Shown here in pieces: positions 1 through 64,000 of a stretch of 64,000 nt of DNA (positions are counted from its first letter, which is position 1; every line of letters begins with the position of its first letter). The DNA comes from Lineus longissimus. Its lineage: Eukaryota; Nemertea; Pilidiophora; Heteronemertea; Lineidae. The notes under the pieces were generated by a model. That model saw nothing but the letters and a program-made list of their open reading frames with translations, was not told where the DNA came from and searched no databases. The position numbers and the translations under genes were made by a program. The DNA lies in the NCBI RefSeq assembly GCF_910592395.1, contig NC_088319.1:7874001-7938000 (forward strand). The letters are read 5' to 3'.

Positions 1-306
1 GAGTGGTAAAGACCATTTCCCCTTGGATCAGTCATGCATGTCACTACACGAAGATGAGACTGAGAGACGCAGGTGTCAAAGTGACACGACTTTCTCAAAA
101 GATATTGACAATAGTGACGTAGGTGACGTCATGGCTTCTCCGAAGGTGATGAAGAGTGGTAAAGACCATTTCCCCTTGGATCAGTCATGCATGTCACGAT
201 ACGAAGATGAGACTGAGAGACGCAGGTGTCAAAGTGACACCGCTCTGTCAAAAGATATTGACAATAGTGACGTAGGTGACGTAATGGCTTTGCCAACGGA
301 GACGAA
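1..306 (+). repeat. 153-bp tandem repeat inside the gypsy ORF
   Basis: The segment starting GAGTGGTAAAGACCATTTCC at position 1 recurs at 154, a period of 153 bp or 51 codons, with a third partial copy from about 307. The copies stay in frame and each encodes a DQSCMS...EDETERRRCQSD block. A multiple of three implies in-frame expansion of a disordered linker upstream of the integrase. Confidence 0.85.
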
Positions 307-1921
307 AAACGGTAAAGACAGTTTCTCCCTGGATCAGTCATGCACATCATCTGAACTATGTAGTGACGTAGGGTGTCTGAGTGACAGTACCAGATTGAAA
401 GGAGACGCAGCTCACGAAATTGAGGCGAATAGTGTTAAAGAACACTCCTCCAGATCTTATCAGAAATGCAAAACAGTGCAATTTAGCCAAGATACTGACA
501 AGTGGACCCCGACAATGTTAGCTCAGAAACAATCTGAAGACCAAGAGTTGACTTGGATACTAAATGCCAAAAAGAACTTAAATGAGAGGCCGGATTGGAA
601 AAATGTTTCCAGTCGAAACGCTTTGTCTAAGGCATATTGGGCCAAATGGGATAGGTTAAAGTTCCAAGCAGGTGTATTAGGATTAAACTGGGAATCTGTC
701 GACGGGAAAACTTACGTTTGGAAAATGATTCCACCCAACGAATACCGCCGAGATATTTTCCGTGATCTGCATTTTTCTAAAACCGCAGGGCATTTCGGTG
801 CAAAACGAGTTTTGCCTCTCGCACAACAAAGGTTTTGGTGGCCTGGTATGAGTAGGGATATTATCACTTGGGTTGAACAGTGTGATATTTGCGCTCAGAG
901 AAAGAGACCGGGTAAGAAAAGACGTGCTGAATTGAAACAGTATCGGGTGGGAAACACATTAGAGCGGATTAGTAAGGGTGACGGTAACCGTTTTATCCTC
1001 TTAGTGACGGACAGCTGGACTAAGTGGGCTGAGGCCTATCCTATCCCTAATCAAGAAATGGAGACTATTGCAAATAAAATTGTTAGAGAGTTTTTGTGCA
1101 GATTCGGTTGTGCTAGACAACTTCACAGTGACCGAGGCGCGTCCTATGAGTCTAAGTTATTTCGGGCAGTCTCTGAAATGCTTGAAATAGAGAAAACTAG
1201 GACAAGTCCGATGCGACCTCAATCTAATTCACAATGCGAACGAATGAATCAGACCATAGAGGCTATTTTAGCAAAGACGATTAGGCGCCAAGAAGACTGG
1301 CAAGAGTGCCTTCCCTTTGCTATGATGGCTTATCGGGCAACCAGACATGACACGACTGGTCAAACGCCGAACAAAATGATGTTGGGAAGGGAGGTTGAGT
1401 TACCTCTAGACTTAGTGACAGGTTTTCCTATCGAAGACAATGCTGATCAAGTAAAGCCTATTAATTACGTAGAAACCCTGAGAGAAAATATTCATGTAGC
1501 TCATGAAATGGCGAGAAATGAAACTAAGAAAAATTCTGAGCGTCAGAAGCGATATTATGATAGACAAAGATTCGGATCCGCGTATTCTGTTGGTGATGTA
1601 GTCTGGGTATATAATCCTGCACGAAAGAAAGGGGTGTGTCCCAAACTTCAGTGTCACTGGAAAGGTCCGTTTCTCGTAGTAGGAAAGATTGACGACGTTG
1701 TGTACAGACTTCAGAAATCACCTCAAGCTAGTCCTATAGTCTGTCATTATGACCGTTTGAAGCCCTATAAGGGATGTGATTTCAAAGCTTGGCTCCCGAA
1801 GATAAATGAAATGGTGGAGGTTACTCCAGGAGAAGAGTCTCCAGGAGGAGACATCATTATAGGGAGGGGGAGGTATCCAAGGATACTACTCCGGAAATCA
1901 TTGAGGAAAATCAAGGGGTAG
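2..1921 (+). CDS. Ty3/gypsy Pol, C-terminal part with integrase (5' end outside window)
   Basis: The frame is open from the window edge, so this is the 3' part of a longer pol; the first ATG is internal and not a real start. It begins with ~51-residue tandem repeats (about residues 1-110). An H2C2 zinc-binding module follows (His pair in HFSKTAGH, CDIC, about residues 250-290), then an rve integrase core (about 305-425) and a GPF/Y module (WKGPFLV, about 545). The second catalytic Asp (HSDRGASYES) and the Glu (SQCERMNQT) are visible. The segment that normally holds the first catalytic Asp (usually xDIxGPL, just after LERI) is missing in frame: LERI runs straight into SKGDGNRFILLVTD. The frame also ends early at 1921, while the expected tail continues in another frame. 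The copy is therefore probably inactive. Confidence 0.9.
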   Translation, partial: SGKDHFPLDQSCMSLHEDETERRRCQSDTTFSKDIDNSDVGDVMASPKVMKSGKDHFPLDQSCMSRYEDETERRRCQSDTALSKDIDNSDVGDVMALPTETKNGKDSFSLDQSCTSSELCSDVGCLSDSTRLKGDAAHEIEANSVKEHSSRSYQKCKTVQFSQDTDKWTPTMLAQKQSEDQELTWILNAKKNLNERPDWKNVSSRNALSKAYWAKWDRLKFQAGVLGLNWESVDGKTYVWKMIPPNEYRRDIFRDLHFSKTAGHFGAKRVLPLAQQRFWWPGMSRDIITWVEQCDICAQRKRPGKKRRAELKQYRVGNTLERISKGDGNRFILLVTDSWTKWAEAYPIPNQEMETIANKIVREFLCRFGCARQLHSDRGASYESKLFRAVSEMLEIEKTRTSPMRPQSNSQCERMNQTIEAILAKTIRRQEDWQECLPFAMMAYRATRHDTTGQTPNKMMLGREVELPLDLVTGFPIEDNADQVKPINYVETLRENIHVAHEMARNETKKNSERQKRYYDRQRFGSAYSVGDVVWVYNPARKKGVCPKLQCHWKGPFLVVGKIDDVVYRLQKSPQASPIVCHYDRLKPYKGCDFKAWLPKINEMVEVTPGEESPGGDIIIGRGRYPRILLRKSLRKIKG

Positions 1922-2148
1922 ATACGGACGCTGGCGCGGTAGACGCCCGTGAAAATATTGAAGTAGGTCATGAATCTAGTTCAGAGTTGGGTAAAGATAC
2001 TGGAGAGAAATCTTCGATTGTCCATGAACAGGACACCGGTGTTGGCCGACGAAGCGGAAGGAACAAGAGTGTTCCTCAAAGATTTGGGGAATGGGTAGCT
2101 TCTGTCATGAGACCGGATGTTAAAATTGGACGGGTTTGCAATGTTTAA
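1921..2148 (+). pseudogene. Out-of-frame C-terminal tail of the same gypsy Pol
   Basis: The frame beginning at 1921 reads a charged tail with a GRRSGRNKSVPQRFGEWV stretch, typical of the end of Ty3/gypsy Pol, and stops at 2146-2148. This frame is open back to about 1861, where it overlaps the integrase frame at a G-rich run (1861-1872). The simplest reading is a one-base indel in that run, real or an assembly error, that separates the tail from the integrase ORF. Confidence 0.65.
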
Positions 2149-2218
2149 AATGTGTTCAAAGTTAATTGCAATTCCATTAACTGATGTGTGTATATATTTA
2201 TTTATTTTAAGGATAAAG

Positions 2219-2866
2219 ATGACGAAGTTCAAGTGTTTCGGATGTCAAAGAAAATTTGCGACAAGAGCGCAGCTGATGCAGCATAAAGACGAGGAACATC
2301 CTGAGTGGGGCAAACTATCTTGCCAGTATTGCCAGCAGAAGTTTCCGAAGACTCAACGTGTGGAGCTGAGGCTCCACGAGCAGCGACACCGAAGAGCTCA
2401 GACTCTGGCAAGAGATATGTCGGCAGAACCTACGGAGGAGCTCGCAAAATTCGAAGAGGAGTTTCGGTCGGGGAATACCCAGAAACTTACCGTTGTGGTA
2501 AGCGAGGAATTCGAAGATCCAGGCGATTTGGAATCGTCCATGGCCAGTAATGTAGGTGAGGGGGATGAGTCCCGACCTGTGGAGAAGGAGTTCTCCTCGT
2601 GCGCACCAAAGACTACCCCTGCCGAGGCGTTAGGGAAAGCAAGCTGCCTCAGCGATAGCCATGAAGATGGCGATGGAGAGAAACTGCCTTTAGTACCGAC
2701 TAGAGGGGACAAGCCGTCCAAGGAGTTTGAGAGACCTTACGTTCTACATCGAAACAGGACATGGAGTTACCCAGATGGAACGATTTGCAACGAACAGTGT
2801 ACGTACGTTTTCAGAGACAATATTCATATGAGGGATGCTCGGACCCAAACGACTACGGAGGAATAG
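2219..2866 (+). CDS. C2H2 zinc-finger protein in the third-ORF (env) position of the gypsy element
   Basis: This is a 215-residue ORF if it starts at the ATG at 2219; an earlier in-frame ATG at 2117 overlaps the end of Pol. Two C2H2 fingers lie at the N-terminus (FKCFGCQRKF...H...H and LSCQYCQQKF...H...H, about residues 3-60). An acidic, Ser-rich middle follows, then a conserved-looking C-terminus (RPYVLHRNRTWSYPDGT, RDARTQTTTEE). Just upstream, TATTTATTTTAAG|G at about 2195-2212 looks like a 3' splice site, so the protein may come from a spliced subgenomic mRNA as env does. The fingers suggest nucleic-acid binding; there is no signal peptide or membrane segment, so it is not an envelope protein. 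The element role is inferred from position. Confidence 0.75.
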   Translation: MTKFKCFGCQRKFATRAQLMQHKDEEHPEWGKLSCQYCQQKFPKTQRVELRLHEQRHRRAQTLARDMSAEPTEELAKFEEEFRSGNTQKLTVVVSEEFEDPGDLESSMASNVGEGDESRPVEKEFSSCAPKTTPAEALGKASCLSDSHEDGDGEKLPLVPTRGDKPSKEFERPYVLHRNRTWSYPDGTICNEQCTYVFRDNIHMRDARTQTTTEE

Positions 2867-4660
2867 TGGAATTTCGAATATTGTTGAATTTGTATAGATT
2901 GTAATTATTTTAAGGTTTACCGAGAATACTTGAGGATATTTAACTGTAAGTTATATATTATGACAGTCTAACTGTATATATATTTCATTGTTGAAGGGTT
3001 TTGAATTTTTTTTATATCTAGATAGTTGTAAAAAGGGTTTTCTCTAGGAGGAAATTTAATTGGTAAGTATATGTATAGACCTAGACCTAGGCTGGTGCGT
3101 TTTTATAGTGATTGTTACTGTTACTGTTGTAAATTATATATGCTAGTGAATTTCTTTTAAAGGTATTGGTCTACCTAGGTAAAAATTTGTGCCGTACCTG
3201 TATATACTGTATTTAGAATTTTCCAGTGTAAGTGACTCGTATTTTACGGTGTATGTTACAATGGGATAATCTGAGTTGATTGCCTCTGCAGTCACTGCGT
3301 CATGGTTACCATGGTTACGATATTCGGGGATGTGAAGGTGTCTTCGTGGAAACAGAAACATGTGGTTACGTCACGTGACGTCTTGGGTGTTTTGAATGTA
3401 TACTGTCCGGGACGTACAGTCTTAGTGGGGGGTAGTTGTAGCGAAATTCCTCTGTTGATATTTACGTTGTGCACGTGCTTCACGCGCATGGCTCATTTGA
3501 ATATTAACGTGACCTGTGACCTCATCTTTTGGATCTTTGCCATGGTCATAGATTTGCGAAACTTCCGAACAGTGTCAATATGCATTTTTACGTACAGAAA
3601 ACGTAGGTATTTTAATAGAAACTTATAGGTTTGTGTCTTTTCACCGGTAAGAATATGTGTGTGTATGATTTTTGTCCCTTTGTACAAATTTCATTGTGTT
3701 TTTACGGGTTTAACATTTGACAGTTCGCACCGCTGTTTATGGAAATGAGGTAGAGTGTTCATTTTGTCTTTTGACTGAAATTCGGGTCAAAATTGTAGGG
3801 GTTTGAGTACTTCTTAGTTATTTTCACACTTGGGGTTAAATTCTTATCATATTCAGATATTGTTTCTGGTCTGGTTTAATTTAATGAATACGGTTTCCCA
3901 ATTTATATGAGGTTTGTTTCTGGTTCACGATCTTCAATGTTGACATTTCGTCGATGTAAATTCAGCGCATTGATCCTCGCGCTGTGTGAGAGGTTTAAAA
4001 TAGTTCTTGGTGTAATCTGAATATATTTCATTAGGTTGACGAAGTGTTTAGATACTTATTGTAATGTCAGTTTGTGACCTGGGGTGAGAATTCCGAGGGT
4101 TTTTGATAGATGATACAAGTATTTTGAGCGTTAAAGAGTAGGCTCTCTTTCTGTGTTACATTCAGTGTGTAAGTGTACATTTTTACGTGACGTCACCAAG
4201 GTAGTGCGGTTTTAGCGTCGGCGGGGTATTTAAACTGGTTGATGACGTCGCGCAGGGTAGTCTGGAACAGAGGTCCGACTCGGTACGTTTCGGTGAGAGC
4301 GCGTTGTGCGGTGTTTGGGTTTATTTAAATCGGGAACAGAGTTTGAGGGGGTTTTGAGAAGATTCTTTGGATTTACCGAGTCGTTTTAGCAGAAATCGAA
4401 TAGAATTGCCTTTGGTATTTGTACCATTTTGTAAATGAATTTGTATATAATGAATGATGAATCTTGTCTAAATAATTGAGATGAAATATGAAATATTAAT
4501 TACCAAGATATTTTAGTCCCTTGTTCTTATTCACGTGGTTTAGTTTAGTGTTTTGTGTTCTTTTAACGAACCCCAACTCTCTCGCCTCTATATAGAAACT
4601 GGTGAGATTTTATTAATTCCCTTAATACGGGTGGTGGCAGCAAAAACTCTAAAAGGCCAT
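2867..4660 (+). other. Gene-free region downstream of the zinc-finger ORF, probably the gypsy 3' LTR
   Basis: There is no credible coding sequence. The stretch is AT-rich with promoter-like features near its end (see 4188-4260), and TGGTGGCAGC at about 4630 resembles a gypsy primer-binding site. A purine tract, GTGGGGGGTAG, at about 3424-3434 could be the polypurine tract before an LTR beginning TGTAGCG. No second LTR copy is in the window, so the boundaries are not established. Confidence 0.35.
4188..4260 (+). promoter_or_regulatory. Promoter-like cluster: CRE site plus TATA-like element
   Basis: A perfect CRE palindrome TGACGTCA lies at 4188-4195, a TATTTAAA box at 4227-4234, and a second half-CRE (ATGACGTCG) about 10 bases downstream. 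The spacing suits a Pol II core promoter and fits the proposed LTR. This is inference from motifs only. Confidence 0.35.
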
Positions 4661-4822
4661 CCAGTGACAGTCGCGACGCCCTCTACGGAATTAGCGAGAG
4701 TTACAGTACTGCACTGTACATGCTACATACATCATGTACACGGCAATGTATTTCAAGTGTTCAATGCATGCATTGGCTAGCCTTTTGCAGGCCAATTTTA
4801 ATAAAAACCTGAAGAAACTCAC

Positions 4823-5411
4823 CAGATTTGGCTGCTGCAGTGGCTGATGTTGATGCCTGTGGACTTGGACGAGGTGCTGGTAGGGCTGTTGCTGATGATG
4901 ATGATGTGGGGCCAGTCTCACTCCCTCCTCGAATGCCATACCAAGATGGATTGCCTTTGTGGAGGGCACCCACCTTCTCCAAAAGAGGGTCCTCGGTGTC
5001 CTCTTCCATAGCTGCCCCCCCCCCCCCCCCCCCAGTCTTACTGGCCGCTCTCTTCCTCTTTGATACATACTCTTTCCCACTCGTACACATCTTGTGCCAC
5101 TTGTCCCTGCACTGGTCCCAGGTCCTGGTGCTAGTCCCAAGTGCAGTGACAGCAAGGGCAATGCCCTCCCACACCTTCTGCTTTTTCGCATTGTTTTCCA
5201 CATTTGTCTTTTTGTTAAGGAGGATACCGAAATTCTCCTCAACCATCTCCGCAAGCATAGCTTTTTCATCAGGGCTCCAATTCTCGGATCGGGCCCTTTT
5301 TTGTTTTGTTGAGCAGAGCTCAGGGGGTTTGATTTGTTTAAATCGGCCATGTTTGCTTTCATGGGAAGTGAGATTTTGGGGAATTATGGGAGATAACAAG
5401 GGTTCAGCCAC
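4823..5411 (-). CDS. Myb/SANT-like DNA-binding protein, first exon
   Basis: The reading frame starts at an ATG at 5411 on the minus strand. About residues 35-110 look like a Myb/SANT-like (trihelix-type) DNA-binding domain: NWSPDEKAMLAEMVEENFG, a Trp at KVWEGIA, and TWDQCRDKWHKM. A Gly-run linker encoded by a poly-C tract follows, then a Ser/Pro/Ala-rich segment. I end the exon at 4823 because the minus strand reads AAATCTG|GTGAGT there, a good 5' splice site; read-through adds only a short unconserved tail. Downstream exons are not visible and the gene is probably truncated. Such proteins are often partner genes of Harbinger-like transposons, and the adjacent terminal-type repeat supports that. 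Confidence 0.7.
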
Positions 5412-5551
5412 TGGATAGTTAGCGAGGGGATGAAAAGCATTTTGAACAACTCAAAGTTAGCAACCGGATAACTAGCGGCCGGATAGCATTTTTAGCGACT
5501 GGCTAGTGCTAGCGACCGGCTAACTTAGCGGGGGCTTTGAACAACCGGGCC
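4823..5551 (-). mobile_element. End of a DNA transposon carrying the Myb/SANT-like gene (other end not found)
   Basis: Between the gene start (5411) and the LINE fragment at 5552, the sequence is a set of short repeats built on TTAGC / GACCGGCTAG, typical of subterminal repeats. It closes with GGGGGCTTTGAACAACCGGGCC, whose reverse complement (GGCCCGGTTGTTCAAAGCCC) looks like a terminal inverted repeat. LINE coding sequence begins exactly after it. No matching opposite end was found towards 4.5 kb, so the element is truncated or rearranged. Confidence 0.5.
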
Positions 5552-5743
5552 AATGATGTTAAAACTAGCTTAGACATATTCAACACCGATGTGACCCCAG
5601 TCTACGAATATGGCGCGAAGATATGGGGCTTTTCTAAATGTCAGGCCATTGAAAATGTCCACACTGACTTTCAAGAAAGGTTACTGAGTGTTAGACAAAG
5701 CACCCCTAATAACGCTGTGCGGGTAGAGTGTGAAAGACTGGAA
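5552..5743 (+). pseudogene. LINE reverse-transcriptase C-terminal fragment (left half)
   Basis: The frame encodes the post-RT region of non-LTR retrotransposons: LDIFNTDVTPVYEYGAKIWG followed by ENVHTDFQERLLSVRQSTPN. It breaks off at 5739/5743 where the hammerhead-repeat insert begins. The coding sequence resumes at 32519. The last bases before the break, GAGTGTGAAAGACT (5726-5739), are repeated at 32519-32532, so they are the target-site duplication. Confidence 0.75.
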
Positions 5744-5990
5744 TAGTAGAAGTAAAACTGGATACCGTCACTGTAGTTTACAACAATGTCCATCGGTCCC
5801 TATTGTTGGGCTGTTGTGTTGCTCCACCGACGCGCGTTTCTGCCCCTCTAGGCTTCATCAGGGTGGCTGGGGTTGACTTGCATCTGTCTTATTCGAAGTT
5901 CACAGTTTGAATGACATCATGACTCAGGGGTGGTTTCTCAATGACGTTGTGACGTTATAGACTTGTTGCGACGCTGTTGTTGAAACATTC
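5740..5990 (-). repeat. Inverted partial 342-bp unit at the left end of the insert
   Basis: Reading leftwards on the minus strand, this is the last ~250 bp of the 342-bp unit seen at 29843-32518. It ends GGAATAGTAGAAG at the LINE junction. It abuts a forward partial unit that starts at about 5998 and continues to 6096, giving a head-to-head arrangement. Confidence 0.85.
5824..5866 (-). ncRNA. Hammerhead-ribozyme-like motif (inverted copy)
   Basis: On the minus strand the order is CCACC, CTGATGA, a GCCT/GGGC helix II, GAAA, a tiny helix III, GTC, GGTGG, identical in layout to the forward copies. See the entry at 30000-30042 for the fold. Confidence 0.5.
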
Positions 5991-6046
5991 AAACTGTGTC
6001 ATTCAAACTGTGAACTTCGAACAAGACAGATGCAAGTCAACCCCAG

Positions 6047-6089
6047 CCACCCTGATGAAGCCTAGAGGGGCAGAAACGCGCGTCGGTGG
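6047..6089 (+). ncRNA. Hammerhead-ribozyme-like motif (left forward copy)
   Basis: CCACC at 6047, CTGATGA at 6052, GAAA, GTC and GGTGG ending at 6089. The 8-bp duplication GAGCAACA of the nested 1.9-kb element starts at the last base of this motif, so that element cut the unit directly downstream of the ribozyme. Confidence 0.5.
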
Positions 6090-6237
6090 AGCAACAGGAA
6101 GGAGTGTAGAATCCCCCGTCAAAAGTAGCGCAGTAAAAAATAAAAATGAAAATAAAAAATATAAAAAGTAGTCCCGGAATCAATTGCACTGAATAGCAGA
6201 GCCGTAGAGGCATGGAGGTATTATAATAGGGGATGAG

Positions 6238-6395
6238 GGGTGGTCGATTGGTAGGGATGATCGAGGTGGATTGATCGATTGGTCGGATGGTCGATTGGTC
6301 GGGTGGTCGATTGGTCGGGTGGTCGATTGGTCGGGTGGTCGATTGGTCGGTAGGGGATGAGGCCGAGGGGCGGATTGGTCGATTGGTCGGGTGGT
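6238..6395 (+). repeat. GGTCGATTGGTCGGGT short tandem repeats
   Basis: Repeats of TGGTCGATTGGTCGGG occupy the left subterminal part of the 1.9-kb element; inverted relatives (CCGACCAATCGACC) lie at 7886-7925 near its right end. Long ORFs across this stretch are compositional and not genes. Confidence 0.7.
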
Positions 6396-6942
6396 CAAGT
6401 TGTCAGGTGACCGGCAGCGTGCTAACCTGAAAGTACCGGTAGTGGAAACCCCGTCGCTCCGGTCTCAACATGTTTATTGGCGTCAGTCTCTGGACTGGTC
6501 GCGAGATGTTAATTACTATCAGCTAGTGATTCAATCCACCATGCAGCGTTCTCCTGCTTGTCTTTGTACTCTATCGAGTCGGGGCGCAGAACGGGGCTAT
6601 ATTCTAATAAATGAATAGAATGCAGTGTCCAAAGTCTTGAGAGCCATAACAACCATCAAAAGGACCACTTGGCACATGCAAAAAGTGTGATAACTAACTC
6701 AAAATTGAAAAAAAATTGAAAATCAAGTTGTCTGTACCAAGTTTAAGCCCTCACGTTTTTAATGATACAAACTATCCCAAAATCAACCTTTTCAAAAAAA
6801 TGCTATTCAACTTTTTATCGTCGCTGAATGGTGCGCCGTTGCGAGATCGTCAAGGCATCAGCAGACAGAGCAATCCCCATAATGAGATGCGTAGGTGCGA
6901 TGACTGGAACGAGGCTGAAATGGACCACCGGATTGTATTAAA

Positions 6943-7739
6943 GGTCTCGTTAGGGAGTTTTTCTCAAATGTACGCGATGATGACGTGCCCCATTAACAGG
7001 ACGTAACATCTATTTTAAAATGCGTTTCCAAAGTGGATGCATGAGGAAAACCCATTTGTGTCGTATATCACTGGAAACGCCCGATTCCCCTGATTCTGCA
7101 GGATGTTAAATGCGTTTCCAAAGTGGATGCATGAGGACAACCCATTTGTGTCGTATATCACTGGAAACGCCCGATTCCCCTGATTCTGCAGGATGTTAAA
7201 TCGGGCATTTTATTTCCTTAAATAAATCATAAGCGTCGCATTTGCTCCTAGCTATGTTCACCATCCCAAATGGCAATATTGCCAATTGGGCCGGACAATC
7301 ACGAAAAACCCCAAATATTATACATTTCTTCCTGAATAATTCTTACAGAGACCATTCTCCCATGAAAGACAGTTGCTTACGCTATACAAAAATCAAAAAA
7401 AAATCGAGGGTCAACCATTGAACTTTTGAGATATGTTGAATTTTGCACAAATCAGCGAAAAACGCACCAACTGGCACTGGACGGCATTTCAACACGGGGC
7501 CGACGCACATCTCAAGTTCAGTGTACACATACGTCGGCAACAACAGTACAAATGCGTAGTTTCTTGTTAGTCGCCTATTGAGTAGCGCTCTAGGTTTCAG
7601 AAACTCCAAAAAAACATGTATTTGCCAAAACAACTGCTGAATCAACGCTGACATACTGTAAGGACCGAGAAATCTTTTTAGGAACTACGGTTAGGGGTTG
7701 GCCGCGCATGAATAAAAAAAAGAACTCCCTAATGAGACC
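6943..7739 (+). mobile_element. MITE copy 1 (GGTCTC TIR, 3-bp duplication)
   Basis: The ends are GGTCTCGTTAGGGAGTT and the inverse of AACTCCCTAATGAGACC (one mismatch). The flanking triplet is AAA on both sides. A second copy lies at 46349-47055, flanked by GAA on both sides. Copy 1 is 797 bp and copy 2 is 707 bp; the 90-bp difference is explained by an internal duplication at 7021-7200. There is no coding sequence. A 3-bp duplication would suit a Harbinger-type source, but this is not proven. Confidence 0.85.
7021..7200 (+). repeat. 90-bp tandem duplication inside MITE copy 1
   Basis: TGCGTTTCCAAAGTGGATGC starts at 7021 and again at 7111; the two 90-bp units are nearly identical. The MITE copy at 46349 has a single unit, so the duplication occurred after the copies separated. 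Confidence 0.85.
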
Positions 7740-7775
7740 AAAGTCAGGCCGGAATTCCGCCGGAGACTGTTCGCT

Positions 7776-7882
7776 GACGTGACGAGGCGACGTGACGTGA
7801 CGACGTCACAAAGACGACTCCCTGGTGTGCGAAGTGACGTCAAGCGGGGCCCGAATGACGTCATCCGCTCTGGGTGACGTCA
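7776..7882. promoter_or_regulatory. Cluster of CRE-type TGACGTCA sites
   Basis: Three perfect TGACGTCA palindromes (7835-7842, 7856-7863, 7875-7882) plus several TGACG half sites lie in about 110 bp directly right of MITE copy 1. TGACGTCA is the bZIP (CREB/ATF) consensus. No gene start is adjacent, so function is unknown. Confidence 0.45.
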
Positions 7883-8621
7883 CTACCCGACCAATCGACC
7901 GCCCGACCATCCGACCAATCGACGAACTAACTTGACTATACAACCGATTCACTCCTGGAAAAAAAGCGGAGGAACTTCCGACGGGGGATTCTACACTTCT
8001 GCCGAGCAACACAACAGCCCAACAATAGGGACCGATGGACATTGTTGTAAACTACAGTGACGGTATCCAGTTTTACTTCTACTATTCCGATTTTATTGTC
8101 TGGTCCGTGTGTATCATCGGTTGATCCTGTACTCCTCAACATGTGCCATTTGGCAGTGCATTCCCCACCAAAAACTGTCTGTATTAGACTGTTACAAATA
8201 GGTCCAAAAACAGTCCAAATCGTACTGTTGAGATATGCTCTCCACACACCGAAATTTACGCATGCGCATTACTAAACTTACTAAACATCAGTTTGGAGAA
8301 TCACAGTGGCATTTTGAAAGCCGCCGATACGCACTTTTTAGTTTTATTGGCGCCACTTGCTGTTCAGGACATTTTTGATGGTAGTTACTTGATATAAAGT
8401 ATTGCATCTACACAAGAAACACACCAAATGGCTCTAAAACATTTTCTTTTCGATTTACTACCGATACTCTCTTGACGGCGGCCTTATATCAAATCTACTG
8501 TTATGCAACCCTTTCGAATTTACCGGTACTAAATTAAATATTCAGTCCCATTCTAAACCGATTAAAATTGTTTCAGGGTCAAAATTCACCTCCCTTAGCC
8601 TTGTCTTGCCTGAACAAATAA

Positions 8622-9124
8622 TACGACAATCAAGATGTACAGACCGGGGGAGCTGGCAGTACGTACCCATAAGTCTTTGCGGTAGTCTCGCGCGTACCGG
8701 ATATAACCTATCAAGCTTTTCTCCTTCAGAGAAATACTGCGTTGCGCTCAACTGCCAATTATGCATTAGTCTGGTGGACACGAGGTTGGCCTTAAACTTG
8801 CTTGAAATCGAAAATTTGGACAACACACGTGTACTACAGCGCAAACGGCAGCATTCTGACATATAGAAACATGTGGTCTGATTCTATTTTTACTTGTCAC
8901 TAAGTGATCACGCGTCCAACCTCGTATGCAGGGTAATGTGGCTTTCTCATTGGTCGAACGTTAATTTTATTCACAGCCTTTTATAAGGCACTTGAGCGCA
9001 ACGCAGTATTTCTCTGAAGGAGAAAAGCTTTATAGGTTATATCCGGTTCGCGCGAGACTACCGCAAAGACTTATGGGTACGTACTGCCAGCTCCCCTGGT
9101 CTGTACATCTTGATTGTAGTATCG
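8622..9124. repeat. Fold-back: ~130-bp inverted repeat with ~240-bp spacer
   Basis: The left arm (about 8622-8751) and right arm (about 8992-9124) are inverted copies with few mismatches; for example GGGTACGTACTGCCAGCTCC in the right arm mirrors the left. The opposing ORFs in this stretch are shadows of the palindrome. Confidence 0.8.
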
Positions 9125-9532
9125 TCCGAATCGGATTATGAGCTAACTTAGGCCAACGTCAATTTCCAATGCCTGAATGCGCGGACTAAAATAGTGCGCG
9201 TTTAAAGACAACTCATATCACTTAGTAACTCACACAACGTAGTGAGTGTAATGGTTACGTGTATGTATAAAGTGTAAACAAAATTCATATATCCATCATG
9301 TCCATCGAATCTGAAAAAATTTGTGCAGACCCATGACAGTTCCGGTTAATTCCGGTACAGTTTGTTGCATTCCATACGGGCCGCGCTTGCCGATCCTGCT
9401 TTCACGACGCACCGCAACCACAGTTACCATGATTCCCGTTGTTGACGCAATTATTTCATGACGTCATGAGCCATTGACCAATCACGCAAGTAGATTTATT
9501 CACACCGGCGCCACTGTCTTGAAGTGTATCTA

Positions 9533-10065
9533 AAAATCGTCTGCTAGAACATACAGGACAACAACGTCGGCGGAGACAGTTGTGACATTTCATTGCAGAC
9601 GAAGTAAACGTCCTCTTCTTCTCGATTTACGTACTTTACTTCAAAAAGTCAGTTTTAACACTACTGCACAAATATAGAGTGGTCTTAAAGTTCCATTTGG
9701 ATAGAGATTTGACGGACTGATTTGGAAATTCATTCCAACCATGCAACTGTTTCAGAAATGAGAAAAAGCTTCTAGGTGTCATGACAGGCATTATGTGTCT
9801 TGCCTCTGCATTTTTGTACTCAGACATGTCAGAGGGTTTTCAACTTTCATATCATTGAAGAAATAATTCATTCCAATCTACAAGTATATCAATCACATCA
9901 TTTATTTAAAAATCGTCTGCTAGGACATACAGGACAACGTCGGTGGAGACAGTTGTGACATTTCAATTTTCATTGCATAGAGATTTGACGGACTGATTTG
10001 GAAATTCATTCCAACCATGCAACTGTTTCAGAAATGAGAAAAAGCTCCTGGGTGTCATGACATGC
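9533..10065 (+). repeat. Split direct duplication
   Basis: AAAAATCGTCTGCTAGAACA at 9533 recurs near 9908, and the block beginning TAGAGATTTGACGGACTGAT at about 9703 recurs at about 9978. The second copy is shorter because the segment between the two blocks is missing. It looks like a local duplication followed by a deletion. Confidence 0.75.
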
Positions 10066-10837
10066 ATTCAATTATTATTTACCACAAAGAGCTGCTTCTT
10101 CCAGCAGATATGAGACAGCTACCGGGGCGGGGACTATTTCTTTATGGGGCCTTATTGTTCAGCGTCTCCAAGGAATTCTATTTTTAGAGTCCAATGGGGG
10201 GGGGGCTTCCCCCCAATGTACTGACTAAAACCTGTCACTTTCAGAGAACGGGGGAGGGGGTTTGGGGGACTCATCCCCCAATGTACTGGCTATATATGTC
10301 AGAAGGACAGTTGTGTGAGTTCACTAGAGATTGCTCTTTACATATTATAGAAAGGATTGTTCAGAAAAAGACTACGTGCAAAATAACAGAAATTGTTTTT
10401 TTCTATTTTCGGAATACATCAGCCAAAAGTCCTAAATTTTGTGGCTGAGCGATTTTCACACATTCTGTTAGCAATGGTGGCCATTCCATGCAGTGGCAGT
10501 AAACGCACACAGCCGTCACAACTACGCAAGGCGTAATCTGCATCGGCTTTCTCGGAATTAATCAAAAGTTTATGCCGGATGAAAGAAGAAAAAAAAACCC
10601 GCTGAAAATCGTCACATGATCCAAGCCATGATCAAAATGGTCGATCAGTGAAAAAGGCCGACAATTAATGAATTTCCAGCCAACTGCTGCTTTGTTTTGG
10701 CTCTTTCTGTGGTTGTGTGGACTTCAAGCATGTCATGCTACGATTGTAAGTATCAGATTACAGGATTTAGGCCTATGCCTACCCCATGGCCATGTACCTA
10801 CTGCCTACTTAGTACTTGTACATATTGCAGTACTTCT

Positions 10838-11421
10838 TGGTAACCGGAAAAACGCCGACCGACCGACCGACCGACCGACCGACCGACCTACCGTCATATC
10901 CCTTTCGCTTTTCTATAGCACATGTATCTGTGTAGTGCCCAGCGCAATGGACGTGATGGATTCCGACATGTCTGACAGCAGCATCTTCAGTCAATTATAC
11001 CGGGAAAACGAGCCCACGCGGTAAGGAACTGATAACGTTACTCTAAAGATATGCTTTGTCTACATGGTCGGTGGATATAAAAACATGATTTGGGCCTAAT
11101 CTATGCACTGTATAAGTTTTTCTACTCGAGTGTCTCGACCGATGCAATGCATGAACTGCAACACGCAATATTGCACCTTATTTCATTTCACATGACCTGC
11201 TATCGTGGATTGGATATATCACATTGACTTATGAGACCTGAGACTCAACTACGAAACTCCTTGGGTCGGTAGGTCGGTAGGTCGGTCGGTCGGTCAGCGT
11301 TTTTCCGGTTACCCACAGATACATGCTATAGAAAAGCGAAAGGGATACGACGGTAGGTCGGTAGGTAGGTCGGTCGGTCGGTCGGTCGGTCGGTCGGTCG
11401 GTCGGCGTTTTTCCGGTTACC
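10838..11421. repeat. Inverted (CCGA)n/(GGTC)n units flanking the first exon of the KDZ-like gene
   Basis: A unit at 10838-10935 (GTAACCGGAAAAACG, a CCGA run, then CGCTTTTCTATAGCACATG) appears inverted at about 11314-11421 and partly again at 11259-11315. The first coding exon lies in the loop between the inverted copies. The pair could form a hairpin of ~90-bp arms. Confidence 0.75.
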
Positions 11422-14400
11422 GTACTTCTTGTACATGTTGGATGTTCTACATCATGGTGGTGTAGGCACAGTGAAGAAGGTGAGGAAACTTCCAACATGG
11501 AGGTAAGGTAAACATCGAGGACCCGATTAGAAAATGGCTTCAAAAATGGAATGCCGGACAGGAATCTCTGCACTTGTGTCGGCATATACCATGATAGATC
11601 AACCATATGGATCGACAACAATTCATTTGCTTACCGTACTGTGGGAGGGATGCATTTTATATTTCGAGTCCTCGATCATTACCTCGGGAGTTTCTTCACT
11701 TGCTATATACATTCTATCAAACAACTATACTTCAGTTCACTATGGTGTAGGCTAACACTATAGGCCGAGTCCTACGTACACCCTTCAACACCATATTCAA
11801 GGCAGGGCGTAGGCTGGTTTGGGCATGGGCCACATTACTCGGTAGTCATGGTTGGCCTAGTATGTCTATATACATGTCTTCATAAATGAGTGGTCATGTT
11901 ATACATTGCGTACATTTCTAGCATTGCCGATCCAGGTAGTCTACCTAGGGACTGCCTACATGTAGGCCAAGTTCCCACCGGCAGTCAATTTTTGATAGAT
12001 TGGTTACTTTTAATATGTTATAGGGTTATGCCGCTGTCGTTCAGTGGCTTTGGTGCGTGGTTGTTTCAAAGAAAATGGCACACAACACGGCCATCGCGGC
12101 ACGAGAGAAAGCCTCACATACACTGTAGTCAATATCAGGAAGTCTCAGCCAGCTTGGCCTAGTCACAAAAAAAACTAAGCTCACTGAACATTGAACCAAA
12201 AAGTATAGGCCCACCCCACCACCCTGCAGCCACCGTACATGTGCGTGTTGTTTCCTTCTTACCCAACTATATTCTTAGTGGTTGTGGTTGTGGCCAGCTG
12301 CCTGGACCTAGGCCCTATCTATGTACCTTCTCTTTGAAGAGAAATCAGAGCTCATTCAAAAAAAATTGTTGGAAGGCTGAAAACTCAGCTCATTTTCAGT
12401 ACCATCTTGTTGTTTACATATTGATCTAAAATTGACATTGCAATCATTATTCAAAAATAATGACATGGCTAGGTGCGAACCAAGATATGTTGACTGGAAA
12501 TCTGAGGTCCAGGAATTTGCCAAAGGTAAGATTTATGCCTTTTAAACCCTTTGTAAATTGGATGAGCACCAACCGGCTTCTGGTTTTACGATTAAAGGCC
12601 AGGGTCCAGTCAGATCTAGGTCAGTTGGTCGGTAATGCTGAAATGAATTACAGGTGATTACTCGGCAGTGGTCAATTCTCAAGAATGGACATAAAATACA
12701 TGTACAAGTATCATGTATTATTCAATTACAAATCAAACGGAGGTAAAATTGGTACAAACTAGTCCCATTGTCTACTAAAGTGTGAGCAAGTGAGTGGCAT
12801 GGCCCCTGGTCATTTATTCACTTCCCTTACTGGCATAATTTCTAATGGATTTTTGAATTTGTATTTTTCAGCTGTAAAAAGTGGCAGATCAGATAGGCGA
12901 AGGAATTTGAACACTGCTTGGTAAGGGATTTTCCATATTAGGTATTAAAAAAGATTTAGGATAAATGATCACTAATTGGAGCACCATCTCGCATTTTAAT
13001 GAAAATGAACAGGGATTTTCTTAAAGGGACTCTAGACAGTGGACAGTATGGGTCCCCAACAATAACATCTCACAGTTCATCAAAACTATTCATGCTTGTA
13101 CATGCAAGATATTTGATGTTTAACATATCATGACCCAAATACACTAGTCACCTGATGATGTCCATTGATATGTTACTTCTGCCTGTAGTCCCCCTTCAAA
13201 TCTTGAGTCTCGTATCTGCTTGTCTAATTTCAGTGATTCGTCTGCTCTGGATTCAATACGGATAGAAATAGAAGTCTATTCTAGCAACATCAAACAGCAG
13301 AAATACGACATTAGCAAATGTGCAGGTAAGAGTGAGACATTTTTTTCATATGGGCAGGGCATTGGTAAAAGTATGCAATTGAGCTACATGTACAATATAT
13401 TCGCATTTATAGCAATGCATGCCAGGCTCGTAAGATCACTCATCCGTGTGAAGAATTGGCCTATCAGTAGGGCATTATGAAGTCATCTTTTTCACATGTG
13501 GTGCCAGTTGGTGATATGTTGTACTGGATGTCTCAGTTGTCTCATCCTGAACCTCATGGCTAATACTCCTTTAGATATGCATTGTAGCCGGGGTATTACC
13601 CATGAACTATTCCCTGGCATTTCCAATATGCCAAGGTTTTAGATCTTTAGATGCAATAAACATTGGTGGTCAAGATGAATTGTCTTCGTTTTGAGAAGTC
13701 CATTAATACACAATTTCTTCATTTCATAGCCTCAATAAACCCTACTAAATTAGTTAAAATGCTACATATTGTATGGAGATTCATTTCTTCAGTTTCATTC
13801 ATGTGGGTATTGAGTATTTCTCCATCGTTGTTCATTTTAGACTCGTCGAAAAAACGTGGCCATCTCCGACAAAAGATGGAAAAAGAAAAGAAAAAACTTG
13901 CAGCAGTCATTGAGTTGTACACTTCGAAGTCTGGTGAGGAGATTGTGATTGAAGATGTCACTAAGGAAGATTACATTTTCCCTTGGGAGCAATGTTCAGG
14001 TCAGTTAATAATAGATTTATTTTCTTCAACTAAAGCCAAAAACAGACCTTCGTGGATCATGAAAAAACCCTGCATTATGTGAATTTAGGAAGACCGGAGG
14101 TAGCACCCAGCACCACTACTCCTCTGAAGCATGAAGTGAAAAGGCAATTGCGATGTGCTCACACAATACCAGTTGCTTGTCAGGGAAATGAAGTGGTTTT
14201 GATGCTCACATCTGTAATTGGAATGAAGTGTTTGATTGGATCTTAAATGCCAATATTACATTTGACTTATCTATTCCAGGTTACGCTGTCATGTCCTACT
14301 CTTTGAAGAAGAAACTGGTGGACATTCATGAACATATTCATCGATATCAGAAAGAGAAGCTTCTCCTTGTTCGTGAAATGAAGGCAGCTACGTCTTACCT

Positions 14401-15260
14401 GACAGGGCGAGTGATCAGCCTTAAAGAGATGCTGAAGGTGGCAGATAGAAGTCCTGAAGAGTTTGCAAGTGAGTTGGCCTTTGGTTCGGACTCCTGACTT
14501 GTAATGGACGCATGATCAAATGGGAACAAAACAAAATGAGGCCAATGAAGAGTGGCGAAATTTGATACTGAGTGATCTTATCACCTGTAAAGCAAATTGG
14601 TTATGTTTTTCGTGTCCTTACTGATACAGCTTTTATGCTGCATCTCTCCAACCATTTTCCTTTAGATCACTTCTTCTGTTTTTCATTACTCTAACCCTAA
14701 CTGGGTTTTTCGGTGGGATGTTGGGAGAAGAGTATAATAACATAGACTCCGAAAATGTGCTCATCTGGAAGTCTTTGGTCTGAATGTAAACTTTGACAAT
14801 TCATCACTGAGCTCATAGGTTCATGTGCACTTCAATCTCTGCAAGTCTAGTCAACATTTTCTTGTAAATCAGATTTTCCATTTCTTGTCCATTGGATTTT
14901 GGTGTGTTGATCCAATTTTGGTCTCCCTTTCAAATGATCTTTCTATTGTTTTTCTTTGCAGATTATCTAGATAGGGATGAGGCGTACCATTTAACCAGTG
15001 CAAACGATAGAGTAATCCGCGGTGCTATGGTGGAGATACGTGGAACACTGGAGTTCTATATAGATCTGCTCGAGCAGAGTGCCAATGTATTCCATACGGT
15101 CATGCGTGACGAAGAATATGTGGAAACGTTTGACATTCTTTATCAGGAGGATGAAGAAGAAGAAAGGGCCTATGAGTGTGAGAGTAATGATGATGACGAT
15201 GACGATGATGATGATTTTGTTGATGATGATGATGATGATGATGATGGAAATAATGAATAG
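10947..15260 (+). CDS. Seven-exon gene, KDZ transposase-like C-terminal region (304 aa)
   Basis: Exons: 10947-11020, 12473-12525, 12872-12920, 13234-13325, 13841-13999, 14280-14468, 14962-15260. All introns are GT-AG and all phases agree, giving 305 codons with a TAG stop; the acceptor at 12472 has a weak pyrimidine tract. The middle (a Lys-rich KKRGHLRQKMEKEKKKL, then YIFPWEQ, about residues 90-140) and the following helical segment with LLLVREMKAATSYL resemble the C-terminal part of Kyakuja-Dileera-Zisupton transposase-derived proteins; this is recognised by pattern only. The C-terminus is a run of Asp/Glu encoded by GAT/GAC repeats. The catalytic part expected upstream was not found. The start could be internal, because TTTCTATAG|C just upstream is acceptor-like. 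It may act at DNA in the nucleus if the family call is right. A distant AATAAA lies at 17306. Confidence 0.6.
15187..15246 (+). repeat. GAT/GAC microsatellite coding a poly-Asp tail
   Basis: Two runs of GAT/GAC triplets encode an Asp-rich C-terminus in the last exon of the KDZ-like gene. The long ORFs on the opposite strand and in the other frame here are shadows of this repeat. Confidence 0.8.
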
Positions 15261-17504
15261 AGCAGTCAAATACTGGTCATCGTGCTTCTGGTCAGTGGTA
15301 ATGATGGAAAGGGTTTTTTACTTGAAGGGCTTCTCCACGTATTTGGTTTGTAATTCTAAAAGGCCTTGGTCACCGGATATCGTTGTTTCTGATGGAAAAT
15401 GCCTTAAACAGGTAGCGCCCGTCCCAGGGAACAGGTGAATGGGTACTGCCCAATGGGGGGTCACCTGTACATGTGGTACTAATGCATTACACTATGTGCA
15501 CTACTGGAACTCCCTTGTCTGGCAATTGGTTTTGCCCGTCTGGAGTTGCCCCTTTAAGCCTTGTTTTGATTTCAGTCATCCATGGTATTGAACCCAAGGA
15601 CTGCTTGGTATTATTATTTTGATTCCCCAATCAACTAGAAGTTTGTGGAGCAGTGCTGCATTGAATAAGCAAGATAATTTGGAGATTACCTCTTACGCAG
15701 TTCATTGACTGAAGCCAGTAATGTTATGCAACGTTATGCAATGTTAGCCAAATGAACAGCTTGCATCAGCAGCTACCTAGGGGCCCTTGAAACTACTGAT
15801 ATCTAACAAAGGAAGCTTATTCCCACCTTATGTTTTGACTGGGCCATTCAAAACTCCCCATTTTTATAAGCGTTTCTTGATAGGTTCCCTTAAACTTACG
15901 TCACAATGTCACGCAACACATAAAAAGAATTAGCTGTGTTGATCGAGTCAGTGCGAGAATGATTGGGGCTGGGTGGGGAGCATTGGTATGAGCATCAGTT
16001 TATATATATTACTATGTCTTACCCTTGTAACTTCGTGCGAATATTGCACAAAGTCAAATGCCTTCTCATCAGACAGGTCCTGAACACGTGGTGTTTATAC
16101 TAGCAAAGCAGGAAAATTGTTTGCATCTCTAAAACTCAAACAGACTCCTTAGTCCTACAATCAATGCAGGGTGTCTTGTTAACTTCGGTTTATGAATCCT
16201 ATGGATTTACTTTGTCAATCGGCAATTTTTAGGGTTACTTTGAAACTGAAAATGATACAAAGGGCACAAAAAAAGCTTGTCTGTCAAGCTTTTATGCGAA
16301 AATACACATGGCCTAGTGGATAAGATGGTAAGGGTCTAGGGCTAAATGTCTCGAGTTCGAACCCTCTGCAAGGAATTTTTTTTTTTCACCGGATCGCCTC
16401 TGTGACCTGTCTCATCAATGAACTTGTGTAAAAAAGTGAGACCCGTCACTGGGTGTCTATCATGTTTAACAGTTTGGATGTTGTGTTCTTTTCACTTGGC
16501 CACTTGGGCTTTTTATCATGTTATGCTTAAATGAGACGTTCGTATTTTCTGATGTATTGTTAGGATGTGTGATGTTTCATGTAAATTATTCTTACTATGC
16601 TCACAACACCAATAGGACATTAGTGATTTGCAGTGATAGCATTGGGTGCCAAGATGATGGTAAAGTGCTCTTTTTGGGAATGATATAAAGACTAGAATAA
16701 CAGGCGGGCAAATAAATTTCTACAACGTGCACTTCATGAGTTGTTCAAAGAACGGTTTACTGTAAGCCAGGTAATATTCTTAAGCTATTATAAAGGGAAG
16801 CTGTCTGTAGGAGCTATTAAGGCTGTACATATAGTCTTCAGGTGTCATGGATTGTGTTATACATGTATGCTGCTATAATCATTTTCCTACATGTAAATGA
16901 GTGTAATACAGTGGAAGTAGTTTTGATGTGCATGTACTATGAGATGTGCGAGACCCTGATCATCGACGTGGTGTATATTGCCTACCTATGTAGCTGCTTT
17001 GCCTGTAGGGTCCCTTGAAGCCTGCTGCTTGGCTCAGTTTTCACCAGAATGGCATATGCAGAGTATTCATAGATCTTAAATTGTCTTCGGATGTAGTTTA
17101 TTTATAGAAAATGGGTGTTTACTGATTTCACATGACATGTATGAAATATTGCTCTGGATTGTTTTTGTAAATCAGGCAGACTGAATATCATATTTTTTCG
17201 TTAGATTGTTTGGCGTATTTGGTTTATTCGTGTCAAATGCAGCTTTTTCTGGCAGCGATTGTTCTTGTACAGATTCTTAAGAAAAAACCAGTGTCATCTT
17301 TCCAAAATAAAGAAGTGATTTGAGTTTATAGATTCTTATTTTCGTGTTTGTTTTTTGTTATCCCCTTTCTTTAGAATTAAGTAGTTGGTAGCAGAAAAAT
17401 GATCTGTACACAATGAGTTGGACAGAAGCAAGCATGGTTGAGCAGGATTATCTTGAGAAAAAATTGAAAAGGAGTGAAAGTCAACAACGAGACTCCATAC
17501 TACC
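15261..17504. other. Gene-free stretch, possibly 3' UTR of the KDZ-like gene
   Basis: No ORF with coding character is seen. Apart from a tRNA-like SINE head at about 16309 and an AATAAA at 17306-17311, nothing is recognisable. The AATAAA could end a long 3' UTR. Confidence 0.4.
16305..16385 (+). repeat. tRNA-derived SINE head or degenerate tRNA
   Basis: TGGCCTAGTGGATAAG at about 16309 matches a Pol III A box, and GAGTTCGAACC at 16353-16363 matches a B box with normal spacing. A T10-plus run follows at once, a Pol III terminator. The T-arm does not pair properly, so a functional tRNA is unlikely. Confidence 0.45.
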
Positions 17505-18373
17505 TCTATAATGCGGCCCCTATAATACCAGATTATCTTTTGCAAAAGTATGAACTAGGTAATAGTTCCTGTGATTAATACTGTATTCACCCTTCGGCCG
17601 ATTGGAACAAGATTTGCAATTTAAGACCAGACCGCCCTACTGTCTCTAGGTTGTGACCCCTGTGGTACCAGATTATCACGTGAAATATGATGTAAGCTGG
17701 ATATTTACTATTTTTGTCATTAGAAAGTCTGTTTCACTCAAGATATGCATTAAATTCATGAATCCCTCAGATTGGAACAAGATTTGCTATTTAAGACCAG
17801 ACCACCCTACTGTCTCTAGGTTGTGACCCCTGTGATACCAGATTATCTCGTGAAGTATGATATATGCTGGATATTTACTGTTTTTGTTATTGGAAAGTCT
17901 GTTTCATGCAAGATATGCATTAAATTCACGACTCCCTCAGATTGGAACAAAATTTGCTATTTAAGACCAGACCGCCCAACAGTCTCTAGGTTGTGACCCT
18001 TGTGATACCAGATTATCTCGTGAAATATGATATATGCTGGATATTTACTGTTTTTGTCATTAAAAAGTCTGCTTCACTCAAGATATGAATTAAATTCATG
18101 AATCCCTCAGAACAGAACGAGATTTTCAATTAAAGACCAGACCACCCTACTGTCTCTAGGTTGTGACCCCTGTGATACCAGATTATCTCGTGAAATATGA
18201 TATATGCTGGATATTTACTGCTTTTGTCATTAAAAAGTCTGCTTCACTCAAGATATGAATTAAATTCATGAATCCCTCAGAACAGAACGAGATTTTCAAT
18301 TAAAGACCAGACCGCCCTACTGTCTCTAGGTTGTGACCCCTGTGAGACCAGATATATTGTGAAATATGATTTA
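17505..18373 (+). repeat. 170-bp satellite, left of the LTR retrotransposon
   Basis: Monomers begin at 17601, 17771, 17941, 18111 and 18281 (period exactly 170 bp), preceded by a diverged partial copy from about 17505. Each contains GACCAGACCGCCC..., TCTCTAGGTTGTGACCCCTG and GATATTTACTGTTTTTGTCA. The last monomer is cut at 18373 by the LTR insertion. Confidence 0.92.
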
Positions 18374-18539
18374 TGTAGTGTAATCTGAATAAATGGGTCA
18401 TAGAGTTTGAGGTGCTGCCACCTCGTGATAGATTAGGGTACTGTACAAAATGGCTGTCATGTTCTAGAAATATACTTCAAGTGTTCAGAGTTTAAATCCA
18501 TCGTTATCTTCTTTCAGAACGCCCATCGGCAACTGAACA
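18374..18539 (+). repeat. 5' LTR (166 bp)
   Basis: It starts TGTAGTGTAATC and ends GAACA. It is a direct copy of 23191-23356, from which it differs at two places (CAAAATGG/CAAATTGG and TTTCAGAAC/TTTCGGAAC). Confidence 0.95.
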
Positions 18540-18552
18540 TGGTGTCAGAAGT
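18540..18552 (+). promoter_or_regulatory. Primer-binding site, tRNA-Leu type
   Basis: TGGTGTCAGAAGT directly follows the 5' LTR. Its complement, ACTTCTGACACCA, equals the 3' end of a tRNA-Leu with its CCA, the primer known for several animal gypsy elements. Confidence 0.8.
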
Positions 18553-18826
18553 TAAAGAAGACTCTCATGAACTGGGAGAGACTGTTATTTTGTTGAGAGA
18601 TGTCGATGTTGATGAGCTTTGAGCCAAGATTCGTGAATCTTTCCCCAGTCAGAGGAAATGTTTCTGATGACTGCATGTACATCTCGTGTGCATCATGTAT
18701 ATAAAGGTGCTGTGCAGTGACTTTTCATGTGCTGAACAGCGAGTTGCGCCCATGAATGATGAATCTGAAGATAATCTAAGGAACTTTCGTGACATTTTGC
18801 CCTTCCCTGTTACTGTTATTACAACA

Positions 18827-20905
18827 ATGGCACAATTCCAAGTGCAGCCACCTGAGTCTTTTGACTTTGGTAAGCCTGAAGGGTGGAATAAGTGGATCCG
18901 GCGATTTGACAGATTTCGACAAGTGTCTGGCCTAGCTGCCAAGTCAGGAGAGGAGCAGGTCAACACGCTGGTGTACTCCATGGGAGATGAGGCAGAGGAC
19001 ATTCTGACCTCGTTGAGACTCACTAATGACGAGAAGAAAGATTACGAAGTAATCAAAACCAAATTACAAGGTTATTTTGAACCTAAGAGAAATGTGATCT
19101 TTGAACGGGCGAAATTTAACCAACGTTTCCAGCGAGAAGGTGAAAGTGTCGATACTTTCATAACTGACTTGCATACACTCGCGGAGAAATGTGACTTTGG
19201 AACTTTGCACGATGAATTAATTCGCGATCGAATTGTCGTTGGGTTACGGGACAGTAAACTTTCAGAACGGTTGCAACTTGACGCTGACCTCTCGTTAAAG
19301 ACGGCCATGGATAAAACTCGCCAGAGTGAATCAATCAAGAAGCAACAAGGTGTTCTTCGTGCAGCAACTTCTCCGGCTGTTGTGGCCAAAGTTGGGTTCC
19401 AAAAAGGAAAAAAGTCAGGCAGTCATAAAGCAAAACAGCAGGACAAACCAAGCAGGCCAGCTGAAGGTAAACCTCAGGCCAAGCCTAAAGGAAAGGGTAA
19501 ATCGTGTCAGAACTGCGGTCTCAACCATGATAAAAGGCCGTGCCCAGCTAAGGACGCGGAATGTCATTTTTGTGCGAAAGTAGGTCACTACAAGAAGTGT
19601 TGTAGAACGCGCAAACGGGTCAACGAAATCCAGATTTCGGAAGATCAGCAAACCGCATTTCTAGGATCGGTAAACGTGGAATCTGAGGACGACGATTTTA
19701 ACTTATGGTCGAGTCGTGTAAAAATTTCTGGTCATGAGCTTGATTGGAAAATCGATACAGGCGCTGAAGTAACATGCCTGCCGCTACGCGATTATCGTGA
19801 GAGTTTCGGAAAACTTCACAAGTCCAATAAAGTCTTAGTTGGAGCTGGCAGTAACAAGCTTGATGTTCTTGGAATGTTTCATGCTAAGCTTGCTAAAGGG
19901 CAGCACGCTACATTGGCAGAGGTGTATGTTGTGCGCGGCCTAGCAAAACCGTTGCTAGGAGATAAAGCGATTCGTAAGCTAAATCTTGTGTCAGTAGTCC
20001 GCGCCGTTTGTAAAAGTCAACTCACCAAATGGAAAAAACAGTTCCCAGAACTTTTCGCAAATCTTGGGAAAATGACTGGTGAGTACGAGATCAAGTTGGA
20101 AGACAGTGCGAATCCGTACGCAATTTCATCACCACGTAGGGTTCCCATACCGCTCTATAATAAAGTGAAAGCCGAACTGTTACGTATGGAAAAATTAGGG
20201 GTGATCTCAAGAATAACTGAGCCTACCAATTGGTGCGCGGGAATAGTCGTTGTTCCAAAATCCAATGGAACTGTCAGGATCTGTGTGGACCTAACCAAGT
20301 TAAATGAGAGTGTAAAACGTGAGAATTACACTCTGCCATCAGTTGACTCTACACTAGCGCGGCTCAGTGGAGCCAAAGTTTTCTCTAAGCTAGATGCAAA
20401 TTCTGGCTTTTGGCAAATTCCTCTTAGCAAGGAGTCGTCCCGTCTTTGCTGTTTCATAACGCCATTCGGGAGATTTGTTTTCAACCGCCTTCCTTTCGGG
20501 ATTTCATCAGCTCCTGAAATCTTCCAGCGCAGGATGCAGGAGATGTTAGATGGTCTGGAAGGGGTAGTGTGCCACATGGACGATATTCTAGTGTTTGGGG
20601 CTGATCAGGCAGAACATGATGAGAGACTCAAAGCTGTTCTTCAGAGACTTAAAGATGCTGGTGTCACACTTAATGAGGCCAAGTGTGAGTTTTCAGTAGA
20701 CAGGGTTAAGTATCTTGGGTACTTGATCACAGCCGAGGGAATATTTCCAGATAGTGACAAGATAAACGCTATCCAGAAAATGGCAAAACCGCAAAATGTG
20801 TCAGACATTAGGCGTTTCCTTGGCATGGTAAATCAGTTGGGAAAGTTTATTCCTAATTTAGCGGACAAAACCGAGCCTCTTAGGTCTCTTCTCAGCAAGA
20901 AGGAA
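18827..20905 (+). CDS. Gag-protease-reverse transcriptase of the Mag-type element
   Basis: I use the ATG at 18827, which gives the MAQFQVQPPESFDFGKPEGW start common to Mag-type Gag; an in-frame ATG at 18686 is possible. Gag is about residues 1-220; a zinc knuckle pair follows (CQNCGLNHDKRPC and CHFCAKVGHYKKC, about 226-262). An aspartic protease has its DTG at WKIDTGAEVTCLP (about 309). The RT has FSKLDANSGFWQI, RLPFG and the catalytic box CHMDDILVFG (about 582), with His where Tyr is common. The true frame leaves this ORF at about 20905; the printed reading to 21121 is out of frame. Role: capsid protein, polyprotein processing, cDNA synthesis. Confidence 0.9.
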
Positions 20906-22544
20906 TCAATGGTGTTGGGGGTCATCTCAGGACCATGCTTTCCAGGATTTGAAAGCATGTTTGTCTTCTACAACGGTACTCGGAATGTACGACCCAAGCC
21001 GGGACACTGTTGTTTCTGCCGATTCATCCTCTTTCGGGTTTGGTGCCGTGATAAAACAGAAGCAGGAGGACGATATGTGGAAGCCTATTGCATATGCGTC
21101 GCGATCATTATCGGACACTGAGAAAAGGTATGCGCAGGTGGAAAAGGAAGCATTGGCGTCAGCCTGGGCCTGCGACCGATTCCAAGTGTATCTTCTGGGT
21201 AAGCGCTTTACCCTAGAAACGGACCATAAACCGCTTGTTGCGCTACTAGGTTCGAAGAGTGTCGATGAACTGCCTGCGAGAGTTCAACGTTTTAAACTGC
21301 GTATGATGCGTTTCTCATATGACATCGTACATGTTCCGGGGAAAGAACTTTATACTGCAGATACGTTGTCCAGGGCACCTATATCTTCGCCATTGTCTAC
21401 TGTCGAGGAAGGATTTGCGCAGGATGTAAAAGCGTATGTTGACATGGTTGTTGAACACTTACCTGCGACGGAGAAAAGGCTCGAGGAAATCCGTCAAAAA
21501 CAGGAAGAAGACGAAGTTTGCCGTCAGGTTGTCAAGTATTGTCAAGATGGATGGCCGGACAGACCATTTGTTAAAGGGGCAATACTGCCATATTACCAGG
21601 TTGCCGGTGAACTGACTGTTATGGATGGACTATTGATGAAGGGAACCAGAATAGTCATTCCTACATGTATGCGCTTAGAACTGTTGGACAAAATCCATGA
21701 GGGCCACCAAGGTATCACTAAGTGCAGAAGGCGAGCCCAAGAATCAATTTGGTGGCCGGGACTCAGTTCACAAATAGAGTCACTAGTCCAGAACTGTAAC
21801 ATTTGTGCTCGAGAGCGGGTAGTTAGGCATGAACCAAATATTACCACCGAATTCCCTAAGAGACCATGGCAGGTTGTTGGCACTGACTTTTTCGAGTTTA
21901 AAAAGCGCCATTATCTAGTAGTGGTGGACTATTTTTCTCGCTATATCGAAATTGCTAAGCTGACCGAGCTCTCGTCGGGGGCTACTATCAATCATCTTAA
22001 ATCGATCTTTGCTAGACATGGTGTGCCAGAACGGGTACGTTCTGACAATGGCCCTCAGTATTCAGCGCAGGACTTCGCAGACTTTGCCGATGTGTACACA
22101 TTTCAACATGTTACAAGTTCCCCGCTTTACCCGCAAGGGAACGCAGAAGTTGAACGTGCTGTAAAAACTGTTAAAGGACTAGTGAAGAAAGGCAAGGATC
22201 CATATTTAGCTTTGCTGACTTACAGAGCTACACCACTGTACCATGGGTACAGTCCCGCCGAACTTTTGTTTGGGAGACGTCTTCGTACGAACTTACCGCA
22301 ACATCCAAATATGCTGGCCCCAGCATGGCCAGATCTAAACAATCTTGTACAAACAGAACAGGATTATCGCATGAAAATGGCAAAAAACGCAGACAGGCGT
22401 GATGGTGTACAGGTGTTGTCAGATCTTTGCGAAGGAGAGAAAGTTTGGGTGTGCGATAAAAACATTCCCGCCATAATCACGGGAAATGCTGAAACACCGC
22501 GGTCGTATACTCTGGAGACTGAATCTCCAGGACAATCCAGCTGA
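20906..22544 (+). CDS. RNase H-integrase of the Mag-type element (frame-shifted from the RT)
   Basis: Continuing in the +1 frame from about 20906, the frame encodes the RT connection (HAFQDLKACLSS), RNase H-like VSADSSSFGFGAVIKQ with EKEALA and TDHKPL, then the H2C2 module (IHEGHQG...CNIC). The integrase core has all three acidic residues visible: GTDFFEF, RSDNGPQYS and GNAEVERAVKTVK. It stops early at 22542-22544 within the tail. The frame break at about 20897-20910 (AAGAAGGAATCAATGG) looks like a single inserted base; a programmed shift inside pol is less likely. Confidence 0.88.
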
Positions 22545-22767
22545 TGAATCAGTGCAGGAGAACATTTTGCCTCCCCCAGAGAGACAGAGTATTGTGTGGC
22601 CAAACGCTGGACAATCTTCTGAGAATGGCCAGAATAATGTTCAATCAGATCAAAGTGTCTCTAGCACGACTGTGAATAATTCTCCAGGACGTTCTGCTAG
22701 TTGTTCTGATCAATATGTAACCAGGTCAGGCAGGGTTTCAAAATCTGTCATTAAACTAGATCTTTAG
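22520..22767 (+). CDS. Out-of-frame C-terminal tail of the Mag-type Pol
   Basis: A second frame, open from about 22486, carries a Ser/Asn-rich segment and ends VTRSGRVSKSVIKLDL, the usual close of Mag-type Pol. A one-base indel near 22515-22535 would explain the shift from the integrase frame. Confidence 0.6.
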
Positions 22768-23180
22768 GGTGTGAGAGTGACCGAGGGTTAATCTGAAATT
22801 TCAGTGACATTTCATAGAGAAATCTAAGTAATGATTTTCAAATAGTGCTTTTGTGGTATTCTCTCTATACTTGAGGATGTGATTTCATATTCGGATTAGT
22901 TGGAAGTTATCGAGTTAAAATGTTTATGTTTAGAGTTTCAATATCTTTCACATAAGTAGTGTTTACTCTCCAACGTATTTTGGACTTTCGTTTGTCTTAA
23001 GTATAGACAGGAGTCAGTAGTAGCCGAGTAGGATTTGAGATATATTTCCACAGCATTTTAGTTTTGACTTAGTTAAGCTAATTTTCTACGTGTTTGTATG
23101 TTTGTACACATAGTTTGCCTAGACCAGACTTGAGGTTGTGATGCATCCTGGGTTATTGGAAATTGGACTTTCAAAGGACT

Positions 23181-23356
23181 GAAAGGGGGATGTAGTGTAA
23201 TCTGAATAAATGGGTCATAGAGTTTGAGGTGCTGCCACCTCGTGATAGATTAGGGTACTGTACAAATTGGCTGTCATGTTCTAGAAATATACTTCAAGTG
23301 TTCAGAGTTTAAATCCATCGTTATCTTCTTTCGGAACGCCCATCGGCAACTGAACA
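23181..23356 (+). repeat. Polypurine tract and 3' LTR
   Basis: GAAAGGGGGA at 23181-23190 is the polypurine tract; the 3' LTR is 23191-23356. Between 22768 and 23180 there is only AT-rich untranslated sequence. Confidence 0.92.
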
Positions 23357-23459
23357 ATTTAAGCTGGATATTTACTGTTTTTGTCATTAGAAAGTCTGTT
23401 TCACTCAAGATATGCATTAAATTCATAAATCCCTCAGATTGGAACAAGATTTGCAATTG
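23357..23459 (+). repeat. 170-bp satellite monomer, part right of the LTR element
   Basis: The sequence starts ATTTAAGCTGGATATTTACTG, which continues the monomer cut at 18373, and runs on to GAACAAGATTTGCAATT. It marks the original end of the satellite array. Confidence 0.9.
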
Positions 23460-23655
23460 TGCCCAAGTCACAGTAATAGTCTTCGACTTCAGTAAGACAG
23501 CCGGACCAACCGTACATGTACCGATCAATCACAACGACCACAACACCAATTCCACATGCGACAACGGCGACATTTTATCTTGATTTTCGTTTTTTGCATC
23601 TCCTAGGTCTATTTTCATTGATTTGTGTCGAAATCGGTAGGGAGAATAACGGAGG

Positions 23656-26600
23656 ATGTCTAAGATGAGAACAGTGAGCTCAAGTGGACGTGTGCGTCGA
23701 CGTGCTCCTGTGAGTGTGATGAAGGTTTGTATTAATTTGTTCTTTTGCCATCATTTCATGCACAGCATCATGACATCAAATCAACACGAACACGTCATGA
23801 CGTGTGTGTTGTCGATCATCACGTTTATTTTATGTCCGCATCGTTTGGGGCTCTGGAGGACAAACTACTGGTTGTATTGCTTTGAAGTTTGGTTTTTATC
23901 AATCTTCACCTCAAAACCAAACAAGAATTTTTCATTTTAGTAACCATGGTAGCGAAATATTTTTTTTCTCGTATGCATAGAGTAGGCCTACATTGGATTT
24001 GGACATTTTTCGCTCTGCCTAATGATCAATTTCTTTGGTGGCAAATTTCAACTCCGTTCCGGCCCGTTTTGGTCCGTTTCGGTCCGTTCCTGCTTTCTTA
24101 CGAACCCCTCTGTACTGGACGGTTTAGGCTATTTCTTGACCAATCTGGATGAAATGTTCAGGTTATTGTTCTTTTGTGTCCATCTACTAAGTGTGCTAAG
24201 AATGAATGAGAAATATCCAGAAAGAAAATACGGCCTATCCAGGTGACCCCCAAAATGACAACTTGACTTCGCTGATGAATTTTTTCTATTTCTGCACCGA
24301 GAATACTGAACTTCAAAAATCCTGTTTGGTTTTGAGCTGAAGATCAATAAAAACGAAACGAATGGAAGTTTTAAGTGGTAACACAAATCACTGCTTCTGT
24401 GAAATGTACATATGTATTACTGTTGATAGGGCCCCGGGTAGGGCCCTCTGAGCTTTCTCGCAGTATACTGACAGGCGATGTTTAAGATTAGATTAGAAAC
24501 AAATACTTTTTATCATTGCAGCTCTATGAATGGTCTCAGTCTAAGGCAGCTTGTAGAGTGTCTGGCTGTCGGATGTATGGAAGGGTTCTCATGGACCTGG
24601 ATGGCCATCTAGCACGATGCCACAGCAGTGTGTCAAGGAGGCAACATGACCAGCTACCTGAATGCAGCCAAGGTGCTGCAACTGAAATGCTCTCCACAAG
24701 TATGAAGTGTAAGAATGTGGAGACATGTGAGGTGCGAGGCTGCCGGAGTAATGGCCTTATGAGAACACTGACACGACATTTGAAAGAGGTGCATTCAATG
24801 TCGAGGATAGAGTATGCTGCCTACAAGATTTTCATGACTTTACAGTAGGTATTTTCTTTCCATAAGCTTGATTAAAAGTTATGGTATGATATTGATAAAT
24901 GAACAGACTTTCAAAAAATGGCTTAAGATTGCAGAATCAGGCCTGTCTCTCCTTGATTGATGACTTTAGTTGATCATGTTGAACTTGGAGAACGATGATT
25001 TATTGCACTAGGCCAGTAGGCCTTATTGTTCAGAGGCATCGGGCATAACATTAGATTCATGTAGGCGATATTTGTATTCTGAAATCATCATGATAACTTT
25101 CCTGTGAGCAACCGTCGTGACCGTAGCAGCAGATAATTAGGTCTGCTCTCTTTCACTTCAGGATCAAACAATCCACCTACGGCTATGAGCACCAAAAGAG
25201 GAATACAAAGCAATTGGATCAGTGGGAAAGTAAGTGTTCTTAATTGAATGTAGAGTGCATTCACTGCTCCCTGGATAACTCGCAGAACTGTTGATGAGTT
25301 CGATGAACACATACTGATACTGATGATGTCGACATCTGTGTCACTGAGATTAAATGCAGCATAGGAACATCAAGATTGAGTAGTATAAACACCCTTACAA
25401 TTTAGATTTGGCTAAGGCCATTGTCATTCATACACAAACATCAATCTTAGACTACTACCTACAGCAAAAATAGAAGGGACTATTGTACAATTTACAAATA
25501 CCGATAATCATTCTACATATGGACGAGTAGGTTTGTTTATGGAAATTAGACGATGATGAAGACAATGCCATGCTGATCTTCCAAGAGTTGAAAGAGGACT
25601 TGTGAGAGAATAAGCACAGTGTTACCTGTGTACATGTACATGTGTGGGTAATGCTGGCCTTTTTTTTTAGTTGAACCAGGATTAAGCGGAATTTACCCGA
25701 TGCCAGTGGATCAGCAAGTGTCATCCATGAAGCCAATCAAGAGCATCCTTTCAGACACTGAGAAAGACTCCTCTAATGGTATGTATTATGTTTCTGTGTA
25801 TTAATGAGCCTTACTGCATTGTGCGCATCCTAGTGCATATCCCAAAATTTCCAGGAGCAAGAGAAGAAGTGACACTATGAAATGGAATAAAATCTAAATG
25901 GAATGATCTGGGAATAGAAGGCCAAGTCTTCTCGTTATAAATATTTTTGTGGCGTTTGGCCCTTTTGTACTTTACAATAGTAAACCTGGCTTATAACGGA
26001 TTCCCATAAACCGACTGTTTGCCTATAAGGAATTGATCTACCAAGTCCCGTTTTACTAACTGTATCGTTTCTGCCTCATTAATTCATCGTGTATTAAACG
26101 GATATCATTGGACAAAAAGTCCTGGTCACAGTGAATCCGATATATGCAGGGTTTACTGTATTTCCAGTGTTTCAAATTTCAAAGGGATCTAATTATGGGT
26201 AGCAAAAATCATTTTAGGACCATGTGAATGATGTGCAGACAGCTTGTTTACAGTGTCATTGAAATGAATGTTCTATAGAGTTTCCCCTTCAATCTTTTCA
26301 GAGACAGAGATAACTGTAAGGAACTGGTTGGATATAGCTCAAGAGAGCTACATCAGCGCCAACGTTACGAAGGAGGTTTGCCCGGTGTTTGGAGAGATTG
26401 GAGAGGAGTGCATATTTATGGTGAAAGTTGAGTCTAGATGGGGGGCACTCATGGACAAAACTGATACCAGGATTTTTAGGGGTCAAGGAGTAGGGAAGCA
26501 GGTGATTTGTTATACTTTGCACCTAAGAAAGAGATTTTGTGATGCAATTGAGAAACAGAGGTATGTAGATGAATTCAAGAACAGCACAGAAAATAACATT

Positions 26601-26756
26601 TTTATAATGTCCTTTGGATCCTCTGGCAAGCAGTTTACGTATCCATGTTCAGCATGTAGATATTTCCACAAAATGGATATGATCAGCATGTCGTATTCTT
26701 GGAGGGAGTTGGAAACCTCGAAGCTCTTGGATGCAATTCTCTTTTTTCATCAATGA
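23656..26756 (+). CDS. Five-exon zinc-finger gene carried by the giant element (340 aa)
   Basis: Exons: 23656-23724, 24522-24844, 25162-25229, 25671-25778, 26302-26756. All junctions are GT-AG with matching phases, totalling 341 codons including the stop; the donors GTAAGT (25230) and GTATGT (25779) and the T9AG acceptor (25670) are strong. The N-terminus is basic (SSSGRVRRRAP). Exon 2 encodes two C2H2-like units of C-x4-C...H-x4-H type (CRVSGCRMYG...H...CH and CEVRGCRSNG...H...VH). Exon 5 encodes a ~150-residue Cys-containing domain (GEECIFMVKVESRWG, GKQFTYPCSACRYF) that I do not recognise. Exon 2 read alone stops just past the donor, which could give a shorter protein. AATAAA follows at 27175. 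The fingers suggest DNA binding, perhaps to the element's ends; that is inference. Confidence 0.7.
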
Positions 26757-27174
26757 CTTGGATCAACAAAACACTCGAGACATCACAGCTATGAACTTGA
26801 AACTTGGTGCATATAACCCCCTATATCAGATAACCTCTGGTGCTGAATTTCGGTCCGATTTGATTCTCAACTTGGCCACCCGAATGTGGATATCTAAAAA
26901 GTGTGATATCTCGCTTATTAATGACTTGTTTTCGATAAGAACTTTTGTGGTTGGTACTCATAGCAAGGATACATCATATATCTTATTCAAAAAGATTTGA
27001 ATGACTGGTACATGATTGATTGAATGATTGATTGTTTGGTGCATTAACATGATTGATTGATTGTCTAGAAAGCAAATTTTACTATGTACATGTACACACA
27101 ATGTTTTTCCTATCCTAAATTTATTATGAGATGGGCTTTGCATTTTGATGGAACATATGTTGTTGGAACTTGCA

Positions 27175-27180
27175 AATAAA
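27175..27180 (+). terminator. Poly-A signal of the zinc-finger gene
   Basis: AATAAA lies ~420 bp after the stop codon at 26756, the first such signal on this strand downstream of the gene. Confidence 0.5.
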
Positions 27181-29763
27181 CATTTGGCAATATAAATAGT
27201 GTGTTTTTTATTCACTTTATGAAATGAGTGGTGCGCAATGTGTGGAGCTGAGCACCTCTATACACTGATTTTTGTTGGACATGGAGGAACCATCAAGAAT
27301 ACTTTGGCAGCATCACCTATTCATATCTATGGTCTCAGTTTGGGTTTGGTGGCCAACAGTAGTTACTGATGAACAAGTATTCAAAACAGGCCTTCCTTCT
27401 GTGCATGTACTTCCAAAAGAATGCAAGTTTGTCTGGATCCGTTTTAAAAGACATGGTCACATTACTGGCTTGCATCAAAACAGTGTTCCCATGCGAGGAT
27501 GTGATTTGTCTCCTTGAAGATCCCTCGTCGCTGGTTTATTAACTCTCTCAAGTGAGGTACCTCTGGCCAACCCACTAGCACGGTATATACTGGGTGACTT
27601 GGATTCCAACTTTTAATTTAAGAAAGCCAGCAATTCCCAATCTTTGGCACAAGGTCGTCATTGAATTGAGTGCAGTGTGTTTCGCTACGAAGTACATGGC
27701 GTACAGATGTAACCAACCAAAAACTTAAAGTGACGGGTGAATGATAGAATGAGAGAGAAAATTTAGCAGTACGAATTATGGCGAGCCATTAGCATGCCTT
27801 CCTTGCGTGGAGCTACTGAGAGCCTCCACATCGAATGCATGTGCCTCAGTTACGCCCATTTTTCAGACTTACTTGTGGTATCAGTGTTTGCCTGTTAGTG
27901 TTATCACAGTAAATGAACAATTGGCTGGCTTACATGTACATGTATTGGCCATTGTCTCTGTGGCATGATCTGTGGTTGTCAGTGTCAATTTTGTTCATTA
28001 AGAACAACCTATGAGCTTGGTTTCTATTGCGATCCCTGCCTGGTGGAAGGTAGTCATACATACCACACCGGACGCAGATGCACTGGTTTGATAGGGCAAT
28101 AATTGAGAAATTCGAATCCATCACAGCATTCAGACTGTCAACCTCTACAAGTATGAGACACAGACTCTTCCACTTCAGCGACAAGTCAGACGACTTGTTC
28201 GAGGCCCGTCTTAAGCAGTTTTAATCAGCTCAAAATGGGAATAAATATTCACTTTAGCAATATTAAACAAGGTTCCTCTACAGCAGGATCAAAAATCTTA
28301 AGTAAATCACAACATTAACGGCATTTTGTTCGGTCTTTCTTGCCACGTATATTTGTGTACATTATTCCTGTTATACATGTACACGCATGTGCAAAGGAAG
28401 CCAGCTCACGCAGAGATAAAATGCTTGAATATTAAGTCTGCTCTTGGAAAATTGACTGTTGGGTCTCAGTGCCACAGATCTCAAAGACGTCTCATGAACA
28501 TTTTTCCTTGTGTTGTCTCCATCATTTCCAACAAAACAGGGTCACATGTGCAGTAGCCATTGGTCCCGTACTGCTTGTTGGAACTGTGCCATAGATAAAT
28601 ACCATGAAGGCCTATAAATACCATTCAAGGCGCTAATCTAGAAAGAGAAAGCAAACTTTAGAGAATACAGTCATGATTGAATTCATAAAATTCTGTTGAA
28701 AAATGGTAACACAAGACTAAGAGGAGAAAGGTAAGCATAGGTATGCATAGCCTAAGGCCAAGTGACTGCATGCACAGCGCAAGGTACAGCTAGCACGTCT
28801 AAACCAAGCGATTTCAGTTTCACTTCACTTGCTCAAACTCGGTATGAAAAGCAACATTTTCGGGCCCTTTTAGATCTTATAATAGTCAAGTTCACACATG
28901 CCCATATAAGGCTTTATTTTGGCTAGCAAGCGCACGCGGTGGTCTAAAAATAGGCCCGAACAATGGGCCGAACAAAAGACATGATGACGTAGATAGCCAC
29001 AACAAACTTGGTGTGAACCTGTCTATGCACACACAAACAATGCAACAGAACAATGAATACTTACCATTGCTTTGGTTTGTTTTGGAGTCCATGGTGAAAA
29101 GAGTAAGTCAGCGAAAATCAAGAACTTTGACCGGCTTTATTTTAAAATGAATTTCAAGTTTTTCTGTTGTTTTGCAAAGACAAAGAAACGAAAACGAGGT
29201 CAGATTTGGCCCGTCAGATTGCCGCCTGGTACTGTCGTCACCTGGTCACAATCAGGGAGAAGTGTCTTCGGCAGTCGGGTACCTGGATGTGAGTGTGCAA
29301 GTCGCGTTTTCCTCATTGGGGAGGGGGATCGAGGGGAGGGGCAGTGATGATTCTCGGGAGCGCCCGGGGGGAGGGGCACCGTTCGTTCGTCGGGAAAGGA
29401 CCCAATCAGGGGACAGGGGGGCGCGCGCGGACGGCGGATCCTGTCCCAGGCAATTTCGGCTCTACGCACTTTTTCTGCCCCTCCCTGTTTATTTACCGGG
29501 GGCGAATTTATATGAATAAACCGAGGGAGAGATGGCACCATTTTCATGGAAAAAGGTTCCCGGCCTCGGCCTCCCTGCGCCCCGCTCGCTCCCCGCTCCG
29601 ACCCTGTAGACCCTCGGAGAAAACCAAGAAGACGTAAAGAATGAAAAGCTCTGAATCTCAGTTTGAAAAACAGATCCGAAAAGCCCCCTTCAGCAGCTCC
29701 GAGCATTCCCGACAATAAACGAAAGGATATTGTTGAGCGCCTCTACAGGAAGGAGTTGAAAAT
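27181..29763. other. Right part of the giant element, no supported gene
   Basis: Small coding-like pieces exist but do not assemble. A 43-codon frame runs from 27238 (GHGGTIKNTLAASPIHIYG). A plus-strand frame from 28079 to 28224 ends before an AATAAA at about 28239. A minus-strand first-exon candidate, 29092-29065 (MDSKTNQSNG), has a perfect GTAAGT. 29200-29640 is GC-rich with long overlapping ORFs in several frames, which is compositional. Confidence 0.4.
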
Positions 29764-29842
29764 ATAACAGTACCAATTGGACAGTTTTTGTCTATTTTGG
29801 CAACAGTAACATATGTACAGTTTTTTAGTGGAGTATACGTTG

Positions 29843-32518
29843 CATTTGGACAGCCCACCTGCTTGACTACAACAGAATGTTTCAACAACAGAGTCGCAAC
29901 AAAGTCTATAACGTCACAACGTCATTGAGAAACCACCCCTGAGTCATGATGTCATTCAAACTGTGAACTTCGAACAAGACAGATGCAAGTCAACCCCAGC
30001 CACCCTGATGAAGCCTAGAGGGGCAGAAACGCGCGTCGGTGGAGCAACACAACAGCCCAACAATAGGGACCGATGGACATTGTTGTAAACTACAGTGACG
30101 GTATCCAGTTTTACTTCTACTATTCCGATTTTATTGTCTGGTCCGTGTGTATCATCGGTTGATCCTGTACTCCTCAACATGTGCCATTTGGACAGCCCAC
30201 CTGCTTGACTACAACAGAATGTTTCAACAACAGAGTCGCAACAAAGTCTATAACGTCACAACGTCATTGAGAAACCACCCCTGAGTCATGATGTCATTCA
30301 AACTGTGAACTTCGAACAAGACAGATGCAAGTCAACCCCAGCCACCCTGATGAAGCCTAGAGGGGCAGAAACGCGCGTCGGTGGAGCAACACAACAGCCC
30401 AACAATAGGGACCGATTGACATTGTTGTAAACTACAGTGACGGTATCCAGTTTTACTTCTACTATTCCGATTTTATTGTCTGGTCCGTGTGTATCATCGG
30501 TTGATCCTGTACTCCTCAACATGTGCCATTTGGACAGCCCACCTGCTTGACTACAACAGAATGTTTCAACAACAGAGTCGCAACAAAGTCTATAACGTCA
30601 CAACGTCATTGAGAAACCACCCCTGAGTCATGATGTCATTCAAACTGTGAACTTCGAACAAGACAGATGCAAGTCAACCCCAGCCACCCTGATGAAGCCT
30701 AGAGGGGCAGAAACGCGCGTCGGTGGAGCAACACAACAGCCCAACAATAGGGACCGATGGACATTGTGGTAAACTACAATGACGGTATCCAGTTTTACTT
30801 CTACTATTCCGATTTTATTTTGTCTGGTCCGTGTGTATCATCGGTTGATCCTGTACTCCTCAACATGTGCCATTTGGACAGCCCACCTGCTTGACTACAA
30901 CAGAATGTTTCAACAACAGAGTCGCAACAAAGTCTATAACGTCACAACGTCATTGAGAAACCACCCCTGAGTCATGATGTCATTCAAACTGTGAACTTCG
31001 AACAAGACAGATGCAAGTCAACCCCAGCCACCCTGATGAAGCCTAGAGGGGCAGAAACGCGCGTCGGTGGAGCAACACAACAGCCCAACAATAGGGACCG
31101 ATGGACATTGTTGTAAACTACAGTGACGGTATCCAGTTTTACTTCTACTATTCCGATTTTATTGTCTGGTCCGTGTGTATCATCGGTTGATCCTGTACTC
31201 CTCAACATGTGCCATTTAGACAGCCCACCTGCTTGACTACAACAGAATGTTTCAACAACAGAGTCGCAACAAAGTCTATAACGTCACAACGTCATTGAGA
31301 AACCACCCCTGAGTCATGATGTCATTCAAACTGTGAACTTCGAACAAGACAGATGCAAGTCAACCCCAGCCACCCTGATGAAGCCTGGAGGGGCAGAAAC
31401 GCGCGTCGGTGGAGCAACACAACAGCCCAACAATAGGGACCGATGGACATTGTTGTAAACTACAGTGACGGTATCCAGTTTTACTTCTACTATTCCGATT
31501 TTATTGTCTGGTCCGTGTGTATCATCGGTTGATCCTGTACTCCTCAACATGTGCCATTTGGACAGCCCGACTGCTTGACTACAACAGAATGTTTCAACAA
31601 CAGAGTCGCAACAAAGTCTATAGCGTCACAACGTCATTGAGAAACCACCCCTGAGTCATGATGTCATTCAAACTGTGAACTTCGAACAAGACAGATGCAA
31701 GTCAACCCCAGCCACCCTGATGAAGCCTAGAGGGGCAGAAACGCGCGTCGGTGGAGCAACACAACAGCCCAACAATAGGGACCGATGGACATTGTTGTAA
31801 ACTACAGTGACGGTATCCAGTTTTACTTCTACTATTCCGATTTTATTGTCTGGTCCGTGTGTATCATCGGTTGATCCTGTACTCCTCAACATGTGCCATT
31901 TGGACAGCCCACCTGCTTGACTACAACAGAATGTTTCAACAACAGAGTCGCAACAAAGTCTATAACGTCACAACGTCATTGAGAAACCACCCCTGAGTCA
32001 TGATGTCATTCAAACTGTGAACTTCGAACAAGACAGATGCAAGTCAACCCCAGCCACCCTGATGAAGCCTAGAGGGGCAGAAACGCGCGTCGGTGGAGCA
32101 ACACAACAGCCCAACAATAGGGACCGATGGACATTGTTGTAAACTACAGTGACGGTATCCAGTTTTACTTCTACTATTCCGATTTTATTGTCTGGTCCGT
32201 GTGTATCATCGGTTGATCCTGTACTCCTCAACATGTGCCATTTGGACAGCCCACCTGCTTGACTACAACAGAATGTTTCAACAACAGAGTCGCAACAAAG
32301 TCTATAACGTCACGACGTCATTGAGAAACCACCCCTGAGACATGATGTCATTCAAACTGTGAACTTCGAACAAGACAGATGCAAGTCAACCCCAGCCACC
32401 CTGATGAAGCCTAGAGGGGCAGAAACGCGCGTCGGTGGAGCAACACAACAGCCCAACAATAGGGACCGATGGACATTGTTGTAAACTACAGTGACGGTAT
32501 CCAGTTTTACTTCTACTA
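29843..32518 (+). repeat. Tandem array of eight ~342-bp hammerhead-containing units
   Basis: The unit starts CATTTGGACAGCCCACCTGC and repeats every 342 bp (one unit is 344) with only a few substitutions per unit; the last ends early at CTTCTACTA|GAGTG. Each holds the ribozyme-like motif and, after it, a segment equal to the insert's own end (CCAGTTTTACTTCTACTA). The near identity implies recent amplification. The 74-aa minus-strand ORF in each unit is a by-product of the repeat. Confidence 0.92.
30000..30042 (+). ncRNA. Type I hammerhead-ribozyme-like motif (unit 1; seven more in the array)
   Basis: The order is CCACC, CTGATGA, GCCT-AGAG-GGGC, A, GAAA, CGCGCG, TC, GGTGG. Helix I is CCACC:GGTGG; helix II is GCCU:GGGC with loop AGAG; helix III is a minimal ACG:CGU; the cleavage triplet GUC precedes GGTGG, giving a cut after 30037. 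The invariant core is present. Two weaknesses: an A-A mismatch next to the core in helix II, and a very short helix III. Minimal helix III is known in animal and Penelope-associated type I hammerheads, which act best in dimers, as a tandem array would allow. Sister motifs start at 30342, 30684, 31028, 31370, 31712, 32054 and 32396. Confidence 0.6.
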
Positions 32519-33219
32519 GAGTGTGAAAGACTACCAGTGACAAAGGAAACACAATTAAAGTAACTAAAAATTGGCTGAAACTGCTGGAGGTGGATGACGA
32601 AAGGTGTCCGAAAGTCTGCTATTCGGGGCTACTTAAGTCTAAGAGTAAAAATTGGTCGGGGTAGGTCAAGAATCTACTACAGGGCCTAGATCTAGGAGAT
32701 GCATGGGCTGCACAGGGGGTGGGGAATAAATGGCAATTTCTATCCCTTGTGCGTCAACGAATCAAAGACTGCTATCAGAAAACCTCGAATACCGAGTCCA
32801 GGGCTATGAGCCGGATGCAACTTTTTGTTGATATAAAAGAGAACTCCATCTTTGAAGTTTCGGAGCACTTAAAAATTTATAGTTGTAGCAACCGGAAGAC
32901 AGTTGGCCTAACCAGGATAAGATGCGTAGCCCACACGCTTGAGATTGAGAAAGGTCGGTGGCACAAACCCAACGTTATACCACGAGCCGAACGTATCTGT
33001 AAAGTATGTCATACAGGGGTCGAGGACGAATTCCACGTTTGCCTAGTTTGTACGGGGTACACTGACCTCAGGAATAAATGTATCAACAGATACTACAGAG
33101 TAAGGCCGACCAGGGAAAAAATCGTTTTGCTGCTAACGTCAACTAATAGGAAGGACATACGTCACTTAGAAAAATATATTGCTCTGGCAAATAAGGTCAG
33201 GGAAGCAGTCCCTGTTTAA
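32519..33219 (+). pseudogene. LINE C-terminal region (right half)
   Basis: After the duplicated GAGTGTGAAAGACT the LINE frame resumes (LPVTKETQ, then NWLKLLEVDDERCPK in another frame) with at least two frame breaks before 32719. It is then open to 33219, with LTRIRCVAHTLEIEKGRW and a Cys-His motif (CKVCHTGVEDEFHVCLVC), as found at the end of many non-LTR retrotransposon proteins. It closes the copy begun at 5552. Confidence 0.75.
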
Positions 33220-33291
33220 CCCAGTATTGTACTTTCTAAAGTTTATAGGTTGTATTTTCTAAATTATATTATGTATTATTACTGACCATAG

Positions 33292-33477
33292 ACCACCATT
33301 ATCTCAAATGTCTGGGAGGAAGTCCAGCAATTCGTTATCAAGAACGGATTCGACGACATTCTGAGGGAAGATGATATTGTGCTTGAACATGTTGAATATG
33401 TCGACAAGCAGGGTCCAGTTGATGGACCTCAGTTCATTGATGACTTTGAAGAACTCAAAGATGTAATAAAGGAATAA
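33292..33477 (+). pseudogene. Coding-like 3' fragment, unidentified
   Basis: A 61-codon frame directly after TGACCATAG| (acceptor-like) reads SNVWEEVQQFVIKNGFDDIL and an acidic end, DDFEELKDVIKE, then stops with an overlapping AATAAA. Composition is protein-like. It may be the last exon of a pogo/Tigger-type transposase or of a host gene; no upstream exon was found. Confidence 0.3.
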
Positions 33478-34120
33478 AGCTCGTTCTTTTCTCCCAGTGC
33501 AGTTCGTTTAGTGACACCCTTTACGACTGACTGCGAGCATTGTAATGTTACATGTATGATAATAAACCTTTAACAACTATCATTGTCTGATTTCATTCTG
33601 TCATAAAGGCTTATTCAAAATGTGAAATCAACAGATTTAAGTGGCCAGTAATATGCCTAGGTGTACGTCAGAGATCTTATGGAAATGTACATGCATTTCT
33701 GACCAGTCGGGCTTAACATAGGGCCTATAGTGATATATTTGATCTTCCAATATTAAAAGTGGGTGGTGTTACCAAGTTGACAAGGACTGACCTCTTAATG
33801 TGTAAAAGAGAGTATTTACAAAAATACAACATGGCACAGTAGGGACAATAAATAGGCTAAAGCCTGTAAAGCTTAGCTGCCCTTAATTCGTTCGTTCGTT
33901 TCATAAAGAGGTAAGGACAATGTGTATACCAATGGTTGAACCAAATTTGAAGTATTTTGCAAATGTAATGCAATCTGGGTCTGTTTTAATGCTCAGAAAC
34001 GTAGCTCGTTTTTTTGTTTAAGGCGAGAGAGATGAGAGATGAATTCCTCCTGCATGTTTGGACCAGAGGACTTTTATAAATTGAATAAAAAATTGAAAGA
34101 AATGGAAAATTGAATTGAAA
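33478..34120. other. Gene-free stretch
   Basis: No coding sequence or structured repeat beyond a short TTCGTTCGTTCG run near 33890. Confidence 0.5.
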
Positions 34121-34129
34121 TACGGTGTA

Positions 34130-34460
34130 CATGGTACACTATTTTACGGTGTAGAATTGCGGACACCGTCAAATGGTGTTCAATTGGACACCAAAAATCA
34201 TGGTCGATTCAGGGTCACCACCGCTTTTCGGTATCGGGCATGTTGGTGATCACTGAACACCAATTTACGGTGTAGAACTGCGGACACCCTCAAATGGTGT
34301 TCAATTGGACACCAAAAATCATGGTCGATTCAGGGTCACCACCACTTTTCGGTATCGGGCATGTTGGTGTTCACTGAACACCATTTTACGGTGTAGAACT
34401 GCAGACACTGTTAAATGGTGTTCACTGAACACCGACATGCCTGACACCGACACCCTTAAT
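34130..34460 (+). repeat. ~121-bp minisatellite rich in GGTGT/ACACC
   Basis: TTTACGGTGTAGAA starts near 34144, 34264 and 34386, giving about 2.5 units of ~121 bp; GGTGTTCAATTGGACACC within each unit is a self-complementary 18-mer. Confidence 0.8.
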
Positions 34461-36725
34461 CAATCATGATTTTCGGGGTCCAATACAACACTCTTTTTTA
34501 GTGCCGATGAGACTACTTTTTTACTGTGTGTAACATTATTCTATTAAAAATCATCGTAACTAAAAGGGTTTGCATATCGGATTTTCACTCACATCGGAAA
34601 TAATTTTCTGTCCCGTTCTAATGCAGTTCCATCAAAATACCACCGTGTATATCGGACCAAATCGGCGTATTACGAAATTCGGCAAAAGGGTCATGGCGGG
34701 TGGGCCTTTGTCTTACACGGAGTTAATCGAACTTTTTGAAACCACCATTCCCCAGACGTGAGGCAACGTCTTTGTCACCAACTGCCCAGTCCTGATAATA
34801 TAAGTAGGGTTAGAATTGAATCAATCGAAAACACCTACCTGGGCCAAAGGACTTCGTCGACCTTATTGTGTCCATCGAGACGACCGAAGAAGTATCCATT
34901 TTGTCTCAGGTTGCGTACGGTTACAGAATGTCTAAATAACAAATATCTAATCCGTAATTTTAATCGTGGTTGAGAAAATTATGGAATCACTCGGAAGCAA
35001 TGCCGCGATTCAGCAGATTTCTGGTCCTGAATGTTCAATGCTCGAAATCAATTTTGCCTCGCTATCCAAACATAAAATCATAATATGCGGTATTTTCATG
35101 ATCAGCAGCGATCGATTTATCCGTAAGAGAGGCACATTATGTATAGCCTTTCATTCTGTCACGACTGGTCACTCCATCAGGTCTATGGTGCATTGTATCA
35201 AACTATGACAAATTCGAATCAGGAATTATTGCCATTGGTCGGATTTTCCTTTTGCCAAATAATGAAAAACCGCCTCCGTGCATTTCCCAACTAAACCAAA
35301 TTATTTCTGCAACTGAACTGTTTCCCAGAAGTTTAAAATGTATGACTATGTCGAACTGCTGAAAAAATATAGTCCGCAGCGAAAAATGGCACTATGCGCG
35401 CATAGAAGCCTAACATGGATAGGAAATGTTGTCAGTTACGCGTCAAACGGCTCGTTCTTGATCATGCCGTGTCCAGTGTGGCAAAGAATGTAATCTAGAT
35501 ACATCGGACTGTGAAGCTTAAGATGAAATATAACATTTTGTACAATTCTGCATTTTTTGAGTGAAATAACCAAAAATCAAAGTGCCAGTTTTTTCCCGAA
35601 GTGAACGCCATTCGCCTTGTCCGATAGAAGTTCACTAGTTTTTAATGAATTATTGAATATTAAAACGCTACATTACAAAATTACTCTACTTACATAGAAC
35701 TACATGTGCAGAGTCCTTAGGTTTATTTGAGAACTTTCCAATTCTCATTTTTCACTAAGGTACATTTCTCGGTCCAAAGTAAATGAACCTTTGAAATTTA
35801 AAAATTTTCTGAAATATTATTCCTTATTTTGATCTAAACTTTAGGTAAAGCATTATTGCATGTTTTCGTACACACTCTGAGGTGGTTGCTGCATTTCTGG
35901 AATGAATAGGGCCCGGGTTCGATCTCGGGAGAACCCAGGTTTGTATTTCTGGATGAACCGGCGTGGCTTTCAAGGCACTAAAATTCCAGGCTCTTCACAA
36001 CAAGTACTCGAGGGTCTGTCAGATGAGACTGAAAGCCGTGGTCCCTTGTACCTGAGTGTCTATGCCAGGGCAAGAAAAATATCTCACATTAAGAGGACAG
36101 TAGCCTATAGTGGACTACATACCTCCCGCAAAAATCCAAAAATTCTGGGCCACCCTGTAGTTGAGACGTATAGACGCATGTCAATTGTTGCCTTTCATTT
36201 CTTGTAGTACATAGCGGATCGATTTCATAACATCAACTGGTCGCACAACGATTATTAAAAACCCTCAGCCTCGAGCCAGAAGATTACCCACCATGGTTGG
36301 ATTTGTTCCCAGTGACCCCTCCCTAATGCTACCTATTGAAAACCCATTAAAGGGCCGTGTCCATGCTATGCATTCTATTGTGCACCTAATATCATTTTCG
36401 CCAGAAATCCATTAATCAACACTAATGATACCAAATGGGCGGATTATCCAACAACATTTTACGAGCCTTGTCAATGGGACCAGTCGCAGCCAATTCCGGA
36501 CATGCCGGCGCATCGGTGGGAAAGCTGAATTTACGCCAGTAATTGAATGCACATTTGGCTTGAATTACATCAGGGGTTTCTATTATGTTGATGCATTATA
36601 TAGCTTTTCAGCTTGTATCCACGGATGGTCGTGCCTTTGTTTATCCATTGATAAACCGTATAGTGTTTTGAAAAGTCCAAAAGTGTTGAATTAACGAAAT
36701 ATATGGCACGCCGTTTGCTTCAAAA
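34461..36725. other. Gene-free stretch
   Basis: ORFs of up to 101 codons occur (for example 35902-36207) but none shows a domain, splice support or sensible composition. Nothing else recognised. Confidence 0.5.
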
Positions 36726-36729
36726 ATTC

Positions 36730-37080
36730 AACAAAAAAAAAATATAATCGAAAAGAAAAAACACACGATATCTTGAAATCAATGTCTTGAATTTACAAAT
36801 ATAACTTAGTTTTAAGAAATATTATCAGTCCAAACAAAATAGAAGCGAGTGAAAATATGTATATAAATATCGAACAAAAAATGTAATTGAACACCTAAAA
36901 AATGTAATCCAACAAAATAAGACATCGAACAAAAAAAGTAATCGAACATTTAAAAAATGTCATCGAACAAAAAAATGTCGCCCAACAAAAAAAGTAATCG
37001 AACATTTAAAAATGCCATCGAACATTTAAAAATGCCATCGAACAAAAAAAAAGTCACCGAAAAAAAAAGTAATCGTACAT
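36730..37080 (+). repeat. A-rich degenerate tandem repeat
   Basis: Variants of ATCGAACAAAAAATGT and GTAATCGAACATTTAAAA repeat irregularly for ~350 bp directly before the next interspersed element. Confidence 0.75.
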
Positions 37081-37083
37081 TTA

Positions 37084-38770
37084 AACAAGAGGCCCAAGGG
37101 CCTGGCGCTCAGCTGAGTTAATATCATTAATATCTTCCCGGTGTTTAGTTCATTATGCATGAAAATGGCATGCTCCATGGTATTTGATATCCTTTTGCGT
37201 TCACTACGGTACCAATGTTTTTGGTTGACATAATTATGCCACTGTTCATTCCTCAATCCTGACCATAATTCGGGTGAAATCATCGTATGAAAATATTTAC
37301 CGAAACATGAAGTTTATGCCATGAATGAGGATACTCATTGTCATAGCCTCGTTTACAAGTACGAAGTATTTTCCCGCGAATATTCAAAACTGCTTGGCTC
37401 CTTGCCAGTTAAATAACATGTGACTATACACAAAATAGAAAACTTTGATGGAAATTGTAAATCATTTTTTTATCTATCAGGGGAAACAAGCTGATGATGA
37501 TCAAATAAATCATTCATGAGAAATCGTTTTGTTGCTGAAGCTTGCATGACAAAGTTAATGCTAAACCTTTTCTTGTGCTCTACTGCGCCACCGTAGTTTT
37601 CTATTTAGACCAGCGATGACGTCATTTCTGGTGATTCCCTACGTTGTCCAATGAGCGCTTTTTAAAATGTGCCATTTGGTATTGTACAGTATGCAATGTA
37701 TTTTTTCAGCGCTGCCAGTTGCCGAACAGAATGCCGTAGTTCCCTCAATTTCCAATCAATTTTTATGGTAGTGACATTATTGTATTGCTGAGAATGTCTA
37801 CTTTTTACTCATGAAAGAATCGTAGAACTAAAACTTAATAGGCGAACAGACTCATGCCGATTCACTGCACATACTGTGGGAATTCTCCACTTCAAAATAC
37901 ATCGGCGATGTCATCGCGAACAGAGCATGCACTTCCGATATCGTTTTCACAGAAATGTGGCCAAATTTTCAAGAACTAATTTCTGAAAGTAGTCCCTAAA
38001 GACCTTATGACTACCACTGAAACAAACTGGTGATAATATCGCCTACCAGACTACTTTTTATGCAGAAAATTGGGTACTTGAGTGTCATTGAGCTCCAAGA
38101 TTATTGCACATGACGTAAACAACATGCCGCCATTTTGTCTCCGCTTCGGTATTTCGTACGCCGCTTATAATGCACCTTCTCAATTAAAACCAACATAATA
38201 AGGCCTTACATCGTTGATTGAATAGGAACACCACACAAAACACAATAAAGTGGGGGTACAATCGATTACGAAGCTGAAGTGAACAGTGATTTATTCCTGG
38301 AGCTACTGCTTTTGTTGTGTAGCTGCCATGTTTTGAGAACTGGCAAATAGGAGACTTCATTGATGGCTGACGTCATCGGGCGGGAATTTGAATCGGCAGA
38401 AATAATTAAAAGGCAGGTAGCGCCCTCTCCTGTTAAAATTTTGAACTTTTTCTCAATAAAATAGATTTTAAAGAATTTTATCTTAATATTAGAGCATATT
38501 TCGACTCATTCTGCTGCTCCTAGGCCGATATAGGCCAGTTTCCTTCATGCACTCTCGCTCGCAGGAAGTAGGTCGAATGGCGACAAATTTTATTTTGAAA
38601 GTAGAGTTTGACCAGAAGTATCCAGAAATGCAAAATTGAAGTCTCTAGGTCTTACGGTTACAAAATGTGCACCATGGGTTTAACGGACGGATGGATGGAT
38701 GGATGGATGGACAGACGGACGCCACTGAACAACTTATTTGACAAGCTCGGCTGACTTAGTCAGCTGAGCT
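37084..38770 (+). mobile_element. Interspersed element P, copy 1 (AACAAGAGGCCC ... CAGCTGAGCT)
   Basis: The left end is AACAAGAGGCCCAAGGGCCT followed by GGCGCTCAGCTGAG; the right end has GGAT repeats, GACGGACG, then CTGACTTAGTCAGCTGAGCT. The same ends in reverse bound 43231-47339. Such GAGGCCC...GGGCCT elements are frequent in marine invertebrate genomes. No ORF; presumably non-autonomous. Contains two CRE palindromes (37617, 38368). Confidence 0.6.
38690..38720 (+). repeat. GGAT microsatellite
   Basis: GGATGGATGGATGGATGG near the right end of element P copy 1; an inverted ATCC run sits at the matching end of copy 2 (about 43295-43315). Confidence 0.8.
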
Positions 38771-38795
38771 AAAAAAGTGTCATCAAGAAAAAAAA

Positions 38796-39135
38796 TCGTG
38801 GCATGTCATCAGGGCAACTTGAAGGCACCATGCCCGAATCTGCATTTTGGCTTGAAATCGCCTTATGGGAAGGTTGGTGAAAAGCTCACCGTGGTGTATT
38901 TGCCTTCAATTCTCAAATGGCCACTGGAACCAAGTCATTTCACATTAACCCATGATGTGACACACCGTTGTGTTTGTAATCACCTCTAGGTTCTGTATCT
39001 GTCGTCTAAAGGGGCATTATTGAACATCATAAACTCATTAATGGGCCATAGGTCAAGTTCTGCATTGTTCTAAATCACCTTTAAAATGCCAATAAGCCAA
39101 TAAGCCAATGGAAGGCCACTAGCAACTCTCTGACT
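38796..39135 (+). repeat. Interspersed repeat R, copy 1
   Basis: The block runs from TCATCAGGGCAACTTGAAGG to TAGCAACTCTCTG. Parts recur at 40060-40240, 40255-40395 and, split by element P copy 2, at about 43200-43230 plus 47340-47560. Confidence 0.75.
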
Positions 39136-39194
39136 TTTTTTCTTCAGAATTTCTTCGACGTCAGGACGTTTTGCGGGCGGAACGAAACATTCTC

Positions 39195-39297
39195 GCAGAA
39201 TTCACGTGACTCCTGCCAGCGATCACGTGACTCCTGGCAGAAATCACTTTACTCCTTGCAGAAGTCACGTGACTCCTGGCAGAAATCACGTGACCGC
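39195..39297 (+). repeat. 24-25-bp minisatellite with CACGTG
   Basis: About five units of TCACGTGACTCCTGGCAGAA, most containing the E-box palindrome CACGTG or GTCACGTGAC. Confidence 0.8.
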
Positions 39298-40059
39298 GAA
39301 AATGATGAAGTCGCGCATCATCGCTGCGTTTCCATTTGCCATTTCTGAGCCAATTCGCTTAGTCCAGGTAACCTCGACCCTATTCGCCGCGCAGCGGAGG
39401 GTCGAGGACGCCTCGTTGATTTATACAGTGGACGAACGTTATTGCATGTTCATTCATGTTGATACTCGGCGCCCTGGTATCAATGATTTTTCACTGGGCT
39501 CCAGGTTACCGGGGAAACCCCAATTCCAATGCAACATGTACTATCCAATATGCATTGGCTTGGCTGAGTTTGGTGGTGTTTTATCATTAAAAGTAAGTAA
39601 GTATTCCTCCCAAGATCTCTTAAAAGATCATCAAAGGAGCTGCAGTTGAACAAATTGTTCAATTCGTCCGCATTCATAGAGTTGGACGCCATTGCTGCAC
39701 ATAGTAAAATCGTCAAACTTTAGAAAAGTTCGTGAGTGGCGAAAAATATAATATATGACGTCATCGGTTTAAGTGGTCACTTGCGTTCTGCCAGGAGTGA
39801 CGTGAGTCCTGGCGTCGAAAAATTCTGAAGGAAAAAAAGTTCTGCCGTATTTTTCGTCCTGACAATTTTTTTTAAAACGTGAAAAAAAATTGTTCTGAAG
39901 GGGAAAAAATAAATGGATAGGAATATTTTACCTGGTGTTGTAAAATCTTTGTCCTGAAATAAATTCTTGTACAATTTCGCAATTTGTAGCGTGATTCTGG
40001 CGTAAAAATTCATTCCTGATGTAAAAATTTCGTCCTGGATAAATTCCGCCTTGGCATGC

Positions 40060-40395
40060 CATATGTGACACACCATTGTGTTTGTAATCACTTCTAGTTT
40101 CTGTATCTGTCGTCTAAAGGGGCATTATTGAACATCATAAACCCATTAATGAGCCAAAGGTCATATTCTGCATTGTTCTTAATCACCTTTTAAATGATAA
40201 TAAGCCAATGGTAGGCTACTAGCAACTCTCTGTTACTCATTTTAACACCTTTGAGGAATATTGACATGTCAATTCTCAAATGGCCACTGGAACCAAGCCA
40301 TTTCACATTACCCATGATGTGACACACCACTATGTTTGTAATCACTTCTAGTTTCTGTATCTGTCGTCTAAAGTGGCATTATTGAACATGAGAAA
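40060..40395 (+). repeat. Interspersed repeat R, copies 2 and 3
   Basis: Two partial copies share CACACCATTGTGTTTGTAATC and GTCTAAAGGGGCATTATTGA (or close variants); the second is cut at about 40395, where the integrase-gene segment begins. Confidence 0.75.
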
Positions 40396-40458
40396 CCTAC
40401 GGTGGCCCGTATATGCCATATGTTTTTTTAATAATTTAATTTGGATTTTTTTCCTCGA

Positions 40459-40560
40459 ATTACCACCGCGGTGACAATAATTACCACCGCGGTGACAATA
40501 ATTACCACCGCGGTGACAATGATTACCACCGCGGTGACAATAATTACCATCGCGGTGGTA
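40459..40560 (+). repeat. Five tandem CACCGCGGTG palindromes upstream of the integrase-like gene
   Basis: ATTACCACCGCGGTGACAAT recurs about every 19-21 bp from 40459, four perfect 10-bp palindromes and a fifth variant (CATCGCGGTGG). Regular spacing of about two helical turns suits an array of sites for a dimeric protein. The segment encodes a Thr/Ile repeat if translated, so I do not include it in the downstream protein. Confidence 0.8.
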
Positions 40561-40674
40561 ATTAATTACAGCCAAGAAGATGATTGGACGCGCTATATGA
40601 CGTCATGTGTTTTTAAGGTGAAGGTCAGACACACGGATATTTCGAATGGCTACCGTTTCAAGACATCTCGTGAA

Positions 40675-41886
40675 ATGGCCTCTGCTGAATATCTTCCTCT
40701 ACATTCAAATGCTGCCACAACAGTCGACAGGGATGTTGTTATTAAGATCTACTTCAGTTTCGGCTTCAGTTATGCAGATATTATTCGAGTTTTGGCTTTG
40801 TACCATGACGTGAGCTTAAGTTTACGTCAGCTCAGCCGGATTTTGAGGAGGCTTGGTCTTCGACGGCGTAATATCAATACCGATTTTAACAATGTTGTTC
40901 AGTTAGTGGAACAAGAGTTATCTGGTTCTGGTCGTGACTTAGGATACAGGTCAATGCACGAGAGATTACGTAAGATTCATGATGTAGTTACTGATAGGGA
41001 GACTGTCCGTTTGACACTTCTTCATCTCGACGCAGATGGAGTTGAAATGCGTCGACGACGCAGGTTGCGCAGACGACTATATCAAGTACCAGGGCCGAAT
41101 TACATATGGCACCTCGACGGATGGGACAAGTTAAAGCCGTACGGGTTCCCGGTCCATGGCTGCATCGACGGCTACTCGAGACGAATCATCTGGCTGCAGG
41201 TAGCTTCGACAAATAACGACCCGTCTGTTGTTTGTAGATACTTTGCAGACATAGCAGGAAAAATGAAAGGCGTTCCAAGAGTAGTGAGAGCAGACCGTGG
41301 CACCGAAAACGTTCACATTGAAACAATGCAAACCTTTCTACGCAGTGCACATGATGATGATCGCGCGTTACATAATACTACATTCATGTACGGAAGGTCG
41401 ACTGCTAATCAGCATATTGAGAGCTGGTGGAGCAAATTTGGCCAACAGGGGATGTATTTCTGGACATCACATTTCAAAGAATTGAATGAAATTGGCATTA
41501 CAAATGAACTGCACATTGAATGTTGTAGATTCTGCTATATGCCACTTCTCAGTGCGGAATTACACGATATCATGAAACTGTGGAATACACATTATATACG
41601 CAAATCTCGGAACGAGCATGTCCCGCATGGCAGACCCGACGTCATTTACTTCATTCCGGAGATGTTCGGTGGCAGAGACTATCTACTTGGGGTGGATGAT
41701 ACTGAATTAGTTGCAATTTCTGATTTATTAACTGTTGCACCACCGATGTGTCAGAACGAGTATTCAGAACTGTTTGAGTTGCTAATGATGGAGAAAACCC
41801 TTGCTTATCCTTCGACAATAGAGGAAGCCGATGAACTATTAGTCACTCTGCTTGATACAACTGAGGACTATCTTGCCCAGCTGTAA
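40675..41886 (+). CDS. DDE integrase-like protein (403 aa), single exon
   Basis: I start at the ATG at 40675 (MASAEYLPLHS), because the 78 upstream codons are the palindrome repeat and spacer. The N-terminal part (about residues 15-65) looks like a helix-turn-helix: YFSFGFSYADIIRVLALYHD and RQLSRILRRLGLRRR. The core resembles the retroviral-type integrase fold: WHLDGWDKLKPYGFPVHGCI (first Asp), VRADRGTENV (second Asp) and NQHIESWW (Glu), at about residues 146, 206 and 249. Close relatives in fish and invertebrates are annotated only as integrase-core-domain proteins. The ORF is intact with no RT or Gag nearby, so it is either a DNA transposase or a domesticated one. Terminal repeats were not found. 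Confidence 0.8.
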   Translation: MASAEYLPLHSNAATTVDRDVVIKIYFSFGFSYADIIRVLALYHDVSLSLRQLSRILRRLGLRRRNINTDFNNVVQLVEQELSGSGRDLGYRSMHERLRKIHDVVTDRETVRLTLLHLDADGVEMRRRRRLRRRLYQVPGPNYIWHLDGWDKLKPYGFPVHGCIDGYSRRIIWLQVASTNNDPSVVCRYFADIAGKMKGVPRVVRADRGTENVHIETMQTFLRSAHDDDRALHNTTFMYGRSTANQHIESWWSKFGQQGMYFWTSHFKELNEIGITNELHIECCRFCYMPLLSAELHDIMKLWNTHYIRKSRNEHVPHGRPDVIYFIPEMFGGRDYLLGVDDTELVAISDLLTVAPPMCQNEYSELFELLMMEKTLAYPSTIEEADELLVTLLDTTEDYLAQL

Positions 41887-42244
41887 ACATACTTTATCAC
41901 GGTTAATAGCTCGGTGTTCATGTTTCTTATCTAAGCACGGAAACTTATAACTTCCTACATACTAGCTGGAATATTTATAGGCGTTTATCCGTTGATATTG
42001 TTGTTGTCTAAATTCATTGTCGGTCGATGATGCACCCTCTCGACTACATTGTACTGTCTTACTTTCATTCATCAACATAATACTACTTTTGTTGAATAAA
42101 TGTTTATTCTTATACAAATACCTGATACCTACTTCATCAATAGACTTCATCTCTCCGACTTTCACTGTCCAGAGCATGCTCCGCAAAAAACAGTGAACTC
42201 TTCACTGTCTCTATTTTCCGCTTACACAGTAGACAGTTCACATT
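41887..42244. other. 3' flank of the integrase-like gene
   Basis: Gene-free; an ATAAA-type signal (GAATAAATG) at about 42094 could polyadenylate the gene. Inverted GAACTCTTCACTGTC / ACAGTGAAC motifs occur near 42190-42210. Confidence 0.4.
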
Positions 42245-42890
42245 TGGCCTGATTGTAACTTACGGCTGGGAATGATGGGACCCCGACCCATGATCACTGC
42301 CAAACTTCATACGTGAGACAAAAAGTTACCAGATTGTGACTCGTGGCTGTGAATGATAGGACCCCGACCCCTGATCACTGCCAAAAAGTAACCTGATTGT
42401 GACTTGACTTACGGCTGGGAATGATGGGACTCCTACCCATGACCACTGCCAAACTTTATATGTTAGACAAAAAGTTACCAGATTGTGACTCGTGGCTGTG
42501 AATGATAGGACCTCGACCCATGATCACTGCCAAACTTCATACGTGAGACAAAAAGTTACCAGATTGTGACTCGTGGCTGAGAATGATAGGACCCCGACCC
42601 CTGATCACTGCCAAACTTTATATGTAAGACAAAAAGTTACCAGATTGTGACTCGCGGCTGGGAATGATAGGACCCCGACCCATGATCACTGCCAAACTTT
42701 ATATGTGAGACAAAAAGTTACCAGATTGTGACTCGTGGCTGGGAATGATAGGACCCCGACCCATGATGATCATTGACAAACGTCATACTTGAGACAAAAA
42801 TTTACCAGATTGTGACTGGCGGCTGGGAATGAGAGGACCTAACCGCCCCAACCCCTCATACTCCTGGTGCATAGGGGAAAAAGGTCTCTT
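42245..42890 (+). repeat. 81-bp minisatellite, about eight units
   Basis: GATTGTGACTCGTGGCTG recurs at 42332, 42481, 42562, 42643, 42724 and 42808, mostly 81 bp apart, with one shortened unit (62 bp) near 42332-42394. Each unit has ATGATAGGACCCCGACCCAT. Confidence 0.9.
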
Positions 42891-44778
42891 ATTGTGACAT
42901 GTTGTTGGAAATGATACCGCCTGTAGCCGCCCATCCTCACTGCTAAAATGAAATAAAAGAGTCAACATTTCAAATTCAAATTGATTTATTGATTGATTAT
43001 CTATTCGGCTAGAGTCAAAAACTATATATATAGTACAAATTAAAAACACGTGGTCATTCAACAATATTCCAGAATATTCAATGGTATTCTTCGTTGCACA
43101 GAGAATGTGCGCAAAAGCAAACACACAGTAGAATGTTCACTGTTTAATGCGATATCGACAACAGTGAAATGCTCTACTGTTGTATAGTGGAGAGAGCACG
43201 TTGCATGATGCGACACACCATTGTGTTTTTAGCTCAGCTGACAAAGTCAGCGGAGCTAGTAGAATAGCTGTTCAAATGGTGTCCGTCCTGCAATCCATCC
43301 ATCCATCCATCTAGGGACCCATCTGTGGACAAAATTGGACATTTCTGACCGGGAAGACCCAGCCACTTCGTTGACGGTGGTAAATTAGGAGTTGCCCAAG
43401 GTGAACTCAAAAAACGAAAAATCAGCGCGATCCGACCTATATTAAGAGAATGAGGTCATTTCGCGTTTAGATTTCTTTCCCTTTTTACCTCGGTCCACAG
43501 AGCAAATATTGATTTCAAATATGGCTGAATATTTTTTAATATTTTTTCATTTTTTACTTTTAATGGAATTAATATAGTTTTCACCGCCAGTTGGCGCTGC
43601 AGGCACATTGACTGAATTTTGGCGATTTCAAATTTGGCGGTGGCTCAACTTTTTGCAAGCAGTGCTGCTGATTGGCCGATCGATAGAAGAGATGCCACCA
43701 TTTAAAAATGGCGGTAGTCGCTGCTTCAATGAAGGTGAGTGAACTTTCTCATGTTCAATCGGTTGATACTCTTTTAATCAACATGACCATGTACCTGAAA
43801 TTTGTGAAGGTACTGCAAAGAGTCTATATAATTCAGATTTATCAATAGTTTTTTATAATATTGCGGAAATTTTGTGCACAAATTAGCGAAAGTTGGTGCT
43901 CGTCTCATGTCATTTTAGAGCGAGGAATTTGTTTCCGTCGATCTCTACCACTGAAAAATCGCTTGCATAGCTTCGAATTTTTGTGAAAATAAGTATCTGA
44001 ACTTGGTTTCAAATAGTCTAGAGAGTTACCTTTGTGGTGATACATATAGTATGTGATAAATATTTGTGGAATTTGTGAAATTCGGCTTTCAAACGTGCCG
44101 ATGATGCAAGCGATCTCACGTGAATTTTGCAAGTCCTGATTTGTCGACCGGGTGTCAAGAATCACTCGCGAGTTCAAACATCGAAAATAATATCTGAACT
44201 TAGTTTCAAATAGCCTACGCAATTATCATTTCGGTGATATATAATGCATGCATGTAATAATTGATTGATCTGCCTAAAACGCGCAATTAAAACGGCGAAA
44301 GATCTTGATAAACACTCTGGTGGCGGTCGCACTAAATAACGACCGGTAGGGCCCGAAGTCTGGCGGAGAAAAAAAGGTAGCGCCCGGAGGTTGAAACGGG
44401 ATTTTTATGCACTTTTAACTGTATATTTATGTTGTTTAGATGTATTTCTAACAGTTCTGTAACTTTGATGACCAAGCTTGCACCCAAAGTTGGTAAAATT
44501 GATGCTTGTTTATGGACTGCGCGAGCGACCGGAGAATTCGCCGTCGGCCATTTTGGCTACGGTCCCTGAGTTGTTGTGGTTGGCAATTTTGCAACAAATC
44601 TCGCCATTTACGTTTGTTTTCTCCCTGTCTGGTCATTGGCCGTGAAAAAAATTATTTTGAAAGTCACATTATGACATCGTAGTATGAATTCCACTGCAGT
44701 TTCGTTAGGCAGCAATGCTCATGTTTTTGGTTTGCAATCCTGTACTGTCTGTACACTGTGCTGTGCATGGTTTAAAGA

Positions 44779-44943
44779 ATTGAACCCGAGGCGGAGGACC
44801 TTGGTTGAGTTACCAAGACACTCTCGGGTGGAGCTAAAATACAGTCCAAACCCTCGCCGATAGGCGAGGGTTTGGACGAAATTTTAGCTCCACCCGAGAG
44901 TGTCTTGGTAACTCAACCAAGGTCCGAAGCCGAGGTTCAATTT
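44779..44943. repeat. Near-perfect ~80-bp-arm hairpin
   Basis: The left arm 44779-44858 and right arm 44863-44943 are inverted copies around the loop GATA; for example CTCGGGTGGAGCTAAAAT and its complement. Probably a fold-back MITE; the small loop makes it a stable cruciform or long-hairpin RNA source. Confidence 0.85.
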
Positions 44944-46048
44944 CTATTCTAAAATACCTCAAACTTAAAAAGATAGGCCACGAAATAACTTGAATATGTG
45001 CGAATTTGGCAAATTCCATCCATCGCCTGCCCGGAGCGCCGGTAGCGCCGTTGTTTACATTATGTTACGGCAGCGCGTATTGGAAGTCCGGATCGGTTCG
45101 CTCAAGTGATGCTAAAATCCGCGCAAATGGGCTATTTGGAGCGTTTTTCTCAGCAAATATGTGTAGTGCTCATTAAAAAACTTAGGGTGGTTGATGCTTC
45201 CTTGGCTGATTTGTGTTTGAAGCAGTGTTTTGAGAGCCTCAAACTTCTGAAGTGAGCTGTGTGCATGGTTTCCACATTTTAGTGCAACCCGAGGGAACTT
45301 TGGTAGAGCATCTTGGTTGCGTGTCCAAAACACTCCACTCTCAGAATGAGGCTTATGCATTTTCCATTTAAAAGTTGACTTTACGGTACCAAGGTATTTT
45401 AGAATGTACTGTTGGCTGTAAAAAAAGACAAAAACGATAGCCTAAGACTAAGAGGATAACTCAACAGGCCCTCATGATTCAATTGATGGACACCTTATTT
45501 GATAGTACCTCATCATTAAGTCCACTAGATCCTGTTCTGTCACATGTCGTAGACGATAGACAATTTTCAAAATGTAGTACACCACTCGCTCATCTTTAAG
45601 CCCAGCTCTCGGCTCACATCATGTGGGCACGGTTGGCTGTTGAGTGTTATGGTTCAGTCTGTGAGACTAATTTAAAGAGGTTACACTTTTATTTTGAATT
45701 GGAAAACAGCCCACAGGACTGACTTTTCACTGAGTAATAAGTGTGCCCTTCAAAGGTTAAGTCTCTTTCTGGATTTGCTTCCATAGATGCCTTGTTCAGG
45801 ATATCATCTGACCGATGCCTGGTCAAGCACAGACTGTATCCGGTGGTGTACATTTCCCCGTCTATATCACCCTTTTTTATTCAGTCAGTGTTAATTTCTC
45901 TTCTCTTTTTTTACAGATTTACTGTTGTTGGTTATTGCAAGAGGAGTCGTTGGCACATTTCAAGTCCAGGGAAGCACTTGCTGTTCCCACATTCAGAGTA
46001 AGGTGTGCTTACTCGTTTTACTGCTTTCCATTCCCGGAGAGCGTTATC

Positions 46049-46125
46049 AAATATCTGCCGCAAGGCAACAAATATCTGCCGCAAGGCGCTTCAAATATCT
46101 GCCGAAAGGCATCAAATATCTGTCA
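46049..46125 (+). repeat. 21-23-bp tandem repeat (AAATATCTGCCGCAAGGC)
   Basis: Three to four copies of AAATATCTGCCGCAAGGC with small changes; the surrounding overlapping ORFs in three frames are not supported as genes. Confidence 0.75.
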
Positions 46126-46348
46126 CACCAATAAAGTTCATTTTGTTAACCAACTCTTTATCTTCTTTTCTTCACATACAAAAAAGACCGTCCCAAACAT
46201 TTGGCTGCATCCACTTCATCAATGTCCAGACAACAGTCGGTTCATTTGACCATTGTAAAGCACCAGGCCCCACCTCACAAAATACACTGTGATAATTATG
46301 TACCTTGTGTCCATGTGCATGTTATTAGTTCCACCTACGCTGCATGAA

Positions 46349-47055
46349 GGTCTCGTTAGGGAGTTTTTCCCAAATGTACGCGATGATGACGTGCCCCATT
46401 AACAGGGCGTAACATATATTTTAAGATGCGTTTCCAAAGTGAATGCATGAGAACAACCCATTTGTGTCGTATATCACTGGAAACGCCTGATTCCCCTGAT
46501 TCTGCAGGATGTTAAATCGGGCATTTTATTTCTTTAAATAAATCATAAGCGTCGCATTTGCTCCTAGCTATGTTCACCATCCCAAATGGCAATATTGCCA
46601 ATTGGGCCGGACAATCACGAAAACCCCCAAATATTATACATTTCTTCCTGAATAATTCTTACAGAGACCATTCTCCCATGAAAGACAGTTGCTTACGCTA
46701 CACAAAAATCAAAAAAAAATCGAGGGTCAACCATTGAACTTTTGAGATAATATGTTGAATTTTGCACAAATCAGCGAAAAACGCACCAACTGGCACTGGA
46801 CGGCATTTTAACACGGGGCCGACGCACATCCCAAGTTCAGTGTACACATACGTCGGCAACAACAGTATAAATGCGTAGTTTCTTGTTAGTCGCCTATTGA
46901 GTAGCGCTATAGGTTTCAGAAACTCCAAAAAAACATGTCTTTGCCAAAACAACTGCTGAATCAACGCTGACATACTGTAAGGACCGAGAAATCAATGATT
47001 TTAGGAACTAGGGTTGGCCGCGCATGAATAACAAAAAAAACTCCCTAATGAGACC
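46349..47055 (+). mobile_element. MITE copy 2 (GGTCTC TIR, GAA duplication)
   Basis: Same element as 6943-7739 with a single 90-bp unit; flanked by GAA at 46346-46348 and 47056-47058. It lies within element P copy 2. Confidence 0.88.
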
Positions 47056-47076
47056 GAAGACAAGGACTCCACTCTT

Positions 47077-47169
47077 TGACGTCACCACACAACTCCTTGA
47101 CGTCATCACACACCCCACTACTGCAACGGCAATAGAAATGACTTTACGTCATATAGCAGGGTGACGTCA
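47077..47169. promoter_or_regulatory. Second cluster of TGACGTCA sites
   Basis: Perfect palindromes at 47077-47084, 47098-47105 and 47162-47169 directly right of MITE copy 2. The first copy of the same MITE also has a CRE cluster on its right, in unrelated flanking sequence. Confidence 0.45.
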
Positions 47170-47339
47170 ACTCAGTACTTCAGCATGCACTGATATAGCA
47201 AGAAGGTCTTCGCACCAGCACTTCTGCGTGCTAGACGTTATAGCTTCACGTTGCCTCATAATAACGGTACCGACACACACTTGGCCCTTGTCTTCACCTA
47301 GCCATTTCAGCTGAGCGCCAGGCCCTTGGGCCTCTTGTT

Positions 47340-47690
47340 AATCACCTCTAGTTGCTGTATCTGTAGTCTAAAGGGGCATTATTGAACATAATAAACCCAT
47401 TAAGGTCAAATTCTGCATTGGAATGCCATTATTAACCCGCTGGTACCCATTTTAACACCATTGGGGGAATATTGGCATGTCACCAGGGCAACTTGAAGGC
47501 ACAATTCCCGAATCTGTATTTTGGCTTTAAATCGCCTTATGGGAAGGTTGGTGAAAAATTGCCTAATTTTGATACCTTTAAAATCGTTATTCTTCAGTTG
47601 GCGAACAGTCTCGTTCCCCAAAGCGACGCTGCACAATATTTCATCGTTTATTTCTTTAGTGGGAGAAAATAATCCCGAGATACACAAACT
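47340..47690 (+). repeat. Interspersed repeat R, right part of copy 4
   Basis: AATCACCTCTAGTTGCTGTA ... CATTATTGAACATAATAAAC, then a CACCAGGGCAACTTGAAGGC block matching 38800. The left part ends at 43230, before element P copy 2. Confidence 0.7.
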
Positions 47691-48849
47691 GAACGGCTAA
47701 TCCCTCATAATCCCTTGGCAATCTTGATGAAATGGACCCACCAAAGTAGGCTAAATCGCTAGTCAAATGACATTTTATCGTCGTGGCTTCTCGAAATATC
47801 GGTCTCATTTTGTCCGAAAGGTCATCTCAACTCGGTATAACCGAAATGAGAGCAATAGGTCGCGACGAGTACCATCGCTAACCAATTATCATTGCCAGTA
47901 GGCTGTACCAATAGTTAAATGACAACTTCTCATCGCCGCTTCTCGAAATGTCGGTCTAGATTTTATTTTAACGGTCATCGTGACTTTAGATAACCAAAGT
48001 GAGCGCGATCGGTCATGATGAGCGCAATTACCCACCGACTATCATCGCAAAAAGGTATATCACCAGTTGAATGACATCTTATCGTTGCGGCTTCTCGAAA
48101 TTTGGCCACAATTTCTCTAAAAGGTCATCTCGACTCTGTATAAACAAAATGATCACGATCGATCAGGCGCAATCGCCGTCCAACTATCATGGCCAGTATG
48201 CTATATCGCTAGTTGAATGATAACTTATCGTAGCGGAATCTAAAAATGAATGTCTCAGTTTGTCCAAAAGGTCATCTCGACTCTGTATAACCAAAATGAC
48301 CACGATCGGTCGCGACGAGTGCCATCCCGACCGACTTTCATTGCCAGAAGGATATATCATTAGGTGAATGATAGCTTATCATCACGGAATCTCGAACTTT
48401 AGGTCACAATTTGTCCGAAAGGTCATTTCGACTCTGTATAACCAAAATAAGCGTGATCGGTCATGGCCCTGTCACACTATTGCGTATGTGAGGAACGTAT
48501 GAGTTGCGTATGAAAATTCATAAAATAACTTTCATACGCACAAAAAAGCCCTTGAAAATACAGAATTGTGCGTATACTTACCGTATTTAACCTATGAGTA
48601 GCGTATGAGTAGCGTATGGCCAGCGTATGGCCAACGTATGACCAGCGAATGTCAGCGTATGACCAGCGTGTGTCAGCGTATATCCAGCGTATGACCGTCG
48701 TATGGCCAGCGTAGTCTGTGTATGGCTAGCGTATGAGTAGCATATGACCAGCGCATGACCAGCGTACCGCTATCATGTGACAAAGTGCCCATATAAACGG
48801 CGGCCTTTCCACATTGGAGCATTATTGCAGTAGACGTCAAACTGTCAAC

Positions 48850-48924
48850 ATGCCTCCAAAGAAGAAGACATCGTCTACCCGAGGCCGAGGAAAAGGCAAG
48901 AATACCCCATCATCATCCTGGTAG
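48850..48924 (+). pseudogene. N-terminal remnant of the Harbinger partner (Myb-like) gene
   Basis: ATG at 48850 opens MPPKKKTSSTRGRGKGKN, a basic start typical of Harbinger second proteins, but it stops after 24 codons where it meets the transposase remnant. The rest of the gene is deleted. Confidence 0.5.
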
Positions 48925-49560
48925 TCATTGGGTAAAGGATCTGGGGCAGGGAATCCGATGGTACAGGTCTTCAGCAAATTCCTTGATTTCAGAGTTATTG
49001 TAGATCTGTGCGTCTGATGCTGATCCTGTACCACCGAGGTCTGCCCAGATGAACTTGTACTCCGCGTCTACAAGGGCCATGAATACAAAAGAGTAAAATC
49101 CCTTGTAGTTAAAGTATAGGGAAACACTCTTTGGAGGACACTTGCAGGCAATGTGCTTCCCATCTAGTGCACCACATGTATGGGGGAAGTTCCACTTCTG
49201 AAGGAACTTGTCAGATATGGCACGCCATCCCTCAGGAGTGGTGGGACAGGTCATCACCTCGGGCATGTACTCATCGATGATGGCTTGGCAGACCTCACTG
49301 ACGACGAGTGGCTGGGTGTTGTGGGGTACCCTCCATCCGTACTTCATGGTTGAATACGTGCTCCCAGAGGCAAGGTGACGCAAAGTCAGTGCGAGCTTCA
49401 GGCCAGGCTCCAGGGGCTCCCTGTACCAGGTGTGTGGTTTGGTGATCCTGGGCCCCACTCTGGCTAGCAGCTCATCGAACATATCGGGGGAGGGGGGCAT
49501 CCGCATGAAGTTCTTGAAGGATCTTTGGTCCTCGTTTCGGACCTTCACCAGAGCTGGTCA
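48925..49560 (-). pseudogene. PIF/Harbinger transposase, C-terminally truncated
   Basis: On the minus strand from 49548: LALTLRHLASGSTYSTMKYG, the DDE start GALDGKHIAC (first Asp), a conserved SLYFNYKGFYSFVFMALVDA segment, and GGTGSASDAQIYNNS (second Asp). The region with the third acidic residue is gone. Upstream of 49548 a shifted frame encodes the usual REVWVRPCIGRR start, so there is also a one-base frame break near 49556. It once encoded the cut-and-paste enzyme; it is now non-functional. Confidence 0.85.
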
Positions 49561-51840
49561 TAGAGGCCAAACTGCCGTCGCCTTCCGATACATGGTCTCA
49601 CCCAGACTTCACGTCTTCTTCTTTTTCTCTTCCTTCTTTATATTCTTAAATATCGGATGTGGTGAACAACCAAATCGATCAGATCATACTGATGTTGAAG
49701 AAGAGCTACCTCCACCCTCTCGTCAGATGTCCACGAAGAACTGAAGAATATCTCAAAATGGGAGCCTATAAATACATTTTCTCAAAACGCTAGCAATACG
49801 CTGGTGATACGCTGGCCATACGCCATATACGCTAGTTGTACGTTAAATACGTTACTCAATCGTCAGGCGTACGCCAAGATGTCTATATACGTTGCAGAAA
49901 CGTCACACATACGTTAGATGTACGTTACTCATGCGCTGTCAATACGCTAGCTGTACGGTACACCTTCATGCCAACGTATGTCTAGCGTATGACCAGCGTA
50001 CTCGACCTATGAGTAACGTACCTCTAGCATAACTCTCGCGTATTCAGATCGTATGCGTAGCGTATGCTTAGCGTATAAACCGTACGTCCAAATACGCGCC
50101 ACATTTTTAAGCATGCTTTAAAAAAATTGTCTGCCTCGCCGTATGACAGCGTATGCAACCGTATGCGACCGTGCTTGCAACGTATACAACCTATGCCTAA
50201 CGTACCCCTAGCGTATGTCAGCGTATGAGTTATATTTTTCATACGCTGTCGTACGCTAGTACGATACGCAATAGTGTGACAGGGCCATCACAACGAGCGC
50301 TATCGCCGACTGACCATCATCGCCAGTAGGCTACATCGCTAGTCGACTGACACTTTATCGTCACGGCTTCTCGAAATAACGGTCTCAATTTTTCCAAAAG
50401 GTCATCTCGACTCTGTATAACCAAAATGAGCGCGATCGGTAGCGACAAGCGCCATCGCCGACCGATTATCATCGCCAGTAGTCTATATCGCTAGTTGAAT
50501 GACAACTTATCATCGCGGCTTCTCGAATTGACGATCTAAATTTATCCGAACGGTCATCTCGATTCTGTATAACCAAAATGAGCACGATTGGTCCTGACGA
50601 GTGCCATCCCCGACCGACTATCATCGCCAGTAGGCTATATCGCCAGCTGAATGACAGCTAATCGTCACGGAATCTCGAAATTTAGGTCTCAATTTGTCCG
50701 AAAGGTCATCTCGACTCTGTATAACCGAAATGAGCGCGATCGGTCGCGACGAGTACCATCGCTAACCAACTTTCATCGCCAGTAGGCTATATCGCTAGGC
50801 AAATGACACTTCTTCGTCGCGACTTCTCGAAATATTGGTCTCAATTTGTCCAAGAGATCATCTCGACCCTGTATGACCGAAATGAGCGCGATCGGTCGCG
50901 ACGAGTACCATCGCTAACCAACTATCATCGCTAGTTGAATGACAACTCATTATCGCGGCTTCTCAAAGTGATGGTCTTAATTTATCCGGACGGTCATCTC
51001 GACTCTGTATAACCAAAATGAGCGCGATCGGTCGCAACGAGCGCCATTGGCGACCAGCAATCATCACCAGAAGGCTATATCACTAGTCGAATGACAGCTT
51101 ATCGTAATGAAATCTCGAAATTTTGGTCTCAATTTGTCCGAAAGGTCATCTCGACTCTGAATAACCATAATGAGCATGATCAGTCACGAAGAGCGCGATC
51201 ACGGATCGACTATCATCGCCAATAGGCTATCGCTAGTCGAATGACACTTAATCGTCCTGGCTTCTCGAAATATCGGTCTCAATTTGTCCCGAAAGGTCAT
51301 CTCGACTCTGTATTACCGAAATAAGCCCAATCGGTCGCGACGAGTACCATCGCTAACCGACTATCATCGCCAGTAGGCTATATCGCTAGTTGATCGACAA
51401 CTTATCGTCGCGGCTTCTCGAAATGACGCTCTAAATTCATCCGAACGATCATCTCGACTCTATATAACCAAAATGAGCACGATTGGTTCTGACGAGTGCC
51501 ATCCCCGACCGACTATTATCGCCAGTAGGCTATATCGCCAGCTGAATGACAGCTAATCGTCACGGAATCTCGAAATTTAGGTCTCAATTTGCCCGAAAGG
51601 TCATCTCTAATCCGTATAACCAAAATAAGCGTGATCGGTCACGACGAGCGCGATCGCCGACCGACTATCATCGAGAGTAGGCTATATCGCGAGTTGAATG
51701 ACAACTTATCATCGCGGCTTCCCGAAATGTCGTTCTAAGTTCATCCGAACGGTCAACTCGACTCTATATAACCAAAATGAGCGCGATCGCTCACGACAAG
51801 TGCCATTCCCGACCGACTACCATCGCCAGTAGGCAATTTT

Positions 51841-52810
51841 ATGTCGTTCATACTCTACCTTGGTCAGACTGTGCACTCTTATCGGACACACCCGAGAAGA
51901 AAATTAATCTATTTATAAAGAAAAAATTATCAGCTAGTTCACGTAGCTACACCTAGGCGGCGCCCCAATACAGCCTCTGGTGAAAGCCGCCATTACTCTT
52001 CGGCGCTTTGTTGCACAATTCGCCGAGTTTCTCCCGTAAATTCAGCTAGATTAGAGCCGTTTCGGGTTTAAGAAGGACCTCCGGGGACACCTTTCGGTCG
52101 AAGATAGTCTCTGGACGCGGGTGAGATCGCTCCTTTTTCATTTTCTCCCCGTTTTTTATCTTTGTGTGTGGTTTTTATCCACTTCTCAAATTAAATAAAG
52201 CTCCAGTATCTTCCGGGGCTTCTGGTCACGTGACCCAAAAAGAAAACGTTCACCCTGCTGCGTAGCTGTGGTATATATATATATAAAATTGTTGTATATT
52301 ATCAGATTATATTATGATGGTTTTAATCCAGTCCTTATTATCCTTGTTTCTTTTTTCTCTGGGGTTTCCGCCGTGTCTCCTGGCCCTCCTTCCCTTCCAG
52401 GTTGGTGATGGACGGGTGTCCGGTGTGTCGGGGATTCATAGTCCCCACTGTAACAATATGTGCCACACCCCTTTTACGGTTTCCCGGTTACCGGTCCGGT
52501 TCTTAGTTCGGTTCGCGTCTTATACAAACCCGTTGTACATTACATGGCGTACAAATAGAAAGTTGTATTTTGTTACGCTCTCGTTTTCATTCACTCATTC
52601 CACCTCAATAAGCATCATGAAACATGGTGACAGCGATATAAGAGAAAGAACAATGTCTATACGTCCTTTTGATGCCTATGATATGTATGAACCCGCTTGA
52701 GAAAGCGTAAAATATCGTGAACTTTGACGTCGCCTTGCCGGTGATTTCGTCGAGTCGTCGTTTGCACGTGTAGTGTACGTGTGTAGTGTACTTCCGCCCA
52801 AAGTTGAAAG
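51841..52810 (+). other. Likely LTR and leader of a gypsy element
   Basis: It contains AATAAAGCTCCAGTATCTTC at about 52194, a TATATATATATAAAATTG stretch at about 52270, and at 52625 TGGTGACAGCGA, a primer-site-like sequence just after ...GAAACA. A Gag start follows at 52811. The LTR start is not defined because no second LTR is present. Confidence 0.4.
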
Positions 52811-53095
52811 ATGCCTGAAGGAGATCCCGAGCCAGTTGTTGCTGCTGCGGCTGTTGTTACGCCGTTACCCTTGACAGGGATTGCCCCTCCATCAAATCTT
52901 GTGTTGGATGAGGGCAGTGTTGTAGAAAACTGGAAGCTTTGGAAGCAGATGTGGATGAACTATAGTGTTGTAGCCAAGCTTGCAGACCAAAATGAACAGT
53001 TTCGAGTAGCTCTGTTTTTGCATAGCATAAGCCGCGTTCACACTGGGGGTTTATACCGAATCGAAACTGGAACTAGTATTGGGCAATTCGCCTAA
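52811..53095 (+). pseudogene. Gypsy Gag N-terminal fragment
   Basis: The ATG at 52811 begins a Gag-like sequence: APPSNLVLDEGSVVENWKLW, then WMNYSVVAKLADQNEQFRVA and LFLHSI, as in Gag of several animal gypsy elements. Homology ends at about residue 77 and a stop follows at 53093-53095. The rest of the element is absent. Confidence 0.65.
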
Positions 53096-54732
53096 CAGCA
53101 AATTGCAGACCATATCCCTGGTGAAAGTATTTTGTCATGTTGAGAAATTAGGTTTGCACCAGGTATAACCAGATAAATCAGAGGCAAATAACCCTGAATA
53201 ACCAGCTGAATTAGGTTGTGACAGTAGGTGCATCATAAATACTAGTATTAGCGATGGTTCTGGGACTGCAACAACTCAGCATATGGATGGTCAGAATCCA
53301 GCAGACAACAAGCAAATGTAATCTGAATCTCAACATCTTTCGTATCTTTTGATGAGTTTTCTGGTCGAGTGAGGTAAAACCAGTTGGCCATCGGGGATGA
53401 AAGCTCCCAATGTTGGGACGACCAATAATACATTGCGTCTCCACAGTATTTATATTATAATACCTCCCTCCATGCACACATGGTTCTGCTGCCAGTTTTT
53501 TCTTCAAATGATCTAGGTGTCAATCATGCACTTGTGGGTACTGGCACCACGTAGGTAACTTCTGATCTGATCTTAAGTGGCAGGTTTTTGGTGCTTTGTC
53601 CTGGTGCTCATTTTTAAGATGACAAAACACTATCACCAGGGATATGGTCTGCAATTGCTGTTAGGAAAGTCACAACCTGGGGACAAAAAATAAATGTGAT
53701 TTAGACTTCGCATTCCTTTGAAGTGTAGGTTGCAACATCCCAGGCCATTGATGCATGCATGGTCACAACATAGGGGCAACCGGGAATCATGGCAAAGGAT
53801 TTTTACAACCATTCTTTTGAGGTGTAGATTGTGATGCGAAGGAAGTGTCTTTATCTCTACATAAAATTCCTTCGACATGGTGCAACAAACCAGTCCAGTA
53901 GATATATACATGGTCATAGCATACGGCATCGAGACAACCAGTATGCAAGGTTACGGCCAGGCCCAAGGGGTATGACCTATCAGCACTAAGAGTAAAAACG
54001 TAACATGCAATAATATCTTTTTAAACTAACTGCCACAGTAGGTTTATTTATTCAGTCTTTTTGAAGTAAAAGTATTACAGTGAAAAAGAGCGAAATACGG
54101 CTGGAATATTATACTGGTTTGTCTTCGGACGGCAAATTCAGCACTGCACCGATGTCAAGGTTAAGACAGTTATACGACTTTGCCTCATCAGCTCCTCGTG
54201 GTCAAGGCTCCTATATCCGTGACTGATGCGGTCGCAGAACAGAACAGATGCTGATCATCCCCGTCAGGCTGTAAAACAGAGCGAGGAAATATTTTAACTT
54301 CACCAGAAGTTTTATCATTCATTATTCAGACCAACAGACTCTGACTACCTGCTAATAGTCTATGAATTTCATTGTCATAATTCAGAACAAACACTTATCA
54401 CCTTTGCTGACAATATTTTCAGAAGGTGTGTACATTCGTGTGTCCATTTACACTGCACGTGTATACGTGCTTTACTGTACATTTCTACAGGAGTGAGCAG
54501 GATGTACAGAAAAACGATCTCCAAAACTGTTGCTTTCAGCACTCGCGACACGTTAAGCGAGGTTTCAGCAATTATTTTCAGTGAAGGTATATCTCATGTG
54601 TAGAGTCTGGGTGATTTTGAGACATTCTTAGGTGTTTAAGGCGCACAGTTTGATGAAACTTGCCCGAATTCGTAATTTTTTTGATGAATGTATATCCGCC
54701 ATTGCGGGGATCTGGAAACTTTCGGATGACAA
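53096..54732. other. Gene-free stretch
   Basis: No coding sequence or clear repeat, apart from loosely similar segments near 53700 and 53820 (GAGGTGTAGATTGTGATGCG-like). Confidence 0.5.
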
Positions 54733-54737
54733 GTTTG

Positions 54738-55216
54738 CAGGGCCGTATTTAGAGGGGGGGCAGGGGGGGCAGCTGCCCCCCCTGTGGAATAAATGTTGAA
54801 AAAAAAATTTTCAGACAGCAATAAAAAGACAAACTAATCTTAGCCATAGCTTTACCAGCATGATAGCAGCATATGGATAGCAGATGTTATCAACTCAGGT
54901 GCAACCCTTATAATCTGACCAGTCCAGTGCCCTGACCCTAGTCTTCTATTCTGACAGAGGAGTTTCATACAAGTCATATAGTAAAATCCCTAGTATTCTT
55001 TCTCATAAAAGTGGTCCTTTTTTAGAGTAAAAGTACTGTTGATTCACACTTCCAAATGCCAGGAAAATGCCATTTCAGACCTTTTATTTTCAAATTTTTC
55101 CGGGGGAGGGCCCCCAGACCCCCCCCCCCCGTTCGGATGCGCCTGCGGCGCATGCAGATCGCCTTCGGCGATCTATCCCACTGCCCCCCTGGACAAAAAA
55201 GTTAAATACGGCCCTG
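54738..55216. mobile_element. 479-bp hAT-like MITE, 5-bp duplication
   Basis: The ends are CAGGGCCGTATTTAG and the inverse of AAATACGGCCCTG; GTTTG flanks both sides (54733-54737, 55217-55221). G/C runs (GGGGGGGCAGCTGCCCCCC) sit just inside both ends. Near the right end are two perfect small hairpins, ATGCGCCTGCGGCGCAT and AGATCGCCTTCGGCGATCT. The CAGGG start suits hAT; 5-bp rather than 8-bp duplications occur in one hAT subgroup. Confidence 0.7.
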
Positions 55217-55722
55217 GTTTGCCTCAAAAGATGGACGTGCTCCCTATAATCACCCAAGCTAACAGCGAATATATATTCTTAAGATCCTTTTCTTGACCTC
55301 TGATGAGTTAATTTTGTCTGATGCAGTGTTTCAACACAAATTTGAGGGCGATTACAATCACGAAAAATTCACACTCACCCAGTCTAGAATGCGTAGACGA
55401 AATGTCTGTTGGCTCTTCCATGTAGCGGGTATCCTCCCACCTGTTCAGGTCAGGACAGATCAACGTTGAGCAACTTGCCTAATCGGTAAAAACGCGGGAG
55501 GCAGTGCTATTACCGGAACGGTTCAGAACCGGCGATTTTCATCAAAAATCACCCGAAAACTAAAAAAGTAAGCAACGGCTGCAAAAATAAAGTACACGTT
55601 GTTCGTTAGCAGGTTATGAAACGTAACCTAACCAAATTTCAGGTCGTTCCGTGCGGCAGTTTCGGAGATACGTGTCGAAAACCACATCCCTCGGGTCCTG
55701 CCGATCGGCTCAGTAAAAACAA

Positions 55723-55756
55723 TAGACCATATCCACGGAGTTGTGGATATGGTCTA
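55723..55756. repeat. 14-bp-arm palindrome
   Basis: TAGACCATATCCAC-GGAGTT-GTGGATATGGTCTA. It lies ~310 bp before the Myb/SANT-like gene and could belong to its promoter or to an element end. Confidence 0.75.
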
Positions 55757-56067
55757 ATAAGGCGCTATTCCACTTCGGTGCGTCACACTTGATTCGGTAT
55801 AAATTACCTTTATACCGCTCCAGCGAAACCGGTGATTTGTATCGACATCGATGCGCTTCAACCAAAGCGATACAGCTACGCCGCAATAGAATTGTAGTGT
55901 GACCTCTTTATTAGTTTATTCCGCAACAAGGTGGATGACTCATCAAGCCGCGCAGGCGCAGTAGCTAATGTCACCTCTATTTCCGTTTTAGCGTATGGAG
56001 AAAACGTGTTGAAAATTTTGTCATTTCTACCACTTATTTTGAAGTATTTAGGCCCTAATTTGGTGTA

Positions 56068-59000
56068 ATGGCGGCGAGAGGTGAAACTTGGGGTATTCCA
56101 GAGAGGCTGCTGCTCCTGCAGATCTGGCGTGATGAGGATGTTGAGGGCCAACTGACTGGTGTGCACCACAACACGCCAGTTTACGATCAGGTGGCTGCTC
56201 GACTAAATAGAAATGGCTACAACAGGACGGGAGCGCAGTGCCGTAGCAAGATTAAGGGTCTGCGCGCCAAGTGGACGAAAGCCAGGGACAATATGGCGAA
56301 GTCTGGGACCTCTGGGGGGCGATACGGGGGTCTTCAGGAAGAAGAGTGGGAGATCTTAACAGAAGTGTTAGGAAACAGGCCCATTCACAACCCTGGCTCA
56401 CTTGTTGATACCCTGTCCATGCCCAGGCCTGCTACCGGTTGGGGAAATGGAGAGCGTGAGCAAGACGGTCAAGAGGGTGGTTCAGAGTCAGATGGAGATG
56501 GATTTGCTGATGTTTCTACAGGTAGGTTGTGTCCGGAGCCTGCCCCCCCCCCCCCCCCCCCCCCCCCACAACTACGTCAGTCAACTTGACGACAGGATGA
56601 GCCTGACCCCCTCCCCCCGTTCAAGTTAAGTCACAACACTTGATCACACAATAGCTAAAGGCGATTAAACGATCCTCAGAGCCTTGGACAAATAATGTCA
56701 AAAATTCTTAACTGTCCAGGACTGTCCTACAAAATCTGGTCTTATGATATGGGTTGGTTTAAAAATTTTAATCTTGGATAGGGCAACATGGATGAATGAT
56801 AATGGGTCAAGTCTCATTCCACCACACCACACAGACTAATTCCATGAATTCCCTTTGGAGACCACAAGATGTAAATATAAATGTACAGGCCAAGTAAAAA
56901 AAATATATTAGATTAGCGTCCCCTGGCATCCTGAGCTGAAGACCCAACAATATTTTTGTACATTTATAATGCATTTATTTTCTATTAAAAAATATCTTTA
57001 TTTTATTTTTACAAATATTTTCAGTCAAATGAACTAAAAAAATAATAATAAAAGGCCTCCCCACCCATCTGGAAAAGAGGACGCTAATCAACTCTTTTTT
57101 CTTTAGTGGGTTTGTCAATAGGACCACAGCTATTTCTTTCATTCATGCATTCAGTACCGTAGCTGCACTAAAACTTCATATTTCAGGGTCCGTGCAGGAG
57201 GACTCATTTCTGGATTTGGACACTGGGAGGCCTGCTTCCAGCCTGTCAAATGCTTCAACGGCAAGTGTGGGATCTGCAAAATCACCAAAATCGACCACAA
57301 AAGCATCACTGCCATCAGAACCTATTCCTGGGACAAGTACTGCTGAAGAAGACAATGTTGCTATGAAGACGTCCGTTAATGGTTGGTATCACTTTTACCA
57401 TGTCTTGAGGGGGCTCTGTTGGGTTCATTTTTGAATGGGGACATACTCCTTAGATAGCTATCTCAGGAATTGTTAATCCAGTTGGGTTTTGTGGTCCATA
57501 TTTTCAGTTGTTGCCTTTTCAAAACTGACATGAATTCTGACTTCCTTTGTGATTACTGGGTCTTCGATTAGCTGCAATTTCTTGGCGTCAGATGGTATCT
57601 GGTATCTTGGGCCCCAAAAATCACTTTGTGCTCTTAACATGGAAGAAGAAAATGGGCCTAATTGGTGAATCATAAACCGGCAAGAAATCTTAATTCATGT
57701 CAATTTTGAAAAGGTGATCAAATATGGACTGGGCAGAACCCAAACTTACAGGACTGACTTGTTATCAACTTGTTAATAACTTTGCAAAAGAATCACAAGC
57801 CATTATCAGTTGTAGAAACGACAGGCATTTTATGGGTTGCTATCATTTTGGGTCACCCTGTATGGGGGAATAAAAATGTTTTTTCCTGTGTGGCACAGAA
57901 TATTTATAGACGATATCATGTGTACATACCAATGTTTGAACAACTATACCAAGGAAACAGTGGCAACTGAAACCACACGACATGTAGTCCCTTGCTTATA
58001 CTCCCCTAACTGTAGTCTTATCAAAACCTCCTTTTGAAATTAAAAAGTTCCTCCAAGCTTACATGTAGTATTTTGTTTCAGACTTTTCAAGACGAAAAAG
58101 GAAACGTAAATTTGGTCAAGACCTTGCTGAAATTTTGCAAGATTTCTACAAGAGGCAAGACCAGGCCCAAAAAGAGTTCCGTGAGAATGAAGAATGAAAC
58201 GGCCAGGGGCCATTGTGCTCACCGTAAGTATTGTTAGTAGACAGTTACAGAAAGTGCTACAGTATGTAGGCCTCTCATAATTTATACATGCATCTGTGAC
58301 CAGTTCAGAGCCGGCCCTGGCCAAGTGGTGAATCCGAGACTTGTGGTTCCAAGCTTGTAGAGTCTAGGTGAAAATGATAGTGAAGAAACGTGCCACTCCA
58401 TGACAATGGTGATTATTTTTAACTTTGACCTCAGTGACCCTGACAGGTAGGTCAAATAACAAACCAGGGTGATATGTGATGTAGACACATCCACCGGACC
58501 ATAACAATTTCATCACTCGTTACACTACAGCAATCGGCAAAAAACGGCCGCCTAATTAAATCTATGGCACCAAATAAATCAAAAAAATGAAGAAAATGTA
58601 AGATAGAACTCAGAAAAGAAAAAAGGAAAAGATGAAAAATAAAAATATTTTTGGCTGTCCTTGACCGGGGTTTGAACTCACGACCTTTGGATTGCCACAA
58701 TACGAGGAAAAACCCACAAAACATGCAATTTCGGCCATATTTGAATTCCGATCTGGCTGAAACTTGGCATACAAATAGTGGCTTCTTAGATGCATCATTA
58801 CACAAAATTAAAACTCTTTACATTGAACAACGACAAAACGTACCTAGAACGGTAAAGTTTTCAACTTTGACCTCTGTGAACTTGAAAGGTGGGTCAAATC
58901 AAAAACCCGTAAGATATGTGATGTATCCTTGCTGGGAGTACCTACCATGAAACTTTTATCAAAAACAAATCAGTAATAAGCGAGAAATCACACTTTTTGA

Positions 59001-60821
59001 GTTTTGAGTTTGGGCCCTCTGGTGGCCAAGTCAATAATCAGACCGAACCAAAATTCAGTGTAAAAGGTCAACTGACCTAGGGGGTCATTTGTTCAAAGTT
59101 TCAAGTTCATAACTGTTGCGGTTGAGAAACGTGCCATAGTTACACTCAAACGGCAAATTTACGCCATTTGACCTCTGCGACCTTAAAAAGTAGGTCAAAT
59201 CCGAAAAATCGTGCAACATCTGAGGTAACCTTGCTAGGGGTCCCTGCCATAAAAATTTCATCAAAACAATTTGCTAATAAGCAGGCTATTGCACTTCTTA
59301 CTTTTTCTGTTTTGGCCCCCTGGTGGCAAAGTCAAGAATCAGATCAGGCTGAAATTCAGCACCAGAGGTTATCTGATATAGGGGGTTACATGTACCAAGT
59401 TTCAAGCTCATAGCTTTGGTGGTTGAGAAACGTGCCATAGTTACACTCAAACGGCCAATTCACGCCATTTGACCTCTGCGACCTTGAAAAGTAGATCAAA
59501 TTAAAAACCCGTAAGATATATGATGTGTCCTTGCTATGAGTACCTACCACAAAAGTTTTATCGAAAACAAGTCACTAATAAGCGAGATATCACACTTTTT
59601 AGATATCCACATTTGGCCCCCTGGTGGCCAAGTAGAAAATCAGATCGGACAGAAATTTAGTGTCACGGGTCATCTGACCTAGGGGGTCATGTGTACAAAG
59701 TTTTAAGTTCATAGGCCTAGCGGTTAAAAAACGTGCCACTGTTTTTGAACTAGGATACGACGGACGACGACGACGACGACGACGACGGACGACGGACGAC
59801 GGACACTGCGGTATCGTATAGACTCCCCTACGGTGAGCCAAAAAGTGAGACGGCAACAACTTGAATCTGAGAAAGCATTAAGAGAGCAAGAATTTCAACA
59901 GCAGTTCAAAATGATGCAGATGATGAAGGGATTTTGTGGCAATGCACCTGGTAAGTGTATAAATATCTTCAATTCTCTGTATACATTTTTGATAAGTTGG
60001 ATTAACCAAAACCCATGTGGGTGGGGCGGAAAAAAACATTTTGTAACAAAGATAATAATAGTTTTCACCTGGCTCAATCTCGGGGGGGGGGGGGGGGGGG
60101 GGGGTAAACATTTGTATCCTTCAGACTGAAACATAATTATGTGAGGCAGGGATATAATTTTTTCAAAACATGCACAACAGACTTGTTTTTGTTTTTTTAA
60201 TATAAAATTTGGTCTTGGGCAAAATAGAATTTCTTTTATTGTTCATCAAGAAAAATTTCTTGAATTTGACAGATTCAAAATCCATCTTATTAAAAAAAGT
60301 GTAGCTTTATGGAGTTGGTGCAACTTTGAAGTCATGGGGATAGAATGTATCTCCATGGGCATCATATCCATGGTGCCAATGTGTGGTCTACTCAGTTTCG
60401 GAAAATTCCTTCTTGGGAAACGTTTCTACCCTTAAAATAAATTCCATCCCTTTGGTACATTGTACTTATATAGGAATCACAAGTGGGGCAACCTGACCAT
60501 TATTCCTTTCCATTGACAGGTAACATGGGTAATGTTTGCCCACCACCAGCCTTGCCTCCCATGCCTGCAGCGCAACCAATGCCATATAGGCCTAGACCCA
60601 TGAGACAACATTTTCCAATTGCTGCTCAAGGGATTCCTTCATCAGAGTCTGGGTATCAATCAATGTCCAGCCTGATGACAGCACCACTGGATGATGCATC
60701 TCAACAGGACCGCAGCAGCCAATATGGTCAAGGCCGTGGAAGTGCAAGAGAAGACCGCAGCTTGTTCAGCACATTGACATCAAGTTTCGACCTTCTGAAC
60801 AAAGACAACAACAGCGAATAG
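56068..60821 (+). CDS. Five-exon Myb/SANT-like (trihelix) DNA-binding protein, probable Harbinger partner gene (384 aa)
   Basis: Exons: 56068-56521, 57187-57381, 58082-58180, 59846-59950, 60520-60821; all GT-AG and in phase (385 codons with stop). Residues ~5-85 form a Myb/SANT-like domain: WGIPERLLLLQIWRDEDVE, NTPVYDQVAARLNRNGYNRT, QCRSKIKGLRAKW. Then follow an acidic/Ser-rich linker, a basic patch (SRRKRKRKFGQDL), a coiled-coil-like Gln/Glu-rich segment (REQEFQQQFKMMQMM) and a Pro/Ser-rich tail. In Harbinger elements such proteins bind the ends and carry the transposase into the nucleus. The third intron is almost entirely a repeat element and its acceptor is weak; without that splice the frame stops at 58195-58197. 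The transposase lies convergent at 61892-63144. Confidence 0.7.
56545..56567 (+). repeat. Poly-C tract downstream of exon 1
   Basis: About 23 C in a row just after the exon 1 donor; the Pro-run ORF reading through it is an artefact of intron read-through. Confidence 0.85.
58203..59845 (+). mobile_element. Element in intron 3 of the Myb/SANT-like gene, with ~300-bp tandem units
   Basis: The left part GGCCATTGTGCTCACCGTAA and the right part CTACGGTGAGCC share an inverted GCTCACCGTA. TGAAACGG (58195-58202) and TGAGACGG (59846-59853) flank it, a possible 8-bp duplication with one change. Inside, blocks beginning TTTGACCTCTG and containing GGCCCCCTGGTGGC repeat about every 300 bp (58866, 59168, 59469), and a GAC microsatellite lies at 59760-59800. 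It resembles the GAGGCCC-type elements in end structure. Confidence 0.55.
60081..60104 (+). repeat. Poly-G tract in intron 4
   Basis: A run of more than 20 G; overlapping Gly/Pro ORFs on both strands are artefacts. Confidence 0.85.
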
Positions 60822-61664
60822 TATCAGTAGCTAGCTACTGATGGATAGCTGATTAAAGATAATCATGAACGTTCCATCCATGGGCCATCCATGGATAGCT
60901 GATGGAAAATCCCCATCAATGATCCATGGATGGAACCCATGGATGTATCTACATGGGCCCATCAGCTATCCATGGATGGAATATGTTATAATTTTTTTGA
61001 TAGGCCATCTACTTGTCTTGTCTATTTCCTGGCTTCAATGAGGAATACCAAGTTCAATATTCTATACAGCAAAGATTTATTTGAAAAATCGTTTATAAAT
61101 CAAGTTTGATTCATTATACAGTGAGTGTAGATGAACCACCCAATCTCCCTACTGTAATACAGGGTGTATCATAAAAAATGGGCAAAATGCGTTAACCCTT
61201 TCACTGCCAGTGGTGACTTTCTGAACATTTCAGAATTGGCCAAATTTTTGAAAATCGCTCCAACCCTAGTTCGGTGATTTTTAAACAGACCTACTAAGAA
61301 GAGAAACAATCTTTAGTCCTATGACATGGCCGTGCACAGGAGCACCCCAGACTTTGTGCAATAATTGTCTAAATGTGTAACTGCTGATAAGATGCATCAA
61401 CTATTTTTGTAAAAAACTATTTTTTTGTAAAACACTTTATTTGTATTTTTGTAATAAATTCATTAGTTCAGCATACAGGGCTCCTCTGTCATTATCTACC
61501 GGGTGGACCAAAAGAGAACACCAACTGAACACATTTTAACCAAATTGAGAACACCATTTGAACGCTTTTCTGAAAACCTGTGTGTGTTCAGAAAAACATT
61601 TAAATTGTGTTTTAAACTGGGTGACAAAAATTCACCTCTATGGTGTGCTCTGGATTACCAGCCA
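60822..61664. other. 3' flank of the Myb/SANT-like gene
   Basis: Short CCATGGAT repeats occur at about 60875-60980 (ATCCATGGATAGCTGATGG and relatives). AATAAATTC at about 61452 is a possible poly-A signal. Nothing else. Confidence 0.5.
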
Positions 61665-61667
61665 CCA

Positions 61668-61866
61668 TGATCATAGGCGTCCTGGGGGGGGGGGGGTCGG
61701 GGTTCAAACGACCCCATTTGGAGAAAAATCTTTGAAATTGACCGTGAAAATCAAACTTTGATAAAACGCATCCCCCCCCTTCAAAATCTTTAAAATTGAC
61801 TGAGAAATTCCTTATTTTTTGGAAACCGACCCACTCTGAAAATTCGGGGGACGCCCATGATGATTA
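61668..61866. repeat. Small fold-back MITE-like element
   Basis: The ends ATGATCATAGGCGTCC and GGACGCCCATGATGAT are near-inverse, with G/C runs inside (GGGGGG and CCCCCC) and two copies of AAAATCTTTGAAATTGACC-type sequence. ~200 bp; no duplication established. Confidence 0.55.
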
Positions 61867-61891
61867 CTACAACAGTTCAGTATGATTTCGC

Positions 61892-63144
61892 TTAACGATC
61901 AAAGAATCGTACATAAGCATCACGGATGCCATTTGCAGTATCGACATTCATCTGACGTGGGTCAACTGCTTGATCAACCATCCTGATGGGATCATTGTCT
62001 TCAAGTCGTCTAACCTCAGCCAGCCAGTTGTTGTTGAATCTTTCATTGTGTACTTCACAAATGTTGTTAAGCGTGCAGCATGCGGTCACAATCCGATTTA
62101 TGTTTTCCAGACGGAAGTCGCTCTTCTTGAGCAAGCACCTCCACCTTCCTTTTAACCTGCCAAACGTGTTTTCTATAGTCATACGTGCCCTGCTGAGGCG
62201 ATAGTTGAATCTCGTTTGTGCAGCATTGAGATGTCCCCTGTGTGTAAAAGGCTTCATTACCCATGGTAGGAGTGGATACGCTGGATCGCTTATCAATACC
62301 AAGGGAATTTGAGCACCTGCAAGTAGTCGGTACTGGACTGGCAACAACTGTCCCGTGATTCCAAGGTTGTAGACACTGGATTTGGCAAACACTCGGGCAT
62401 CATGTGCCCGCCCAGCATATCCGACGAAAATGTCAATGAATCTATAATTAAAGTCACAAAGGCCCTGTAGGATGATTGATTGAAAGTGTTTTCTATTATA
62501 ATAGTCAGCTGGATTTTCTTCGGGTGCTTTTATGAGACGTGCATCCCGTCAATCGCCCCAACACACTGAGGGAAACCCCACCGGTTATTAACCCTGAACT
62601 ATATGGTTAAGGCGTTCACCTGTTGGAAATTGAATGTACAAGGGTGTCAGTATTTCGCAAATGGCCTGACAGGTGTCGTGGATAATGGTGCTCACAGTTG
62701 ATCGACCAAGTCCGAATTTCTGACCAAGTGAACGGTATTCTATGGGTACGGCCAATTTCCATATTGTTACTGCTAGTCGCTCATGATGTGGGATCGATCG
62801 TCTCAGTCTAGTGTCCTGACGTTGAATAGCTGGCCTGAGATGCTCGCAAACCAATTCAAACGTAGCCCTTGACATTCGAAGATTCTCCCGCCAGTCATTT
62901 TCGTCCCATAAGTTTCCATGGTAAACCTCTTCCCAGAAATTACGGAGACGGCGTTTTACCCACATACGGGGGCCGGATTTTGCTGCTCTTGTACTTGTAG
63001 GATTAATAAAACTAACATTGCCTCACGCTGCCTTCTCAGAAATTCTTCAAAACGAGCTCGTCTCTGCCTTGCCATATGTTCAACTCTGAGGCGCCGTCTT
63101 CGACGATCCTGCTGTGCATTTCTCATCAAAACCATCAAAAACAT
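61892..63144 (-). pseudogene. PIF/Harbinger transposase (HARBI1-type), broken by frameshifts
   Basis: Reading the minus strand, the order is a basic N-terminus from 63144 (RRRRRLRVEHMARQRRARFE), then from 62965 VKRRLRNFWEEVYHG, MSRATFELVCEHLRP, FGLGRSTVSTIIHDTC, then GAIDGMHV (first Asp, near 62540), a KAPEENPADYYNRK stretch, FVGYAGRAHDARVF (second Asp), MIENTFGRLKGRWRC-type motif TIENTFGRLKGRW (Glu, near 62160) and the end at 61892. The reading frame changes near 62965 (a C run), near 62588 (with stops and a small deletion) and near 62535. All catalytic residues are still recognisable. The neighbouring Myb/SANT-like gene is its expected partner. Confidence 0.8.
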
Positions 63145-63168
63145 AACTCGATTACGATCATGACGAAT

Positions 63169-64000
63169 GTCGGAGATAAGACCACAATTGATTTTTTAAG
63201 CCTTTTAGCAGTTAAATTGTCAATGTTTGACCGCGACGCATCAAAGAACGCGTCAAGTAGTGAAACTGAAATTCGGATATGATATACGGGTTAGTCTTGC
63301 GAGTAACTGGTGCGATGGAAATTGGTGATTGACCACGGAAATTTTTTTATAATCGACAAATTAGACAGACTTTGATATTTCCACTGTTTTCAGCCAACTG
63401 GCAGAAAAAACTCAAAACACGCCCCCTATTACCCAATTAGCAAAATTCGAAATTAATTTTTTCAGCAAATAATTTCTTTATATCTGTAGACTTGCCACAG
63501 CAAATATTTTTTCAATACCTCTCCAAATATGTACTTGAGAGTAAAAAACATGCACTCGTCTAATTGATAGGCCTCGACCCTCCAACCTATGAATATTCAT
63601 TAGTGGTCTTGTCTCGTCGGGAGACAAGACCACAATTGATTTTTTAAGCCTTTTAGCAGTTAAATTGTCAATGTTTGACCGCGACGCATCAAAGAACGCG
63701 TCAAGTAGTGAAACTGAAATTCGGATATGATATACGGGTTAGTCTTGCGAGTAACTGGTGCGATGGAAATTGGTGATTGACCACGGAAATTTTTTTATAA
63801 TCGACAAATTAGACAGACTTTGATATTTCCACTGTTTTCAGCCAACTGGCAGAAAAAACTCAAAACACGCCCCCTATTACCCAATTAGCAAAATTCGAAA
63901 TTAATTTTTTCATCAAATAATTTCTTTATATCTGTAGACTTGCCACAGCAAATATTTTTTCAATACCTCTCCAAATATGTACTTGAGAGTAAAAAACATG
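63169..64000 (+). repeat. ~448-bp direct duplication reaching the window end
   Basis: Copy 1 begins GTCGGAGATAAGACCACAAT at 63169; copy 2 begins GTCGGGAGACAAGACCACAA at 63616 and runs past 64000. The copies are almost identical (for example one change, TTCAGCAAAT/TTCATCAAAT). They lie just upstream of the Harbinger transposase start, so they may be its promoter or subterminal region. Confidence 0.9.
63604..63632. repeat. 12-bp-arm palindrome at the duplication junction
   Basis: TGGTCTTGTCTC-GTCGG-GAGACAAGACCA sits exactly where the second copy of the 448-bp repeat starts; the first copy lacks the left arm. Confidence 0.8.

Follow-up and report, generated by a model that had tools for sequence, protein, structure and literature searches.

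The element at positions 8154..29842 of the window (the whole 64,000-nucleotide stretch of Lineus longissimus DNA that was analysed) is confirmed as a transposable element by its 7-bp target-site duplication, inverted ends and empty site. Very probably it is an internally deleted, non-autonomous copy of a large cut-and-paste KDZ element that was moved in trans, with a fuller relative on another chromosome (the C6 copy) that encodes both a transposase and a zinc-finger protein.

Ends, target duplication and empty site

The element is bounded by an exact duplication of CATTTGG, located by direct reading at 8147..8153 on the left and by empty-site comparison at 29843..29849 on the right, as a sequence-only reading had claimed. 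The insertion site is at the margin of a 342-bp tandem array, the units of which had been said to hold an uninterrupted version of the target. When the joined flanks were compared with the adjoining right-hand array, the best place indeed agreed at all of 350 bases spanning the junction (350/350), and six further junction-spanning places matched at 98.86–100%; in the same comparison, the 50 bases farthest out on the left flank had no match to the array.

The terminal inverted repeats (left, 8154..8234, forward strand, starting CAGTGCATTCC, with the corresponding terminus in the C6 copy; right, 29762..29842, reverse strand, finishing with GTATACGTTG and recurring in other copies) are imperfect and span ~80 bp, with a global score of 86 over 80 bp, whereas 1000 shuffles averaged 26.4 (s.d. 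6.2) and never exceeded 49. They carry the repeated AAAACTGT/GTACTGTT blocks, which together with the inverted ends had been proposed earlier: among 21,590 100-bp intervals of the element, those with at least four ACTGT/ACAGT motifs were found at both termini only, the motif having been picked after the ends had been inspected. The motifs are at 8174, 8188, 8210 and 8224 on the left and, as four ACAGT, at 29767, 29781, 29803 and 29817 on the right, an equal spacing that is in part a restatement of the inverted repeat. The termini are of the CA…TG type (CAGTGC…CGTTG in the window and CAGCGC…CGTTG in the C6 copy).

A nested LTR retrotransposon (18374..23356, forward strand), with TG…CA ends, an ATTTA duplication and reverse transcriptase, RNase H and integrase domains, does not belong to the DNA transposon; its 4983 bp are missing from the C6 copy, and the C2 copy lacks that region. 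Three more insertions in the window (498, 1112 and 582 bp) are likewise missing from the C6 copy. The earlier estimate of 16.7 kb for the element without the LTR element holds, and without the three further insertions it measures ~14.5 kb. A 170-bp tandem repeat within the element (17600..18375) is also present in the C6 copy, while the C2 copy is without the region.

Copies of the element in the genome

Three copies were found by genome search: that in the window, the C6 copy with both ends, and a copy on C2 without the left end. The C6 copy spans 44,302 bp with both ends together on one element, so that the left and right ends do not always belong to different elements. Its flanks, ATGAATT and GTGAATT, are identical at 6 of 7 bases; the 7-bp duplication length is thus based on one perfect (window) and one 6/7 (C6) duplication. 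The flanks of the right end differ among the window, C6 and C2. Pairwise divergence of the copies is 0.57–0.67% over 7418 sites (0.57% between window and C2; 0.59 and 0.67% for window and C2, respectively, against C6), and the element is recently mobile. Because the window and C2 copies are hardly nearer to one another than to C6, it is the shared junctions that point to a common deleted ancestor for the two; gene conversion might be another route by which they came to share a junction.

A search of the genome for the end pattern gave nine matches (0 and 0 in the reversed control), five of which are the known ends and the remaining four of which are at C2:4467067, C3:6124483, C9:1020897 and C9:1534720; no swarm of short copies was found by this search. 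The C6 copy harbours nested insertions and, close to the 3′ end of KDZ, a gap of 100 N. Two of its stretches, H and I, of 3.0 and 6.0 kb, could be either insertions or deletions.

A shared deletion of the transposase exons

The window and C2 copies share one deletion junction, at 12470..12471 of the window with TA microhomology, where 8408 bp of the C6 copy are missing. The deletion takes out KDZ exons A–H plus 62 of the 118 bases of exon I, and with them the conserved D, D and E, which are in exons E, F and G. What is left in the window, all on the forward strand, is the 3′ part of exon I (RCEPRYVDWKSEVQEFAK; 12470..12525, by comparison with the C6 copy), exon J (13841..14000, 3′ boundary approximate), a C-terminal part ending in FPWEQ that aligns with the fish KDZ C-terminal part, and an open frame containing exon K (LKKKLVDIHEHIHRYQKEKLLLVREMK; 14192..14494, exon borders approximate), identified by alignment with KDZ proteins. 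Exon I stays open in frame across the right edge of the 8408-bp stretch, into sequence common to all three copies, and in the relative L037 the same 42 exon I residues are contiguous. No inverted repeat was seen at the edges of the stretch.

Since the window and C2 copies lack the KDZ catalytic exons through a shared deletion, the window copy is very probably an internally deleted, non-autonomous KDZ element, and it was probably moved in trans. Two multi-exon genes had been read from the window: the zinc-finger gene stands, but the ‘KDZ-like gene' is a 3′ remnant only. The accompanying remark that no complete catalytic domain is present was correct, and between the two options then put forward, a large KDZ-related group that is new and a deleted member of such a group, the C6 copy with the same ends supports the second.

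The KDZ transposase of the C6 copy

Within the 8408-bp stretch, the C6 copy carries a KDZ transposase domain (PF18758) that scores 60.4 bits in a single exon with an open frame of 199 aa. Joined C6 exons scored 108.7 bits (cut-off 26.6); this 680-aa model is without the N-terminal exons and is approximate in the region separating exons C and E as well as near exons F, J and K. Eight of the exons have AG and GT borders, the 5′ border of exon F being approximate. D273 and D394 are invariant in all 15 aligned rows and the conserved E in all 13 rows reaching that position; these are inferred to be the catalytic residues. The N-terminal CxC cysteine cluster scored 24.7 bits for CxC3 with an approximate exon model, slightly below the cut-off of 26.6. 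By the domain of its C6 copy, the element is assigned to the KDZ (Kyakuja-Dileera-Zisupton) superfamily; the window copy is without the domain, and nine pieces of the window gave only Pfam matches below the cut-offs.

Transposase relatives with 83–87% amino-acid identity are located on C8, C11 and C13. Between the C6 transposase and L020, L037 and L041, dN/dS is 0.08–0.12. Within the stretch compared, DNA similarity of the C8 relative to the C6 element does not extend past position 10,444 of the latter. In the tree the Lineus KDZ sequences cluster together (95/96), apart from the fish KDZ proteins, and a diverged KDZ match on C4 belongs to the other Lineus subclade. Fish CxC3 plus KDZ proteins (among them P0002, Onychostoma macrolepis, and P0003, Paramormyrops kingsleyae) have the same domain order as the Lineus transposase and ~40% identity to it over the catalytic part. 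Mushroom proteins were among the matches listed in the protein search (best 120 of 464; 7994 candidates scored). The one mushroom KDZ protein in the alignment, P0043, which has no subgroup label, is 22% identical to the Lineus transposase.

The zinc-finger gene

Gene 2 lies between the transposase and the right end in all three copies. Its exons in the window, all on the forward strand, are 24522..24844, in which two CX4C…HX4H zinc fingers can be read and within the first finger of which the annotated protein P0001 begins; 25162..25229 (IKQSTYGYEHQKRNTKQLDQWE); 25680..25776 (LSGIYPMPVDQQ…KDSSN; approximate boundaries); and the last exon, 26302..26756, encoding a domain without Pfam match, with the stop at 26754. 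On C4, gene 2 is found 6.4 kb downstream of the diverged KDZ match on the same strand, and on C11 another piece of it follows a KDZ match at a downstream distance of 55.9 kb, which taken alone is weak. Because of its presence in all three copies and downstream of the C4 match, gene 2 is probably an old partner of the KDZ transposase. Between gene 2 and its C11 relative, dN is 0.165 and dS 0.866 over 96 codons; as judged from substitution rates, both gene 2 and the transposase gene have been under past constraint. Gene 2 has no close copy beyond the three elements. The transposase relatives on C8, C11 and C13 may lie either within inverted ends of this kind or outside them.

A homologue search that depends on 5-residue words in common and on comparable protein length gave, out of 124 candidates at E ≤ 10, one match, located on the C2 contig, and none outside this genome. 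Fold prediction from the single sequence P0001 was uninformative (mean pLDDT 33.3), and a sequence search in the PDB returned a single match (E 0.4).

Proposed mechanism and alternative explanations

The proposed model gives the C6 copy two genes: the first would encode, in several exons, a DDE-type transposase whose N-terminal part is rich in cysteines, and the second, located after it, a protein bearing two zinc fingers. The four ACTGT motifs per end would be bound by the transposase and probably also by the zinc-finger protein, which would give the gene 2 product a role in transposition. The transposase would cut at the CA…TG termini, and insertion would create the 7-bp duplication. The window and C2 copies would descend from one copy after the loss of 8.4 kb of the transposase gene, the deleted copy presumably being mobilised in trans.

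The zinc-finger gene could instead be a passenger, whether captured from the host or belonging to an older nested element, rather than transposition machinery. We regard this as doubtful though a serious contender: the homologue search, with its single C2 match, agrees with it, but the constant place of gene 2 between transposase and right end, its recurrence downstream of the C4 match from the other Lineus subclade and, weakly, of that on C11, and its constraint all speak against it. It is very unlikely that the 8.4-kb stretch was gained by the C6 copy and not lost elsewhere, the element never having had a KDZ transposase. Two of the three copies do lack the stretch, at the same junction with a 2-bp (TA) overlap, yet the exon I frame crosses the boundary into sequence of all three copies and is contiguous in L037, exons J and K beyond the stretch align with the KDZ C-terminal part, and the stretch edges are without an inverted repeat.

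Membership in another large inverted-end class can be given hardly any weight. Element size would suit Polinton/Maverick, Dada or hAT, and in the excerpted sources Dada duplications are of 6–7 bp (PMC3706591) and hAT7 families have 7-bp duplications (PMC12730594); KDZ, however, is the best domain match of the joined exons, and no hAT, MuDR, polymerase or integrase family was found in these or in the nine window pieces. A segmental duplication or satellite-linked rearrangement mimicking a transposon, as the position at the array edge might suggest, is extremely unlikely, being contradicted by the empty site, the 7-bp duplication at exact ends and the recurrence of the right end on C6 and C2 next to flanks that differ.

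Comparison with known systems

Zisupton, Kyakuja and Dileera were compared with the deleted KDZ element by their described ends and duplications, as given in the excerpted sources; the mushroom proteins in the tree are without subgroup labels. Zisupton, like the Lineus element, has its KDZ transposase encoded by a multi-exon gene (PMC9297572), but its duplications are of 8 bp (PMC12730594), as is that of Zisupton-1_PGr, placed in Dileera (PMC12730594), unlike the 7 bp of the Lineus element (exact in the window, 6/7 in C6). Kyakuja of mushrooms shares with the Lineus element both 7-bp duplications and 5′-CA…TG-3′ termini (PMC12730594). It is reportedly without inverted repeats, and its described families carry a TET/JBP gene (PMC12730594), whereas the Lineus element carries a zinc-finger gene and is bounded by inverted repeats that are imperfect and ~80 bp long. 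PIF/Harbinger is a two-protein DNA transposon (PMC2836001) and resembles the Lineus element in combining a transposase with a separate element-encoded protein, the role of gene 2 being putative, but its transposase is of another superfamily. Before the 2025 fungal study, Zisupton alone within KDZ was well characterised for ends and duplications (PMC12730594, excerpt). In the portions of text returned by the literature search, a KDZ element in a nemertean, or one with a second zinc-finger gene, was not found described.

A broader proposal, which we put forward tentatively and at somewhat less than even confidence, is that of an animal-own KDZ lineage that is neither Zisupton nor Kyakuja. Its members would be two-gene elements of at least 24 kb, with a CxC3-type transposase and a dedicated double-zinc-finger protein, 7-bp duplications, CA…TG inverted ends, ACTGT arrays of fixed 14-22-14 spacing recognised by the second protein, and deleted copies moved in trans.

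The finding provides an animal KDZ element with defined ends, an exact empty site and three copies, of which one has transposase exons and the other two are deleted. As these copies are <1% apart, movement in trans and the function of the second protein can be put to a direct test. The element further suggests that, among animal KDZ elements, terminal repeats and duplication length occur in combinations unforeseen by the split into Zisupton, Kyakuja and Dileera.

Copies of the element and its target site

The element, a DNA transposon at window positions 8154-29842, lies between two copies of CATTTGG (8147-8153 and 29843-29849). Its empty target site is present in the 342-bp tandem array on its right (29843-32518; 7.8 copies, 99% matches): the joined left and right flanks match the best place at 350 of 350 bases, and six further places spanning the junction match at 98.86-100%.

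In the 391-Mb genome, the left end (201 bp) had at least two matches and the right end (243 bp) at least three. The copy on contig C6 has both ends, which face one another and delimit 44,302 bp; the 7-bp sequences that border it, ATGAATT and GTGAATT, are alike at six of seven bases. The copy on C2 retains the right end together with a large part of the core; about 900 bp at the core's left edge and the part equivalent to window 15,408-24,447 are missing. Over the 7,418 ungapped sites of eight segments common to all three copies (75 gapped columns excluded), divergence was 0.57% (window-C2), 0.59% (window-C6) and 0.67% (C2-C6).

The inverted ends (first 80 bp on the left versus the reverse complement of the right) align with a score of 86, against a mean of 26.4 among 1,000 shuffles (s.d. 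6.2; maximum 49). In the window element (21,590 stretches of 100 bp scanned) and the C6 copy (44,203 scanned), stretches with at least four ACTGT/ACAGT motifs occur solely at the two termini; in the C2 region (79,901 scanned) they occur solely at the right end. The motifs start at 21, 35, 57 and 71 counted from the left end and at 22, 36, 58 and 72 from the right, a symmetry that is in part a restatement of the inverted repeats. Genome-wide, a degenerate terminus pattern occurs at nine places, five of which are known ends (reversed control, 0 and 0).

Loss of the transposase from the window copy

Searched with the KDZ (Kyakuja-Dileera-Zisupton) profile, the genome yielded 56 matches at E ≤ 1. 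One of them lies inside the C6 copy (60.4 bits; open frame of 199 aa), in an 8,408-bp stretch that the window and C2 copies lack, with an identical junction. The right edge of this stretch falls within exon I of the transposase gene, where the C6 frame reads KKSAV-RCEPRYVDW and the window and C2 copies retain the right part only. In the C6 gene, eight exons (A, B, C, E, E2, G, H and I) are bounded by AG and GT; for exon F the right border is a GT, and the left one is not settled. Once joined, the exons matched the KDZ domain at 108.7 bits and CxC3 at 24.7 bits, slightly below the cut-off of 26.6. Among the matches listed (at least 42), which include a priapulid KDZ protein, the closest were fish KDZ-domain proteins, mostly with CxC3, at ~40% identity. 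The codons for the conserved D273, D394 and the E of the GEE region lie in exons E, F and G, each of them within the lost stretch; the window copy thus cannot make a working transposase.

That exon I is continuous in C6, and that the same 42 residues are continuous in a relative elsewhere in the genome (L037), indicates that the 8.4-kb stretch was ancestral and was later lost from the window and C2 copies. Some other C6 stretches missing from the window copy look like inserted elements. Stretch E begins near TTAACCC and has open frames resembling, by eye, piggyBac transposase; an insertion at element position 16,608-23,809 of the C6 copy has frames that by eye are piggyBac-transposase-like and THAP-type-like; stretch G has inverted CCCTCACCGAAA ends; and stretch B is found again elsewhere. 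Stretch J (1,540 bp) is present in C6 and C2, not in the window.

The window copy has insertions of its own. A nested LTR retrotransposon (18374-23356) has a 5-bp ATTTA duplication, ~167-bp terminal repeats that are 99% alike, and RT, RNase H and integrase domains; it adjoins a 170-bp satellite within the DNA transposon. A 582-bp insertion (10840-11421), with GGTAACCGGAAAAACGCCGACC inverted ends, internal CGGT/CCGA simple repeats and a 10-bp duplication, GTACTTCTTG, has its empty site in the C6 copy. Also absent from C6 are a 498-bp palindromic MITE-like insertion (8621-9122), with two 136-bp arms 96% complementary, and a 1,112-bp insertion (9228-10339) with internal direct repeats. Outside the element, at window 58866-59738, is a 301-bp repeat with CAAGGTCACAGAGGTCAAA-like blocks that is found again within the C6 copy, close to the left end of that copy. 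Subtracting the insertions absent from C6 (21,689 − 498 − 1,112 − 582 − 4,983 bp) leaves a window core of about 14.5 kb; with 8,408 and 1,540 bp added, the ancestral element is estimated at about 24.5 kb, or about 33.5 kb if C6 stretches H and I are included.

Relatives and classification

Among 30 KDZ loci fetched from the 56 profile matches, seven, C6 copy counted, have exons in common with the C6 transposase. Relative to the latter, dN and dS were 0.083 and 0.72 for L037 (232 codons), 0.074 and 0.95 for L041 (226 codons) and 0.110 and 1.08 for L020 (202 codons), with codons with stops and gaps excluded and overlaps of matched pieces retained; dS was obtained for these three, not for L021, L023 and L043. 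In a tree whose alignment has Lineus rows occupying less than one third of the columns, the seven Lineus sequences form one group (support 95/96) apart from 12 fish and seven mushroom proteins, with one subclade of the C6 gene, L020, L037 and L041 (100/99) and another of L021, L023 and L043 (92/88). A second KDZ family, its domain split over several matches, is found at C6:9693266, C3:11336494, C3:11458747, C2:14819865 and other places; four copies have an equal score of 45.3 bits, and no exons in common with the C6 transposase were found.

By its transposase, the element is a KDZ transposon. As far as the descriptions in PMC12730594 extend, duplications are 8 bp long in Zisupton and in the single Dileera family covered, unlike the 7 bp here, whereas fungal Kyakuja shares with this element 7-bp duplications and CA...TG ends but is without its inverted repeats. 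Because it combines these Kyakuja-like features with inverted repeats, and because the tree covers proteins that bear no Zisupton, Kyakuja or Dileera label, we file the element as an unassigned animal KDZ lineage.

The second gene

Gene 2, a zinc-finger gene 3′ of the transposase, is present in all three copies by genome search. Its exons were taken from the annotated protein P0001 (297 aa), and a protein search gave a single match, L. longissimus LOC135483682 isoform X2. There are two CX4C...HX4H fingers, with P0001 starting downstream of the first Cys pair; the C-terminal domain had no Pfam match.

The fingers are found again, at 48% identity, at C4:12716788, 6,399 bp downstream of the L043 KDZ match on the same strand, where both finger patterns are retained and the exon is seemingly split by an insertion. 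As this C4 locus falls in the other KDZ subclade, gene 2 and KDZ were probably paired before the two Lineus subclades split. A further piece (C11:8959385-8959572) shares its strand with the L041 KDZ match and lies 55,867 bp downstream of it, a long distance that, taken alone, would be weak evidence of pairing. Comparison of the gene 2 C-terminal domain with this piece gave dN 0.165 and dS 0.866 over 96 codons, a few of which, around a frame shift in the C11 sequence, were counted twice. The genome search did not find gene 2 near the remaining relatives (C8, both C13 loci and C6:7391689), which either speaks against strict pairing or means that those copies decayed.

Proposed mobility

The mirrored ACTGT/ACAGT arrays are what an end-pairing protein-DNA complex would need, and the transposase or the gene 2 product probably binds them. 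The window and C2 copies have the deletion in common and different right flanks; a deleted copy has thus either moved at least once or been duplicated by gene conversion. If it moved, it would have been served by the transposase of another copy.
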